Assembly: GCA_021442155.1 (NCBI GenBank)
Contig: CM038216.1
Coordinates: 83,982,945-84,046,944 of the forward strand
Reading direction: 5' to 3'
Length of the DNA: 64,000 bases
Source of the DNA: Cymbidium sinense
Taxonomy: Eukaryota > Streptophyta > Magnoliopsida > Asparagales > Orchidaceae
In this document: positions 1 to 64,000 of the stretch, in pieces
Position numbering within the stretch: position 1 is the first letter of the stretch
How the letters are laid out: every line of letters starts with the position of its first letter
The notes under the pieces: model-generated
Databases searched by the model: none
Told to the model about the DNA's origin: nothing
What the model saw: the letters and a program-made list of their open reading frames with translations, nothing else
Program-made: the position numbers and the translations under genes

Positions 1-98
1 AAAACACAAATTGATTATTTTCTGATAAGAAAATAAATCGTTTAAATTGTAAAGATTGTAAGGTCATTTCAAGTGAAAATCTAAGTACCCAACATCGA

Positions 99-2606
99 TT
101 GTTAGTTTTAGATTTTAAGATGAAAGGTTGTAAGAGAAACAATAAATCAAATTATTGTCCTAGAACTATATGGGGAAACTTAAAGAACACAAATAAAAAT
201 ATTTTTAAGAGCAAGCTACAAGAGATTAGAATTTGGGATGTTCCTGAGGAAGCTAATATTATGTGGGAAAAAATAATAAGTGAAATTAAGCAAGTTGCTA
301 ATGATGTGCTTGGAGAATCAAAAGGAAAAGCTTCTTTTAATAAGAATAGTTGGTGGTGGAGTGAGAGTGTGCATGAAAAGATAAAAAATAAGAAGTATTG
401 TTATAAAACTTGGTTTAGATGTAGTAACTCGGAGAATTGGGAAATATATAAAGTGGCCTATAGAGATTCTAAGAAAGCATTATATGATGCAAAAAAATTA
501 GCTTTTAGTGATTTATACAATAGATTAGATACCAAAGAAGGTGATATAAGTTAGCCAATCAAAGAGATAGGAGAAGTAAAGACATAGTTCAAGTGAGGTG
601 TATTAAGGATGAAAATAATAAAATGCTTTTTTTAGAAAAGGATATTGAAAATAGGTGGATGAGGTATTTTGTTAAACTTTTCAATGAAGGATCTGAAAGT
701 ATGATTGATTTTAGCAACCTTAATACCCTAAACAAAAATAGAGAATTTCATTTTTAGTCAGATTAGTAAATCAAGTTAGTGAAGCTTTAAAGAAAATGAA
801 ATGTGGAAAACAAGAGGACCGGATAATATGCCAATAGAAGTGTGGAAATGTTTAGGAGATCAAGGAATTTCTTGGCTTACAAATCTTTTTAATGTGATTT
901 TAAGGACGTAAAAGATGCCAGATGAGTGGAGAAAGAGTTTTTTGGTTCCTACATTTAAGAATAAAGGTGATGCACAAGAGTGTGTAAATTATAGAGGAAT
1001 TAAGTTAATGTACCATACATTAAAATTATGGGAGAGAGTAATTGAGCATAGGTTACGATGTGATGAAGTTTCTCACAATCGTTGGTTTCATGCCAGGTAG
1101 ATCTACTATGGATGTTATACATTTGTTAAGGGCTTTGATGGAGAGCATAGAGAAAGTAAGGAGGATCTACATATGATATTTATTGATTTATAGAAAGCTT
1201 AAGATTAAGTTTCAAGAGATGTTCTTTGGAGAGTTCTAGAATAGAAAGGAGTTAATATTGGTTATATTCAAGTCATTAAGGATATGTATACTAGAGCTGT
1301 TACTTGTGTCCAAACACAAGGAGGGTTGACAAAATATTTTCCTATTTCAGTTGGATTACATGAAGGATCAGCTTTAAGCCCTTATCTTTTTTTTACTTTT
1401 GTTATGGATGTTATTACTAGGCATTTACAAGAAGATGTACCTTGGTGTATGCTTTTTACTGATGAAATTCTTCTTGTTGATAAGACTAGAGAGGGAGTCC
1501 AACAGAAACTTGAATTGTGGAGGTACTCACAGTCTAAAGGTTTTCATTTAAGTAGATCTAAAACTGAATATATGGAGTGTAACTTTAGTTGTAGAAGTTC
1601 TAGTGGTAGTGTTGTGACATTAGGTGAACAAGTCATTAATAATAGTGAACGTTTCAGATATTTAGGCTCTATTGTTCAAAATGATGGTGAAATCGATGGA
1701 GATGTTATTAGTAGAATTCAAGTTGGATGGTTGAAGTGGAAGAATGCATCTGGTCTATTATATGATAGAAAAGTTCCACTTAAACTTAAGGGAAAATTTT
1801 ATAAGATGGTGGTAAGACCCATAATGACTTATGGTGTAGAATGTTGGCCAACAAAAGAGAAGCATAAGGCTAAGTTAAGTGTTACAGAGTTGAGGATGCT
1901 TAGGTGGATGAGTGGCTTTACTCTTAGAGATAGATTGCAAAATGAGTATATTCGGGAAAAAGTTGGAGTAGTAGAGATAGAAGTTCTAGTGGTAGTGTTG
2001 TGACATTAGGTGAACAAGTCATTAATAAGAGTGAATGTTTTATATTTAGGCTCTATTGTTCAAAATGATGGTGAAATAGATGAAGATGTTATTAGTAGAA
2101 TTCAATTTGGATGGTTGAAGTGGAGGAATGCATCTGGCCTATTATGTGATAGAAAAGTTCCACTTAACCTTAAAGGAAAATTTTATAAGCTGGTGGTAAG
2201 ATCGACAATGACTTATGGTGCAGAATGGTGGCCAATAAAAGAGATGCATAAGACTAAGTTAAGTGTTACAGAGATGAGGATGCTTAGGTGGATGAGTGGC
2301 TTTACTCTTAGAGATAGAATGCAAAATGAGTATATTCGGGAAAAAGTTGGAGTAGCTCCAATGGTGGATAAGATTAGGGAGATTCGCCTTAGATGGTTTG
2401 GCCACATAAAGCGTCGGCCATCCGATGACCCGATTAGGAGAGTAGATGCATTAGATTTGCCTTATGTTAAGAAAGGTAGAGGTAGACCTAAAAAGACTTG
2501 GTTGAGATGTATAAAAAATGATCTTAGTATACTTGATTTAAATGAGAATTTGACACATAATAGGACACAAAGGAGACGAAGGATTAATGTAGCCGACCCC
2601 ACCTAG
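99..2606 (+). pseudogene. Broken RTE LINE reverse transcriptase
   Basis: Four open segments together cover most of an RT. At 915-1,100 lies the finger region (PDEWR, LVPTFKNKGDAQ, NYRGIKLM). At 1,284-2,003 lies the palm (LHEGSALSPYLF), then the position of the catalytic FADD box, which here reads FTDE, so an essential aspartate is gone. The thumb and C-terminal part (SGFTLRDR, NEYIREKVGV, RLRWFGHIKRRP) follows and occurs once in truncated form and once complete because of an internal duplication. The last segment ends with GRGRPKKTW and a stop just before the 3' tail. Frameshifts and stops separate all segments. No host function is expected. Confidence 0.8.
1593..2364 (+). repeat. Tandem duplication of about 386 bp inside RTE copy 1
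   Basis: The run beginning AGAAGTTCTAGTGGTAGTG at 1,593 begins again at 1,979, and both copies continue through the LGSIVQNDGEID, GKFYK and SGFTLRDR coding words. The two units differ by scattered substitutions and a 2-base indel near 2,040. The first unit breaks off after GTTGGAGTAG at about 1,971 and a few filler bases lead into the second. The second RTE copy at 48-51 kb does not have this duplication. Confidence 0.85.
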
Positions 2607-2637
2607 TGGGATTAAGGCTTGTTGTTGTTGTTGTTGT

Positions 2638-3246
2638 AGGTTTTAGGTTTTTATTTTAGGTTTATTTTTAAGTTTAATTTTTTAATTTAGGTTTACGTTT
2701 ATTTTAGTTTAGGGTTAAGGTTTATTATATTTTAGGTTTAGGTTTAGGTTTTATTTATTTTAGTTTAGGTTTAGGTTTATTTTATTTTGTTTATTTTATG
2801 TTTAGTTTTCTTTTTAGTTTAAGGTTTAGGTATTATTTTTGTTTATTTTAAGGTTTTTTTAATGTTTCTTTTTAGGTTTAGATTTTTCTTTAGTTTTTAT
2901 TTTATTTTATTTAAGGTTTATTTTTGTTTTATTTTAGGTTTCTTTTTATTTTATTTAGGTTTTTTATTTTTTTAGTTTAGTTTAGGTTTTTATTTATTTT
3001 TTTTAGGTTTTATTTAGTTTAGGTTTAGGTTTGTAACTTTTTAGGGTTTAGGGTTTAGGGTTAGTTTAGGGTTTAGGGTTTAGGGTTTAGGGTTTGGGCT
3101 TTAGGGTTTAGGGTTTAGGGATTATGGTTTAGGGTTTAGGATTTAGGGTTTAAGTTTTAGGATTTATGGTTTAGGATTTTGGATTTAGGGTTCAGGGTTT
3201 AGGTTTAGGGTTCAAGTTTTAGTTTAGGGTTTAGGCTTTTTGGTTT
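2638..3246 (+). repeat. Degenerate telomere-like satellite, block I
   Basis: The left part is TTTATTTTAGG-type AT-rich sequence and the right part (from about 3,030) is mostly TTTAGGG with single-base variants. The + strand has almost no C. It separates the RTE LINE tail from GRP retrocopy A. No gene is visible. Confidence 0.9.
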
Positions 3247-3739
3247 TTTTTTAACAGAGAATAAATTCAGATTCAACATTTCATCTTTTCAATTTCATGA
3301 ACCAAGTAACACACCAAGTTTTCTAACACACAAGTGATGACATAGATAAAAAATGAGCATGCATAGAGCAAATCAAAATCCATAGATAATTAGGACCCTC
3401 TCTATTATGAAGACACAGTTCCATAAGAAGCAAATCGGATCAATTTCTTCAGTTTATCTAGCTCTCGTCAGAACCACCCTGACCTCTCGAGTTGTGGGAT
3501 CCACCATCATATCCCCAATCTCTCCCTACGCCACCACCACGGCTGTAACCTCTCGGCTGCTTCCTCCCCGCTTCCATAACCACCACGCTTCAACCACTCC
3601 CTCCATATCCACCAGTACCTCCAGATCCCCCACCACCATTGTGATAACCGTCGCCTCCCCCTTCACCTCTACCACCAGATCTAGACTAAGCTTGGTTGAT
3701 GGTGATGTTCCTGCCATCAAGGTTCAGCTCATTCTTAGG
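3247..3739 (-). pseudogene. GRP (glycine-rich RNA-binding protein) retrocopy A, 5'-truncated
   Basis: Read on the minus strand, this is the 3' end of a plant GRP mRNA. It starts at a codon run for N-E-L-N-L-D-G-R-N-I-T-I-N (end of an RRM domain), continues as a Gly/Arg/Tyr-rich tail with frameshifts, ends near G-Y-D-G-G-S and has a TAG stop at 3,458-3,460. About 200 bases of 3' UTR follow, then an A-run (T-run on + at about 3,247-3,252). Loss of everything upstream plus an A-tail is the form of a processed retrocopy. GRPs bind RNA through the RRM; this fragment cannot. The right end abuts the L1 LINE, the left end telomere-like DNA. The GRP7 type is inferred from the RRM end and glycine-rich tail. 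Confidence 0.82.
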
Positions 3740-4167
3740 GTTTTGGTTTTTTTTACAAAAGTTATAATTTTATTACCTTAAAAATAAAGGATATAATATC
3801 CTTAAAAGGGGTAAAGCTCAAATTCTACTGCTCACAGAGCTACAAGAAACCTAAAGAGCTAAATCCCAATCTAAGTATAATGGAAAAAAGAAAATAAAAG
3901 AGTAAAAGCAACAACATAAAAGAAATTGAGAAATGACACAGAAAGGACTAATATTACTTAAGAAAATAGTAAAAGGACTAGTCAGCAACAACTCATGATC
4001 CCTTTGAGAAGGCAAGATAAGCAAGATTCACCTCAACAACACTTGAGTTGGCTGAGTAAAGATCATTCCATCTATGAAGTTCCCACCTGCAAAAGAAATT
4101 TGCAAAACACTACAAAGGCAATGGTCATACCTCATGGAAAAATTATAAAGTAAATAATTTAGGAGAG

Positions 4168-5923
4168 CTAAGAAAGAGGAGGCTCAAGCTCAGTTAAGAT
4201 CATCTCAAGGGGCAACAATACATATGAGCATCCAAACATCATGAGAAGGGCTACAATTATATGCATGCTACCAACCAGAGAGAAGATATTGGGAAACATT
4301 AAGGCCATCATAGCCGGATACGATATAAGCAACCATCCAAGGTAAAATAGTCCATAGTGATCCAACTTCCTACACCAAAAAATAGAGAAATAATTAGTAG
4401 CCAAGTACCCAACCAACCAAAAACCTACAATTGACCAAAACACATAAAGCCAAAGATCAAGTTATACATGGTCACTAGCTGAGAATAACCCACAATTATC
4501 TCTATAGAAATAGCAATCCAAATCCAAAGGAAAAACCTCGACCCAAATGACAAAATAGTAGAAGATAAGCAGCACTAGAGAGGGGAAAGCATAGAGAGAC
4601 CAAGAGGGCATCCAGAAATCACCATCAAAACCACCACCAATGCAGCCAAAAAGGAAAGAAAATCCACCATCACCAACTAATAAAAAAATATTAGGAAATA
4701 AGGAGAGCCAACTAAACCAAAGGGAGTCAATACCAACAATCAACATAAAGCCCAAAACACCAAGCCATGACATAAGCATCCAAGGCAAGACAGCAGCCAC
4801 AAAAAACCCCTCAATCAGCCAACCCCCAACAACAAGTCCTAAAATAGGACCAAAAAAACCACAAGAGCTCATATCCTCCAACAACAAAGTAGCCAATAAA
4901 ACCACCCAGGCCAGCAGCCAATAAAATAACTAGTAGAAGAAGTCAGAGCAACAAGAAAACCATCACCCAAATTAGGAAGTAGAAATAAAGGAAAAATAGT
5001 TACACCCAAGAGAGGATAACCAACCCAGGAGCAGACCAGAAACCCAACCAAAAGCACCTAAACCAACCATCAAACATAGCCAACACATCCACCAAGCCAA
5101 CCAACCCAGCCAACCAAAATAATAGCATACAAAGCCACAACCCACCTGGAGATCTCCAAAATAACCAACAAACAAAAATGGTAGTCACCCAGCCAAACTA
5201 AAAAAGGCCAAGGAAGACCACCCAACCATAAGCAGCAAAATTGTAAGGAAAGGAGCAAGGCCAGAGGAAAACAAAACCACTTCCAAATCCCAAAGAGCAG
5301 ATAGTCACTACAAAGGAGAAAATAGGGAGACAACAACCATAGAACAACTAACTCCAATTCACAAGGTAGATGGAACCAACCAGTAGAAACCTCCAAGCCA
5401 AACCAGAAAGGAGAAAACAACCACCAAAAAACCCAAAACTAAGCTAAGCTAGAAGAGGCCAATAGGACCCATGAAAAAATAACCACCCAAAATAGCCAGA
5501 TGAAAGAAACAAATAGTAGCAACCAACAGAACCAACTATAACATCCATAAATCCAATTCAAAAATGGCCACAACCATCCAAAACCAGAGGCAAACCCAAC
5601 ATTCGTTGGTAAAAGGGGTAGGCCAAAATCCAACATAGCGACAACCCAATAGGAGACACAAAGCATGATAAAGAAAGAAAATCCACTGCTTAAGATAGGG
5701 AAACCAATTAAAATAACCCCACAAAGACCCAAAAAAGGATAGAAAGTATAGAATGGGGTAAAGAAGAAGGGGGTGTAAGTATAGAAATAAACTCAACAAA
5801 AACCATTTCTAGAGAGGGAGCAAAAAAAACAACAAAAATAGATTGAATAAAATCACCATAGCAAAAGATCAACAAAAGAGAAGTTAAAATCGTGGTAAGG
5901 TCTAGTTTTATCCGATTGACCAC
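4168..5923 (-). other. L1 copy 1: long T/G-rich tail with hydrophobic reading frames
   Basis: Between RNase H and the poly(A) end lie about 2.2 kb of T/G-rich DNA on the minus strand with overlapping open segments (4,168-4,443; 4,462-4,905; 5,070-5,420; 5,439-5,732; 5,536-5,799; 5,708-5,923). Their conceptual products are very rich in Trp, Phe, Leu and Gly and look like strings of membrane segments. The same region exists in copy 2 with similar peptides (for example VGIDSL and F-D-G-[DN]-F-W-M). I do not recognise a known domain. It is probably a long 3' UTR whose composition gives hydrophobic codons, but a small lineage-specific ORF is not excluded. Confidence 0.5.
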
Positions 5924-6013
5924 AGATGCTTAGGTAAGCTATGGTTATCAAATAAAGTGAGCTAATTTAATTCCCCTCCCAAATTAGCCAGGAAATTAGC
6001 ATAAGCATTTGTA

Positions 6014-6420
6014 CTAAACTTGAGAAAGAAGCTCTTTAGTGTGATTAAGCAGATAAAATAAGTAAGCATTTCCCATTTTAGTATTATTGAGAATATCAAG
6101 TAAAAGAAGAGCATCAACTTCAATCCAAATATTAAAGAGGCCTTTGCTTAAAAAAATATCAATAGCTTTATTAACAACCATGAGTTCAGCATAAATAAAA
6201 GAACAAGCTTTGAGGGGTAGGCAAAAGCACAAATGATAGTGCATTTAGAATCCCTAAGAATTCTACCACAAACATATTTGTTTGGGGAAATCGAACCATG
6301 AATATTGATCTTAATAGAATATTTTTTAGGCTTAATCTAATGTATAATCCTAATACTCTTGTAGGAAGGATCGTCATGCAAAGTGATACCCAGTTTTTTA
6401 GCCACAAATTTATAACCTCT
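6014..6420 (-). pseudogene. L1 copy 1 RNase H domain, broken
   Basis: Minus-strand frames give K-K-L-G, HDDPSYKSIRI, CGRILRDSK, CAFAYP and ELMVVNKAID, the plant-type RNase H of L1 LINEs (RVT_3 family). The domain would remove RNA from RNA-DNA hybrids. The first catalytic motif, INTDGS in copy 2, reads INIHGS here, so the first active-site Asp has become His. A frame change near 6,210-6,240 splits the domain. Confidence 0.75.
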
Positions 6421-6591
6421 AAAGTGAAAATTGCTAATTAAATTTGCATTAAACAAATCATGAATTTTTTATTAAGTTCTAGCAAGGATCTAGTTTATGG
6501 TTCATAGGGATGCCACGATATTTATCATCATTTCTATCCATCCAAATGAACCAAATAAGGGTAATAGTAATTAAAACTTTGATATTACCTT

Positions 6592-6800
6592 TCATAATTT
6601 TATGGAAACAAACTTCAAGAAGTTGATATAATTAAAGAGAGCCATGAAAATAGTTAGTGTTAAATAAATCATCATACCATATCCAAATTTTAGAAGTGAT
6701 AGTGCCATTAACAAAAACATGATTAACATTTTCAATATGAAAGCAACAATAACACTTAGAAGGTAAGTAAAACCCTTTAAGTCAAAGCAAGGAATCAACC
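6592..6800 (-). pseudogene. L1 copy 1 zf-RVT zinc-binding segment, broken
   Basis: Minus-strand reading gives LKGFYLPSKCYCC-F-HIENVNH followed by WIWYDDLFNT, split over two frames. The Cys-x-Cys-Cys...His pattern fits the zf-RVT domain between RT and RNase H in plant L1 elements. The matching place in copy 2 is 62,670-62,894. Confidence 0.65.
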
Positions 6801-7022
6801 GGGATGAAGTTATTCAAAATCCTCCAAGCTAAAACTAAATAAGAAATGGGAATGATATTGTTACAAAGTTTAATGAAAACATTTTTAGAATAAAATTTCA
6901 TACCTCTTTAAGAATGAAATCACCATTATAAGAGAGCTTGAAAAGGATTTGATATGGTTTATTAGAAAAGATAGTGATGTTACAAAACTTGTCAAAAATA
7001 GAAATATGAATGTAGTTCTCAA

Positions 7023-7352
7023 GTTTTAGGGTTTAGGGTTTAGGGTCTAAGGTTTAGGATTTAGGGTTTAAGGTTTTTTTTAAAAAAATTAAGTAAATCA
7101 ATAGGTTTTGGTTTATTTAGTATATTTAGTTTATTTGTTTATTTATTTAGTGTTTAGGGTTTAGGCTATAGGGTTTAAGGTTTAGGGTTTAGGTTTTATG
7201 ATTTATGCTTTAGGGTTTTAGGGTTTTAGGGTTTAGGGTTTATAGTTTAGGGTTCAGGATTTAGGGTTTTAGGGGTTTAGGATTTAGGGTTTAGGGTTTA
7301 AGATTTAGGTTTTAGGTTTAGGTTAGGTTTTAGTTTTGGGTTAAGGGTTTTG
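7023..7352 (+). repeat. Degenerate telomere-like satellite, block II
   Basis: TTTAGGG-rich at both ends, with a short AT module in the middle that starts with the anchor (AAGTAAATCAATAGG at about 7,091). It lies between the truncated 5' end of L1 copy 1 and the poly(A) end of GRP copy B. Confidence 0.9.
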
Positions 7353-7847
7353 GGTTTTTTTTAAATAGATAACAAATTAAGATTCAACATTTCTTATTTT
7401 TTATTTCATCAACCAAGTAACACACCAAGATTTCTAAGAGATAAGTGACAACATAGTTAAAAAATGTGTATGCATAGTGGAAATGAAAACCCTAGATAAC
7501 TAGAACCATCTCTACTATAAAGACAGTTCCATAAGCAGTAGATCAAATTAGGTGTTCTTCAGTTTCTACAATTCCCATCAAAACCACCCCAGCCTCTTGA
7601 GTAGAGGGATCCACCATCATATCCCTGATCTATCCCTCCACCGCCACCGTGATCGTAAGCTTCATCGCTCCTCCCTACTCAACAACCACCACTGCTCTGA
7701 CCAGCACCTCCATATCCACCAGTGCCTTTAGATCCCCCACCACCACTGCAATAACTGCCGCCTCCACCTTCACCACCATGGCCAGATCTAGACTACGCCC
7801 TATTGATGGTGATATTCCTGCTATCTAGGTTCTACCCATTCTTAGGG
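7353..7847 (-). pseudogene. GRP retrocopy B, 5'-truncated
   Basis: Same fragment as copy A: RRM end, Gly/Arg-rich tail, 3' UTR and A-run (T-run on + at about 7,354-7,362). It is truncated at the same upstream place (CCTAAGAATGGGTAG on minus at about 7,846). The ancestral stop has been lost: the codons after the G-G-[FS]-D-G-N end read AAT TGT instead of AAC TAG (about 7,565-7,572). Frameshifts lie in the glycine-rich part. It has telomere-like DNA on both sides. Confidence 0.8.
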
Positions 7848-10800
7848 ATTAGGTTTTGGTTTAGGTTTATTATTTTAGGTTTTTTTTAATATATTTAGTT
7901 TCTTTAGGTTTATGGTTTATGTTTAGGGTTTATTTAGGGTTTAGGTTTAAAGTTTAAGTTTATAGGGTTATTAGGTTTATTTTAGGGTTTAGGGTTTATT
8001 TTTTTAGGTGGTTTTAGTTTTAGGGTTTAGGGTTTAAGGTTTAGGATTTATGGTTTAAGGTTTCTTTTTTTAGAAAAAAATAAAGTAAACTGGTAGGTTT
8101 AGGTTTCTTAAGTTTATTTCATTTATTTTTTATTTATTTTAGTTTTTTTAAAAGTTTACTTTTTATTTTTATTTAGTTTAGTTTATTTTTCTTTATTTTT
8201 AGTTTAGGGTTTTTATTTTAGTTTATTTTTTAGGTTTAGGTTTATTTCTTCTATTGAGTTTTATTTTTTAAGTTTAGGTTTTATTTTTTATTTTTAGATT
8301 TTTATATTATTATTTTAAGTTTAGGTTTTAGGTTTTTATTTTAGGTTTTATTTTTTAGTTTAGGTTTAAGTTTTATTTTTTAGTTTAGGTTTAGATTTAG
8401 TTTTTTTTTAAGTTCAAGTTTAGGTTTTATATATTTTAAATTAGGTTTAGGTTTATGTTTATTTTGTTTATTTTCTTTTTATTTCAAGTTTAGGTTTTTT
8501 TATAGTTTTGGGTTTAAGTTTTATTTTTTATTTATTTTTAGGTTTATTTTTTTGGTTTACATTTTTATTTTGTTTTTATTTTATTTTGGTTTTTTATTCT
8601 TAAGTTTATTTTTTTTAGTTTAGTTTAGGTTTTATTTATTTTATTTTAGATTATTATTACTTTTTATTTTATTGTATTTTTAGGTTTAGGTTTAAGTTTT
8701 AGTTTAAATTTTATATTATTTTAATTTTTTATTTTATATAGGTTTAGGTTTTTTTATTTATTTAATTTTTTCTTTAATTTAATTTAGGTTTAGGTTTTTA
8801 CATTTTTAGGGTTTAGGGTTTAGGAGTGGTTTTAGGGTTTTAGGGTTTAGGGTTTAAGGTTTTAGGGTTTAGGGTTCAAGATAGGTATAAGGTTTAAGGT
8901 TTAGTCTTTAGTGTTTAGGGTTTTTAGGGTTTAGGGTTTTATGTTTAGCTTAAGGTTTAAGGTTAGTTTAGGGTTTAGGGTTAGCAGGGTTTAAGGATTT
9001 AGTTTAAGTTCTAGGTTTAAACTTTAGGTTTTAGGTTTTATAGATTAAGTTTAGGTTTAGGTAAGTTTAGAGTTTAGGTTTAGGTTTTAGGGTTTAAGTT
9101 TAGGTTTAAGGTTTAGAGTTTAGGGTTAGGGTAAGGTTTATAGTTTAGTGTTTAGGGTTTCAATTTAAGTTTAGATTTAGGTTTAAGGTTTAGAACTTTA
9201 GGTTTATGATTTAGGTTTAAGTTTTAAGTTTATGGTTGTTTAAGGTTTATAGTTTATAGTTTAGGTGTAGAGTCAGGATTGAGCTTTAAGGTGTTTAAAC
9301 TTTAGGGTTTAGAGTTTTAAGTTTGAGTTTAAGTTTAGGTTACAAGGTTTATTTTAGGGTTTAGGTTTACTTTAAGTTTAAGTTTTAAGTTTAGGGTTTT
9401 GGGTTAGGTTAGAGTTTATGGTTTAGGGTTTAGGGTTTTGGGGTTTAAAGTGTAGGGTTTAGGGTTTAGGGTTTAGGGTAAGGGTTTAGGGTTTAGGGTT
9501 TACGATTTAAGGTTTAAGGCTTAAGGTTTAGAGTTTAGGATCAAGGGTTTATGGTTGTTAGTTTAGGGTAAGTTTAGGGTTTAGAGTTGTTAGTTTAAGG
9601 TTTAGGGTTTAGGGTCAATTTTAGGGTTTAGGGTTTAGGGTTTAGGGTTTAGTGTTAGTTTAGAGTTTAGGGTTTTTTTTTCTAAATTGTGTAAGTCGGT
9701 ATGTTTATGTTTATTTAGTTAATCTAGTTTTATTTTTATTTTTTATAGTTTAGGTTTTATTCTTTATTTTTATGTTTAGGTTTAGGTTTTTATTTTATTT
9801 TTTTAGGTTTAGGTTTTAGGTTTTTATTTAAAGTTTATTTTTAAGTTTTATTTTTTTGTTTAGGTTTAGGTTTATTTTTAGATTATTTTATTTTATTTAG
9901 TTTAGGGTTTAGGTTTAGTTTATTTTAGGTTTAGGTTTTATTTATTTTAGTTTAGGTTTAAGTTTATTTATTTTGTTTATTTTAGGCTTAGGTTTTTTTG
10001 TTTAGTTTAGGGTTTTGGTTTTATTTTTTATTTATTTTTTGTTTTTTATGTTAATTTTTTTGGTTTATGTTTTTATTGAGTTTTTATTTTGTTCTATTTT
10101 AGGTTTATTTTATCTTTATTTTTCATTTGTGCTTTATTTTATTTAGGTTTTATTTAGGTTTATTATATATTTTTTAGTTTAGTTTATGTTTTTATTTATT
10201 TTATTTTAGTTTTTATTTTTTATTTGACTTTATTTTTTGTTTAGGTTTAGGTATATGTTTAGGTTTTAGTTTAGGTTTTTTTTTTTTATTTTTTTATGTT
10301 CTTTTATTTTGGTTTAGGTTTTTATTTATTTATTTTATTTTTAGGTTTTATATAGTTTAGGTTTAGGTTTTAAGGTTTTTTGGGTTTTAGTTTTAGGATT
10401 TAGGGTTTAGAGTTTAGGGTTTAGGTTTAGGATTTAGGGTTTAGGTTTTAGGGTTGTAACTTTTAGGGTTTAGTGTTTTTATGTTTAGGGTTTAGGGTAT
10501 AGGGTTTAGGGTTTAGGGTGTAGGGTTTAATGATTTAAGGTTTAAGTGTTGTAGGTTTTTGGGTTTAGGGTTTAGGGTTTAGGGTTTAGGGTTTAGGGTT
10601 TTAGGGTTTAGGTTTAGGGTTTAAGGTTTAAGATTTAGTATTTTAGTGTTTACGATTTAGGGTTTAGGGTTTAGGGTTTAGTGCTAGAGTTTTTTTTTAT
10701 TATTTTAATATTTTTTATTTAGGGTTTAGGATTTTGGGTTTACGGGTTTTTAGGGTTTAGGATTTACGGTTTAGGGTTTTGGTTTGGTTAGCTTTAGGGT

Positions 10801-13800
10801 TTAGTGTTTAGGGTTTAGGGTTTAGGATATAGGGTTTAGGGTTAAGGGTTTAGTGTTTAGGTTTTTTTTAAAAAAAATTAAGTAAACCATTTGGTTTAAG
10901 TTTATTTAGTTTAGTTTATTTTGTTTTTTATTTTTATTTAAGTTTATTTTTTTTATTTTGTTTAGTTTATTTATTTTAGGTTTATTTATTTTAGTTTTTG
11001 GTTTTTTTGGTTTATTTTCTATGTTTAGGTTTAGGTTTATGTTTCTTTTTTAGTTTAGTTTTATTTTTATTTTATTTTTTTTTGTTTAAGTTTTATTTTT
11101 TATTTTTAGGTGTAAGTTTAGGTTTTTATTTTATTTTTTTATGTTTAAAGTTTAGGTTTTTTACTTTAGGTTTATTTTTAGGATTTATTTTTGTTTAGGT
11201 TTAGGTTTATTTTAGTTTATTTACTTTAGGGTTTAGGTTTAGTATATTTTAGGTTTAGGTTTAGGTTTAGGTTTTATTTATTTTAATTTTAAGTTTTTTT
11301 AATTTAGTTTAGGTTTTTAGGTTTTTAGGGTTTAGGGTTTAGGGTTTGGGGTTTAGGGTTTAGAGTTTAGGGTTGTAGATTTTAGGGTTAGTGTTTAGGT
11401 TTAGGGTTTAGGGTTTGAGGTTTTAGGCTTTAGGTTTTAGATTTAGGGTTTAGGTTTAGGCTTTAGGGTTTCAGGGTTTAGAGTTTAGGGTTTAGGGTTT
11501 AGGGTTTAGGGTTTAAGGTTTAGGGTTTTTTTTTTTTTATTTTTATTTTATTACTTTTAAAAATTAAGTGAACTGGTAGGTTTAGGTTTATTTAGTTTAT
11601 TTAGGCTTAGGTTTTTTTTTCATTTAGGATTTAAGTTTTATTTTTTATTTATTTTTAGGTTTTATTTATTTATTAGGTTTAGGTTTTTATTTATTTTATT
11701 TTAGGTTTATTTAATTTTTTTATGTTTAGTTTTTATTTTATTTTAGTTTTTTATTTGTAGGTTTATTTTATTTTTTAGTTTAGTTTAGGTTTTTATTTAT
11801 TTTCTTTTAGTTTTTTATTTTTTTGGGTTTAGGTTTAGGTTTTCGTTTAGGTTTTTATTTTTTTTATTTTATTATTATATTTAGGTTTTTTATTTATTTT
11901 ATTTTTAGGTTTTATTAAATTTAGGTTTAGGTTTTAGGTTTTTAAGGTTTAGGGCTTATGCTTAGGATTTAACATTTAGGATTTAAGGTTTAGGGTTTTT
12001 AGGGTTTATGTTTTAGGTTTTAGGGTTTAGAGTTTAGGTTTAGGTTAGCTTAGGGTTTAGGGTTAGATTAGGGTTTAGGGTTTAGGGTTTAGGCTTTAGG
12101 GTTTAGGGTTTTTAGGGTTGAGGGTTTAGGGTTTTTAAGGTTTATGGTTTAGGGTTGTAGGTGTAGGGTTTAGGGTTTAGGGTTAGTTTTAGCATTTAGG
12201 GTTTAGGGTTTAGGTTTTTTTTAAATGAAGTAACCCGACAGGTTTTGGTTTATTTTGTTTATTTAATTTATTTAGTTTATTTAATCTATTTTATATATTT
12301 ATTTGGGTTTATTTTTAAGTTTATTTATTTTCATTTAGGTCTTTTATTTTTGTTTATCTTTTATGTTTAGGTTTAGGTTTAAGTTTATTTTTTAGTTTAG
12401 TTTTATTTTTATTATATTTTTTTAGGTTTAGGTTTGCTTTTTTTTATTTTTAGGTTTAGGTTTAGGTTTATATTTTATTTTTTTAGGTTTATGGTTTAGG
12501 TTTTTACTTTTGGTTTATTTTTAGGTTGTATTTTTTAGTTTAAGTTTAGGTTTATTTTTTAGTTTATTTTATTTTATTTAGTTTAGGGCGTAGGTTTAGG
12601 TTTAGGTTTTATTTATGTTATTTTTTGGCTTTTTTTAGTTTAGGTTTAGGTTTTTTTAGGTTTTAGGGTTTAGGGTTTAGGGTTTAGGGTTTGGGGTTTG
12701 GGGTTTAAGGTTTTGGGTTTAGGATTATAGTTTTTAGGGTTTATGGTTTGGGGTTTAGGGTTTAGGGTTTTAGGGTTTAGGCTTTAGGTTTAGGGTTTAG
12801 GGTTTTACGATTTAGGGTTTAGGGTTTAGGGTTGTAGGTTTAAGGTTTAGAGTTAGTTTTAGGGATTAGGGTTAAGGTTTTTTTTGCTTTATTTATTTTA
12901 TTTTTTGATTTTCTTAAATTTATTGAACTTGTTGGTTTAGGTTTATTTAGTTTATTTGTTTTATAAATTTTAGTTTATTTTCTTTTTTATTTTTATCTAG
13001 GTTTATTTTTATTTTTATTTTATTTAGTTTATTTGTTAGTTTAGGTTTCTTTATTTTAGTTTATTTTTTATGTATAGGTTTAGTTTAGGTTTATTTTGTA
13101 ATTTAGCTTTATATTTATTTTATTTTTTAGGTTTAGGTTTTATTTTTTATTTTTAGGTTTAGTTTTAGGTTTTTCTTCTATTTTTTTGGTTTAGGTTTTA
13201 GCTTTTTATTTTAGGTTAATTTTTAGATTTTATTTTTTAGTTAAGGTTTAGGTTTATTTTAAGTTTATTTTATTTTGTTTAGTTTAGGTTTAGGTTTAGG
13301 TTTAGTTTATTTTAGATTTAGGTTCAGGTTTTATTTATTTCAGTTTACTTTATTTTAGTTTAGGTTTAGTTTTTTTTAATTTTGTTTATTTTATTTTTAT
13401 TTAAGCTTTAGTTTTTTTAGCTTAAAGTTTAGGTTTCATTTTTTTATTTCTTTCTATGTTTTATTATTAGGTTTATTTTTGAGGTTTAGGTTTTTGTTTA
13501 GTTTTTATTTTATTTTATTTTAGGTTTACTTTATTTTTATTTTAGATTTAGTTTTTATTTTATTTAGGTTTTTTATTCTTAAGTTTATATTATTTTTAGT
13601 TTAGTTTAGGTTTTTATTTATTTTATTTTAGTTCATTTTGATTTTTTATTTTATTTTATTTTTAGGTTTAGGTTTAGGTTTAAGTTTAAGGTTTAGTTTA
13701 GGTTTTTATTTTTATTTAATTTAATTTAATTTTATTTATATTTAGGTTTTTAGGTTTTTTAGATTAAGGGTTTAAGGTTTAGGGTTTAGGGTTTGGGGTT

Positions 13801-15238
13801 TAGGGTTTAAGGTTTAGGATTGTAGGTTTTAGGGATTAGGGTTTAGGGTTTTAGGGCTTAGGGTTTTGGAATTTGGGTTTTAGGTTTAGGGGTTTAGGGT
13901 TGTACGTTTAGGGTTTAGGGTTTAGGGTCTTAGGGTTTAGGGTTTAAGGTTTAGGGTTTAGGGTTTAGCATTTTAGGGTTTAAGGTTTAGGGTTTAGGAT
14001 TCTAGGTTTAGGGTTTAGGGTTTAGGTTTAGTTTTAGCGCTTAGGGTTTACGGTTAGGGTTTTTTTATTTTATTTTATTTTAGTATTATGTTTTTTTAAA
14101 TAAAGTAAACTCAAAGGTTTATGTTTATTTTTTTATTTTTATTTATTTTAGTTTATTTTATTTTTATTTTTATTTAGGCTTATTTTTATTTTTATTTAGT
14201 TTAGTTTTATTTTAGGTTTATTTATTTTAGCTTATGTTTTTTATTTTAGTTTATTTTTTAGGTTTAGGTTTATTTTTTAGTTTTGTTTTCTTTGTATTTT
14301 ATTTTTTTGGTTTAGGTTTTATTTTTTATTTTTAGGTTTAGGTTTTAGGTTTTTATTTTAGGTTTATTTTTATGTTTTAGTTTTTAGTTTAGGTTTAGGT
14401 TTATTTTTAGTTTATTTTATTTTTATTTATTTTAGGTTTAGGGTTAGGTTTTATTTATTTTAGTTTACTTTATTTTAGTTTAGGTTTAGGTTTATTTTAT
14501 TTTATTTATTTTATTTTTATATTAAGTTTAGTTTTTTTTTAGTTTAAGGTTTAGGTTTTATTTTTTATTATTTTTAAGTTTTATTATTAGGTTTATTTTT
14601 TAGGTTCAGATTTTTTTTAGTTTTTATTTTATTTTATTTTAGGTTTATTTTATTTTTATTTTAGGTTTAGTTTTTATTTTATTTTATTTTTTTAGTTTAG
14701 TTTAGGTTTTATTTATTTTATTTTAGGTTAGTTTTTATTTTCTTTCTTAGGTTTAGGTTTAGGTTTAGGTTTAGGTTTATGTTTTAGTTTATGTTTTTAT
14801 TTATTATTTTATTTTATTTTAAGGCTTTTTATTTATTTTATTTTTATGTTTAGGTTTTTATTTTTTTTATGGTTTAGGGTTTAGGGTTTAGGGTTAGTTT
14901 AGGGCTTATGGTTTATTATTTAGGCTTTGGGGTTTATGGTTTACTGTTTAGGGTTTAGGGTTTAGGTTTTATGGTTTAGGGTTTAGGGTTTAGGGTTTAG
15001 GGTTTTAGGGTTTAAGGTTTAGGGTTTAGGGTTTAGGGTTTAGTATTTTTAGGGTTTAGGATTTAGGTTCTACATTTTATGTTTAGGGTTCAGGTTTAGG
15101 GTTTAGGGTTACAGGTTAGTGTTAAGGTTTAGGGTTTTGTTTTTATTTATTATTTTTTTCATTTTAGTTTTTATGGTTTTATTTAGGGTTTAGGGTTTAG
15201 GTTTAGGGTTAAGGTTTTAGTTTTGGTTTTGGGATTTG
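7848..15238 (+). repeat. Composite telomere-like/AT-rich satellite, block III
   Basis: About 7.4 kb of alternating blocks. TTTAGGG-rich stretches lie at about 8,805-9,670, 10,385-10,865, 11,310-11,530, 11,935-12,215, 12,655-12,880, 13,760-14,060 and 14,870-15,220. AT-rich stretches (TTTATTTTAGG words) lie between them and mostly open with AAGTAAACYGGTAGGTTT or a variant (near 8,083, 9,691, 10,880, 11,565, 12,227, 12,921 and 14,103). Landmark words recur in order inside the AT stretches. The + strand is almost free of C. No gene is visible; the open frame at 10,998-11,198 is compositional. Confidence 0.9.
10561..10600 (+). repeat. Perfect (TTTAGGG)n run
   Basis: Six consecutive GGG tracts spaced by TTTA without a mismatch, one of the longest perfect plant-telomere runs in the window. 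Similar runs occur near 16,946-16,989, 47,223-47,256, 53,098-53,134 and 55,049-55,083. Four such tracts are enough in principle for a G-quadruplex on the + strand. Confidence 0.85.
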
Positions 15239-15717
15239 GTTTTTTTTTTTAAAAGAGAATAAATTCAGATTTAACATTTCTTCTTTTGATTTTATCAACC
15301 AAGTAACACACCAAGTTCTTTAGGACACAAGCGATGACATAGATCAAATATGAGCATGCAAATAGCAAATCAAAAATCCTAGATAATTAGAACCATCTCT
15401 ACTGTAAAGACAAAGTTCCATAAGCAGCAGATTGAAATTATCGTTCTTCAGTTTCTTTAGTTCCTATCAGAACCACCCCGGCCTCTTAAGTAGCGGGAAC
15501 CACTGTCATATCCTCGATATCTCCCTCCTCCACCACCACAATTTTAACCTCCATCGGTCCTCCTGCCTCCATAAACCACAGTGCTCCAGCCACCAACTCC
15601 ATATCCACCAGCACCTCCAGATCCCCTACCATTCGAGCTTGCCGCGCCTTCTCCACCCAGATCTAAGCCTAGTTGACGGTGTTGTTCTTGCCATCAAGGT
15701 TTTTCCCATTCTTAAGG
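15239..15717 (-). pseudogene. GRP retrocopy C, 5'-truncated
   Basis: Minus strand: the RRM end appears as D-G-K at about 15,690, then a Gly-rich tail and G-G-S-R-Y-L-R-G-R-G-G-S, with a stop TAA at 15,457-15,459 at the ancestral position. About 200 bases of 3' UTR and an A-run follow (long T-run on + at about 15,239-15,250). It keeps the same 5' truncation point as the other copies. Part of the Gly-rich segment is shortened relative to A, D and F (missing around 15,590-15,650). Satellite flanks it on both sides. Confidence 0.8.
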
Positions 15718-18318
15718 TTTAGGTTTATTTTTTAGTTTATTTAGTTACTTTAGGTTTAGGTTTAGGGTTTGGGTTTTATGGTTTAGGGTTTAGGGTTAGG
15801 GTTTAGGGTTTAAGGTTTAGGGTTTAGTGTTTTAGGTTTTATGCTTTTAAGGTTTAGAGATTAGGGTTTAGTGTTATGGGTTTTTTAGGGTTTAAGGTTT
15901 AGGTTATAGGTTTAGGGTTGTATGTTTAGGGTTTAGGGTTTAGGCTTTTAGAGTTTAGAGTTTAGGGTTAGGGTTTAGGGTTTAGTGTTTAGGGTTTTTA
16001 GGGTTTAGGGTTTAGGGTTTAAGGTTTAGGGTTTAATGTTGTAGGTTTATTATTGTAGGACTAGGGTTATAGGTTTAGGGTTTAGGGTTTAGGGTTTAGG
16101 ATTTAGGGTTTATGGTTTTTTTTAAAGATAAGTAAGCCGATAAGTTTAGGTTTATTTAGTATATATAGTTTTTTATTTATTTATGTTAGTTTAGTTTATT
16201 TATTTTTATTTAGTTTAGTTTAATTATCTTAGGTTTATTATTTTTGTTTATTTTTTAGGTTTAGGTTTATTTTTTAGTTGAGTTTTATTTTTATTTTATT
16301 TTTTAGGTTTAGGTTTTATTTTTTATTTCTAGATTTAGGTTTAGGTTTTTATTTTATTTTTTAGGTTTAGGTTTTAGGTTTATTTTTAGGTTTTATTTTT
16401 TTAGTTTAGGTTTAGGTTTATTTTTATTTTATTTTATATTATTTTATTTAATTTAGGTTTACATTTAAATTTAGTTTATTTTAGGTTTAGGTTAAGGTTT
16501 ATTTATTTTAGTTTAGTTTATTTTAGTTTAGGTTTAGGTTTATTTTATTTTTATTTTAGGCTTAGATTTTTTTTTGTTTAGGGTTTAGGTTTTATTTTTT
16601 ATTTATTTTTAGGTTTTATTTTTAGGTATATTTTTTAGGTTTAGGTTTTCATTTATTTTATTTTATTTTAATTTAGGTTTATATTATTTATTTTATGTTT
16701 AGTTTTTTTATTTAGGTTTTCTATTTGTAGGTTTATTTTATTTTTTTAGTTTAGTTTAGGTTTTTATTTATTTTATTTTAGTTTTATTAATTTTTTAATT
16801 TTATTTTTTGAGGTTTAGGTTTAGGTTTTAGTTTAGGTTTTTATTTATTTTATTTTATTTTATTTTGATTTAGATTTTTTATTTATTTTATTTTTAGATT
16901 TTATTAAATTTAGGTTTAGGTTTTTAGGGTTTAGGGTTTAGGATTAGGGTTTAGGGTTTAGGGTTTAGGGTTTAGGGTTTAGGGTTTAGTGTTTAGGCTT
17001 TAGTGTTTAGGGTTTAGTGTTTAAGGTTTAAGGTTTAGGGTTTAGGTTTAAGGTTAGGTTTAGGTTAGCTTAAGGTTTATAGTTTTAAGGTTTAGGGTTT
17101 AGGATTTTTAGGGTTTAGGTTTAGGGTTTATGGTTTAAGGTTTAGGGTTTTAGGGTTTAGGGTTAGTTTGGTGTTTAAGGCTTGTGGTTTAGGGTTGTAA
17201 GTGTAGGGTTTAGGGTTTGAGGTTAGTTTAGGGTTTAGGGTTTAATGTTTAGGGATTTTTTTCTAAATTAAATAAACTGACAGGTTTAAGTTTATTGATT
17301 TTTTTTTTATATATTTATTTAGGTTTATTTTTTGCTTTATTTAATTTAATTTATTTATTTTTATTTAGGTCTTTTATTTTAGTTTATTTTTTAGGTTTAG
17401 GTTTAACTTTAGATTCATTTTTTTAGTTTAGATTTATTTTTATTTTATTTTTTTTAGGTTTAGGTTTTATTTTCTTCTTTTTAGGTTTAGGTTTAGGTTT
17501 TTATTTTATTTTTAGTTTTTGGTTTAATTTTAGGTTTAATTTTTTTTAGTTTTATTTAGGTTTATTTTTAGATTATTTTATTTTATTTATTTTAGGGTTT
17601 AGGTTTAGTTTATTTTATGTTTAGGTTTAGGTATTATTTATTTTAGTTTAGTTTAGGGTTTAGTTTATTTTAGTTTAGGTTTAATTTATTTTATTTTATT
17701 TATTTTATTTTTATTTTAAGTTTAGTTTTTTTTAGTTTAATGTTTAATTTATTTTTTATTTATTTTTAAGTTTATTTTTTAAGTTTAGGTTTTTATTTAG
17801 TTTTTATTTGATTTTACCTTAGGTTTATTTTATTTTTATTTTACATTTAGATTTTATTTTATTTGCATTTTTATTTTTAGGTTTATTTTAATTTTTAATT
17901 TAGTTTAGGTTTTTATTTATTTTATTTTATCTTAGTTTATATTTTTATTTTATTTTTTTTAGGTTTAGGTTTAGGTTTTAGTTTAGGTTTTCATTTTATT
18001 TTATTTTATTTAAGCTTAAGTTTTTTTATTTATTTTCATTTTAGATTCTATTTAGTTTAGGTAGGTTTTATGGTTTTTAGGGTTTTTTAGGGTTTGGGTT
18101 TTTGGTTTAGGGTTTGGGTTTAAGGTTTATGGTTTAGGGTTGAAGGTTTTGGGTTTTGGGTTTAGGGTGTGGGGTTTTGGGTTTAAGGTTTAGGTTTTGG
18201 GTTTTGGGTTTAGGTTTTTAGGGTTTAGGGTTTAGGGTTTAGGGTTTAGGATTTTTAGGGTTTAGGGTTTAGGGTGTAGATTATAGGTTTAGGGTTCAAG
18301 TTTTTGTTTAGTTTTTGG
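15718..18318 (+). repeat. Composite telomere-like/AT-rich satellite, block IV
   Basis: TTTAGGG-rich stretches at about 15,720-16,115, 16,920-17,255 and 18,060-18,318, separated by two AT-rich modules that open with anchor variants near 16,129 and 17,270. The perfect TTTAGGG run at about 16,946-16,989 is among the longest. No gene is visible. Confidence 0.9.
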
Positions 18319-18790
18319 TTTTTTTTAATAAAGCATAAATTCAGATTCAACATATCAACCACATAACACGCCAAGTTTTCTAGGTCACAAGCGATGACAT
18401 AGATAAAAATTGAGTACTCATAGAGCAAATCAAAAACCCTAGATAACTAGAACTATCTCTACTGTAAAGACACAATTCCATACGTAGCAGATCGGATTGG
18501 CCATTCTTTAGTTTCTCTAATTCCCTTTAGAACCAACATCTCGTGTAGCGAGATCCACCATCATATCCCCGATCTCTCCATCCACCATCACCATGGTTGT
18601 AACTTTCGTTGCTCCTCCCGCCTCAAAAACCACCACTACTCCGTCCACTACCTCCATATCCACAAGCACCTCCAAATCCCCCACAACCACTATGATAACT
18701 GCCACCTCCGCCTTTGTCTCCACATCCAGATCTAGAATGAGCCTAGTTGACGGTGATGTTCTTGCCATCAAGGTTCTGCTCATTCTTAGG
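18319..18790 (-). pseudogene. GRP retrocopy D, 5'-truncated
   Basis: The minus strand starts at a codon run N-E-Q-N-L-D-G-K-N-I-T-V-N, followed by TAG where the family has Gln, then A-H-S-R-S-G and a Gly-rich tail. The stop TAG at 18,517-18,519 is at the ancestral position. A minus-strand frame stays open from 18,783 to that stop (88 codons), but much of it is the shifted, Val/Asp-rich frame, so it is not a working GRP. The 3' UTR and A-run (T-run on + at about 18,319-18,326) complete the retrocopy. Confidence 0.82.
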
Positions 18791-21700
18791 TTTTAAGTTT
18801 AGGTTTAGGTTTATTAGGTTTTAGGGTATAGGTTTATTTTTTAATGTATTTAGTTATTTTATGTTTTGGTTTAGGGTTTAGGGTTTATGGTTTAGGTTTT
18901 AGTGTTGGGGTTTAAGGTTTAGGGTTTAGGCTTTAGGGTTTAGGGTTTAGGGTATAAGAGTTCATGCTTTTAGGGTTTAGTGTTTAGGGTTAAGGTTTAA
19001 GGTTTAAGGTTTAAGGTTTAGGGTTTTTGAGAGTTTAGGGTTTAGGGATTAGGGTTGTAGGGTTAGGGTTTAGGGTTTAGGTTTATGGTTTTAAAAAAAA
19101 TTAAGTAAACCAGTAGGTTTGGGTTTATTTAGTTTATTTATTCATTTATTTTAGTTTATTTTATTTTTATATTTATTAGGTTTATTTTTTATTTATGTTT
19201 AATTTAGTTTATTTATTTTAATTCAGGTTTTTTTATTTTAGTTTATTTTTTAGGTTTAGGTAAGGGTTTGGGTTTATTTTTTAGTTGAGTTTTATTTTTA
19301 TTTTATTTTTTAGGTTTAGGTTTTATTTTTTATTTTTAGGTTTAGGTTTAGGTTTTTATTTTATTTTTTTGGCTTAAGTTTTAGGTTTATTTTTAGGTTT
19401 TCTTATTTAGTTTAGGTTTAGGTTTATTTTTAGTTTATTTTATTTTATTTAGTTTAGGTTTAGGTTTAGTTTAGTTTATTTTTTGGTTTAGGTTCAAGTA
19501 TTATTTATTTTAGTTAAGATTTAGGTTTATTTTATTTTGTTCATTCTTTATTTATCTTAGGTTTAGTTTTTTTTAATTTATGATTTAAGTTTTATTTTTA
19601 TTTATTTTTAGGTTTTATTTTTAGGTTTATTTTTTTGGTTTAGGTTTTTATTTAATTTTTATTTTATTTTATTTTAAGCTTATTTTAGTTTTCTTTTACT
19701 TTTATTTTTTATTTTATTTAAGTTTTTATTCTTAGGTTTATTTTATTTTTTAGTTTAGTTTAGGTTTTTATTTATTTTATTTTAGTTTACTTTGATTTGT
19801 TTATTTTATTTTAATTTTAGGTTTAAGTTTAGGTTTTAGTTTACGTTTATATTTTATTTAGGTTTAGGTTTTTCTATATATTTTTTTTAGGTTTTACATA
19901 GTTTAGGTTTAGGTTTTTAGGTTTTCAAGGTTTAAGATTTAGGGTTTAAGGTTTAGGGTTTTGGGTTTTAAGGTTTTGGGTTTTGGGTTTAAGGTTTAGG
20001 GTCAAGTTTAGGGTTTAAGGTTTAGGGTTTAGGGTTTAGGGTTTAGGCTTTAGGGCTCAGGGTTTTTACGGTTTAGGGTTCAGGGTTTAGAGTTTACGGT
20101 TAGCTTTGGGTTTAGGGTTTTTTTTTAAAATTAAGTAAACTGGTAGGTTTAGCTTATTTAGTTTATTTTTTATTTATTTTAGTTAATTTTAAATTTTTTA
20201 TTTATGTTTACTTTTAATTTTTGTTTAGTTTAATGTATTTATTTTAGGTTTATTTATTTTTGTTTAGGCTTGTTATTTTAGTTTATTTTTTAGGTTTCGG
20301 TTTAGGTTTAGGTTTATTTTTTAATTGGGTTTTATTTTAATTTTAATTTTTAGGATTAGGTTTTATTTTTTATTTTTAGGTTCAGGTTTAGGTTTTAATT
20401 TTATATTTTTAGGTTTTGGTTATAGGTTTTTATTTTAGGTATTTAGGTTTTATTTTTTTAGATTAAATTTAGGTTTATTTTTAATTTATTTTATTTGATT
20501 TAGTTTAGGTTTATTTTTTATTTATTTTAGTTTAGTTTATTTTAGTTTAGGTTTAGGATTATTTTATTTTGTTTGTTTTATTTTTATTTTAGGTTTAGGT
20601 TTTTTTTAGTTTAGAGTTTAGGTTTTCTTTTTTATTTATTTTTATATTTTACATTTAGGTTTCTCTTTTAGGTTTAGGTTTTTATTTAGTTTTTGTTTTA
20701 ATTATTTTACTTTTATTTATTTTTATTTTATGTTTAGTTTTTTATTTTATTTAGGTTCTTTATTCTTAAGTTTATCTTCTTTTTTAGTTTAATTTAGGTT
20801 TTTATTTATTTAATTTTGATTTTTTTATTTTTTTATTTTATTTTTTAGGTTTAGGTTTATGTTTTAGTTTAGGTTTTTATTTTATTTTCTTTTTGTATTT
20901 TATTTAGGTTTAGGTTATTTATTAATTTTCTTTTTAGGCTTTATTTATTTTAGGTTTAGGATTTTAGGTTTTTAGGGTTTAGGGTTTAGGGTTTAACATT
21001 TTAGGGTTTAGGGTTTAGAGTTAGCTTTGGGTTTAGGGTTAGTTTAGTGGGGTTTAGGGTTTGTTTAGAGTTTAGGTTTTAGGGTTTTAGGGTTTAGGGT
21101 TTAACATTTAGGGTTTAGGAACAGCATTAGGGTTTAGGGTTTAAGGTTTCGGGTTTATGGTTAGTTTTAGGGTTTAGGGTTGTTTTTTAAATTAAGTAAA
21201 CTAGTAGGTTTAGGTTTATTTAGTTTAATTTTTATTTAGTTTAGTTTACTTTAGTATATATTTTTATTTAGGTTTATTTTTTTATTTAGTTTAGTTTATT
21301 CATTTTAGGTTTCTTTATTTTAGTATAGGTTTTTTATTTTAGTTTATTTTTTAGGTTTAGGTTTATGTTTATTTTTAGTTTAGGTTTATTTTTATTTTAT
21401 TTTAAAATTTAGGTTTTATTTTTTATTTTTAGGTTAATGTTTAGTTTTTTATTTTATTTATTTGGTTTTAGGTTTTAGGTTTTAATTTAGGTTTATTTTT
21501 AAGTTTTATTTTGTAGTTTAGGTTTAGGTTTTATTTATTTTAGTTTAGTTTATTTTAGTTTAGGTTTAGGTTTATTTTATTTTGTTTATTTTAGTTTTCA
21601 TTTTTTTAGTCTAGGATTTTGGTTTTATTTTTTATTTATTTTTACTTTTTATTTTTTGGTTTATTTTTTAGGTTTAGGTTTTATTTAGTTTTTATTTTAT

Positions 21701-22098
21701 TTTATTTTATTTTAGGTTTATTTTAATTTTATTTTACATTAGGGTTTTATTTTATTTAGGTTTATTTATTTTTTTTAGTATAGTTTAGGCTTTTATTTAT
21801 TTTGCTTATTTTACTTTTTGTTTTTTGTTTGATTATATTTTTAGGTTTAGGTTCAAGTTTTATTATAGGTTTTTATTTTAGTTTATTTTATTTAGGTTAT
21901 GGTTTTTTTTATTTTTTATTCTTAGGTTTTATTTAGTTTAGGTTTAGGTTTTTATGTTTTTAGGGTTTAGGGTTTAGGGTTGTTGGTTTTAGGGTTTAGG
22001 GTTTAGGGTTTAGGTTTTGGTGTATTTAGGATTTATTATTTATGGTTTAGGTTTTAGGTTTAGGGTTTAGGTTTTAGTTTATGGTTTAGGGTTTTTAG
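18791..22098 (+). repeat. Composite telomere-like/AT-rich satellite, block V
   Basis: Three successive units of about 1.0-1.1 kb: anchors at about 19,103, 20,133 and 21,194, each after a T-run that ends a TTTAGGG block and each followed by an AT-rich module with the same landmark order. The word TTATTCTTA[AG]GTTTA lies about 625-630 bases after the first two anchors. This is the clearest tandem part of the satellite. No gene is visible. Confidence 0.9.
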
Positions 22099-22169
22099 TT
22101 TTTTTTAATAGAGAACAAATTCAGATTCAACATTTCTTCTTTTCGATTTTATCAACTATGTAACAAACC
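22099..22169 (-). pseudogene. GRP retrocopy E, only the 3' UTR end left
   Basis: About 70 bases match the distal 3' UTR and A-run of the other GRP copies (GAGAACAAATTCAGATTCAA on + at about 22,110, after a T-run). Similarity stops near 22,169, where the LTR-retrotransposon island begins. The missing part does not reappear at the other edge of the island (46.2 kb). Confidence 0.75.
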
Positions 22170-25100
22170 GGGGAAGTGAGGTAATCAAATGACCTCCTTG
22201 GGGCTAGCTGAAGCCTCGTGTTCCCGGGATGTCCATACTATATACCCATCACCATTCAATCTTATATAAATCAACACATGATTAGAGGAAAGAGAACTCA
22301 ACATTGATACACTTAAGCTATAAGCACATGCATTTCTTATGTATTTATAACTAGCATCATAAGACATATTATTATTCATTTATAAGCTTTTAAAAAATAC
22401 ATTTGGATTTAATAATTATAATAGCCACACATATATTAAATTAAATTAACACATACAAACTTACATAAAGGAAATCAATTTTATTTTACTTGATTCTGAA
22501 AAGATGGTTGCATGAATTCAAATGATATACCAAATTTAACATGATTGAAAAGAGGACAATGAAATATAAGCATGTGATTCATTCAACCAAACTAGTTCTT
22601 AAGGACAATCAAATCAAATAAGATTATTTAAAGCAAACTAAAGCTTCTTTATTAATTAAGTATGGATTTGATTTGATTTAAAGAGGAGAAGAGAAATCAT
22701 CACTTGCTTAAACTTATTCCCACATTAGTAATTTGATTTAATTTAAAGAAATCTAAGTAAGGGTGAATTAAGTTGAACACTTAATTAGATGAATTAATTA
22801 CCCTTACCTATGTCACCTTAAAGTGATTATCTAAATAATTATGAGACAACATGATATGCATGGAAAATAAACTTGCAATGATCCTAGAAAATAAAAGAGG
22901 CCTAATGCAATTGGCTTGTGATTAATAGTTAATTAGATTAATGAACTTAATTAATTACTCCTATGATTTTCCCATACATGGGGACCAACCATAATTTCAT
23001 TAAACTCTTTTTGGTGCATGATCTAACATCTCACGAGTGAGGGAGAATGGAGACTATTTGCCATTGCTCACTTGATCCGAGCTTACCCAAGCTTGGATCA
23101 ACTCCAAAAGGATCCCACACCTTCACGACATCGATAAGAGGGGATCCAACAATCAAGATCACATGATATGCAAGTTTTCTTCAAAAAGCTCGAACCAATT
23201 TTTTCTTAAGGATCATTTTGGAAGCATACCTCCCTTGAGCTAAAGACCGGTGGCTCGAAAGATTGATGAAGCTTCATCTAGTGGAGATGAAGCCCTATTG
23301 AGTAGCAATTGGATCAATTCCTCAATGTTCGCTTGGAAGGCTACGAACTGACGATTTGGAGCTCAACTTTGATCGAAGTCCCACCTCCGGTGCTTGGGAA
23401 GCTTGGGAGATGATTTGTTTTTGTTCGACGAGGCCTATGGAAGGTGCGTGCAAAGTTAATTTGAGTTTGATGGAGAAATGTGGAAGTTGGGTCAGAAATG
23501 GGAGTGTCCTATTTCGGGATGGACGGGAATGGCATTTTTTGATCGAGGAATGAGCTTAGGAGCTTAGGAAATGGCTCTAGTAGTTCATCTTGGGTAGCTA
23601 GGGCTCTGATGAATGATTTTTGTGTGTGTTTGAGTGGAAATGAGGGGGTGTATACCCCCTTCATCTTGATAGGATGGTGGGATCAGTTTTGGCTTCTAGT
23701 TACTGTCCGGCCATCTCAGGGACTCATGGGTGGCAGGGAAGAGGTGAGTTGGCTCAGCTTGGTTGGCTAAAGGTGTGGAGGCGGATGCCAAGGAGGAGTC
23801 ATGGGTGTCTTATGGGTTTTAGATGCTCCAATGGGTGGGGGTGAGGTGATTTCACCTCCCATGGGTCATGGACCACCCAACCACCCCATGGGTCCAGTTG
23901 GGCAGTGTCCTAGAGACCTAGGTGGACCATTGGGAGAGTACCAAGTGGCCAAGGAATGAAAATTACCACTTATATAAGTGATTTATCTCATGTGATGCCC
24001 TTGACCTAATAAGGATAGAATGATCATTTGGCATTAGATTCGATTTGGGTAGATTCTAAATGAGCCAAAAGTGGGTTAGCCTAAATTTCAAGTAATTGGA
24101 GTTGATTTGGTTAGGTTTGGCTCAATTTGACTCATTTAGGTCAAATTGGGTTAGGTTGGGTCAAGTTGACCAATGGGTAAATTGGGTCAAATCAAGGGTT
24201 AGGTCAAGTATATATGATTATTTGGGATGATTTGGTTCAATTGGTTTGGTTTAGTTTGGCTTAGATTTGATTTTGGCTCATTTGAATTCATTTAGGTCAA
24301 ATGGGTTAAGTTGACGAATTTGAAAAAAATTGGCCAAATTGGCTTGGGTTGGGTGTTGGTTTGGGTTAAGTTGACCAAACGAAGATTATTGTAGGCTTTG
24401 GTTTCAATTAATTTGGATTTGGTTCTGATTTAGGCCAACTTGAACCTTTAGGTCAATTTGGGCTAAATAGGTTTAATTGGGTCCAATCATGGCTTTGCTC
24501 AAGTTCAACAATCAATTTGGAATAAACTTGAGCCATTGGTTGCAATTAATTTGGTTTATATTTTGGTTTGACCCAATTTGGTCTTTTAGGTCAATTTGTA
24601 TTAACTTAGGTCAAGAGCCCAATTGGGTTTGGTTTGACTCAATTGAAGGTCAAGTCATATTCAAATATTGATTTTGTTTTGGTAAGAATCATTAGTTTCA
24701 AGGGATTTGGCTTTAGGTTTCAATTTGGCAAGTTTAGGTTCATATGGGTTAAGGGTTGACTTGAACAAATGACCAAGTTGACTTGGTTTGATCTAATTTA
24801 TGTCAATTGATCAACCTAAGGTGATCAACAATCATGATGGGAGGTTTTGATAGCTTGGTTCAATCTAATTTGGGTAGGATTAGAACTTGGCTGAATGAGT
24901 TCAAATTGGCCACATTGGGTAAAGGAGGCCAATTGGGTTTGAGCTTGATTTTGGGTTGAGTTTGATTTAGTTGAGTTTATATATGGATTTGGGATTGATA
25001 TATAAATTCAATTGCAATTAGCTTGGGTTCAAATGTGTTTTGGTTCATTTGAACATTTCAAGTCAAAATAATTAAGTTGGGTTTAACTTGAGTTGATTAT

Positions 25101-25925
25101 GGTTTGGCTTAATGATTGTAGATTTCATTTATATTTGTGAATATGATTGAAGGTATGATTGATTCATGAGAAAATCAATTTAATTTGTGTTTTGGAATGA
25201 AGGAATTTGTCTAAGTCCATGGAGTTGGGTCATGTGGCTTAGGTTTGGATTTTGATTTGGTTTGATATAGTTTTGATGATTTAAATGTATATTTCATTTA
25301 AATTTGTGAAGATGACTGAAAATATAATTGATTTTTAAGAAAATCAATTGAGTTTGACTTGATTTGGATTAAGATTTGGCTAAGTCTGTGGGATAGGTCA
25401 TATGGCTTAGGAAGGGTTTTGATTTAGTTTGATTTAGTTTTGATCATTTGAATGTAGATTTGATTTATATTTAGGAAGATGATTGAAGATATAAATTTAT
25501 TATGAGAAAATTAATTGATTTTGGATTGATTTGGATTAAGATTTGGCTAAGTCAATGGGATAGGTCATATGTCTTAGGAAGGGTTTCAAGTTTGGATTTG
25601 ATCATTGGGTTCAATCATTTGGTTTTGGATTTGGGTTTGGATTTGAATTTGAATTTGATGTTTGAATTGAACTTGAGGTTTCATTTCAAAAGGTGAACAT
25701 GGATTGGATTTGGGTTGTAGGGTAGGTGTATTATCCAAATCCCCAAGGCATAACCTACTCCTATGGTTAACACTTCTAAGTCTTTAGGATTCGATTAAGT
25801 GTTTACCTAATTATTAGATGTGCCTTATGACTAGGGAAGTCTTAGTGTCTAGAAGACTCCTAAGTCTAAGATGGGAAGATTGAATCCACACTCCAAAAGT
25901 GAGGTCAATAAGCCTTAGGCTCTAT
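22170..25925 (+). mobile_element. LTR-like block 1 of an old gypsy-type retrotransposon
   Basis: From about 22,380 the sequence runs parallel to 29,560-34,443 in the same order and orientation. Shared stretches include the words around 22,470/29,645 (ACATAAAGGAAA), the GATTAAT-GTTAATTA words at 22,920/30,120, the TTGGGTCAAGTTGACCAATGG-like part at 24,130-24,700/32,080-32,700, and the end at 25,745-25,915/34,260-34,435 (CCTACTCCTATGG, CTAACACTTCTAAGTCT). Order and length suggest long LTRs. No ORF is credible. 22,170-22,380 has no clear partner. About 70-base subrepeats lie at 25,115-25,520. Confidence 0.65.
25115..25520 (+). repeat. Tandem subrepeats of about 165-170 bp in LTR-like block 1
   Basis: Three units carry ATTTCATTTATATTTGTGAA, a GATTGAAGRTAT word and ATGAGAAAATCAATT, at about 25,120, 25,290 and 25,455. 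Counterparts of similar period lie at 33,290-34,040 in the second block. Confidence 0.7.
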
Positions 25926-25926
25926 A

Positions 25927-26181
25927 GTGTTTCCCTTGGAGATAGATGATTGGAAGATCGAGGCCAAGTTTCACATTATAGACTCGGATACATCTTTCAA
26001 TGTTTTGCTTGGGAGACCATGGATACATGAGAATGACTTAGTTCCATTCTATCTACATCAATGCATGGAGTTTATGAAAGGTGGGATCGTCTACTATGTC
26101 GAAGGAGATCTCAAGTCATTTACAGTTCACGAGGTCGGCATATATGAGGATGTGGCTTACTACCTCCCTCAAAATCAATAA
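25927..26181 (+). pseudogene. Ty3/gypsy protease-region remnant
   Basis: An 84-codon open frame encodes the distal part of a gypsy aspartic protease: KFHIIDSDTSFNVLLGRPWIHEN followed by LHQCMEF, a conserved plant gypsy signature (the hydrophobic-GRPWI-H motif after the flap). The catalytic D-[ST]-G lies upstream in intact elements and is absent here, since the frame starts directly after the LTR-like block. The gag and start of pol were therefore deleted. The frame ends at a stop at 26,179-26,181; traces of further polyprotein (EEEVEPDIRFHPQF at about 26,308) follow out of frame. Confidence 0.75.
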
Positions 26182-28560
26182 GTCTATTCTCACAAAATTG
26201 GCCAAAGTTTAAAAATAAAAAAATAAAAAGAAAAAGAAAGAGAAAAAAAAAGAAAAGAAAAGAGAAAATGAAAAAGAAATAAAATTTAGCGGAAATAGAC
26301 TTGGAGGAGGAAGTGGAGCCTGACATTAGATTCCACCCACAGTTCATTACTCCATTCGAATATATGGGTAGGATGACTTGACCTCCAACACGCAGAGGAA
26401 GAGGCCAATTCAGAGGCAGTCTCACGTGGTGAAAAACCTCATTATTGGTGTGGTGAAAATATTCTTATACATTTCTTGCCTTGATCTATCTCCCCTCCTT
26501 TCGGAAAAGAGAATAAATGAAAATAGAAATATATATAAAAATATAGGCCTTGTGTTAGGACACCACGTAGATCTGTAGATGTTCTTATTAAGATAATTGG
26601 GTACGAGATTGAGGAGAGGTGTACTATCTTGAGAGATAGAAGTCACCACCCTACAATGGACATAATCACCCAATAAGGACTCCTAAGGGCAATGGGTCCA
26701 GAGATTCTTTCCCTACTTTACATGGAAAAGTAAAGTAAGGTTTATTTTAAACTGGGTTCATTAAGTTCCCCACAGGGGCAAGTCCCCATAGCTAATTACA
26801 TCCCAAGGGACGGGATCCCTTATGAATACTCTATATTAAGGTAAATGATCGTTGTCTCCAAAAATTTCAATAGGTAGGACTATCAATCGATTAGTTTATT
26901 TTGGAAGATCAAATGGGATTGATCAAAGAGAGGGACTTATTATCGAAACCAAAAGAAAGATAAGTAGAGATACGATGTTAGGAAACCTAGTGAGCATCTG
27001 TGGTTGGGCTTTACATTTTTGAAATTGATTTAATTTGTTTGAGTTGAATTTTTCAATAGAAATTTTAGGCTTATGTTTCCACAACAGAAGATTAAAGAAA
27101 TGCTTAAGATGTGAGGATATATGATTATGGCCCACAAAGGGGAAAAGCAACCTTAGAACCTAAATCTTGGGATCTTTGGCGAGGGCGAAAAGAATAACCT
27201 AAATCTAAGGAGAAAATGGGTATTTTGTTTGCCTCCATAAGAGAGGACAAACCACCCGACTATTTGGACTTACAACTGCCTAGGGGTGGCCGCCAACTAA
27301 CTCCTCCAACAATTTTAAATTCATGTTGGTAACTCATATGCTTTATCCAAGATAGCTGGGCTGTTATTTATTTAGAAAGAGACCAAGTCCTTAAATCACT
27401 CCTTAGAGAGACTATATCATGCCTAAATGCTAAATGACAATTTAGATTTCATTTTATTTTCATTTTTGGACAATCATTTTGACTCAGGCTAATAGGATTC
27501 ATATGCTTAATGCATGAGAAATGAGATTATTAGCCAAAATCAGCGAGAAGGGAGGAGGTGTGTTTCCACCATGGCTCTCAATGGTCAAGCCAAGTTTCTC
27601 TGGCGAAGGTGGAAGCCCTCCAATCAAGAGTGAAAATAATATGCATTTGTGCATGATGTTATAAAACAAGTACTCATCCAGCTAAACGGTTGCTAATTCT
27701 TTTATCTTGATTTTTAACCTATGCTTTAGGTGAGGTTATGAGTTCTTTATTTTTAGTTTTGAATTGCTAAGTTTGGTAAAAGATTTATTTTTCCTAAGAG
27801 CCTAATCCACATCGAGGCCACACATAAAGCAAGGAAGAAACTAGGAAAAGGATGTCACTTAATGTAAGCTAAACAAATCACCAATCAATTTATAAAGCTA
27901 ATCGTAAAGAATAAGAGGCCATTGTGGTCAGGTACCACCACATAAACCAAAAAATAAATTGGGTAGCCGAGCTCTACCCTTATACAACCCAGATTACAAA
28001 TGAATTAAATACAATTAAGCAAGGAATTCATCATTATGGGGGTCTTCAAGCTTAATTTCTTCATTCTTCTTTTCTTCTTTCTTCTTCTTTTCTTCTTTCT
28101 TCTTTGGTTCCTTCTTTTGGATGGTTGGAAGGTGGATGCTACAAAGGCTTCACATGGTGAATAAGATGAGATCATATGACCAATGTTCATCCTAATCCCC
28201 AAAATAATCATTCCAAAGTCTTAATTGAAAAAATTTACATGAAAAGAAAAAGTAAATCTTGCTAACACCTGCAAAACAAAGGTTAGCTAAACAAATCACT
28301 AAATCCCAAGCATGTATATTGGACTTATCACCCACACATGGGTGACACAACTATTGGATTATTCTTTGGGGTATAAGCACCTACACAACCAAAGCATTTA
28401 TATTTTTATTTATTACAATGCCCCTTAAGCACAATCCCCTACAGAAGACAATGGTTAGACTAAGATCGCCCTACCATTCATTCTACACACAAAAACCTAA
28501 CATCCAGTCTAAAACATATATGACAAAATAAAAGCAATCATCAAATCATGCATCACCCTA
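26182..28560 (+). other. Decayed retroelement interior without a recognisable gene
   Basis: Between the protease remnant and the second LTR-like block I see only short broken frames. A purine-rich run lies at about 26,210-26,285 (A/G only for most of it) and a pyrimidine-rich run at about 28,055-28,118 (CTT/TTC words). Both could be traces of polypurine tracts or simple sequence growth. Amino acid traces near 26,300-26,360 resemble gypsy sequence downstream of protease. No RT or integrase motif was found. Confidence 0.45.
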
Positions 28561-31017
28561 ACCTAAAGCTAGAAGTGTTGACCTAGTCTAATGCGTGTGC
28601 TTTGGAGGTTTGTGTGTTATGCTTAGATATGGCTTTAAGTTAGAATTTCCTAAGAGTGAAACATGTTCAACTTAGAGGAGGGTTTCACTTAAGTGATTTA
28701 GTTGATTTGGGTTGATTTTATTTCATGGTTTGATTATGTTCAAGTGAATCATACAATTAATTATCCCTTTCCTTCCCTATCCTAAGGAATTTGTAAAGTA
28801 GATTCATGTTTTGGTTTTGTTTAGTGAATATTTTAATTAGGTGTTTTAATTAATCCTAAGTTTAGATGAACTCTAAACAAACCCATTCAAAAGAAAGGCA
28901 TTTTAAGATTAAACAAAATGAACCAAATTTACAAATCATACATCACTTCATTTCTTTCCCAACATGTATAACATGCGTATGGATGAGTCCTAAGCATATC
29001 TTTACATACAAATGAGAATGTTTAACACACTTTATGATTCATGCTAAGCAATTCATTTAAGAAAATTTGAAAGTTTATGATGCATGATTTTCATTAAGTA
29101 GAAAAGGGATTTCTTATCCAATTTTCACATGCACACATTAAAGTAGGAAAGGCATAAGTGAGTACAACTCCATTGTTATCCAGAGGTATAAGGTACAAGA
29201 CCTACTTATAGCTACTTAAAGCCTCACAACCTCGAGGTTGTCAAGACTAATATACCACTTTCCTTAAATACAAGCATGTGTACAAAAAAATGAATGGAAA
29301 AGAAAGAATGCAAAAATGTGTAAGTTGATTTATTTTGTTTATGAAATTTATTGTGCAAGCATAAGTATCCTTCTTAAGTGATAGTATTGAAATGAATAGG
29401 ATACGAAATTAGGAAACTGTTAAGTTCTTTTCAAATGAACCATACACCTTGCCAAATCCTAATCAAAACTTTGCTAAAAGAGAAGAGAAAGAAGACCTAC
29501 ACTATGCACATCTTTATATTTTACTCACATGCAAACTTATAATTAAGATATAAGTAACACACTTTCAGTTTGGATAATTGATTCATATATTTTGAAAATA
29601 AATAGCCACTCATATTCTTACTTTAGCCAACACATGCAATTTGACATAAAGGAAACATTTTCATTTTAAATTTGATTTTTGAAAATCATGGATGTATGAA
29701 ACCACATGAAATACATATTTAGCATGTTGGGGAAAGAACTAAAGTAATGAAAGCATGTTAACACATTCACTTCAATTAAATCCTAAAGACAATCTTACGA
29801 AATAAGAGAGCTTAAAGTAAATTAAAGTTTATTTAATATGATTTTTGGTTGATTTTAAATTTAATCTAATTTTGAAAATGTTGATTGAGTTTGCTATTCC
29901 TAACTCATTCCCACATGTGTTTGACTTTTTTGTTTAATTTTTAGATGATTAGATTCATTTTAGATTTTGATTAGGTTAAGGTATGAATTAAACATATTAA
30001 TTACCTACATCACACCTAGTTAACCAAATTATTATGAGCCAATGAGATGACATAAAACCTCACAAGGAATTTAAATTTGCAATGCACCTTAGGAAGAAAA
30101 GGGCCTAAAGTAATTTGGCTCATGATTAATGGTTAATTAAGCTAAGGGGTTTAACTTAAGTAATTTCAAAACACCCCTCACACATATGAGTTGAGCTTTA
30201 TTTTCCTTAATTGAACTTAGGCTCTTGAACACCTAAGAATCTACCCAAAGTAGATTAATTAAGTTTTGGAGAATTTTAAAAATTTTAAGAAATTAATTAA
30301 GTGGGTAATTAGTGAATTAGCCCTTAATTAAGAGATGATTAGGAAGAAAAAGGGGCTTTATTGAATAGCTTAGGGGAAATGCCCCAAAATTATTCACTAA
30401 ATCTCTTATTTAGTTGATAAAACCTTAATCAACTTCAATAAGGGATTAAAACACTAATCAAACTGTTAATTAACCTTAATTACATAAAGGGGTAATTAGG
30501 AAATACATTAGCAATTCCCCCAATTAAGCAATCAATAAATCCCAAGAAAATTAGGGGAGGCAGAAGTAATCCCCTAAAATATACCCAAGAAGTTTGAGAT
30601 TAATCAATGGATTAATTATGAAATAATTAGTAAATTAATATTTCTAATAAAACCTAAAATCAGAGAAAGATAATATTAAAAATCCATTAAAACAAATTTT
30701 AGAATATTCTAGATTGAATTATTTTTCAGTGAAAATTTACATCATATTTTTTTTATTTTTCTTTAAAGAGATATGAATTTTTGAAGTTTAGAGGATTAAT
30801 TAGAATTATTTAAAACCTAATTAATCCTTTAATCTAGTGGCATGACATGCGGGCGGCTGAGTAAGATACTCTTTCCACGCGTGAGGCGCGACTTAAGTGT
30901 GTCACATAGCTCATAGCATCGGTGCTACATGGTTTTGTATCCGTTGTTCGATCAAGGATCGACAACGAATTAACACATGATTTTAATAGGTGAAATAGGA
31001 TTTAAAACATGTGTTTA

Positions 31018-31060
31018 ATCTCGACCGTCCATCCAAAATGCACGGATGGACGGTCGAGAT
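31018..31060. other. Perfect 17-bp inverted repeat (hairpin) in LTR-like block 2
   Basis: ATCTCGACCGTCCATCC at 31,018-31,034 is followed by a 9-base spacer and its exact reverse complement at 31,044-31,060. Arms without mismatch stand out in a region otherwise full of mutations. It could be a recent insertion footprint, a structured RNA segment, or a retained element of the LTR. I do not see it in block 1. Confidence 0.9.
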
Positions 31061-33289
31061 CATCCCTGTTCTTCCCTAAAGAATAATGGAGACCGTCCAC
31101 TTTCAAAGGGAAGATCTGAGCTCGATCAAGCTTGATTGGAATGAAACTTTGCACACACCATCTAACCCTAATGACAATCACATCTAACAGTTGAAATTTC
31201 ATTCCATTAAACTTTTTTTCACAAAGGACCAAAACACATGGAGTTTAGTGGTCAAAAAATGTCTAACCTCATGGAGGACCTTCGTCTGGTTGAGACAAAG
31301 CTGTGGTAAAAGTATTAGTTCCTGAGGTTGAGAAGATTTCTCTATGGACCAACCCCTCCTTAGCTCCCTTGCGGCTTTGATGGAATTATACCTACCCTTG
31401 CCTTTGGAACTTTAGAGAGAGCTTAGGCAAGCTTAACTTGGCCTTCTGGTGGAGTGTGCAAAAGCAATTGAGTTGATTTTGAGTGTGGAAAAAGTTTGCC
31501 AATCTATGGAGCTCCCTTATTTTTAAAGAATGAAAACCAAGAAATGCGAAATTCAAATCACTTATAGTGAGCTTAGGATCACTCTAAGATGGGTCCTAAC
31601 ACTCTCCCTTACTGAATCGATAATGAGGAAGTTAGAATTGAAGTGAATTAGGAAGAGTATATCTCCCCCTATGGCAATCAGACGGTCAAAGCTATGTTTT
31701 CCATTTTGATCCAATTGGCAAGATTAAAAGGGTTGTTTGAGCTATTAGAAGTTTTCACATGGTCAATTTGGGCTAAGGAGTGAAGTGGTAACCTCTCATG
31801 TGCTTCAAAATAAGTAGAGGGAAGTTTTCCATATGGCCAATTTCAACCATGTGCTCGGTTTCATCCTTAGTTCAATTTGGGCTGACCCAAACCCATTGGG
31901 TTGGGTGCACCACCTTCCATAGGGTCTACTTGACCTATTAGGTAGGTATCAAGTTGGTATGAAGTGGACTTGACCAAATTCCTCATGGATTTGACCAAAA
32001 TTTGTTTTATGGCCTAGGGGTAAAATTTTCATTTAGCTAATTTTTGAATTTGAATATGTTAGGTATGTTGAGAAAATAGGTTTGGCCAAGTTTCATTGGA
32101 TTTGGAGTTCATTTGGTATGGTTTGGCTCATGTTGACCCATTTAGATCAAAATGGATCAACTTGGGTAAAGTTGACCAATTGGTGGTCAAACCAAGGATT
32201 GGGTCAAGTTCATGACCATTTGAAATGTTTTGGTGGCTTTGGTTTGATTCAATTTGGTTTAGGTTTGAATTTGGCTCATATGACTTCATCTAGGTCAAAT
32301 GGGTCAAGTTGACCATTTGACCCATTTATTTGAGCTAGGTCATGGTTAAGTTTGGGTTTGGTTAGTCATATGAAGTGTATTAGTATCCTTGTTTCCAATC
32401 AATTCTAGTTGAGTTTGAATTTGGCTCAACATGACCCCTTTAGGTCAAGTTGGGTTCAAGGTCAATTGGGCTAGGTTAGGTCTAGTGGCCAATTGGTCAA
32501 GTTCAACAAGTGAACTTGAACCATTGGTTTCAATCAATTTGGCTTAGGTCAAGTTTTGGCACATTTTGACTTTTAGGTCAAGTTGGGTCAACTTGGGTCA
32601 AGTGGAAAATTGGGTTAGGTTTGGCTCAAATATTGACTTGGTCAAGTTCAAACATAGGTCATGAATGAACTTAGATCAATGGTTTCAATCAATTTGGTCT
32701 ATGGTGGATTTTGCTATGTTAGGTTTCGTTTTGGCTAAGAGTTGACTTGGTCAACCTTAAGGTTTGACTTGGTTTGACCCAATTTGGGTGATTCTCATGA
32801 TGATTGTTGATCATGATGAGAGGCATAGGTGAGTTTGATTCAATCCAATTCGGTTAGGATTAGAAATTGGCTCATAAGGGTACTTTAGGTTTCTTTGGGT
32901 CAAGTGGGCCTAAGTGGGTCAAATGGCTTGGTGAAAGCTTGATTTGAGTTTGATTGAACTTGTATATGGACTTATGATGAAATATAAATCCATTTCCAAT
33001 TGGTTTTAAGTCAAATGGGTTTTGATTCATTTAACAATTTCATATTCAAAGGAAGAACATCAATGGATTTGGGGTTTGATTTTTGAATTTAGTTTTGATT
33101 TAGTGATTGAAGTTTGTATTTATATTTGGATTCATGATTGTAGGGTTGATTGAATCATGAAGAAAAATTAAGAGTTTGGCTTGATTTGAAGTTGCTTTGG
33201 CTAAGTTCAAGACTTTGACTTGAGAAGCTTAGGTTGGATTTTGAGTGGATTTGAGTTTGATTTTTGGAATTGGTTTTGATTGTTTGAAT

Positions 33290-34040
33290 TTATATTTCAT
33301 TTATATATGTGAATATAAACGAGAATATAGATGGGTCATGAGAAAATTTCAAGGATTATAAGTGATTTGATTATGATATAGGCTAAGTCTTTTAAGAGGA
33401 AATTTAAAGGACTTAGAAAATTTTTGGAGTTTTGAGCTTGAATTTTGGATTTAGTTTGATTGATTTATATTCATATTTCATTTATATATGTGAATATAAA
33501 TGAGAATATAAATGAGATATGAGAAAATCCCATGAATTTGAATTGATTTGAACATGATTTAGGCTAAGTCCTTAAGAGGGAAATTTTAATTTGGAATTTT
33601 AATTTGGACTTAATAAGGATTTTAAATTTGGAATTTTAATTTGGAAAATCCTTAAAAGGCTAAGTCCTTTTTAGGGATTTTCCTAACACCCCTAAATCAA
33701 TCAAATGAAATATATATAAGGACTTAAGAAGGATTTTAAATTTCGAATTTTAATTTTTGGATTTGATTTGATTGATTTATATATATTTCATTTATATATG
33801 TGAATATAAATGAGAATATACATTAGTTATGAGAAAATCCCATGAATTTGAATTGGTTTGCATTTGATTTTGGCTAAGTCCATGAAGAAAAATTTAAAGG
33901 ACTTAAGAAATTTTATGAATTGACTTTTAATTTTGAGTTTAGTTTGATTGGTTTGAATTTATATTACATTTATATATTTGAATATAAATGAGAATATAAA
34001 TGAATTATGAGAAAATCTCATGATTTTGAATTTTTTTAGA
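33290..34040 (+). repeat. Tandem subrepeats of about 180 bp in LTR-like block 2
   Basis: The word CATTTATATATGTGAATATA recurs at about 33,297, 33,478, 33,789 and 33,967 (last with one change), each followed by GAGAATATA and ATGAGAAAAT, then GGCTAAGTCC or similar. Spacings are about 181, 311 and 178 bases; the longer one contains an extra stretch with repeated GGAATTTTAATTTGG words (33,580-33,720). Confidence 0.8.
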
Positions 34041-34437
34041 TCATGATTTAGGTTAAGTCCTTAAATGAAGATTAAGGACTTAAGAAAGATTTGGACTTAG
34101 GAATTTCATTCATAGTTTCAATCATGGATTTGAATCATGAATTTCAATCACATGGAGTTGATTTGAGCTTTGAGAAAATCAAATCAGATTAATTTGGAGT
34201 TTGACTTGAAGGAAGGAAGGAGAGGAATGGTTCAAGCTAAGGGTAGGCAAATTTTCCTAACACCCCTAAGGCATGACCTATTCCTATGGCTAACACTTCT
34301 AAGTCTCTACGGCTAGGTTGAGTGTCCACCTAATCACTAGATGTGTATTATGACTAAGGAACTCTTAAAGTCTAAGAGAAGTCCTATGTCTAAGTTGGAG
34401 GGGTTGAGAGCTCATTCTAAAAATAAGGTCAATAAAA

Positions 34438-34456
34438 GGCGCCCAATTGGTGTGGT
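34438..34456 (+). promoter_or_regulatory. Primer-binding-site-like sequence after LTR-like block 2
   Basis: AGGCGCCCAATTGGTGTGG follows directly on the end of the LTR-like block. Plant gypsy primer binding sites often begin TGGCGCC, the complement of a tRNA 3' end, where reverse transcription starts. The first base is A instead of T and the tRNA partner is not established. It supports + orientation for this block. Confidence 0.5.
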
Positions 34457-36279
34457 GTGACTGACAAAGAACATTGTACGTATTAGTGTTGACCAAAATG
34501 ATCAACAACACCGAGAGATCACAAGCACTAAAAGAAATAATCTATCCCTAACCAAGGTACAGAAAGAATCTAGAGCTTAGTGCAATGTGGCTCTACTTAT
34601 GTCCAAGACATAAGAGAGAGGGAAGAATCCACTAAGGGATAAGGTGTGAACTTTCCACTAGGGAAGTAGGTTCAAGTCATCCACAAGGAGATGAGAGGTT
34701 TGATTTAATTTGAGTCTCACTAGGGAGAAATTTCCATTGGGGAAGAGGGTTGAATTTATTTGAATTTTTTTTAGATTTAGGATTTTTGAGATGGACCGTG
34801 TTGGTTTGTCATGGACTGCACTGTGTAGGAGCCACAGAGGCCATGACCTAACTCAGATTTACCAATCCAAATGGGTAGTCTACTAAACACATAGTAGGAC
34901 TAGCCAACCAAAGGGATGCCTTTCGGTATGCAGCAACTGTACAAGGACGAAAGTGTAGTAGACATACATCCTCCAAAGTAAAGACTGATTGCTGCGGTAA
35001 TCTATTGACAAGATAGCAGATTGAACCCGACCTAGGGCTGACTATTGAGTGAATGCCACTAGGGGACTTAGATCAGCTCAAAGATAGTCAAGATTAATTT
35101 CATTTTTAGATTTATTTATTTTGATGGATTTCATTTGTTTGTGATGGATCATACTGAGAAGGAGCTTATATTATCCTAGACTAATCTTAGATTTACTGAA
35201 CCAAAGGGATTAGCTTCCCGGCCGATAGGAGAACTATCCGACCAAAGGACTACCTTTTAATTTGCAATGATCAACTAAAGGGAAGAAAGCTCAGAGACTA
35301 GAAAAGACCATTGGGGTGATCGGTTGCTTTGGGCAACAAATCGAACCTGACCTAAGGCTACCTGTCGGTCTACGACAATCAAGCTAGAAAGAATGTGTCA
35401 TAATCTTACATCTTTCAAAGTAGAATGATTGCCAGGGTAACCTGCTTATGGAAAAAAAGATTTAACCTAACATAAGGGCGATTACTGAGCACCGACCCGA
35501 GGATTTATCTCAACTTAGGTAGTCAGGAAATTCCTATAGAGATTTTGCTGACACTGCCCTAATGATAGGATGCCTGATTAGGAAAAGGGGCTCTTTGGGG
35601 GCTTGAATTCCTAATCCACAAGTGAATTAATTTGTTTGTTTATTTAGTTTATGTTTATCATGGACCCTATTAGTTTGTGAGGGATCAAACTGAGAAGGAG
35701 CTTATATCAGCCTAGACCTATCTCAGATTTATTGAAATAAGGAGAGCATCCTGAACAAATTCTCTAACCATAGGGTGGTTACTAGGAAAGGGGATGTCCA
35801 TCCAAAATAACCCTAGTGTCTAAATGGGGCAAAGGATGTGATCCAAATAGAATGCTAGGGATGGGGCCGCTAAGGGCCTAATCCAAAACCCTGGAGAAGA
35901 TGACATGGCTAGTCATATATCCAATAGGTATTCGGAGTCCAACTCTGGGAGAAAGCACGGGGAGTCTCATCTGTCAAGAGTGGTGTATCAACTGGGTGAG
36001 TCGCTGTCAGCATAGCGAACATCAACCAACCTAAGGTGCTCGTCAATTTACAATAATTGGCCTATGAAGAAAGCTCGGGGACTCACATCCTCCTATAGCG
36101 AAGCTGATTGTTGGGATAGTCTGTCTTTAGCTTGACAGGTGCTATCCGACCTAGGACAACTACTAAGTGAATGCCCCTGAGGGACTTATATCAACTCAAA
36201 TGTAGTCAAGAGGAAAGGAGCCTCTGGGACTTATCCTAAACCTCAAATGTATTCAACCTAGTTAGTACATGATGGCAAG
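34457..36279 (+). repeat. Diverged tandem repeats between LTR-like block 2 and the left gypsy arm
   Basis: 34,457-34,770 may be the start of an internal region (a trace SVDQNDQQHREITST near 34,475-34,520 looks gag-like). From about 34,770 the words GTGATGGATCATACTGAGAA, GGAGCTTATAT, CTCAGATTTA recur (near 34,790, 35,140, 35,660). The set CATCCTCCAAAG ... GATTG ... ACTGAGTGAATGCC ... CTCAA-ATAGTCAAG also recurs (near 34,970, 35,410, 36,090). Tat-type gypsy elements commonly carry repeat-rich untranslated regions of this kind. No gene is visible. Confidence 0.55.
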
Positions 36280-37045
36280 TTCAAGAAGAAAGCATGGGGA
36301 CTCACATCTTCTAAAGCAAAGTCAACATGAAGTAGCTTACTGGCTGGAAAGAAAAGACTACCATACTAATAATGCACTCATTGGTTTGCAATTTTCAAGT
36401 TAGGAAGGAAGCATGGACTTACATCCTCCAACAAGTGACCACTAGGTGGCATACAAGCGAGGTAGCATGTAGACCCGACTTAGAGAATCTAATGAGTGAG
36501 TGCTACATGGGGCTTGCTCCCACATCAAATAGCTCAAGACAAAAGATTTGTGTTTGTTTTGTTCATGTGTCAAAAGGAATAGGATGCCTCTGGGAGACTC
36601 ATACACCTACCTTAAACACTAGCAATTTTGATGAAATGGTGTCATGGATGGCAAACAGGATTCCCACTGAGAGAGGATGCCACTTGGGTTCTCTCACACC
36701 TAACTTAGTTGTGCTAATAGAAATAGGATGCCTCTCGAGTTCTCTTACACCTATTCTAATAAGGTTGGGAGATTGTGTTTGTGTTGTGAAGGAGGGATAG
36801 GATGCCACTGGGGGACTCTTACACCTACCCTAAAATGTCATGGCGGATTCGCAAGATAAGCAAACAATGCTTCAAAAGAAGAAAATATTTGATGAATGGA
36901 ATCAAAAATTATTCTTTATTAAATTTTTTTTAAACATGATTTATTTCATGGGTAATATTTTTTTAGATAGAGCCCATTAATTGGAAGCATCGGGTGTTCC
37001 CCTTTATAATCAATAAGCTGATAGGATCCTCCTTGGTTGGCCTTC

Positions 37046-37907
37046 CTAAGTGGATTCAAACTTTCTCTCCCATCTTTTGACGGGAAATAATTGGTCTCTT
37101 AGGACTAACACAAGTTCTCCTACTCGAAAAGACCTTGGGCAGACCAGCTTGTTATGAGCTTGTATCATTTTGGCTTCATACAACTCGAGGTTCTGGCAAG
37201 CTAGTAGGCGACTATTCTCCAAACCTTTGAGTTCTTCTAACCACAACTTTGCATTTTGGTTTTAGTGATCTTGCTATCCAATGCTATCCTTAGTGATGGG
37301 AGTTGAACTTCTAAAGGTAGGATGGCTTCAGACCCATACACTAAGGAATACATGGTAGACTGAGTTAGAGTTCGGTGTGTGGTGCGATAGGTCCATAAGG
37401 CTTCAACCAACTACTCATTCCACTATCATTTATTGTCATCAAGAGTTTTCTTCAGTATTTGGATGAGAGTTTTGTTGAATACTTCCGCTAAGCCATTTGC
37501 TCTAGGGTTGTAAATGGTGGAGTATCTCTAATCTATACTGTGTTTTCTAGCAAAGCTGTTAATCTTCGTGCTTTTGAATACAGTACCATTATCAAATATA
37601 ATTCATCGAGGCACCCCGAACTATATATGATATGGTTCCCAAAAAATTGAAGCACATGCTGAGCTGTGATCTCTCTGAGTGGGATGGCTTCCTCCCACTT
37701 GGAAAAGTAGTTGGTGGCAGCTAAGATGAACCGATGACCCTTGGAAGAAGGAGGATCGATCAGACCCACAATGTCAGTACCCCAACACTCAAATGGCCAT
37801 GAGGCCAATGTAGGGTGTAGAATGTTGGGTGGTTGGTGGAGGACCACACCGTGCACCTGACATTGATGGCATCTCCTAGCTATATCCATGTAGTCTGTAA
37901 TAGTCAA
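37046..37907 (-). pseudogene. Gypsy integrase, left arm
   Basis: From 37,907 down: ARRCHQCQVHG (CxxC of the HHCC zinc finger), ECWGTDIVGL with the first catalytic Asp, ATNYFSKWEEAIPL, then FDNGTVFK with the second Asp at about 37,575-37,592, and ANGLAEVFNKTL with the catalytic Glu at about 37,470. The C-terminal part (37,046-37,246: LENLELYEAK-type, PRSFRVGELVL) follows. All three active-site residues are readable, but frame breaks near 37,620 and in 37,247-37,440 split the gene. The enzyme would join element DNA to the chromosome. Confidence 0.8.
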
Positions 37908-38048
37908 AGGCTAGTAGTATCTTAGTCTCTTGATATTTGTCTCCATCTTAATATTGGATTGATGCACTCCACATAGACTTGAATGTACCTCAGTCACAAT
38001 GCCACGGGCTTCATGTTTTTCTAAACATAACCACATTTGGTCAAAGGA

Positions 38049-38735
38049 CTAACGGTACAGGGTGCCATCAACAAGAGCATAGGAGAGAGCTCTATGTTTC
38101 ACCTGGTGGGCTTGTGACTTTTCTTGAGGTAATTTATCGGTGTTCAAATAATCTATGAATGGTTTCCTCCAATCCAGCTCCTTGTCCATTTTGGCAATGG
38201 CAACCTCCCCTTCAAGGGAAAGTCTCACGATGAGTTCAACATCAATAAGGGATATGACTTGTCTATTTTGGACCCTTATCAAAATTAACTCATCTTCTAG
38301 TCATGCCACCTCTTTAACAAATTTGGCCAAAGCATCTGCTATTGTGTTCTCTAATCGGGGAACCTTGTAGATGGTGACTTCATGAATTTGGGCCAATAGC
38401 TTCATGGTATACTCATAGTAATGATGAAGCTTGGGTTTGAGAACCTTGTAATACCCGACAATTTGGTTGATGACAAATTGAGAATCCCCAAAGATGTTAA
38501 TGTTCTTGATACTGATAGTGTTGGCTAACTTCTGACCGGCAATCAAAGCCTCATACTCGGGTTCATTGTTGGTGCAGGGGTTCAAGATAGTATGAGAATC
38601 CCATCAAATCAGGGTCTGGAGTTAGGAGAACTATTCCTATCCCTGCCTTTCCTGGGAGAATAGGTCATGGTGCTTCCCCTTTGTGAAAAGAAGCTACACC
38701 ATCAAAATACATCTCCCATCAGTTGTTGGCCTCCC
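38049..38735 (-). pseudogene. Second (archaeal-like) RNase H of the gypsy element, left arm
   Basis: Minus-strand motifs in order: MYFDG (first Asp, about 38,700), PCTNNEPEYEAL with the catalytic Glu, IFGDSQFVINQ (second Asp), and NTIADALAK (last Asp, about 38,320). These four fit the additional RNase H of Tat elements. A connector towards integrase follows (38,049-38,282, LSLEGEVAIAK, DWRKPFIDYL). A stop and a frame break lie around 38,585-38,600, and a further stop at about 38,299. Confidence 0.78.
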
Positions 38736-38925
38736 TTAAGTTTATGATTTGATCATCAGGGAGGTCGTCGCTAAGCGGAGAGTCGTGACGTGGGTGTGCT
38801 GCTAAGAAATATGCTAGTGGCTATCCTTTTACCGCACAGAGGGGTACGAATGTGATATCAAACTACAAGAGAATATTGGATCATTATGCCAAACATCCAG
38901 ATAGCATTGTCCATTTCATGAGGTA

Positions 38926-39300
38926 CTATAGTGGATTTATTCGAAAGATCAAGTTCACCTTATGAGAAAGCATATAATGTTGCAGCTTTTGAAACCCAAA
39001 GATTAAAGCTAAATAATGTTTCTGAATGGGTGGATATTTTGCTTCAGTAGGAATCAGATGATAGCTGAGATAGTAGAGAGCATTCTCCTTCCCTTCATCA
39101 TTAGCTTGGGCCAATAAAGCATTGAGAGATTCATCCAATACAATAGTATAGAGGATGAGTGGCGCCCGAGATAGGGGCTGCTAGAACTGGAGGCTTCACC
39201 AAATATTGCCTGATGTCTTCAAAGGCATGCTTGCACTTTCCATCCCACTTGAACTTGGCATCCTTTTTGATAAGTGTCAAGATTAGTTTTCATCTCCCCG
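38926..39300 (-). pseudogene. First RNase H of the gypsy element, left arm
   Basis: Minus strand: KKDAKFKWDGKCKHAFEDIR at about 39,220-39,280, then VLAAPI, then at 38,926-39,138 ALLAQANDEGKENALYYLS, PIQKHYLALIFGFQKLQHYM and INPL. This is the RNase H that normally follows the gypsy RT. The segment around 39,140-39,160 carries a frame change. Confidence 0.75.
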
Positions 39301-40060
39301 ATAGGTTGGATATAAAGCATCCTAGATATGCCATCCTTCAAAGGATTTGAGTTGAGTTAAACTCTTAGGAGGTGGCATTTCTAAGATAGCTTTGATTTTT
39401 TTAGGACCTATCTCTATCCCTTGGTGTCAAACAACAAACCCAAGAAATTTCCCTGAAGCTACTCCAAATGCACACTTCAGAGGATTCATTTTGAGGTTAT
39501 ATTATCTTAACCGTTCAAAAACTACTCTCAAATCAAAGAGATGGTCTTTCTTTTCTCTTCTCTTGACTACTAGATCATCAACATAGCACCCAACCTGACC
39601 ATGGATGAGTTCATTGAAGATTTGAGTAATGTCCCATTGGTATGTAGAACTAGCATTTTAAAGGCTGAAAGGCATGACCCTATAATAGAAGATTCTGATT
39701 GGGGTTCAGAAAGCAATATTTCTATCATCTTCAAGAGACATCTTCATTTGGTTATAGTTAGATGACCCATCCAAGAAAGAGAAGGCTGCATGAGATGAGG
39801 AAATTTCCACCATTAATATAGTATAGGAAGAGGAAACTCAACCTTAGGACATACCTTATTTAAGTCCCTAAAATTGACTCATATACAAATTTGGCCTTTC
39901 TTTTTCTTAACTAGGACAACACTGGCTAACCAGATAGGATATTTTTCTTTCCTGATGAAACTAACATCGATCAGTTTCTTGACTTAAGAAATGACCTGTT
40001 GTTCAATTTCTAGTCGCATGCGTCTAAGAGCTTGTTTAATAGATGTAGTGTTAGGATCTA
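39301..40060 (-). pseudogene. Gypsy reverse transcriptase, left arm, heavily broken
   Basis: The most reliable trace is CYVDDLVV on the minus strand at 39,567-39,590, the catalytic box of Ty3/gypsy RT. Upstream, the RT finger words are recognisable only in pieces (LIDVSFIRK-like at about 39,960-39,985) with several stops. The arm's RT is more damaged than the corresponding 41,870-42,410 part of the right arm. Confidence 0.7.
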
Positions 40061-40477
40061 TTGCTAGCTTGTGGACTACTAAGTCAAGAGATAATCCAGG
40101 TATTTCTTCATAACTCCATGCAAAGCAGTCTTTAAACTCAGTCAATAGCCTAATTAAGTCATTGGTTCTTCTTCATTCAGTAATGAATTGATGTACATCG
40201 GGCGTAGATTTTCTTCTATCCTGAGGTTGATTTCTTTAAGCTTATCAATTGTTGAATCTATCTCCTCTTCAAATTTTAGTGGTGCTTCTTTGATTTGGAG
40301 ATCATCTAGATCATCCGAGGTTTCTAAATACACATCCTCATAAGAGTTGGTGTTGTTGAAAAGAACTTACCAGATTCTAAATGATTGGTAACAACTAAGC
40401 AGTAATCTTTGTCATTGACTGGACCCACTGTACCAAATCCTAGTCCTACTCTTGATTGTGCTTCCATGCGTATTATT

Positions 40478-40948
40478 TCATAGCTTCTCAAAGTACTCTG
40501 ACCTGTGCCTAAACCATGTATGAAGAACTAAACATTTATGTATAAGATTATGAACACAAGGCGAGTAAAAGTAAAATGGTAATTCCATTAATTCCTTAAA
40601 TGTATCCTCCTCAAGTTCTACATCAACTTTAGGAGTTGAGGATGATGATCCCAAAAAGAATATCTTCTGCTTCATGTCATTGGAAGACTTAGGGACTTCC
40701 TTAACTACCAAACCTTCAACTTTCTGAGATGTAATTGAGGTTAGAGCTGAGGTTTCCAACAACTATCTAATAGTTTCACATAAACTTGATTCAAATACTT
40801 TGCTTTGTCTGGAGGCCTGTTCTTCATCTCTGTCTTGATAGAAAGTCACCTCCAATGGAACACGCTGAGAGGAGGTTGGTGGTGTACTTATCACATTAGA
40901 CTCATCCTCTGAGCTAGATTCATAAAAACACTGAACCCTAAAGCTCAA
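40478..40948 (-). pseudogene. Gypsy polyprotein segment upstream of RT, left arm
   Basis: Two open minus-strand segments (40,763-40,948 and 40,478-40,762) encode SSSEDESNVIS, then SQKVEGLVVKE-PKSSND and KVDVELEEDTFKELMELPF. The second matches the right arm at 41,073-41,261. It is an acidic linker before RT in this element family; its function is not known to me. Sequence homologous to 40,805-40,948 is not present in the right arm. Confidence 0.6.
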
Positions 40949-41015
40949 ACACTAAACACTAAACCCTAAACCCTAACCTTAAACACTGAACCCTATAACC
41001 TTAAACTCTTTCAAC
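40930..41015 (-). repeat. CCCTAAA-orientation telomere-like patch at the centre of the inverted gypsy pair
   Basis: The + strand reads CTGAACCCTAAAG, then ACTAAACCCTAAACCCTAA, then AACACTGAACCCTATAACC. This is degenerate (CCCTAAA)n on +, opposite in polarity to every other telomere-like block here. It lies between the two head-to-head gypsy arms. Confidence 0.85.
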
Positions 41016-41072
41016 TCTCCAAAGCAAAGCATAAATGTATCCAAGTCTATAAGTGAAATAGTTAGGCATCAG

Positions 41073-41261
41073 TTGAGAACCTTAGTTCTAACCCCACTTT
41101 CCTCTCAAAAACCAAAGGGTTTGGTAGTTAAGGAAGCCCCTAAGTCATCCAATGTGAAGACACAGAGGTTCTTTCTGGGAGCATCATCCTCAATTCAAGA
41201 AGTTGATGTAGAACTTGAGGATGATTCATATAAAGATTTAATAGAATTACCTTTTGATTGA
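41073..41261 (+). pseudogene. Gypsy polyprotein segment upstream of RT, right arm
   Basis: An open stretch encodes SQKPKGLVVKEAPKSSN, RFFLGASSS and EVDVELEDDSYKDLIELPFD, then a stop; the same words occur in the left arm. Past the stop, YLPCVHYLAKKGLIPYTWP continues in frame to about 41,330. It is part of the element's polyprotein before RT. Confidence 0.6.
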
Positions 41262-41869
41262 TACTTGCCTTGTGTTCATTATTTAGCAAAGAAAGGGTTA
41301 ATACCATATACTTGGCCAAAGCACAAGTCAAACTACTTCGAAAAGATATGGAAGAATAAATGCAAAAGCTCTCAATCAAGATCAGGACTATGATTCGGTA
41401 TAGTGAGTCCAGTCGATGATGGAGATTACTGCTTAGTACTCACCAATCATTTGTAATCTCAGGTTCTTTCCAAATTAAATTAACTCGTATAAGGAGTTAT
41501 GCTTAGAAACTTTAGATGATCGAAATGATTTTAAAGTCAAAGATGCACCACCAAAGTTCAAAGAAGAGATCAAGTCAACCATCGATGAGCTCAAGGAAAT
41601 CAACTTAGGAACTGAAGAAGATCCATGCCTGACATACATCAGTTCTTTGTTGAATTAAATTGAAGCCAATGACTTAGGCTATTGATTGAGTTTATGGGCT
41701 GCTTTGCATAGAGTAATAAAGAGATGCCTGGATTGGATCCTAATGTAGTGGTCCATAAATTAGCAACAGAGCATACTGCTAACCCTATTAAGTAAGCTCC
41801 TAGACACATGTGATTAGACATAGAACAATAGGTCATTTCTAAAGTCAAGAAACTGATTGATGTTGGTGT

Positions 41870-42410
41870 CATCTAGAAAAAAAATACCCTACCTGGTTAG
41901 CCAGCATCATCCCAGTTAGAATAAAAAATGGCCAAATCCAGATATGCATTGATTTTAAGGATTTAAATAAGGCATGTCCAAAAGATAAATTTCCACTATG
42001 AATCCCAGAGCTGATGGTGGACATTGCTTCATCTCATGCAGTGTTCTATTTCATGGATGGCTCAACTAGATATAACCAAATAAAGATGACCCCTGAAGAT
42101 GAAAGAAACACTACTTTTAGAACCCCAATCAAAATCTACTGCTATAAGATCATGCCTTTCATCCTTAAAAATGTTGGTGCTATATACCAAAGGGCTATGA
42201 CTTGAATCTTCGATGAACTCATTCATCATCAAGTCAAGTGCTATGTCGATGATCTCATGGTCAAAAGTAAAGAAATTGAAGACCATCTCTTTGACATTAG
42301 AGTAGTTTTCAAATAGTTAAGATAATTTAACCTCAAAATGAACCCCCTGATCTATACATTCGGAGTAGCTTCAGGGAAATTCCTTGGGTTTCTTATTTGA
42401 CACCAGAGAA
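41870..42410 (+). pseudogene. Gypsy reverse transcriptase, right arm
   Basis: Motifs in order: PTWLASIIPV, CIDFKDLNKACPKDKFPL, ELMVDIASSHAVF, FMDGSTRYNQIKM, TTFRTPIKIYCYKIMPF, GAIYQRAMT, then the catalytic CYVDDLMV at 42,239-42,262, and SGKFLGFL at about 42,372-42,396. Stops interrupt at about 41,876, 42,000 and 42,205. Canonical CPKD, YNQI and YVDD boxes place it in Ty3/gypsy RT. Confidence 0.85.
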
Positions 42411-42479
42411 TCAAAATCTATCAGAGAAGTTCAAGGCAATATTAGAAATGCCACCCCCTAAAAGTTTAACTCAACTCAA

Positions 42480-43090
42480 ATAATTCCAAGGGCGGTTAGC
42501 ATATCTAAGATGCTTTTTATCCAACCTATCGGGAAGTTGTCAGCCATTCTCAACACTTGTCAAAAAGGATGCCAAGTTCAAGTGGGATGACAAGTGTAAG
42601 CATGCCTTCAAAGACATCAAGCATTACCTGATGACACCATCGGTTCTGGCAGTCCCTATCTTGGGCAACCTCTCATATTTTACACTATTGTAATAGATGA
42701 CTCCCTTTATGATGAAGGGAAGGAAAATGCACTCTACTACCTCAATCATCTTCTAATCCCTGCTGAGGCTAATTATCCACACATTGAGAAGCATTGCCTA
42801 GCTTTAATCTTTGCATCCAAAAAAGCTACCGTACTACATGCTTCCTCATAAGGTGAACTTAATCTCTAGGATGAATCCACTACAGTATCTCATGACATGA
42901 CCGACGCTATCTGGAAGGTTGGCACGATGGTCCATGATCCTCTCCCAGTTTGACATTACCTTCGTACCGCTCCATGTGGTGAAAGGATAAGCGCTAGTGG
43001 ATTTCTTAGCAGCACACTTACTTCCTATTGACTTTCTACTTAATGATGATCTCCCTAATGAGCAAATCATGAACTTAGGGGATACTAGCA
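42480..43090 (+). pseudogene. First RNase H of the gypsy element, right arm
   Basis: The connector appears at about 42,560-42,630 (KKDAKFKWDDKCKHAFKDI, YL) and the domain after it (ENALYYLN near 42,725; IEKHCLALIFA near 42,783; LIR-K/NPL near 42,860), spread over several frames. It mirrors 38,926-39,300. Several indels; no continuous frame. Confidence 0.65.
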
Positions 43091-43099
43091 TTCACCACT

Positions 43100-43700
43100 A
43101 GAGATGTACTTTGATGGTGCAACTTCTTCTGAAAGAGGAGAAGAACCATAATCTACTATTCTAGGAAAGACAGGGATAAGAATAGTTCTCTTAACTCTAA
43201 ACCATGATGTGATGAGATTCTCATATCATCTGTCTAATCCTTGCACCAATAATGAAGCTGAATATGAGGCTCTTATTGTCGGTCTGAAGTTAGCCATTAC
43301 TCTAAGCATCTTGAACATCAACATCTTTGGGGATTCTCAACTAGTTATCAACTAATCATTAGGTCCTATAAGGTTATAAGGCCCAAGCTCCATAACTATG
43401 ATAAATACACCATGGAGTTGTTGTCCCAAATCACAGAGGTTACTATTTATAAGATTCCTCAAGGAGAGAACATCATAGTGTATGCTTTATCCAAGCTTGC
43501 CAAGGAGTTGACATGTCTAGAGGATGAGTCCATATCAATAAAGGTCCAAAATAGATAAGTGTTATCTCTTATCGATATTAAACTCATCAAAAAGTACTCT
43601 CTTGAAGGGGAGGTTGCCATTGCCAAGAAGGATGAGGAGTTAGATTGGAGGCAACCATTCATGGATTACTTAAATAAAAGAAAACTACCTAAAGAGAAGT
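43100..43700 (+). pseudogene. Second (archaeal-like) RNase H and linker, right arm
   Basis: Plus strand: MYFDGAT (first Asp, about 43,109-43,128), NPCTNNEAEYEAL with the Glu at about 43,236-43,275, IFGDSQLVIN at about 43,323-43,352 (second Asp), and a degraded version of the last motif (IVYALSKLAKE at about 43,471-43,505, where Asp of A-D-A-L has become Tyr). The linker continues to about 43,680. It pairs with 38,049-38,735 of the left arm. Confidence 0.75.
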
Positions 43701-43904
43701 CCCAAGCCCATCAGATGAAGTAGAGAGCACTTTCTTACACTATTGTGGATGGTGTCTTGTACTAGTGATCTTTCAATTATATATGGTTTGTTATTTAGAC
43801 AAGCATGAAGCTCGTAAGATCGTGATTGAGGTACACTCAGGATTATGTGGAGCCAACCAATCCGATATAAAGATGAAAGCTAAGATCAAGATACTAGGAT
43901 ACTA

Positions 43905-44760
43905 CATTGATGATTAAAGATTTCATGGATACAGCTAGGCGATGCCACCAATGTCAAATACACGGTATGGTCCTACACCATCCACCCAACATTCTACATC
44001 CTACATTTGCCTCATGGACATTCGAGTGTCGGGGTACCGACAAAGTGGGATTGATTGATCCTCCATCTTCCAAGGGTCATTAGTTCATCTTAGCTGCTAC
44101 TGACTACTTTTTCAAATGGGAGAAGGTGATTCCACTCAGAGAGGTCATACTTCAGCATGTGCTCTAGTTTTTTAGGAACCATATCATATATAAGTTTAGA
44201 GTGCTTCAATAAATTATATCTGATAATGGTACTGCATTCAAGAGCATTGAGATCAATAACTTTTCCTGGAGACATAGCATAGATTGGAGATATTCTACCA
44301 TCAACTATTCAAGGGCAAATGACTTAGAAGAAGCCTTCAACAAAACTCTTATACAAATACTAAAGAAAACACTCGACAACAACGATAGTGGCACAAGTAG
44401 TTAGTTGATGCTTTGTGGGTCTACCACACCACATATAGAATTCCAACTCAGTCTACACCTTTCTCCTTAGTGTATGGGTCCAAAGTCATTCTACCATTAG
44501 AATTCTAACTCCCATCACTAAAGATAGCTGTGGGTAGCAAGATCACAATAGAGGAGATTGCCAAGTTACGGTTAGAAGAGATCAAAGGTTTGGAGGAGAG
44601 ATGCCTGGGAGCATTTTAGGACATCGAGTTGTACAAAGCTAAAATAATTCATGCTCACAATAAGTTGGTCTATTCTAGAGCTTTTCAAGGGAGAGCTTAT
44701 TTTAGTTCTATGGAGACTGATTATTGCCCGTCATAAGATGGGAGGCTTATTTGAACTTAC
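43905..44760 (+). pseudogene. Gypsy integrase, right arm
   Basis: Reads MDTARRCHQCQIHG, HPPNILHP, ECRGTDKVGLIDPPSSKGH, ATDYFFKWEKVIPLREV, ISDNGTAFKS at about 44,217-44,246 (second catalytic Asp), and DLEEAFNKTLIQILKKTL at about 44,320-44,370 (catalytic Glu retained). Stops at about 44,083, 44,167 and 44,213 break the frame. The C-terminal part is readable up to about 44,760. Less intact than the left-arm integrase. Confidence 0.78.
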
Positions 44761-45335
44761 TTGGGGAGGCCCTTTTGCCATAGAGAAGGCCTACCAAGGA
44801 TGATCTTATTAATCATAAGGGAGAGAGCCCAATTCTTCCAATCAATGAGCTCTACTTTAAAAAATATTATAAATCATGTTTCAAAATAATTATCATCAAT
44901 GAAAATTTTATTTTTAATTCAATCTCTTCCATGTTGAAAGCATTTTTATTGCGAATTCACCCGATGTGTTTAGGGTAGGTGTAAGGAACAGCAGCATCCT
45001 ATCCTTCATCAACAAAACATAAATACAAAACTACACATAAACATATAAAAAAAACATATCTTTTATCTCGGGCTGCTCTAAGATAAGATAACGCCCCCAG
45101 TGGCACTCACTCAGTAGTTGCTCTAGGTTGGGCTGACATGCTACCTTACTAATGTGTCACCCTAGTGGTCTTCTTGCTTTGGAAGATGTAAGTCTGCTAC
45201 GCTTTCCTTCCTTACATGGCCACTGTACACTGATGAGCACCTTGTTAGTTTGGTAGGCTTTACTACATGGCCGGTAAGCTACCTCATGTTGGCTTCATTT
45301 AAGAGGATGTAAGTCTGCTACACTTTCTTCTTGAT

Positions 45336-46205
45336 AAGCAAAAAATTTAAAAATTTTGGTTGAAAATGAATATTTAATTTGGAAGTAAATTCCATTCTTT
45401 TGATTAAATGACACCATAGCACATGCCAATGATGTTCCCTAAAGCTTACCTTAAATTTGGCCAAATCTCATCATCTCAACCAATAAATCAGTATTTTTAT
45501 GAATTATATCAGTACAAACTCTACTACATCATACTATAACAAACTAAAATATGCTAACAACAAGTAGTAATACATAATAGTATGTTATAATGCATGATGC
45601 GACACTATGTTATGACATCCTATATTATACTACAGTAATAACATAATATATTATATTATATTGCATATCACATCACAAGGGATTTTTTAAGATAAAAAAT
45701 CATAAAATTAGTCTATACAAAAATATATATATTTGTGTCATATCACTTACATATTTTAAATTGAAATAATATATTAAGATGCCATGCTCTACCTATTATG
45801 AATTTGGCCAAATTTCACCATTTTAAAGTCTAAGTCAACATTTTTATAAATAATGCTAGTGTAGGCTCGAGTGCTTGATTGCAAAATACTAAGAAAATTT
45901 AAAATGCACAAAATAATATATTATGATATATGATGTTATACTATGCTACAACATATAATATTTATTTTGAATATAAAATCTTAATTCTTAGGCTCCTTTG
46001 GTACTACAACCTAATTCCCACTTTAAATTTAACAAATATCATCATCTGATTTATTAAATCAATATTTTTATTATTCATATTAATATAGACTATAGGGCAC
46101 AATACCATAATATACTAAAACATTTCAAAACATCTAAAAACACATCACTAAGTGCTCAAATATATGATGCTACATTATACTATGATATATGGATTATAAT
46201 ATGAT
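45336..46205 (+). repeat. AT-rich tandem repeat after the right gypsy arm
   Basis: Three diverged units share the order: AAATTTGGCCAAAT-like word, TCA-CAT/CACCAT, TAA-TCA-TATTTTTAT, a purine-poor stretch, then a block of short palindromic AT words (ATGATGTTATACTATG, CTACATTATACTATGATAT). The units start at about 45,435, 45,785 and 46,000. No gene. It marks the right end of the retroelement island. Confidence 0.6.
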
Positions 46206-46616
46206 TTAGGGATAGGGTTTAGGGTATTGAAATCACTTATAGTCAAGGAAAGTCTCTTGAAGTCATTTTCTTTAGATACCATAACTATGTTAGATGAGGT
46301 CATTCTATAGATTTACTCCTAATGACATCTTTATTCAAGGTTTAGGGTTTATAGTTTAGGTTTAGGGTTTAGTGTTAGTTTAGAGTTTAGGGTTAGTTTA
46401 AGGTTTAGGGTTTAGGGTTTAGTGTTTAGGGTTTAGGGTTGTAGGTTTTATGTTTTAGGGTTTGTGGTTTTAGGGTTTAGGGTTTAAGGTTTTTTTAGGG
46501 TTTAGGGTTTAGGGTTTAGGGTTTTATGTTTAGGGTTGAGGGTTTAGGGTTTAGCGTTCAGTGTTTAGGTTTTCAGTTTAGGGGTTAAGTTTTAGTTTAG
46601 GGTTTAGGGTTTAAGG
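46206..46616 (+). repeat. Degenerate telomere-like satellite, block VI
   Basis: TTTAGGG words start at about 46,206, are interrupted by about 105 bases of unrelated sequence (46,233-46,337), then continue to the A-run of GRP copy F. G-rich polarity is again on +. Confidence 0.88.
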
Positions 46617-47110
46617 TTTTTTTAATAGAGAACAAATTCAGAGTCAACATTTCTTATTTTTGATTTCATCAACCAAGTAGCACACCAAGTTTTATATGAC
46701 ACAAATGATGACATAGATAAAAAATGAGCACCCATAGAGCAAATATAAAACCCTAGATAAGTAGAACCATCTCTACTATAAAGACACAGCTCCATAAGCA
46801 ATAGATCAGAATGTCCATTATTTAGTTTCTCTAGTTCCTAACAGAACCACCCCCACCTCTCAAGTAGCGGGATCCTCCCTCATATCACTGATCTCTCCCT
46901 CTGCCACCACCACAACTGTAACCTCTGCCACTCCTCCTGTCTCCATAACCACCACTGCTCTAGCCACCATCTCCATATACACCAGCACCTACAGATCCCC
47001 CACCACCACTGTGATAACTGCCGCCTCAGCCTTCACCTCTAGCACTAGACTTAGACTGAGCCTAGTTGATAGTGATGTTCCTGCCATCAACGTTTTTCCC
47101 ATTCTTAAAG
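46617..47110 (-). pseudogene. GRP retrocopy F, 5'-truncated
   Basis: Full-length for the amplified fragment. On minus: truncated RRM end at about 47,105, N-I-T-I-N, TAG in place of the conserved Gln, a Gly-rich tail, G-G-S with TAG stop at 46,831-46,833 at the ancestral position, 3' UTR and A-run (T-run on + at about 46,617-46,623). Frameshifts lie in the Gly-rich part. The same in-frame TAG is seen in copies A and D, so it predates amplification. Confidence 0.82.
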
Positions 47111-47987
47111 TTTAGGATTAGTTTAGAGTTTAGGGTATAGGGTTAGTTTTGGGTTTAGGGTTCAGGGTTTGGGGTTTAAGGTTTAGAGTTGTGGGTTGTA
47201 GGGTTTAGGGTTTAGGGTTTAAGTTTTAGGGTTTAGGGTTTAGGGTTTAGGGTTTAGAGTTTAGGGTTTAGGGTTTAGGGATTAAGGTTTTAGGGTTTAA
47301 GGTTTAGGGTTTAAGGTTCAGTGGTAGTGTTTAGGGTTTAGGGCTTAGGGTTTATGGTTGTAGTTTAGGGTTTAGGGTTAGTTTTAGGGTTTAGGGTTTA
47401 GGGTTTAGGATTTAGGATTTAGGTTTTTCTTAAAGTTAAGTAAACCGATAGGTTTAGGTTTATTTAGTTTATTCTTTATTTATTCGAGTTTATTTTATTT
47501 TTTATTTTTATTTAGGTTTATTTTTTATTTTTATTTGGTTTAGTTTTGTTATTTTATGTTTATTTATTTTAGTTTAGATTTTTTAATTTAGTTTATTTTT
47601 TAGGTTTTGGTTTATTTTTTATTGAGTTTTATTTTTATTTTATTTTTATGTTTAGGTTTTATTTTTTAATTTTAGGTTTCAATTTTTATTTTATTTTCTT
47701 AGGTTTAGGTTTTAGGTTTTTATTTTAGGTTTACTTTTAGTTTTTATTTATTTTTAGTCTAGGTTTAGGTTTATTTTTAGTTAATTTTATTTTATTTAGG
47801 GTTTAGGTGTAGGTTTAGGTTTAGTATATTTTAGGTTTAGGTTTAGGTTTAGTATATTTTAGGTTTAAGTTTAGGTTTTATTTATTTTAGTTTAGTTTAT
47901 AGTAGTTTAGGTTTAGGTTTATTTTATTTTTATTTTAAATTTAGATTTTTTTTAAGTTTAGGGTTTATGTTTTATTTTTTATTTTTA
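47111..47987 (+). repeat. Composite telomere-like/AT-rich satellite, block VII
   Basis: A TTTAGGG-rich stretch to about 47,425, then an AT module that opens with the anchor at about 47,437 and follows the usual landmark order (TTGAGTTTTATTTTTATT at about 47,622). The AT module is cut by RTE copy 2 at about 47,987 and seems to continue after it at 50,974, so the LINE inserted into an existing satellite unit. Confidence 0.9.
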
Positions 47988-48234
47988 GCACTAACCATTG
48001 TCGGTCCCAAGTCCGGATGTGAAAAGTGGAGGGTTGCGTTATGTAGTCGACAGCCAGCGTAAAACTTGTCAAAATAATCATGACATGAATCCTTTAAATC
48101 ATTGTGTTAATGCTAGATCCCAGGCGGCGTGTATGGCTTGAATACGTGAAAATGTGCTAGAAACCCTTGCATCGGCCAGTACAATGTTAAATAAGCAAGG
48201 ATTCCCACATTGTGGACAGATGTGGGAAAAGAAG

Positions 48235-48870
48235 TTAGTCCATGAAACTAGAATTAGGTTAGGATCTTTGAATATAGGTACTCTTACAGGTAAATTATTA
48301 GAATTAATAGATATTATGGTTCATAGAAAGATAAATATTTTATGTGTTCAAAATAACTAAATGGGTTGGGGAGAAAGCCAAGGTGATTGAGAGTTTAGGT
48401 TTTAAACTTTGGTATTCAGGTAAAAGTGGAACTAGAAATGGTGTAGGTGTGATTATAGATAAAAGTTTGAAGGATAATGTGATAAATATTAATAGATGTG
48501 GAGATAGAATTATAGCTTTAAAGATTATTGTTGATACTAAGATTATCAATGTTATAAGTGTCTATGCTCCTCAAGAAGGTTTGGAGGTAAGTGCAAAAGA
48601 AAAATTTTGGAATGAATTGAGGGATTAATACAAAAGATACCTCTTGAAGAAAAAGTATTTATTATAGGAGATTTAAATGGACATGTTGGTAGAGTGGTAG
48701 AAGATTTTAAAAGTATTCATGGTGGTTATGGATTTGGAGTGACTAATGAAGAAGGTAGGACTATATTAGATTTTGCTTTAGCTTATGACTTTGTAGTTGC
48801 TAACACTTTATTTAAGAAAAGAGATGAACATATTATTACTTATAAAATGGATCTAGTAAAACACGATTGA
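48235..48870 (+). pseudogene. RTE copy 2 apurinic-type endonuclease
   Basis: RLGSLNIGTLTGK and IDIMVHRKINILCVQ at 48,253-48,352, then after a +1 frame change near 48,350, KWVGEKAKVIESLGFKLWYSG, GVGVIIDKSL and VISVYAPQ (about 48,548-48,572). A further frame change and IIGDLNGHVG at 48,661-48,690, then ILDFALAYDFVVANTLF. This is the APE-type endonuclease that nicks target DNA for LINE priming. The Asp of GDLNGH remains; the Glu normally after CVQ is lost at the frame break. Confidence 0.8.
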
Positions 48871-48979
48871 TTATTTTCTGATAAGAAAAATAGATCGTTT
48901 AGATTGTAAAGATTGTAAGGTCATTCAAGTGAAAATCTAAGTACCCAACATCGATTGTTAGTTTTAGATTTTAAGATGA

Positions 48980-50940
48980 AAGGTTGTAAGAGAAAAAATA
49001 AACCAAATTATTATCCTAGAATTAGATGGGGACACTTAAAGAACACAAATAAAAATATTTTTAAGAGCAAGCTACAAGAGATTAGAATTTGGGATGTTCA
49101 TGAGGAAGCTAACAATATATGGAAATAAATAGTAAGTGAAATTAAGCAAATTGCTAAAGATGTGCTTGGAGAATCAAAAGGAAAAGCTTCTTTTAATAAG
49201 AATAGTTGGTGGTGGAGTCAGAGTGTGCAAGAAAAGATAAAAAATAAGAAGTATTGTTATAAAACTTGGTTTAGATGTAAAAACTCGGAGAATTGGGAAA
49301 GATATAAAGTGGTCTGTAGAGATTCTAAGAAAGCAATATATAATGCAAAAAATTTAGCTTTTAGTGATTTATACAATAGATTAGATACCAAAGAAGGTGA
49401 AAGATGTATGTATAAGTTAGCCAACCAAAGAGATAGGAGAAGTAAAGACATAGTTCAAGTGAGGTGTATTAAGGATGCCACTAATAAAATGCTTTTTTTA
49501 GAAAAGGATATTAAAAATAGGTGGATGAGGTATTTTGATAAACTTTTCAATGAAGGATCTGAAAGTACAATTGATTTTAGCAACCTTAATACCCTAAACA
49601 AAAATAAAGAATTTCATTTTTATCATCGTATTAGTAAATCTGAAGTTAGTGAATCTTTAAAGAAAATGAAATGTGGAAAAGCAGTATGACTAGATAATAT
49701 TCCAATAGAAGTGTGGAAATATTTAGGAGATCAAGGAATTTCTTGGCTTACTAATCTTTTTAATGTCATTTTAAAGACTAAAAAGATGCCAGATGAGTGG
49801 AGAAACAATTTGTTGGTTCCTATATTTAAGAATAAAGGTGATGCACAAGAGTGTGCAAATTATAGAGGAATTAAGTTAATGTGCCATACATTAAAATTAT
49901 GGGAGAGAGTAATTGAGCATAGGTTACGATGTGATACAGAAGTTTCTCACAATCATTTGGTTTCATGCCAGGTAGATCTACTATGGATTCTATACATTTG
50001 TTAAGGGGTTTGATGGAGAAGCATAGAGAAAGTAAGGAGGATCTACATATGATATTTATGATTTAGTGAAACTTATGATAAAGTTTCAAGAGATGTTCTT
50101 TGGAGAGTTCTAGAATAGAAAAGAGTTAATATTGGTTATATTCAACTCATTAAGGATATGTATACTAGAGTTTACTTGTGTCCAAATGCAAGGAGGATTG
50201 ACAAAATATTTTGCTATTTCAATTGGATTACATCAAGGATCATCTTTAAGCCCTTATCTTTTTTACTTTAGTTATGGATGTTCTTACTAGGCATTTACAA
50301 GAAGATGTACCTTGGTGTAAGCTTTTTGCTGATGACATTCTTTTTATTGATAAGAGAGGAGTCCAAAACTTGAATTATGGAGGTCAACTCTAGAGTCTAA
50401 AGGTTTTCATTTAAGTAGATCTAAAACTGAATATATGGTGTGTGTTGTAGAAGTTTTAGTGGTAGTGTTGTGACATTAGGTGATAAGAGTGAGCATTAAT
50501 TTAGGCTCTATTTTTCAAAATGATGGTGAAATAGATGGAGATGTTATTAGAATTCAAGTTGGATGGTTGAAGTGGAGGAATACATCACTTAAACTTATGA
50601 TATAAGATGGTGGTAAGACCCAAACTTAAAATTTTATAAAAGACCAAGAATAGTAGGTAAATGCTTACTATGCTTTATAGATATAAATGTATATTCAAGT
50701 TGGGTAGATAATATTAGGGAGAGTCACCTTAGATGGTTTGGCCACATAAAGCGTCGGCCATCTGATGACCTGATTAGGTGAGTAGATGCATTAGATTTTC
50801 CTTATGTTAAGAAAGGTAGAGGTAGACCTAAAAAGACTTAGTTAAGATGTATAAAAATGATATTAGTATACTTGATTTAAATGAGAATTTGACACATAAT
50901 AGGACACAATGGAGACGAAGGATTCATATAGTCCACCCCA
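48980..50940 (+). pseudogene. RTE copy 2 reverse transcriptase, broken
   Basis: The longest intact piece is 49,162-49,689 (175 codons; RRSKDIVQVRCIKD, RWMRYFDKLFNEGS), followed by 49,711-50,004 (KMPDEWRNNLLVPIFKNKG, NYRGIKLM). The catalytic box at about 50,325-50,342 still reads LFADD, unlike copy 1, but its frame is broken on both sides. Parts of the C-terminal domain are deleted or replaced between about 50,585 and 50,712. WFGHIKRRP at about 50,735 and GRGRPKKT at about 50,815 are visible before the tail. Confidence 0.8.
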
Positions 50941-50973
50941 CCTAGTGGGATTAAGGCTTGTTGTTGTTGTTTA

Positions 50974-51477
50974 TTTTCTAGGTTTTGGTTTTTATTTAGT
51001 TTTTATTTTATTTTATTTTATTTTATTTTATTTTTATTTTAGGTTTAGTTTTTATTTTATTAAGGTTTTAATTTTTTTTAGTTTAGTTTAGGTTTTAATT
51101 TATTTTATTTTAGTTTTGTTTTTAATTTTATTTTATTTTCTTTTTAAGTTTAGGTTTAGGTTTAGGTTTTAGCTTAGATTTTTTATTTTATTTATTTTAT
51201 TTTTATTTTGGTTCTTTTATTGATTTTATTTTTAGGTTTTATTTTGTTGAGGTTTATGTTTTTATCCTTTTAGGGTTTAGGTTAGTTGAGGGTTTAGGGT
51301 TTAAGGTTTGGGGTGTAGGGTTTAGGGTTTAGGATTTAGGGTTTAGTGTTTAGGGTTTAAAGTTTAGGGTTTTGGGTTTAGGGTTTAGGGTTTAGGTTTT
51401 AGGGTTTAGGGTTTATGGTTTAGGGTTTTAGGGTTTTGGGTTTTAGGTTTAGGGTTTTAGGGTTTTAGGTTTGAGGG
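50974..51477 (+). repeat. Composite telomere-like/AT-rich satellite, block VIII
   Basis: The AT-rich remainder of the module interrupted by RTE copy 2 (to about 51,265), then TTTAGGG-rich DNA to the A-run side of GRP copy G. No gene. Confidence 0.88.
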
Positions 51478-51897
51478 TTTTTTTTATTTAATTAACAGAT
51501 ATTTCTTTTTTTAATTTCATGTAATGCATAATGATGATATTAAATGAGCACAAAGACCCAGATAACTAGAGTCATCTTTACTTTAAAGAAAAAGTTCCAT
51601 AAGCTGCATATCATATTGGTTGTTCTTCAATTTCTCCAATTCCCATCAGAACAACCCCGACCTCTCAAGTAGTTGGATCCACCATCATATCCCTGAACTC
51701 TCCCTCCGCCACCACTTGTCCCTCTCACTCCAGCCTCCTGCTTGCTTTGACCACCACCTCCATTTCAACTAGCACCACCAGATCCCCCACCACCACTACG
51801 ATAACTATCGCCTCCACCTTCACCTACTTCGCTAGATGTAGACTAAGATTAGTTGACGGTGATGTTCCTACCATCAAGGTTATGCACATTCTTAAGG
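51478..51897 (-). pseudogene. GRP retrocopy G, 5'-truncated
   Basis: Minus strand: same upstream truncation (CTTAAGAATGTGCATAACC at about 51,893), D-G-R-N-I-T-V-N, then a stop where Gln is expected, Gly-rich tail, and R-G-[CG]-S-D-G-N followed by TGG, so the terminal stop is lost (about 51,638-51,646). The 3' UTR is shorter than in A-D and F, lacking part around 51,515-51,530. A T-run on + at about 51,478-51,485 marks the A-tail. Confidence 0.78.
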
Positions 51898-54800
51898 TTT
51901 AGTTTCAGGTTTACGTTTATTAGGTTTTATGGCTTAGGTTCATTTTTTAATTTATTTAGTTATTTTAGGTTTAGGTTTAGGGTTTGGGGTTTAGGGTTTA
52001 GGGTTTAAGGTTAGGGTTTAGGGTATAGTTTAGGGTTTAGGGTTTAGGGTATAGGTTTTAGGGTTTAGGATTTAAAGTTTTAGGGTTTAGCTTTTAAGGT
52101 TTAGGGTTTAAGATTAGGGTTTAGGATTTAAGGTTTAGGGTTTAGGGTTTAGGGTTTAGGGTTTAGTATTTAAGGTTTAGGGTTTAGGTTTTAAGGTTTT
52201 TTAAATTAAGTAACCTGGTAGGTTTAGGTTTATTTAATTTGTTTAGTTTATTTTTTATTTAGTTTAATTTATTTTATTTTTTTTTTTATGTTTATTTTTT
52301 ATTTTTATTAATGTTTATTTTTTATTTTTATTTAGTTTAGTTTATTTATTTTAGGTTTACTTATTTTAGTTTAGGTTTTTTATTTTAGTTTATTTTTCTA
52401 GGTTTATTTTTAGTTGAGTTTTATTTTTATTTTTTTAAGGTTTAGTTTTATTTTTTATTTTTAGGTTTAATTTTATGTTTTTATTTTATTTTGTTAGGTT
52501 TAGGTTTTAGGTTTTTATTTTAGGTTTATTTTTAATTTAATTTATTTTATTTTGTTTAGGTTTCGGTTTAGGTTTAGTTTAGTTTAGGTTTAGGTTTATG
52601 TTTTATTTATTTTAGTGTAGGTTTAAGATTATATTATATTTTTTATTTTATTTTTATTTTAGGTTAAGTTTTTTTTTAGTTTAGGCTTTAGGTTTATTTT
52701 TTATTTATGTTTAGGTTTATTTTTTAGGTTTAGGTTTTTATTTAGTTTATGTTTATGTTTATTTTATTTTATTTTTATTTTTTTATTTTTATGCTTTGGT
52801 TTAGTTTTAGTTTAGGTTCTAATTTAATTTAATTTATTTTATTTTATTTAGGTTTATGTTTATTTTATTTATTTAATTCTTAGGTTTTATTTAGTTTAGG
52901 TTTAGGTTTTAAAGTTTTTATGGTTTAGGGTATATTGTTTAGGGTTTTAGGGTTTAGGATTTTAGTGTTTAGGATTTAGGGTTAGGGTTTAGGGTTCAGG
53001 GTTTAGGGTTTATGATTTAGTGTTCAGGCTTTAAGGTTTAGGGTCTTAGGGTTTAAGGTTTAGGGTTTAGGGTTTGCTTATGATTTTGGGTTAGTTTAGG
53101 GTTTAGGGTTTAGGGTTTAGGGTTTAGGGTTTAGGGATTAATCTTTAGGATTTATGGTATTTAGAGTTTAGGGTTTAGGGTTGAGTGTTAGGGTTAGGGT
53201 TTAGTGTTTATGGTTTAGGATTTTAGGTTTAGTGTTTAGGGTTAGTATTAGGGTTTAGGGTTTAGGGTTTAGAGTTTAGGATTTAGGGTTTAGAGTTTAT
53301 GGTTTTTTTTTATAAAAAAATAAGCAAACCGGTAGGTTTAGGTTTATTTAGTTTATTTATTTATTTTATTTTATTTTATTTTTATTTTGTTTGGTTTATT
53401 TATTTTAGGTTTATTTATTTTAGATTAGGTTTAGGTTTAGGTTTATGTTTTTTTTAGTTTAGTTTTATTTTTATTTTATTTTTTAGGTTTAGGCTTTATT
53501 TTTTTATTTTTATGTTTAGGTTTAGGTTTTTGTTTTATTTTTTTAGGTTTAGGTTTTTGATTTTTATTTTATGTTTATTTTTAGGTTTTATTTCTTAGTT
53601 TAGGTTTAGGTTTATTTTTAGTTTATTTTATTTTATTTATTTTAAGGTTTAGGTTTAGCTAATTTTAGGTTTAAGTTTAATTTATTTTTGTTTAGTTTAT
53701 TTGAGTTTAGGTTTAGGTTTTTTTATTTTATGTTTAGGTGCTTTTTTTAGCTTGAGGTTTAGGTTTTATTTTTTATTTATTTTAAGTTTATTTTTTAGGT
53801 TGAGGTTTTTATTTAGTTTTTATTTTAATTTATTTTAGGTTTATTTTTAATTTTTCATTTCGTTTTTATTCTATTTAGGTTTTTTATTTTATGGTTTATT
53901 ATATATTTTTAGTTTTGTTTAGGTTTTTTTATTATATTTTAGTTTAGTTTTATTTTTTATTTTATTTTATTTTTAGGTTTAGGTCTAGATTTTTATTTTA
54001 TTTTTTTTCAGTTCAGGTTTTTGGTTTTTATTTTACATTTATTTTTAAGTATTATTTTTTAATTTAGGTTTAGGTTGATTTTAATTTAATTTATTTTATT
54101 TAGATTAGGTTTAAGCTTTATTTATTTTAGTTTAGTTTATCTTAGTTTAGGTTTAGCTTTATTTTATTTTTATTTTAGGTTTAGGGTTGAGGTTTTATTT
54201 CTTATTTATTTTTATGTTATAATTTTAGGTTTATTTTTTAGGTTTAGGTTTTTATTTTATTTTAGGTTTATTTTATTTTTATTTTAATTTTAGTTTTTAT
54301 TTTATTTAGGTTTTCTTATTTTTTAGTTTTGTTTAGGTTTTTATTTATTTATTTTACCTTAGTTTTTTTAATTTTCTTTTTAGTTTTAGGTGTTAGTTTA
54401 TGTTTTTATTTTATTTTATATTTTCATTTTATTTTGGTTTATGTCTATTTTATTTATTATATTTTTAGGTTTTATTTAGTTTAGGTTTAGGTTTCTAGCT
54501 TTTTAGGGTTTAGGGTTTAGGGTTTAGGTTTCAGGCTTTTATTTTAGGTTTATTTTTAGGTTTTATTTTTTAGTTTAGGTTTAGGTTTATTTTTAGTTTA
54601 TTTTATTTTATTTAGTTTAGGGTTTAAGTTTAGTTTTTTTTAGGTTTATGTTTAACATTTAATTATTTTAGTTTAGCTTTTTGTTTTTTTGTTTATTTAA
54701 TTTTTATTTTAGGTTTAGTTTTAATTTTAGTTTAGGGTTTGGGTTTTTTTTATTTTTAGGTTTTATTTTTAGGTTTATTTCTAAAATTTAGGTATTTATT

Positions 54801-57800
54801 TAGGTTTTTTTATTTTAGTTTTTTCTTCATTTAGTTTTATTTTATTTAGGTTTTTTATTCTTAGGTTTATATTATTATTTGTTAATTTAGGTTTTTATTT
54901 ATTTAATTTTATTTTATTTATAGGATTAGGTTTTGGTTTTAGTTTAGGTTTTACTTTTATTTTATTTAGGTTAAGGTTTTATTTATTTATTTTAATTTGA
55001 GGTTTTATTTACTTTTGGTTTAGATTTTAAGGTTTTAGGGTTTAAGGTTTAGGGTTTAGGGTTTAGGGTTTAGGGTTTAGGGTTTAGTTTAGGTTTTAAG
55101 GTTTAGGGTTTTAGGGTTTATGATTTTGGGGTTTAGGGTTTAGGGTTAGGGTTTAGGGTTTAGGGTTTAGGTTTTATGGTTTAGTGTTTAGGCTTTTGGG
55201 CTTAGGGTTTATGGTTTAGGGTTAGCTTAAGGTTAAGGGTTAGTTTATGGTTTAGGGTTTAGTGTTTCGGTTTTAAGGTTGATAATTTTTAGGGTTTAGG
55301 GTTTATGGTTTAGGGATAGTTTAGGGTTTTATGGTTTAGGGTTTAGGGTTAGAGTTAGGATTTAGGGATTGGTTTAAGGTTTAGGGTTTTGGGTTAGTTT
55401 GAGTTTAGGATTTAGGGTTTATGGTTTTTTAGGGTATAGGGTTAGGGTTGTAGGCTTAGGGTTGTAGGTTTAGGATTTAGGGTTTAGGTTTAGTTTTAGG
55501 ATTTATGGTTTAGGGTTTAGGGTTTAGGGTTTAGGGTTTAGGATATAGGGTTTAGGGTTTAAGGTTTAAGGTTTAGGGTTTTATTTTTTAGAATAAAGTA
55601 AACTGGTAGGTTTAGGTTTAAATTGTTTATTTTTTATTTTAGTATATTTTATTATTATATAATATAGTTTATTTATTTTAGTTTAGGTTTTCTATTTTAA
55701 TTTATTTTTTAGGTTTAGGTTTAGGTTTAGGTTTATTTTTTAGTTGAGTTTTATTTTTATTTTATTTTTTAGGTTTAGGTTTTATTTTTTATTTTTAAGT
55801 TTAGGTTTACGTTTTAATTTTTTTTTTTAGCTTTAGGTTTTAGGTTATTATTTTAGGTTTATTTTTAGGTTTATTTTTAGTTTAGGTTTAGGTTTATTTT
55901 TACTTTATTTATTCTACTTAGTTTAGGTTTAGGTTTAGGTTTTACTTTTTTTAGTTTAGGTTTATGTTTATTTATTTTATTTAGTTTATTTTTATTTTAG
56001 GTTTAAGTTTTTATTTTTTAGTTTAGGGTTTAGGTTTTATTTTTTATTTATTTTTAGGTTTTACTTATAGGTTTATTTTTTAGGTTTATGTTATTATTTA
56101 GTTTTTATTTTAGGTTTATTTTATTTTATTTTATGTTTAGTTTTTATTTTATTAAGGATTTTTATTCATAGGTTTATTTTATTTTATTTAGTTTGGTTTA
56201 GGTTTTTCTGTATTTTATTTTAGTTTATTTTATTCTTTACTTTATTTTCTTTTTAGGTTTAGGTTTAAGTTTTAGTTTAGCATTTTATTTTATTTTATTA
56301 TATTTAGGTTTAGGTTTTTATATTTATTTTATTTTTAGGTTTTATTTAGTTTAGGTTTAAGTTTTTAGGTTTTTATGGTTTAGGCTTTAGGATTTAATGT
56401 TTAGGGTTTAGGGTTTTAGGGTTTTGGATTTTAGGGTTTAGGGTTTACGATTTAGTTTTTAAGCTTTAGGGTTTAGGGTTTAGGGCTTAGAGTTTTGGGT
56501 TAGCTTAGGGTTTAGGCTTAGTTTAGTGTTTACGATTTAGGATTTTGGATTTAGGCTTTAAAGTTTATAGTTTCTAGGGTTTAGGGTCTACGATTTAGGT
56601 TTAGGGTTTTTTTTTAATTAGTGAACTAGTATTTTAAGTTTTTTTAATTTATTTTTAATTTATTTTTTGTTTATTTTATTTTTTATTTTTATTGAGGTTT
56701 ATTTTTTTTATTTAGTTTAGTTTATTTATTTTTGTTTAGGTTTTTTATTTTAGTTTATTTTTAGGTTTAGGTTTAGGTTTGGGTTTACGTTTTAGTTTAG
56801 TTTTATTTTCTTACGTTTAAGTTTTATTTTTTTTAGGATAAGGTTTAGCTTTTTATTATATTTTTTGGTTTAGGTTTTAGGTTTTTATTTTAGGTTTATT
56901 TTCAAGTTTTATTTCTTAGTTTAGGTTTAGGTTTTATTTATTTTAGTTTAGTTTATTTTAATTTAGGTTTACTTTATTTTGTTTAATTTTTTAGGTTTAG
57001 GTTTTTTTATTTTAGGGTTTAAGTTTTATTTTTTATTTATTTTTAGGTTTAGGTGTTTATCGAGTTTTTATTTTTTTATTTTAGGTTAAATTACAGTTTA
57101 TTTTAGATTTAGTTTTTATTTTATTTTATTTTATTTATTTTTCAGTTTATTATATTTTTTAGTTTAGTTTTGGATTTTATTTATTTTATTTTAGTTTAGT
57201 TTTTATTTTTATTTTATTTTATTTATAAGTTTAGGTTTATGTTTTAGTTTACATTTTTATAATATTTTATTTAGGTTTAACTTTATTTATTTATTTTATT
57301 TTTAGGTTTTATTTAATTTAGGTTTATGTTTTTAGGTTTTTAGGGTTTAAGGTTTAGGTTTAGGGTTTGGGGTTTTAGGGTTTAGGGTTTAGGGTTTAGG
57401 GTTTATGGTTGAGTGTTTTAGGGTTTAGGGTTTATAGTTTAGGGTTTATTATTTAGGGTTTAGGGTTTTTAGGGTTTATGGTTTAGGGTTTAGGTTTAGG
57501 GTTTAAGGTTTAAGGTTTAAGGTTTAGGGTTTAAGGTTAAGTTTAAGGTTTAGGTTTAGTTTAGGTTTATAGTTTAGTAGTTTAAGTTTAGATTTTAGGT
57601 TAAGGTTTAGATTAGGTTTAGATTTAGGTTTAAGTTTAAGGTTTTTATATTTGATTTAGATTTAGAGTTTTAAGGTTTAGGTTTAAGGTTTAGGCATAGG
57701 TTATTTTAAAACTTTAAGGTTTAGGTAGATTTAAGTTTTATTTAGGATTTAGTTTAGTGTTTAAGGTTTAGGATTTTAATTTTTAGGGTTGTTTAGGGTT

Positions 57801-59555
57801 TAGGGTTTAGGGTTTAGGGTTTAGGTTTAGGGTCTTAGGGTTTAGGGTTTAGGATTAGGGTTAGGGTTTAGGGTTAAGGATATAGGGTTTAGGGTTTAGC
57901 GTTTAGGGTTTAGGGTTTAGGATTTAATGTTTAGGGTGTTTAGGGTTTAGGGTTTATGGTTTAAGTTTTTTTATTTAACTATTATTTTTATTTATATTAA
58001 GTAAACTGATAAGTTTAGGTTTATTTAGTTTATTTTATTTTATTTATTTAGCTTTATTCATATTTTTATTTAATTTAGTTTATTTATTTTTGGTTTATCT
58101 ATTTTAGTTTAGGTTTTTTCTTTTAGTTAATTTTTTGGTTTATGTTTAGGTTTAAGTTTATTTTTTAGTTTAGTTTTATTTTTATTTTATTTTGTAAGTT
58201 TAGGTTTTATTTTTTTATTTTCAGTTTAGGTTTAGGTTTTTTAGGGTTTAGGGTTTAGGGTTTAGGGTTTAGGGTTTTAGGTTTAGGGTTTTAGAGTTTA
58301 GGGTTTAGGGTTACGGTTTAGGGTTTAGGGTTTAGGTTTAGGAGTTTAGTGTTTAGAACTTTAGTGTTTAAGTTTAGGGTTAGCAAGGTTTAGGGTTGGA
58401 TTTATGTTTAGGAGTAGGTGTAGGTTTGGGTTTAGGGTTTAGGGTTTATGGTTTAGGATTTTAGGGTTATTTAGGGTTTGGGTTTAAGTTTTAGGGTTTA
58501 GGGTTTAGGGTTTAGGGTTTAGGGCGTAGGGTTAGGGTTAGGCTTATGGTTTATAGTTTAGGATTTAGGGTTTAGGGTGTTTATGGCTTAGGGTTTTTTT
58601 ATTTAATTTTTTAATTTTTTAATTTTTTATTAAAATTAAGTAATTGGTAGGTTTAGTTTTGTTTAGTTTGTTTTTTATTTTTTTTAGTTTATTTTATTTT
58701 TTATTTTTATTTAGGTTTATTTCTATTTTTATTTATCTTAGTTTATTTATTTTAGTTTATTCTTTTTGTTTAGGTTTTGGTTTAGTTTTTTAGTTTAATT
58801 TTATTTTTATTTTATTTTTTATTTTTAGGTTTAGGTTTAGGTTTAGGTTTTTATTTTATTTTTTTAGGTTTAGGTTTCAAGTTATTATTTTAGATTTATT
58901 TTTAGGTTTTATTTTTTTAGTTTAGGTTTAGGTTTATTTTTAGTTTTTATTTTATTTTATTTAGTTTAGGTTTAGTTCATTTTAGGTTTAGATTTTACTT
59001 ATTTTAGTTTAGTTTATTTCAATTTAGGTGTATTTTATTTTGTTACTTTTATTTTAATTTTAAGTTTAAGTTTTTTTTAGTTTAGGGTTTAAGTTTAATT
59101 TTCTATTTATTTTTTGGTTTTTTTTAGGTTTAGGTTTTTATTTAGTTTTTATTTTATTTTATTTTAGGTTTATTTTATTTTTATTTTAGGTTTAGTTTTT
59201 TTTTATTAAGGTTTTTTATTTTTAACTTGATTTTCTTTTTTAGTTTATTTAAGGTTTTTATTTATTTTATTTTATTTTATTTTTATGTTTAAGTTTAGGT
59301 TTAGGTTTTAGTTTAGGTTTTTATTATATTTTATTTTATTTTTTATTTTGTTTAGGTTTAGATTTATTTATGTATTTTATTTTTAGGTTTTACTAAGATT
59401 AGGTTTATGTTTTTAGGTTTTAGGGTTTAGGGTTTGTGGTTTAGTGTTTAGGGCTTAAGGTTAGTTTAGGGTTTAGGGTTTAGGGATTAGGGTTCAGGGT
59501 TTGAGGATTAGGGTTTAGGGTTGTAGTTTTAGGGTTTATGGTCTAGGGTTTAGGA
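51898..59555 (+). repeat. Composite telomere-like/AT-rich satellite, block IX
   Basis: About 7.7 kb of alternating blocks. TTTAGGG-rich stretches at about 51,970-52,195, 52,915-53,305, 54,500-54,530, 55,030-55,580, 56,375-56,605, 57,335-57,965, 58,235-58,595 and 59,410-59,555. AT modules start with anchor variants near 52,208, 53,321, 55,595, 56,617, 57,999 and 58,637. The 54,520-54,550 region joins two AT modules with hardly any TTTAGGG between. At 57,540-57,770 the TTTAAGG/TTTAGG variant dominates. No gene is visible. Confidence 0.9.
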
Positions 59556-59648
59556 TTTTTTTTGGGAAAAGTTAGGATTTTATTAGCGTAAAAGGAAAAG
59601 ACAATGTCCTTAATAGGGGTAAAGCTCAAATTTCTACTACTCTTAGAG

Positions 59649-61740
59649 CTATAAGAAACCTAAAGAGCTAAACCCCCATCTAAGTATAATAGAAAAGGAA
59701 AAGAAAACAAAAGAAAACAAAATACAATAAAAAAGCATATGAGAAAAGGCCGAAAGACCAATCTGAGGTAAACTAGTTAGAAGCAGCTCTTGATCCCTTT
59801 GAGCAAGGAATATAAGCAAGATACACAGCAACAACACTTTAGTTGACTGAGTAAAGCTTATTCCATCTGTAAAGTACCAACCTGCAAAAGAATTCATGAA
59901 AACACTACAAAGGCAATAATCATAGCTCAAGGGAAAAGGATAAAGTAAACAATTTAGAGAGAACTGAGAAAGAGAAGGCTTGGGCTCAGTTAAGATCATC
60001 TCAGTGGCAATACATATGAGCATCCAAACTTCACGAGAAGGGTTACACCATATGTAATGCTACCAACCAGAGAAGATATGAGTAAAAACATCATAATAAG
60101 ATATAATATAAGCAAACCATCTAAGGCAAAACAGTCCATAGTGATCTAGGTCCTACACCAAATAAGCAGAGAAAAGAGCCAGCTAGCAGCCAACCCACCA
60201 ACCAAAACCCACAACAGACCAATCACATAAAAGCCAACCAATTCTGAGATCAGCTAAAAAACCAAGCAATAACTCCACCAAAGCCACCACCAAAAGGAAG
60301 AGAAACACAAAAAAGAGCAGTCAGCATGAATAGGGGTAAAACACAACCCAACAAAACAGTCCCAAAGGCATAACAATAACCCACGACTATTTCTAGAGCA
60401 CTAGCAATCCAAATCCAAGGGCAAAACCTCCACCAAAATAGCAAAATAATAGAAGATAAGAAGCACCAGATAGAGGAAACCCATAAGGAGACCAATAGTG
60501 CATCCAAAAATTACCATCAAAACTGCCACCAAGGTTACAGAAAAATAGCAAATCACCAGACCAGAGGCAAATATCAGAAACAAAGACAACAAAATAAACT
60601 AGGGAGTCAATACCAACCAACCTAAATCCCAAGACACCAAGCACAAGAATCCAAGGCAAGGCGACATCCAATCCCAAGACCAAGACAGAGAGAGACAACC
60701 AACCTTTAGAAACACCGGACCAATCCGGTCGAGGGAGCACAAACCGTATGCATAGAAAAAATACCAACCATCTCCTAGTAAACAGAACCAAAGTCCAGAT
60801 AACAAAAAAGAACCACAAAGCAGTTGTCCTCATACCTATCAATAGAGAAAACAACCAACAAAAAGAAAACACCAACCCAAACTAGGAAAATAACTAAAAA
60901 TAATTGAAAAAATCAAAGCGAAGCAAATCCTGAAGAGACCAATAGCGGCCACCCAACAACCAACCACAACAAAGATAAGCTCCAATTAAAAAGGAGCGAC
61001 CAACCAAAATAAGAGGTTAACCTAATATAGAGCATAAAATAAAGGGAAAGAATAATAGCATACCACAACGGAGATTTCCAAAGAACCAAGAAATAAAATT
61101 GGTAGTCACTCAGCTAGACAGAAAACCAAGGTAGAAAAGGTCAAGGAGAACCATCCAACCACAAGAAGCAAATCATCGAGGAAAGGAACAAGGCCAGATG
61201 CAAACAAAGCCCCTTCCAAAGCCTGTAGATCAGATAGTCACCATAAAAGAGAAAAGTGGAAGGAAATAACTAGAAAAAGCTACCTCCAATCCACAAGGCA
61301 GAGGGAAAAACCAACCAGTAGAAGCCCCCAAGAAAAACCAAGAAAGGAGAATAACAACCACCAAAAGCCCAAAATTATGCCAAACCAGAAGAGACAAATA
61401 GTAGCCATGAAAAAATGACCACCCAAAATAGTCAGGTAGATGGAAGAAGCAAATAGCAACATCCAGTAGAACCAACCATAGTAGCCAAAAATCCAATTCA
61501 AATAAAGTAATAGCCAGCCAAAATAAGAGGCAAACCCAACATCAGTTAGTATAAAGGGTATGCCAAAATCAGGCATAACCACAACCTAGTAGGAGACCCC
61601 TAAAATATCACTAGTTGTGTGACAAAAGAAGCATAGCATGAGCCATAGAAAGAAAACCACCAATCTTAGAGGATAGGAAAACTAATTAAAGATAGCATCA
61701 CTATGACCCAAATAAGGGTCTCAAGTATACAATGAGGTAA
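59649..61740 (-). other. L1 copy 2: long T/G-rich tail with hydrophobic reading frames
   Basis: Counterpart of 4,168-5,923. Open minus-strand stretches include 60,393-60,875 (160 codons), 60,250-60,507, 61,230-61,496, 61,280-61,582 and 59,649-60,023. Conceptual peptides are Trp/Phe/Leu/Gly-rich and share VLGF-L-VGIDSL and FDGNFWM with copy 1. No known domain. The 160-codon frame is the longest here that I cannot assign. Most likely an untranslated tail with T/G-rich composition. Confidence 0.5.
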
Positions 61741-62039
61741 AGAGGAAGGGGTTTAAGTTTAGAAATGAACTAAAACCAACAAGGTAGCTTTCATATAAAG
61801 TGAGATTGACCAGACCCTAAAGAAAAATAGCAAAAACCAATTCTTGGTGAGGGAATGACAAAAAAATAATGAAGAAATAGACTAAATAAAACCACCACAG
61901 TAATATGATAAACAAAATAGCTGAAAGTTAAAATCTGAGGTAAGGCAATCCAATGTTATCTAGATTGACCAGACCATCTAGATGCTTAAGTAAGATAAGG
62001 TTATAAAATAAAGTGAGCTCATTTAATTTAGATCCCAAA

Positions 62040-62564
62040 TTAGCCATAAATCAACAAAAGCATTACCTTCACGAAGAATGTGAGAAATTTTGTAGCAAAC
62101 TTGAGAAAGATGCTTTTTAGTGTGATTAAGTAGATAAAATAAGTTAGCATTCCCCATTTTATTAGTATTGAGCATATCAAGTAAAGAAGAGCATCAACTT
62201 CAATCCAAATATTTAAAAGGCCTTTGTTTAAACAAAAATCAATAGCTTTATTAACAACCATGAGCTCAATATAAATAGCAGAACAAGCTTTGAGGGGGTA
62301 GGCAAAAGCACAAATGACAATACCTTTAGAATCCCTAAGAATTCTACCACAACCATATTTGTTTGAAGAAATAGAACCATCAGTATTAATCTTTATAAAA
62401 TTTTCAATAGGCTTAATCCAATGTATAATCCTAATACTCTTGTAGGAAGGGTCATCATGCAAAGTCATACCCAATTTTTTAGCCATAAATTTATAACCTT
62501 TAAAATGAAGATTACTAAATAAATTTGCATTAAAAGCAAGGATTTTTTTCCTTAGTTCTAGCAA
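62040..62564 (-). pseudogene. L1 copy 2 RNase H domain, best preserved
   Basis: A 174-codon open segment: LELRKKILAFNANLF, KKLGMTLHDDPSYKSIR, then INTDGSISSNKYGCGRILRD with the first catalytic Asp, CAFAYPLKACSAIYIELMVV with the Glu, and WIEVDAL with the next Asp. This is plant-type RNase H (RVT_3). The last motif is unclear because the end is altered after about 62,130. Start is undefined, since it is an internal domain of the LINE ORF2. Confidence 0.82.
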
Positions 62565-62669
62565 GGATCCTTCTATGGTTCATATGGATGCCTCAATATT
62601 TAGCATCATTTATATCCATCCAAATGAATGAAATAAGGGTAATAGCAATTAAAACTTTCATATGACCTT

Positions 62670-62894
62670 TCATAGTTTTATGGAAACAAACTTCAAGAAG
62701 TTGATGTAACTAAAGAGAACCATGAAAATAGTTAGTGTTAAATAAATCATCATACCATATCCAAAGTTTGGAAGCAATAGCACCATTGACAAAAGATGAT
62801 TAACATTTTCAATATGAAAGCAACAATAGCACTTGGAAGGTAAATAAAACCCTTTAATCCAGAGCAACGAATCTACATGAATGAAGTTATTCAA
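62670..62894 (-). pseudogene. L1 copy 2 zf-RVT segment
   Basis: Open segment with NNFIHVDSLLWIKGFYLPSK, CYCCFHIENVNHL and FGYGMMIY. The Cys-x-Cys-Cys...His cluster matches zf-RVT. A 1-base deletion near 62,790 moves the following W-I-W-Y-D-D-L-F-N-T reading to another frame. Confidence 0.7.
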
Positions 62895-63099
62895 AATCCT
62901 CCAAGCTAAAACAACATAAGAAATAGGAATGATATTGTTCCATAGTTTAATGAAAACATTAGAGGTGTTTTGTTTATTTTTAATAAAATTCCAAACCTCT
63001 TTAAGAATGAAATCTCCATTGAGAGAGCTTGAAAAGAATTTGATCAGTTAAGATAGTGATGTTGCAAAACTTGTCAAAATAGAAATAGAATGTAGTTCT

Positions 63100-63998
63100 C
63101 AAGTTTGTTTTCATTCTTATTGTTATTAAGCCTAAAAGAGTTAACTTTGATAGCGCGTAGAGTGTATAGATAAAAGGGAGTCAATAGATCCATTTCCAAT
63201 CCAATTGTCTTGCCAAACCTGAATGAATACCCCCAAGATATTAAGGATTCAACAACCCATTTAATGGAGCAAAGCCTTTTCCAAACCGAAGAATCACCAA
63301 CTTTATAAGCATAGATAAGAGGGTGTTTACCTTAGCAATATTTTTCCATCATAAAATTAGCCCGAAGGCTGTCATTCTTTCTAAAATTCCACTAGAGCAT
63401 ATGAGAGAAGGAAGACATAGCTTCATGAATAGATTTGCAACCAAGACCACCTTCACCCAAAGGACCACAATATTTATGCTAGGATGTCCAATGCATTCTT
63501 TTAATAGAATTATTGGATCCCCAAAAAATTTAATAAGCAAGTGATCAATTCTAATAAGAGTAGAAGTGGGAATAATAGATTAAATCAACTAAAAGGGCAT
63601 AGAATTGATAGTGCTTTTAAGAATAGTGAGCCTACCACCAAAGGAAAGTAAATGAAATTCCTAATAAATAAAATTATTTAAAATTTATTGAATTAACTCA
63701 TCAAAAAGATGATATCATTTTGAACCTTTAGAGGAACATGCAAGTACTTAAGAGGTAAGTGTTGATGTTTAAAATTAGTGATATGCTGGATTTGATTGAT
63801 TTTATTATTAGAGATACTTGAAGAAATAATAAAATAGCTATTGTTATCATTGATAGAAAGACCACTTTCTCTACCATATTTATTTAAGAAAATCTTGGGG
63901 TACTTGATATGTTGAATAGAAGCACTACAAAATATAATGAAATCATCTACAAAGCTTAAGTGGGAAACATAAAGACCACCAAGAGTTCTGTAGTACAT
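63100..63998 (-). pseudogene. L1 copy 2 reverse transcriptase (C-terminal half)
   Basis: 63,693-63,998 on minus reads GGLYVSHLSFVDDFIIFCSA with the catalytic FVDD box, then SGLSIN, LPLKYLHVPL, as in plant L1 RTs. Further down, frames carry EGGLGCKSIHEA at about 63,415-63,455, the conserved region after the palm. Stops and shifts lie between 63,540 and 63,690. The N-terminal part lies beyond the window edge. Confidence 0.8.
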
Positions 63999-64000
63999 AC

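Follow-up and report, generated by a model that had tools for sequence, protein, structure and literature searches.

A 5'-truncated GRP retrocopy probably amplified within a telomere-like satellite of the orchid Cymbidium sinense

How did the same piece of a glycine-rich RNA-binding protein (GRP) transcript come to lie seven times in telomere-like DNA? The question is raised by a stretch of 64,000 nucleotides of the Cymbidium sinense genome (hereafter the window), in which a first-pass annotation had placed seven minus-strand GRP fragments. BLASTN searches of the window with copy A (E up to 1e-3) matched exactly seven places on a single strand, the same seven and no others; the other six copies are 73.6-87.0% identical to copy A (E 1.3e-18 or better). 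The explanation that we consider likely is that one 5'-truncated retrocopy of a GRP mRNA was inserted once, was amplified together with a telomere-derived satellite and has since decayed as a set of pseudogenes. The candidate retrocopies are:

3244..3736, minus strand: copy A; stub of poly(A) at 3244-3252 and 5' truncation at about 3736, with an L1-type LINE starting a few bases further on
7355..7843, minus strand: copy B, delimited by BLASTN and alignment
15240..15713, minus strand: copy C; 3' flank in common with A, B, E and F, best matches of the 5' flank in G and D
18319..18787, minus strand: copy D; 5' flank in common with G
22099..22169, minus strand: copy E; the last 70 bases and the poly(A) stub only, cut by non-satellite DNA that starts here
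46617..47106, minus strand: copy F, delimited by BLASTN and alignment
51478..51893, minus strand: copy G; the most diverged, with internal deletions, the Trp codon and the final stop being kept (GNWRN*)

Fragments A-G correspond to the transcript of a plant-type GRP. Their translated pieces exhibit the end of an RRM domain (NGQNLDGRNITxNxAQSR-like), followed by a Gly-rich tail and the stop region, a combination shared with plant glycine-rich RNA-binding proteins, of which just the final RRM codons are kept here. The best match of the 93-residue consensus among solved structures (PDB) is 4c7q, a plant glycine-rich RNA-binding protein, aligned at the last 18 residues (NGQDLDGRNITVNEAQSR); the score (E 0.012) is weak since the match is so short, yet it fits the right place of the RRM domain. 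The comparison of the consensus protein with Pfam (E up to 0.1) matched no family. We take the relatives of the fragments to be of the GRP7/GR-RBP1 type.

The DNA around the copies is a telomere-like satellite, found in the following parts of the window:

2640..3243, plus strand: satellite remnant between an RTE-type LINE and copy A
7022..22098, apart from copies B-D, plus strand: main array, with TTTAGGG-like blocks, the landmark AAATTAAGTAAACTGGTAGGTTTAGGTTTATTTAG and T-rich bodies, arranged head-to-tail
46340..47985, plus strand: satellite around copy F, ending at the insertion of the second RTE-type LINE
50970..59543, plus strand: satellite that surrounds and follows copy G, as far as the second L1-type LINE

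Monomers are often about 1.1 kb long and are made up of a TTTAGGG-like block (200-400 bp in most cases), the landmark motif and a T-rich body close to 770 bp in length (consensus 769 bp). The landmark, picked by eye from the window itself, gave 19 matches in an edit-distance scan (distance up to 7), all of them inside the satellite, and the T-rich bodies can be aligned with one another (16 of 20 were used; those after 7120, 11595, 47467 and 58028 were dropped as short or interrupted), so that the array shows the head-to-tail monomers and recognisable unit of satellite DNA. TTTAGGG accounts for 490 units in 23,566 satellite bases, which are interrupted by other DNA; among the heptamer variants TTTAGGT and TTTAGGG are the commonest. 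The T-rich part of 7850-22098 and 50970-59543 shows the conserved body of about 770 bp with the landmark at its start. An exact scan of viral contigs with a 23-base piece of the landmark and a comparison with Rfam at gathering scores yielded 0 matches each.

The spacing of the landmarks is uneven, from about 0.64 to 2.3 kb, and where no GRP module intervenes it is often 1.02-1.19 kb (16159-17297, 19132-20161, 20161-21223 and 52236-53351). The directly following landmark ends 265-442 bp from the GRP module in B, C, D, F and G; there is none at A, where a LINE intervenes, or at E, which is cut. With 7 GRP modules against 19 strong landmarks, at irregular intervals (7 landmarks separate B from C, 2 separate C from D, 3 D from E and 1 F from G), the module is carried by a minority of monomers. 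Counting the offsets of shared 18-mers revealed no single dominant period, and a regular higher-order repeat is therefore unsupported. Long self-matches (12,540-18,328 against 15,712-21,190, 74.6%; 17,770-22,094 against 50,969-55,182, 73.6%) agree with a duplication of stretches of several monomers, although on their own they prove little, since pieces of the satellite also give alignments of about 69-72% at numerous further offsets.

The satellite is bordered or interrupted by LINEs:

1..2640, plus strand: first LINE that we take to be RTE-type; RVT_1 in 1284-2000, (TTG)n at the 3' end, an insertion into satellite that extends past the window edge
3740..7021, minus strand: truncated LINE beside copy A, which we take to be L1-type; matches the LINE at 59544 in pieces (73-83%)
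47986..50970, plus strand: second RTE-type LINE; one piece scanned, with no Pfam family
59544..64000, minus strand: second L1-type LINE, extending past the window edge; RVT_3 (RNase H-like) domain in 62043-62564

The ends of the copies are the first evidence for a single truncated retrocopy. The alignment revealed that the left end of A, B, C, D, F and G is identical, (A)AGAATG, at one codon near the end of the RRM, and that it is preceded by CCCTAAA-like DNA. The truncation at the same codon, as annotated earlier, was thus borne out in all six copies that keep the 5' end, and differing truncation points, named beforehand as an observation that would speak against a common origin, are absent from all six. 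At the other end an A-run (9, 8, 11, 8, 8, 7 and 8 bases in A-G, seen as a T-run on the other strand) begins directly at the end of the UTR in 7/7 copies, which is the poly(A) hallmark of a processed pseudogene. Inspection of the GRP junctions by eye revealed no unique target-site duplication; the flanks are degenerate heptamers, which would hide any such duplication.

Or could the last exon and 3' UTR have come straight from the genomic DNA of a GRP gene, without passing through RNA, the A-run being satellite sequence? The intron of GR-RBP genes probably lies upstream of the part kept in the copies, and this part is too short to show the loss of an intron. One intron is given for 76.92% of the branch I GR-RBP genes of five plants (PMC11021534). 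Runs of at least seven T are moreover commoner in the satellite as a whole, with 116 in 23,566 bp (0.49 per 100 bp). However, they are rare in the TTTAGGG-like blocks (11 in 8,452 bp, or 0.13 per 100 bp, with block limits set by hand), and the position of the A-run directly at the UTR end in every copy argues against such a coincidence. We regard genomic capture as decidedly improbable.

The pattern of divergence also bears on the single retrocopy. Had the copies come from distinct functional GRP genes, or from a single gene at well-separated times, they should differ most at third codon positions. Here, in the six copies other than E (left out as too short), the differences from the consensus at codon positions 1, 2 and 3 amount to 78/549, 83/551 and 78/549 (14.2, 15.1 and 14.2%), and 139/1,107 in the UTR; the shared variant states are likewise 17, 16 and 13 at the three positions. 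As the three codon positions differ equally, divergence mostly arose after coding had stopped, which suggests that the loss of coding constraint preceded most of the divergence between copies, and the counts bear no trace of a presumed divergence between functional parent genes. The coding part contains 139 singleton and 46 shared variant states. Compared with plant GRP proteins, translation and alignment reveal in-frame stops in all six copies with coding sequence, and indels also in A, C, D and G; together with the equal divergence of codon positions, these stops indicate the loss of coding constraint typical of processed pseudogenes.

The stops do not, however, group the copies in the way proposed in the first-pass annotation, which had reported a stop shared by A, D, F and G where Gln is expected. 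According to readings made by eye from translations and alignment, the first Gln/Glu codon is a stop in C, D and F (TAG) and G (TAA), with CAA in A and AGG in B; the second Gln codon is TAG in A, B, C and G, with CAT in D and CAG in F; the third Gln-like codon, in the tail, is a stop in A (TGA) and F (TAG); and the Trp codon is a stop in A, C, D and F. The set A, D, F and G is found at none of the four sites. Most of the stops amount to C-to-T type changes in either strand (e.g. CAG to TAG, TGG to TAG), and because such changes can recur, shared stops are poor evidence of common descent; as a proof of it they were rejected, since the sets of copies differ from site to site.

Trees were built for the six longer GRP copies and for the 16 T-rich bodies. 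The former is star-like, with a median end branch of 0.14 (0.25 in G) and none of its three forks well supported; the latter is star-like as well, with a median end branch of 0.15 and 0 of 13 inner branches well supported, and the units that bear GRP modules form no well-supported cluster in it. Since the end branches in both trees are similar, the GRP copies appear to be about as deep as the surrounding monomers, and the insertion probably preceded, or fell within, the burst from which the array arose.

If a single insertion was multiplied together with its surroundings, some of the flanking satellite may still be recognisable. The flanks were compared in four ways: by global alignment, by a best-match search with indels, by mean edit distance and by an in-register rank test, the best-match and rank tests having been adopted following a comparison of the flanks by eye. 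Global alignment scores showed no overall excess over random satellite windows, most pairs being not significant, with the exceptions of D-G, which is clear, and a few others such as A-F over 200 bp (0.008) or C-F (0.02-0.03). Neither did the mean edit distance reveal an overall signal relative to random satellite sites (z -1.3 and -0.5). Pure heptamer blocks resemble one another in any case.

On the 5' side, the 63-base flank of D finds its best match in the window at G (edit distance 8, next site 14), D and G being each other's best match, and the flank of C matches best G (3) and then D (5), followed by another site at 6. For B other sites match better, with no GRP flank among the best 16 matches, and the 5' flank of F, which is not common with that of other copies, was left out of the best-match search. 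On the 3' side, A, B, C and F each match best the flank of E (edit 5 each); E itself matches best a site at 7,219 (edit 4) and then A, B and C (5 each). The 3' flank of D finds A, tied with two other sites (edit 8), and that of G matches ordinary heptamer blocks.

In the rank test of the 3' flanks, 20/20 ordered pairs among A, B, C, E and F fall within the best 4.1% of satellite sites, and 18/20 within the best 1%; this group was defined with the data already in view. For the 3' side of all seven copies the mean percentile of 0.130 is lower than any of 14 random sets gave (their mean being 0.251 and their minimum 0.137). D and G fall mostly outside the 3'-flank group (D to C 0.019, C to D 0.165). 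The 5' side gave no overall signal (0.508 against a null of 0.486), D and G picking each other (0.000 both ways); C fails this test because its match is out of register. Copy C would thus link the group with common 3' flanks (A, B, C, E, F) with the group with common 5' flanks (D, G), and we read the pattern of the flanks as that of one insertion whose flanks have since been eroded.

Another possibility is that a GRP copy, already truncated and transcribed, was retroposed repeatedly, in a SINE-like manner, into telomere-like DNA. The star-like tree with its prevalence of singleton variants, the same 5' and 3' ends of the copies, the presence in the window of two LINEs with a reverse-transcriptase or RNase H domain and the partial likeness of the flanks would all be compatible with this scenario. 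However, flanking satellite common to A, B, C, E and F, and to D, G and C, is unexpected of separate insertions, and the BLASTN search with copy A found no copy outside the satellite within the window. Repeated retroposition thus appears unlikely, and amplification of a single insertion is preferred.

Under single insertion and amplification, a GRP messenger RNA would have been reverse-transcribed, presumably by a LINE, and a single 5'-truncated copy would have been inserted into the TTTAGGG-like part of one monomer of the telomere-derived satellite. Tandem amplification, perhaps by unequal exchange or circle-mediated copying, would have spread this monomer with its flanks among ordinary monomers, and the copies would then have decayed independently as pseudogenes, accompanied by LINE insertions and rearrangements. 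The initial proposal of one retrocopy turned satellite module is therefore retained as to a single truncated copy that was multiplied, in view of the shared breakpoint, the lack of a third-position excess and the partly shared flanks; its argument from shared stops is dropped, and it is refined in that the module is not present in every unit.

Nothing indicates a function of the GRP modules. The seven copies all lie in antisense orientation to the TTTAGGG strand, and one could imagine that TERRA-like transcripts of this strand include GRP modules in antisense and give rise to small RNAs regulating the host GRP gene, the module being retained thereby; if true, this would connect the control of an RNA-binding protein with a telomere-like satellite. 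However, the common orientation would already be fixed by one insertion and the copies diverge freely at all codon positions, which makes such a role extremely improbable compared with passive amplification of a dead retrocopy.

Retrocopies inside satellites are already known from other satellites, and the GRP modules may be regarded as another example. In the D4Z4 macrosatellite of human 4q35 the DUX4 retrogene is embedded in the units of a tandem array (PMC5849414, PMC2965761). The likeness lies in a retrotransposed gene within tandem-array units; the difference is that in D4Z4 each unit contains the retrogene, which can be expressed, whereas the orchid satellite is telomere-like and a dead, 5'-truncated copy is found in a minority of its units. 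Long non-terminal arrays of TTTAGGG and its variants are described for seed plants, e.g. in pericentromeric blocks of Cycas, where TTCAGGG makes up 22-31% of the variants (PMC8621592, PMC9827991); here TTCAGGG is outside the 15 commonest variants listed, the variant spectrum being unlike that published for Cycas, and in contrast to the Cycas arrays so described the satellite has kb-scale monomers, a T-rich body and GRP inserts. No paper among the open-access matches listed, judged by titles and the starts of abstracts and with the subscription literature mostly outside, reports a telomere-like satellite together with a GRP retrocopy. The case suggests that a retrocopy inserted by chance can become part of a spreading satellite and then serve as its marker: the GRP modules are alignable sequence amid degenerate heptamers and T-rich DNA, with a tree of about the same depth as the satellite-body tree, and would help to trace the expansion of telomere-derived arrays in plants.

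Further observations concern the other elements of the window. Identity between the two RTE-type LINEs is 90.7% over 1.77 kb, and the T-rich body left after them extends for about 360 bp in one case and about 270 bp in the other before a TTTAGGG-like block follows; given these differing lengths, they look like separate, later insertions. The first of them contains a 384-bp tandem duplication (1592-2355, 93% matches). Both L1-type LINEs (3740 and 59544) end against TTTAGGG-like DNA, and the one at 59544 begins about 400 bp past the spot where the colinearity of 7129-15248 with 51252-59143 predicts another GRP module. A 4-kb inverted repeat (36780-40807 and 41020-45019, 74.8% identical) contains stop-free pieces that we take to be integrase-like (37536-37910, minus strand) and RNase H-like (38304-38603, minus strand, and 43268-43555, plus strand), and perhaps comprises two LTR-type elements in opposite orientation. 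Finally, a 1.5-kb direct repeat (24068-25553 and 32073-33570, 68.6% identity) is rich in GGTCAA/TTGGGT-like words.
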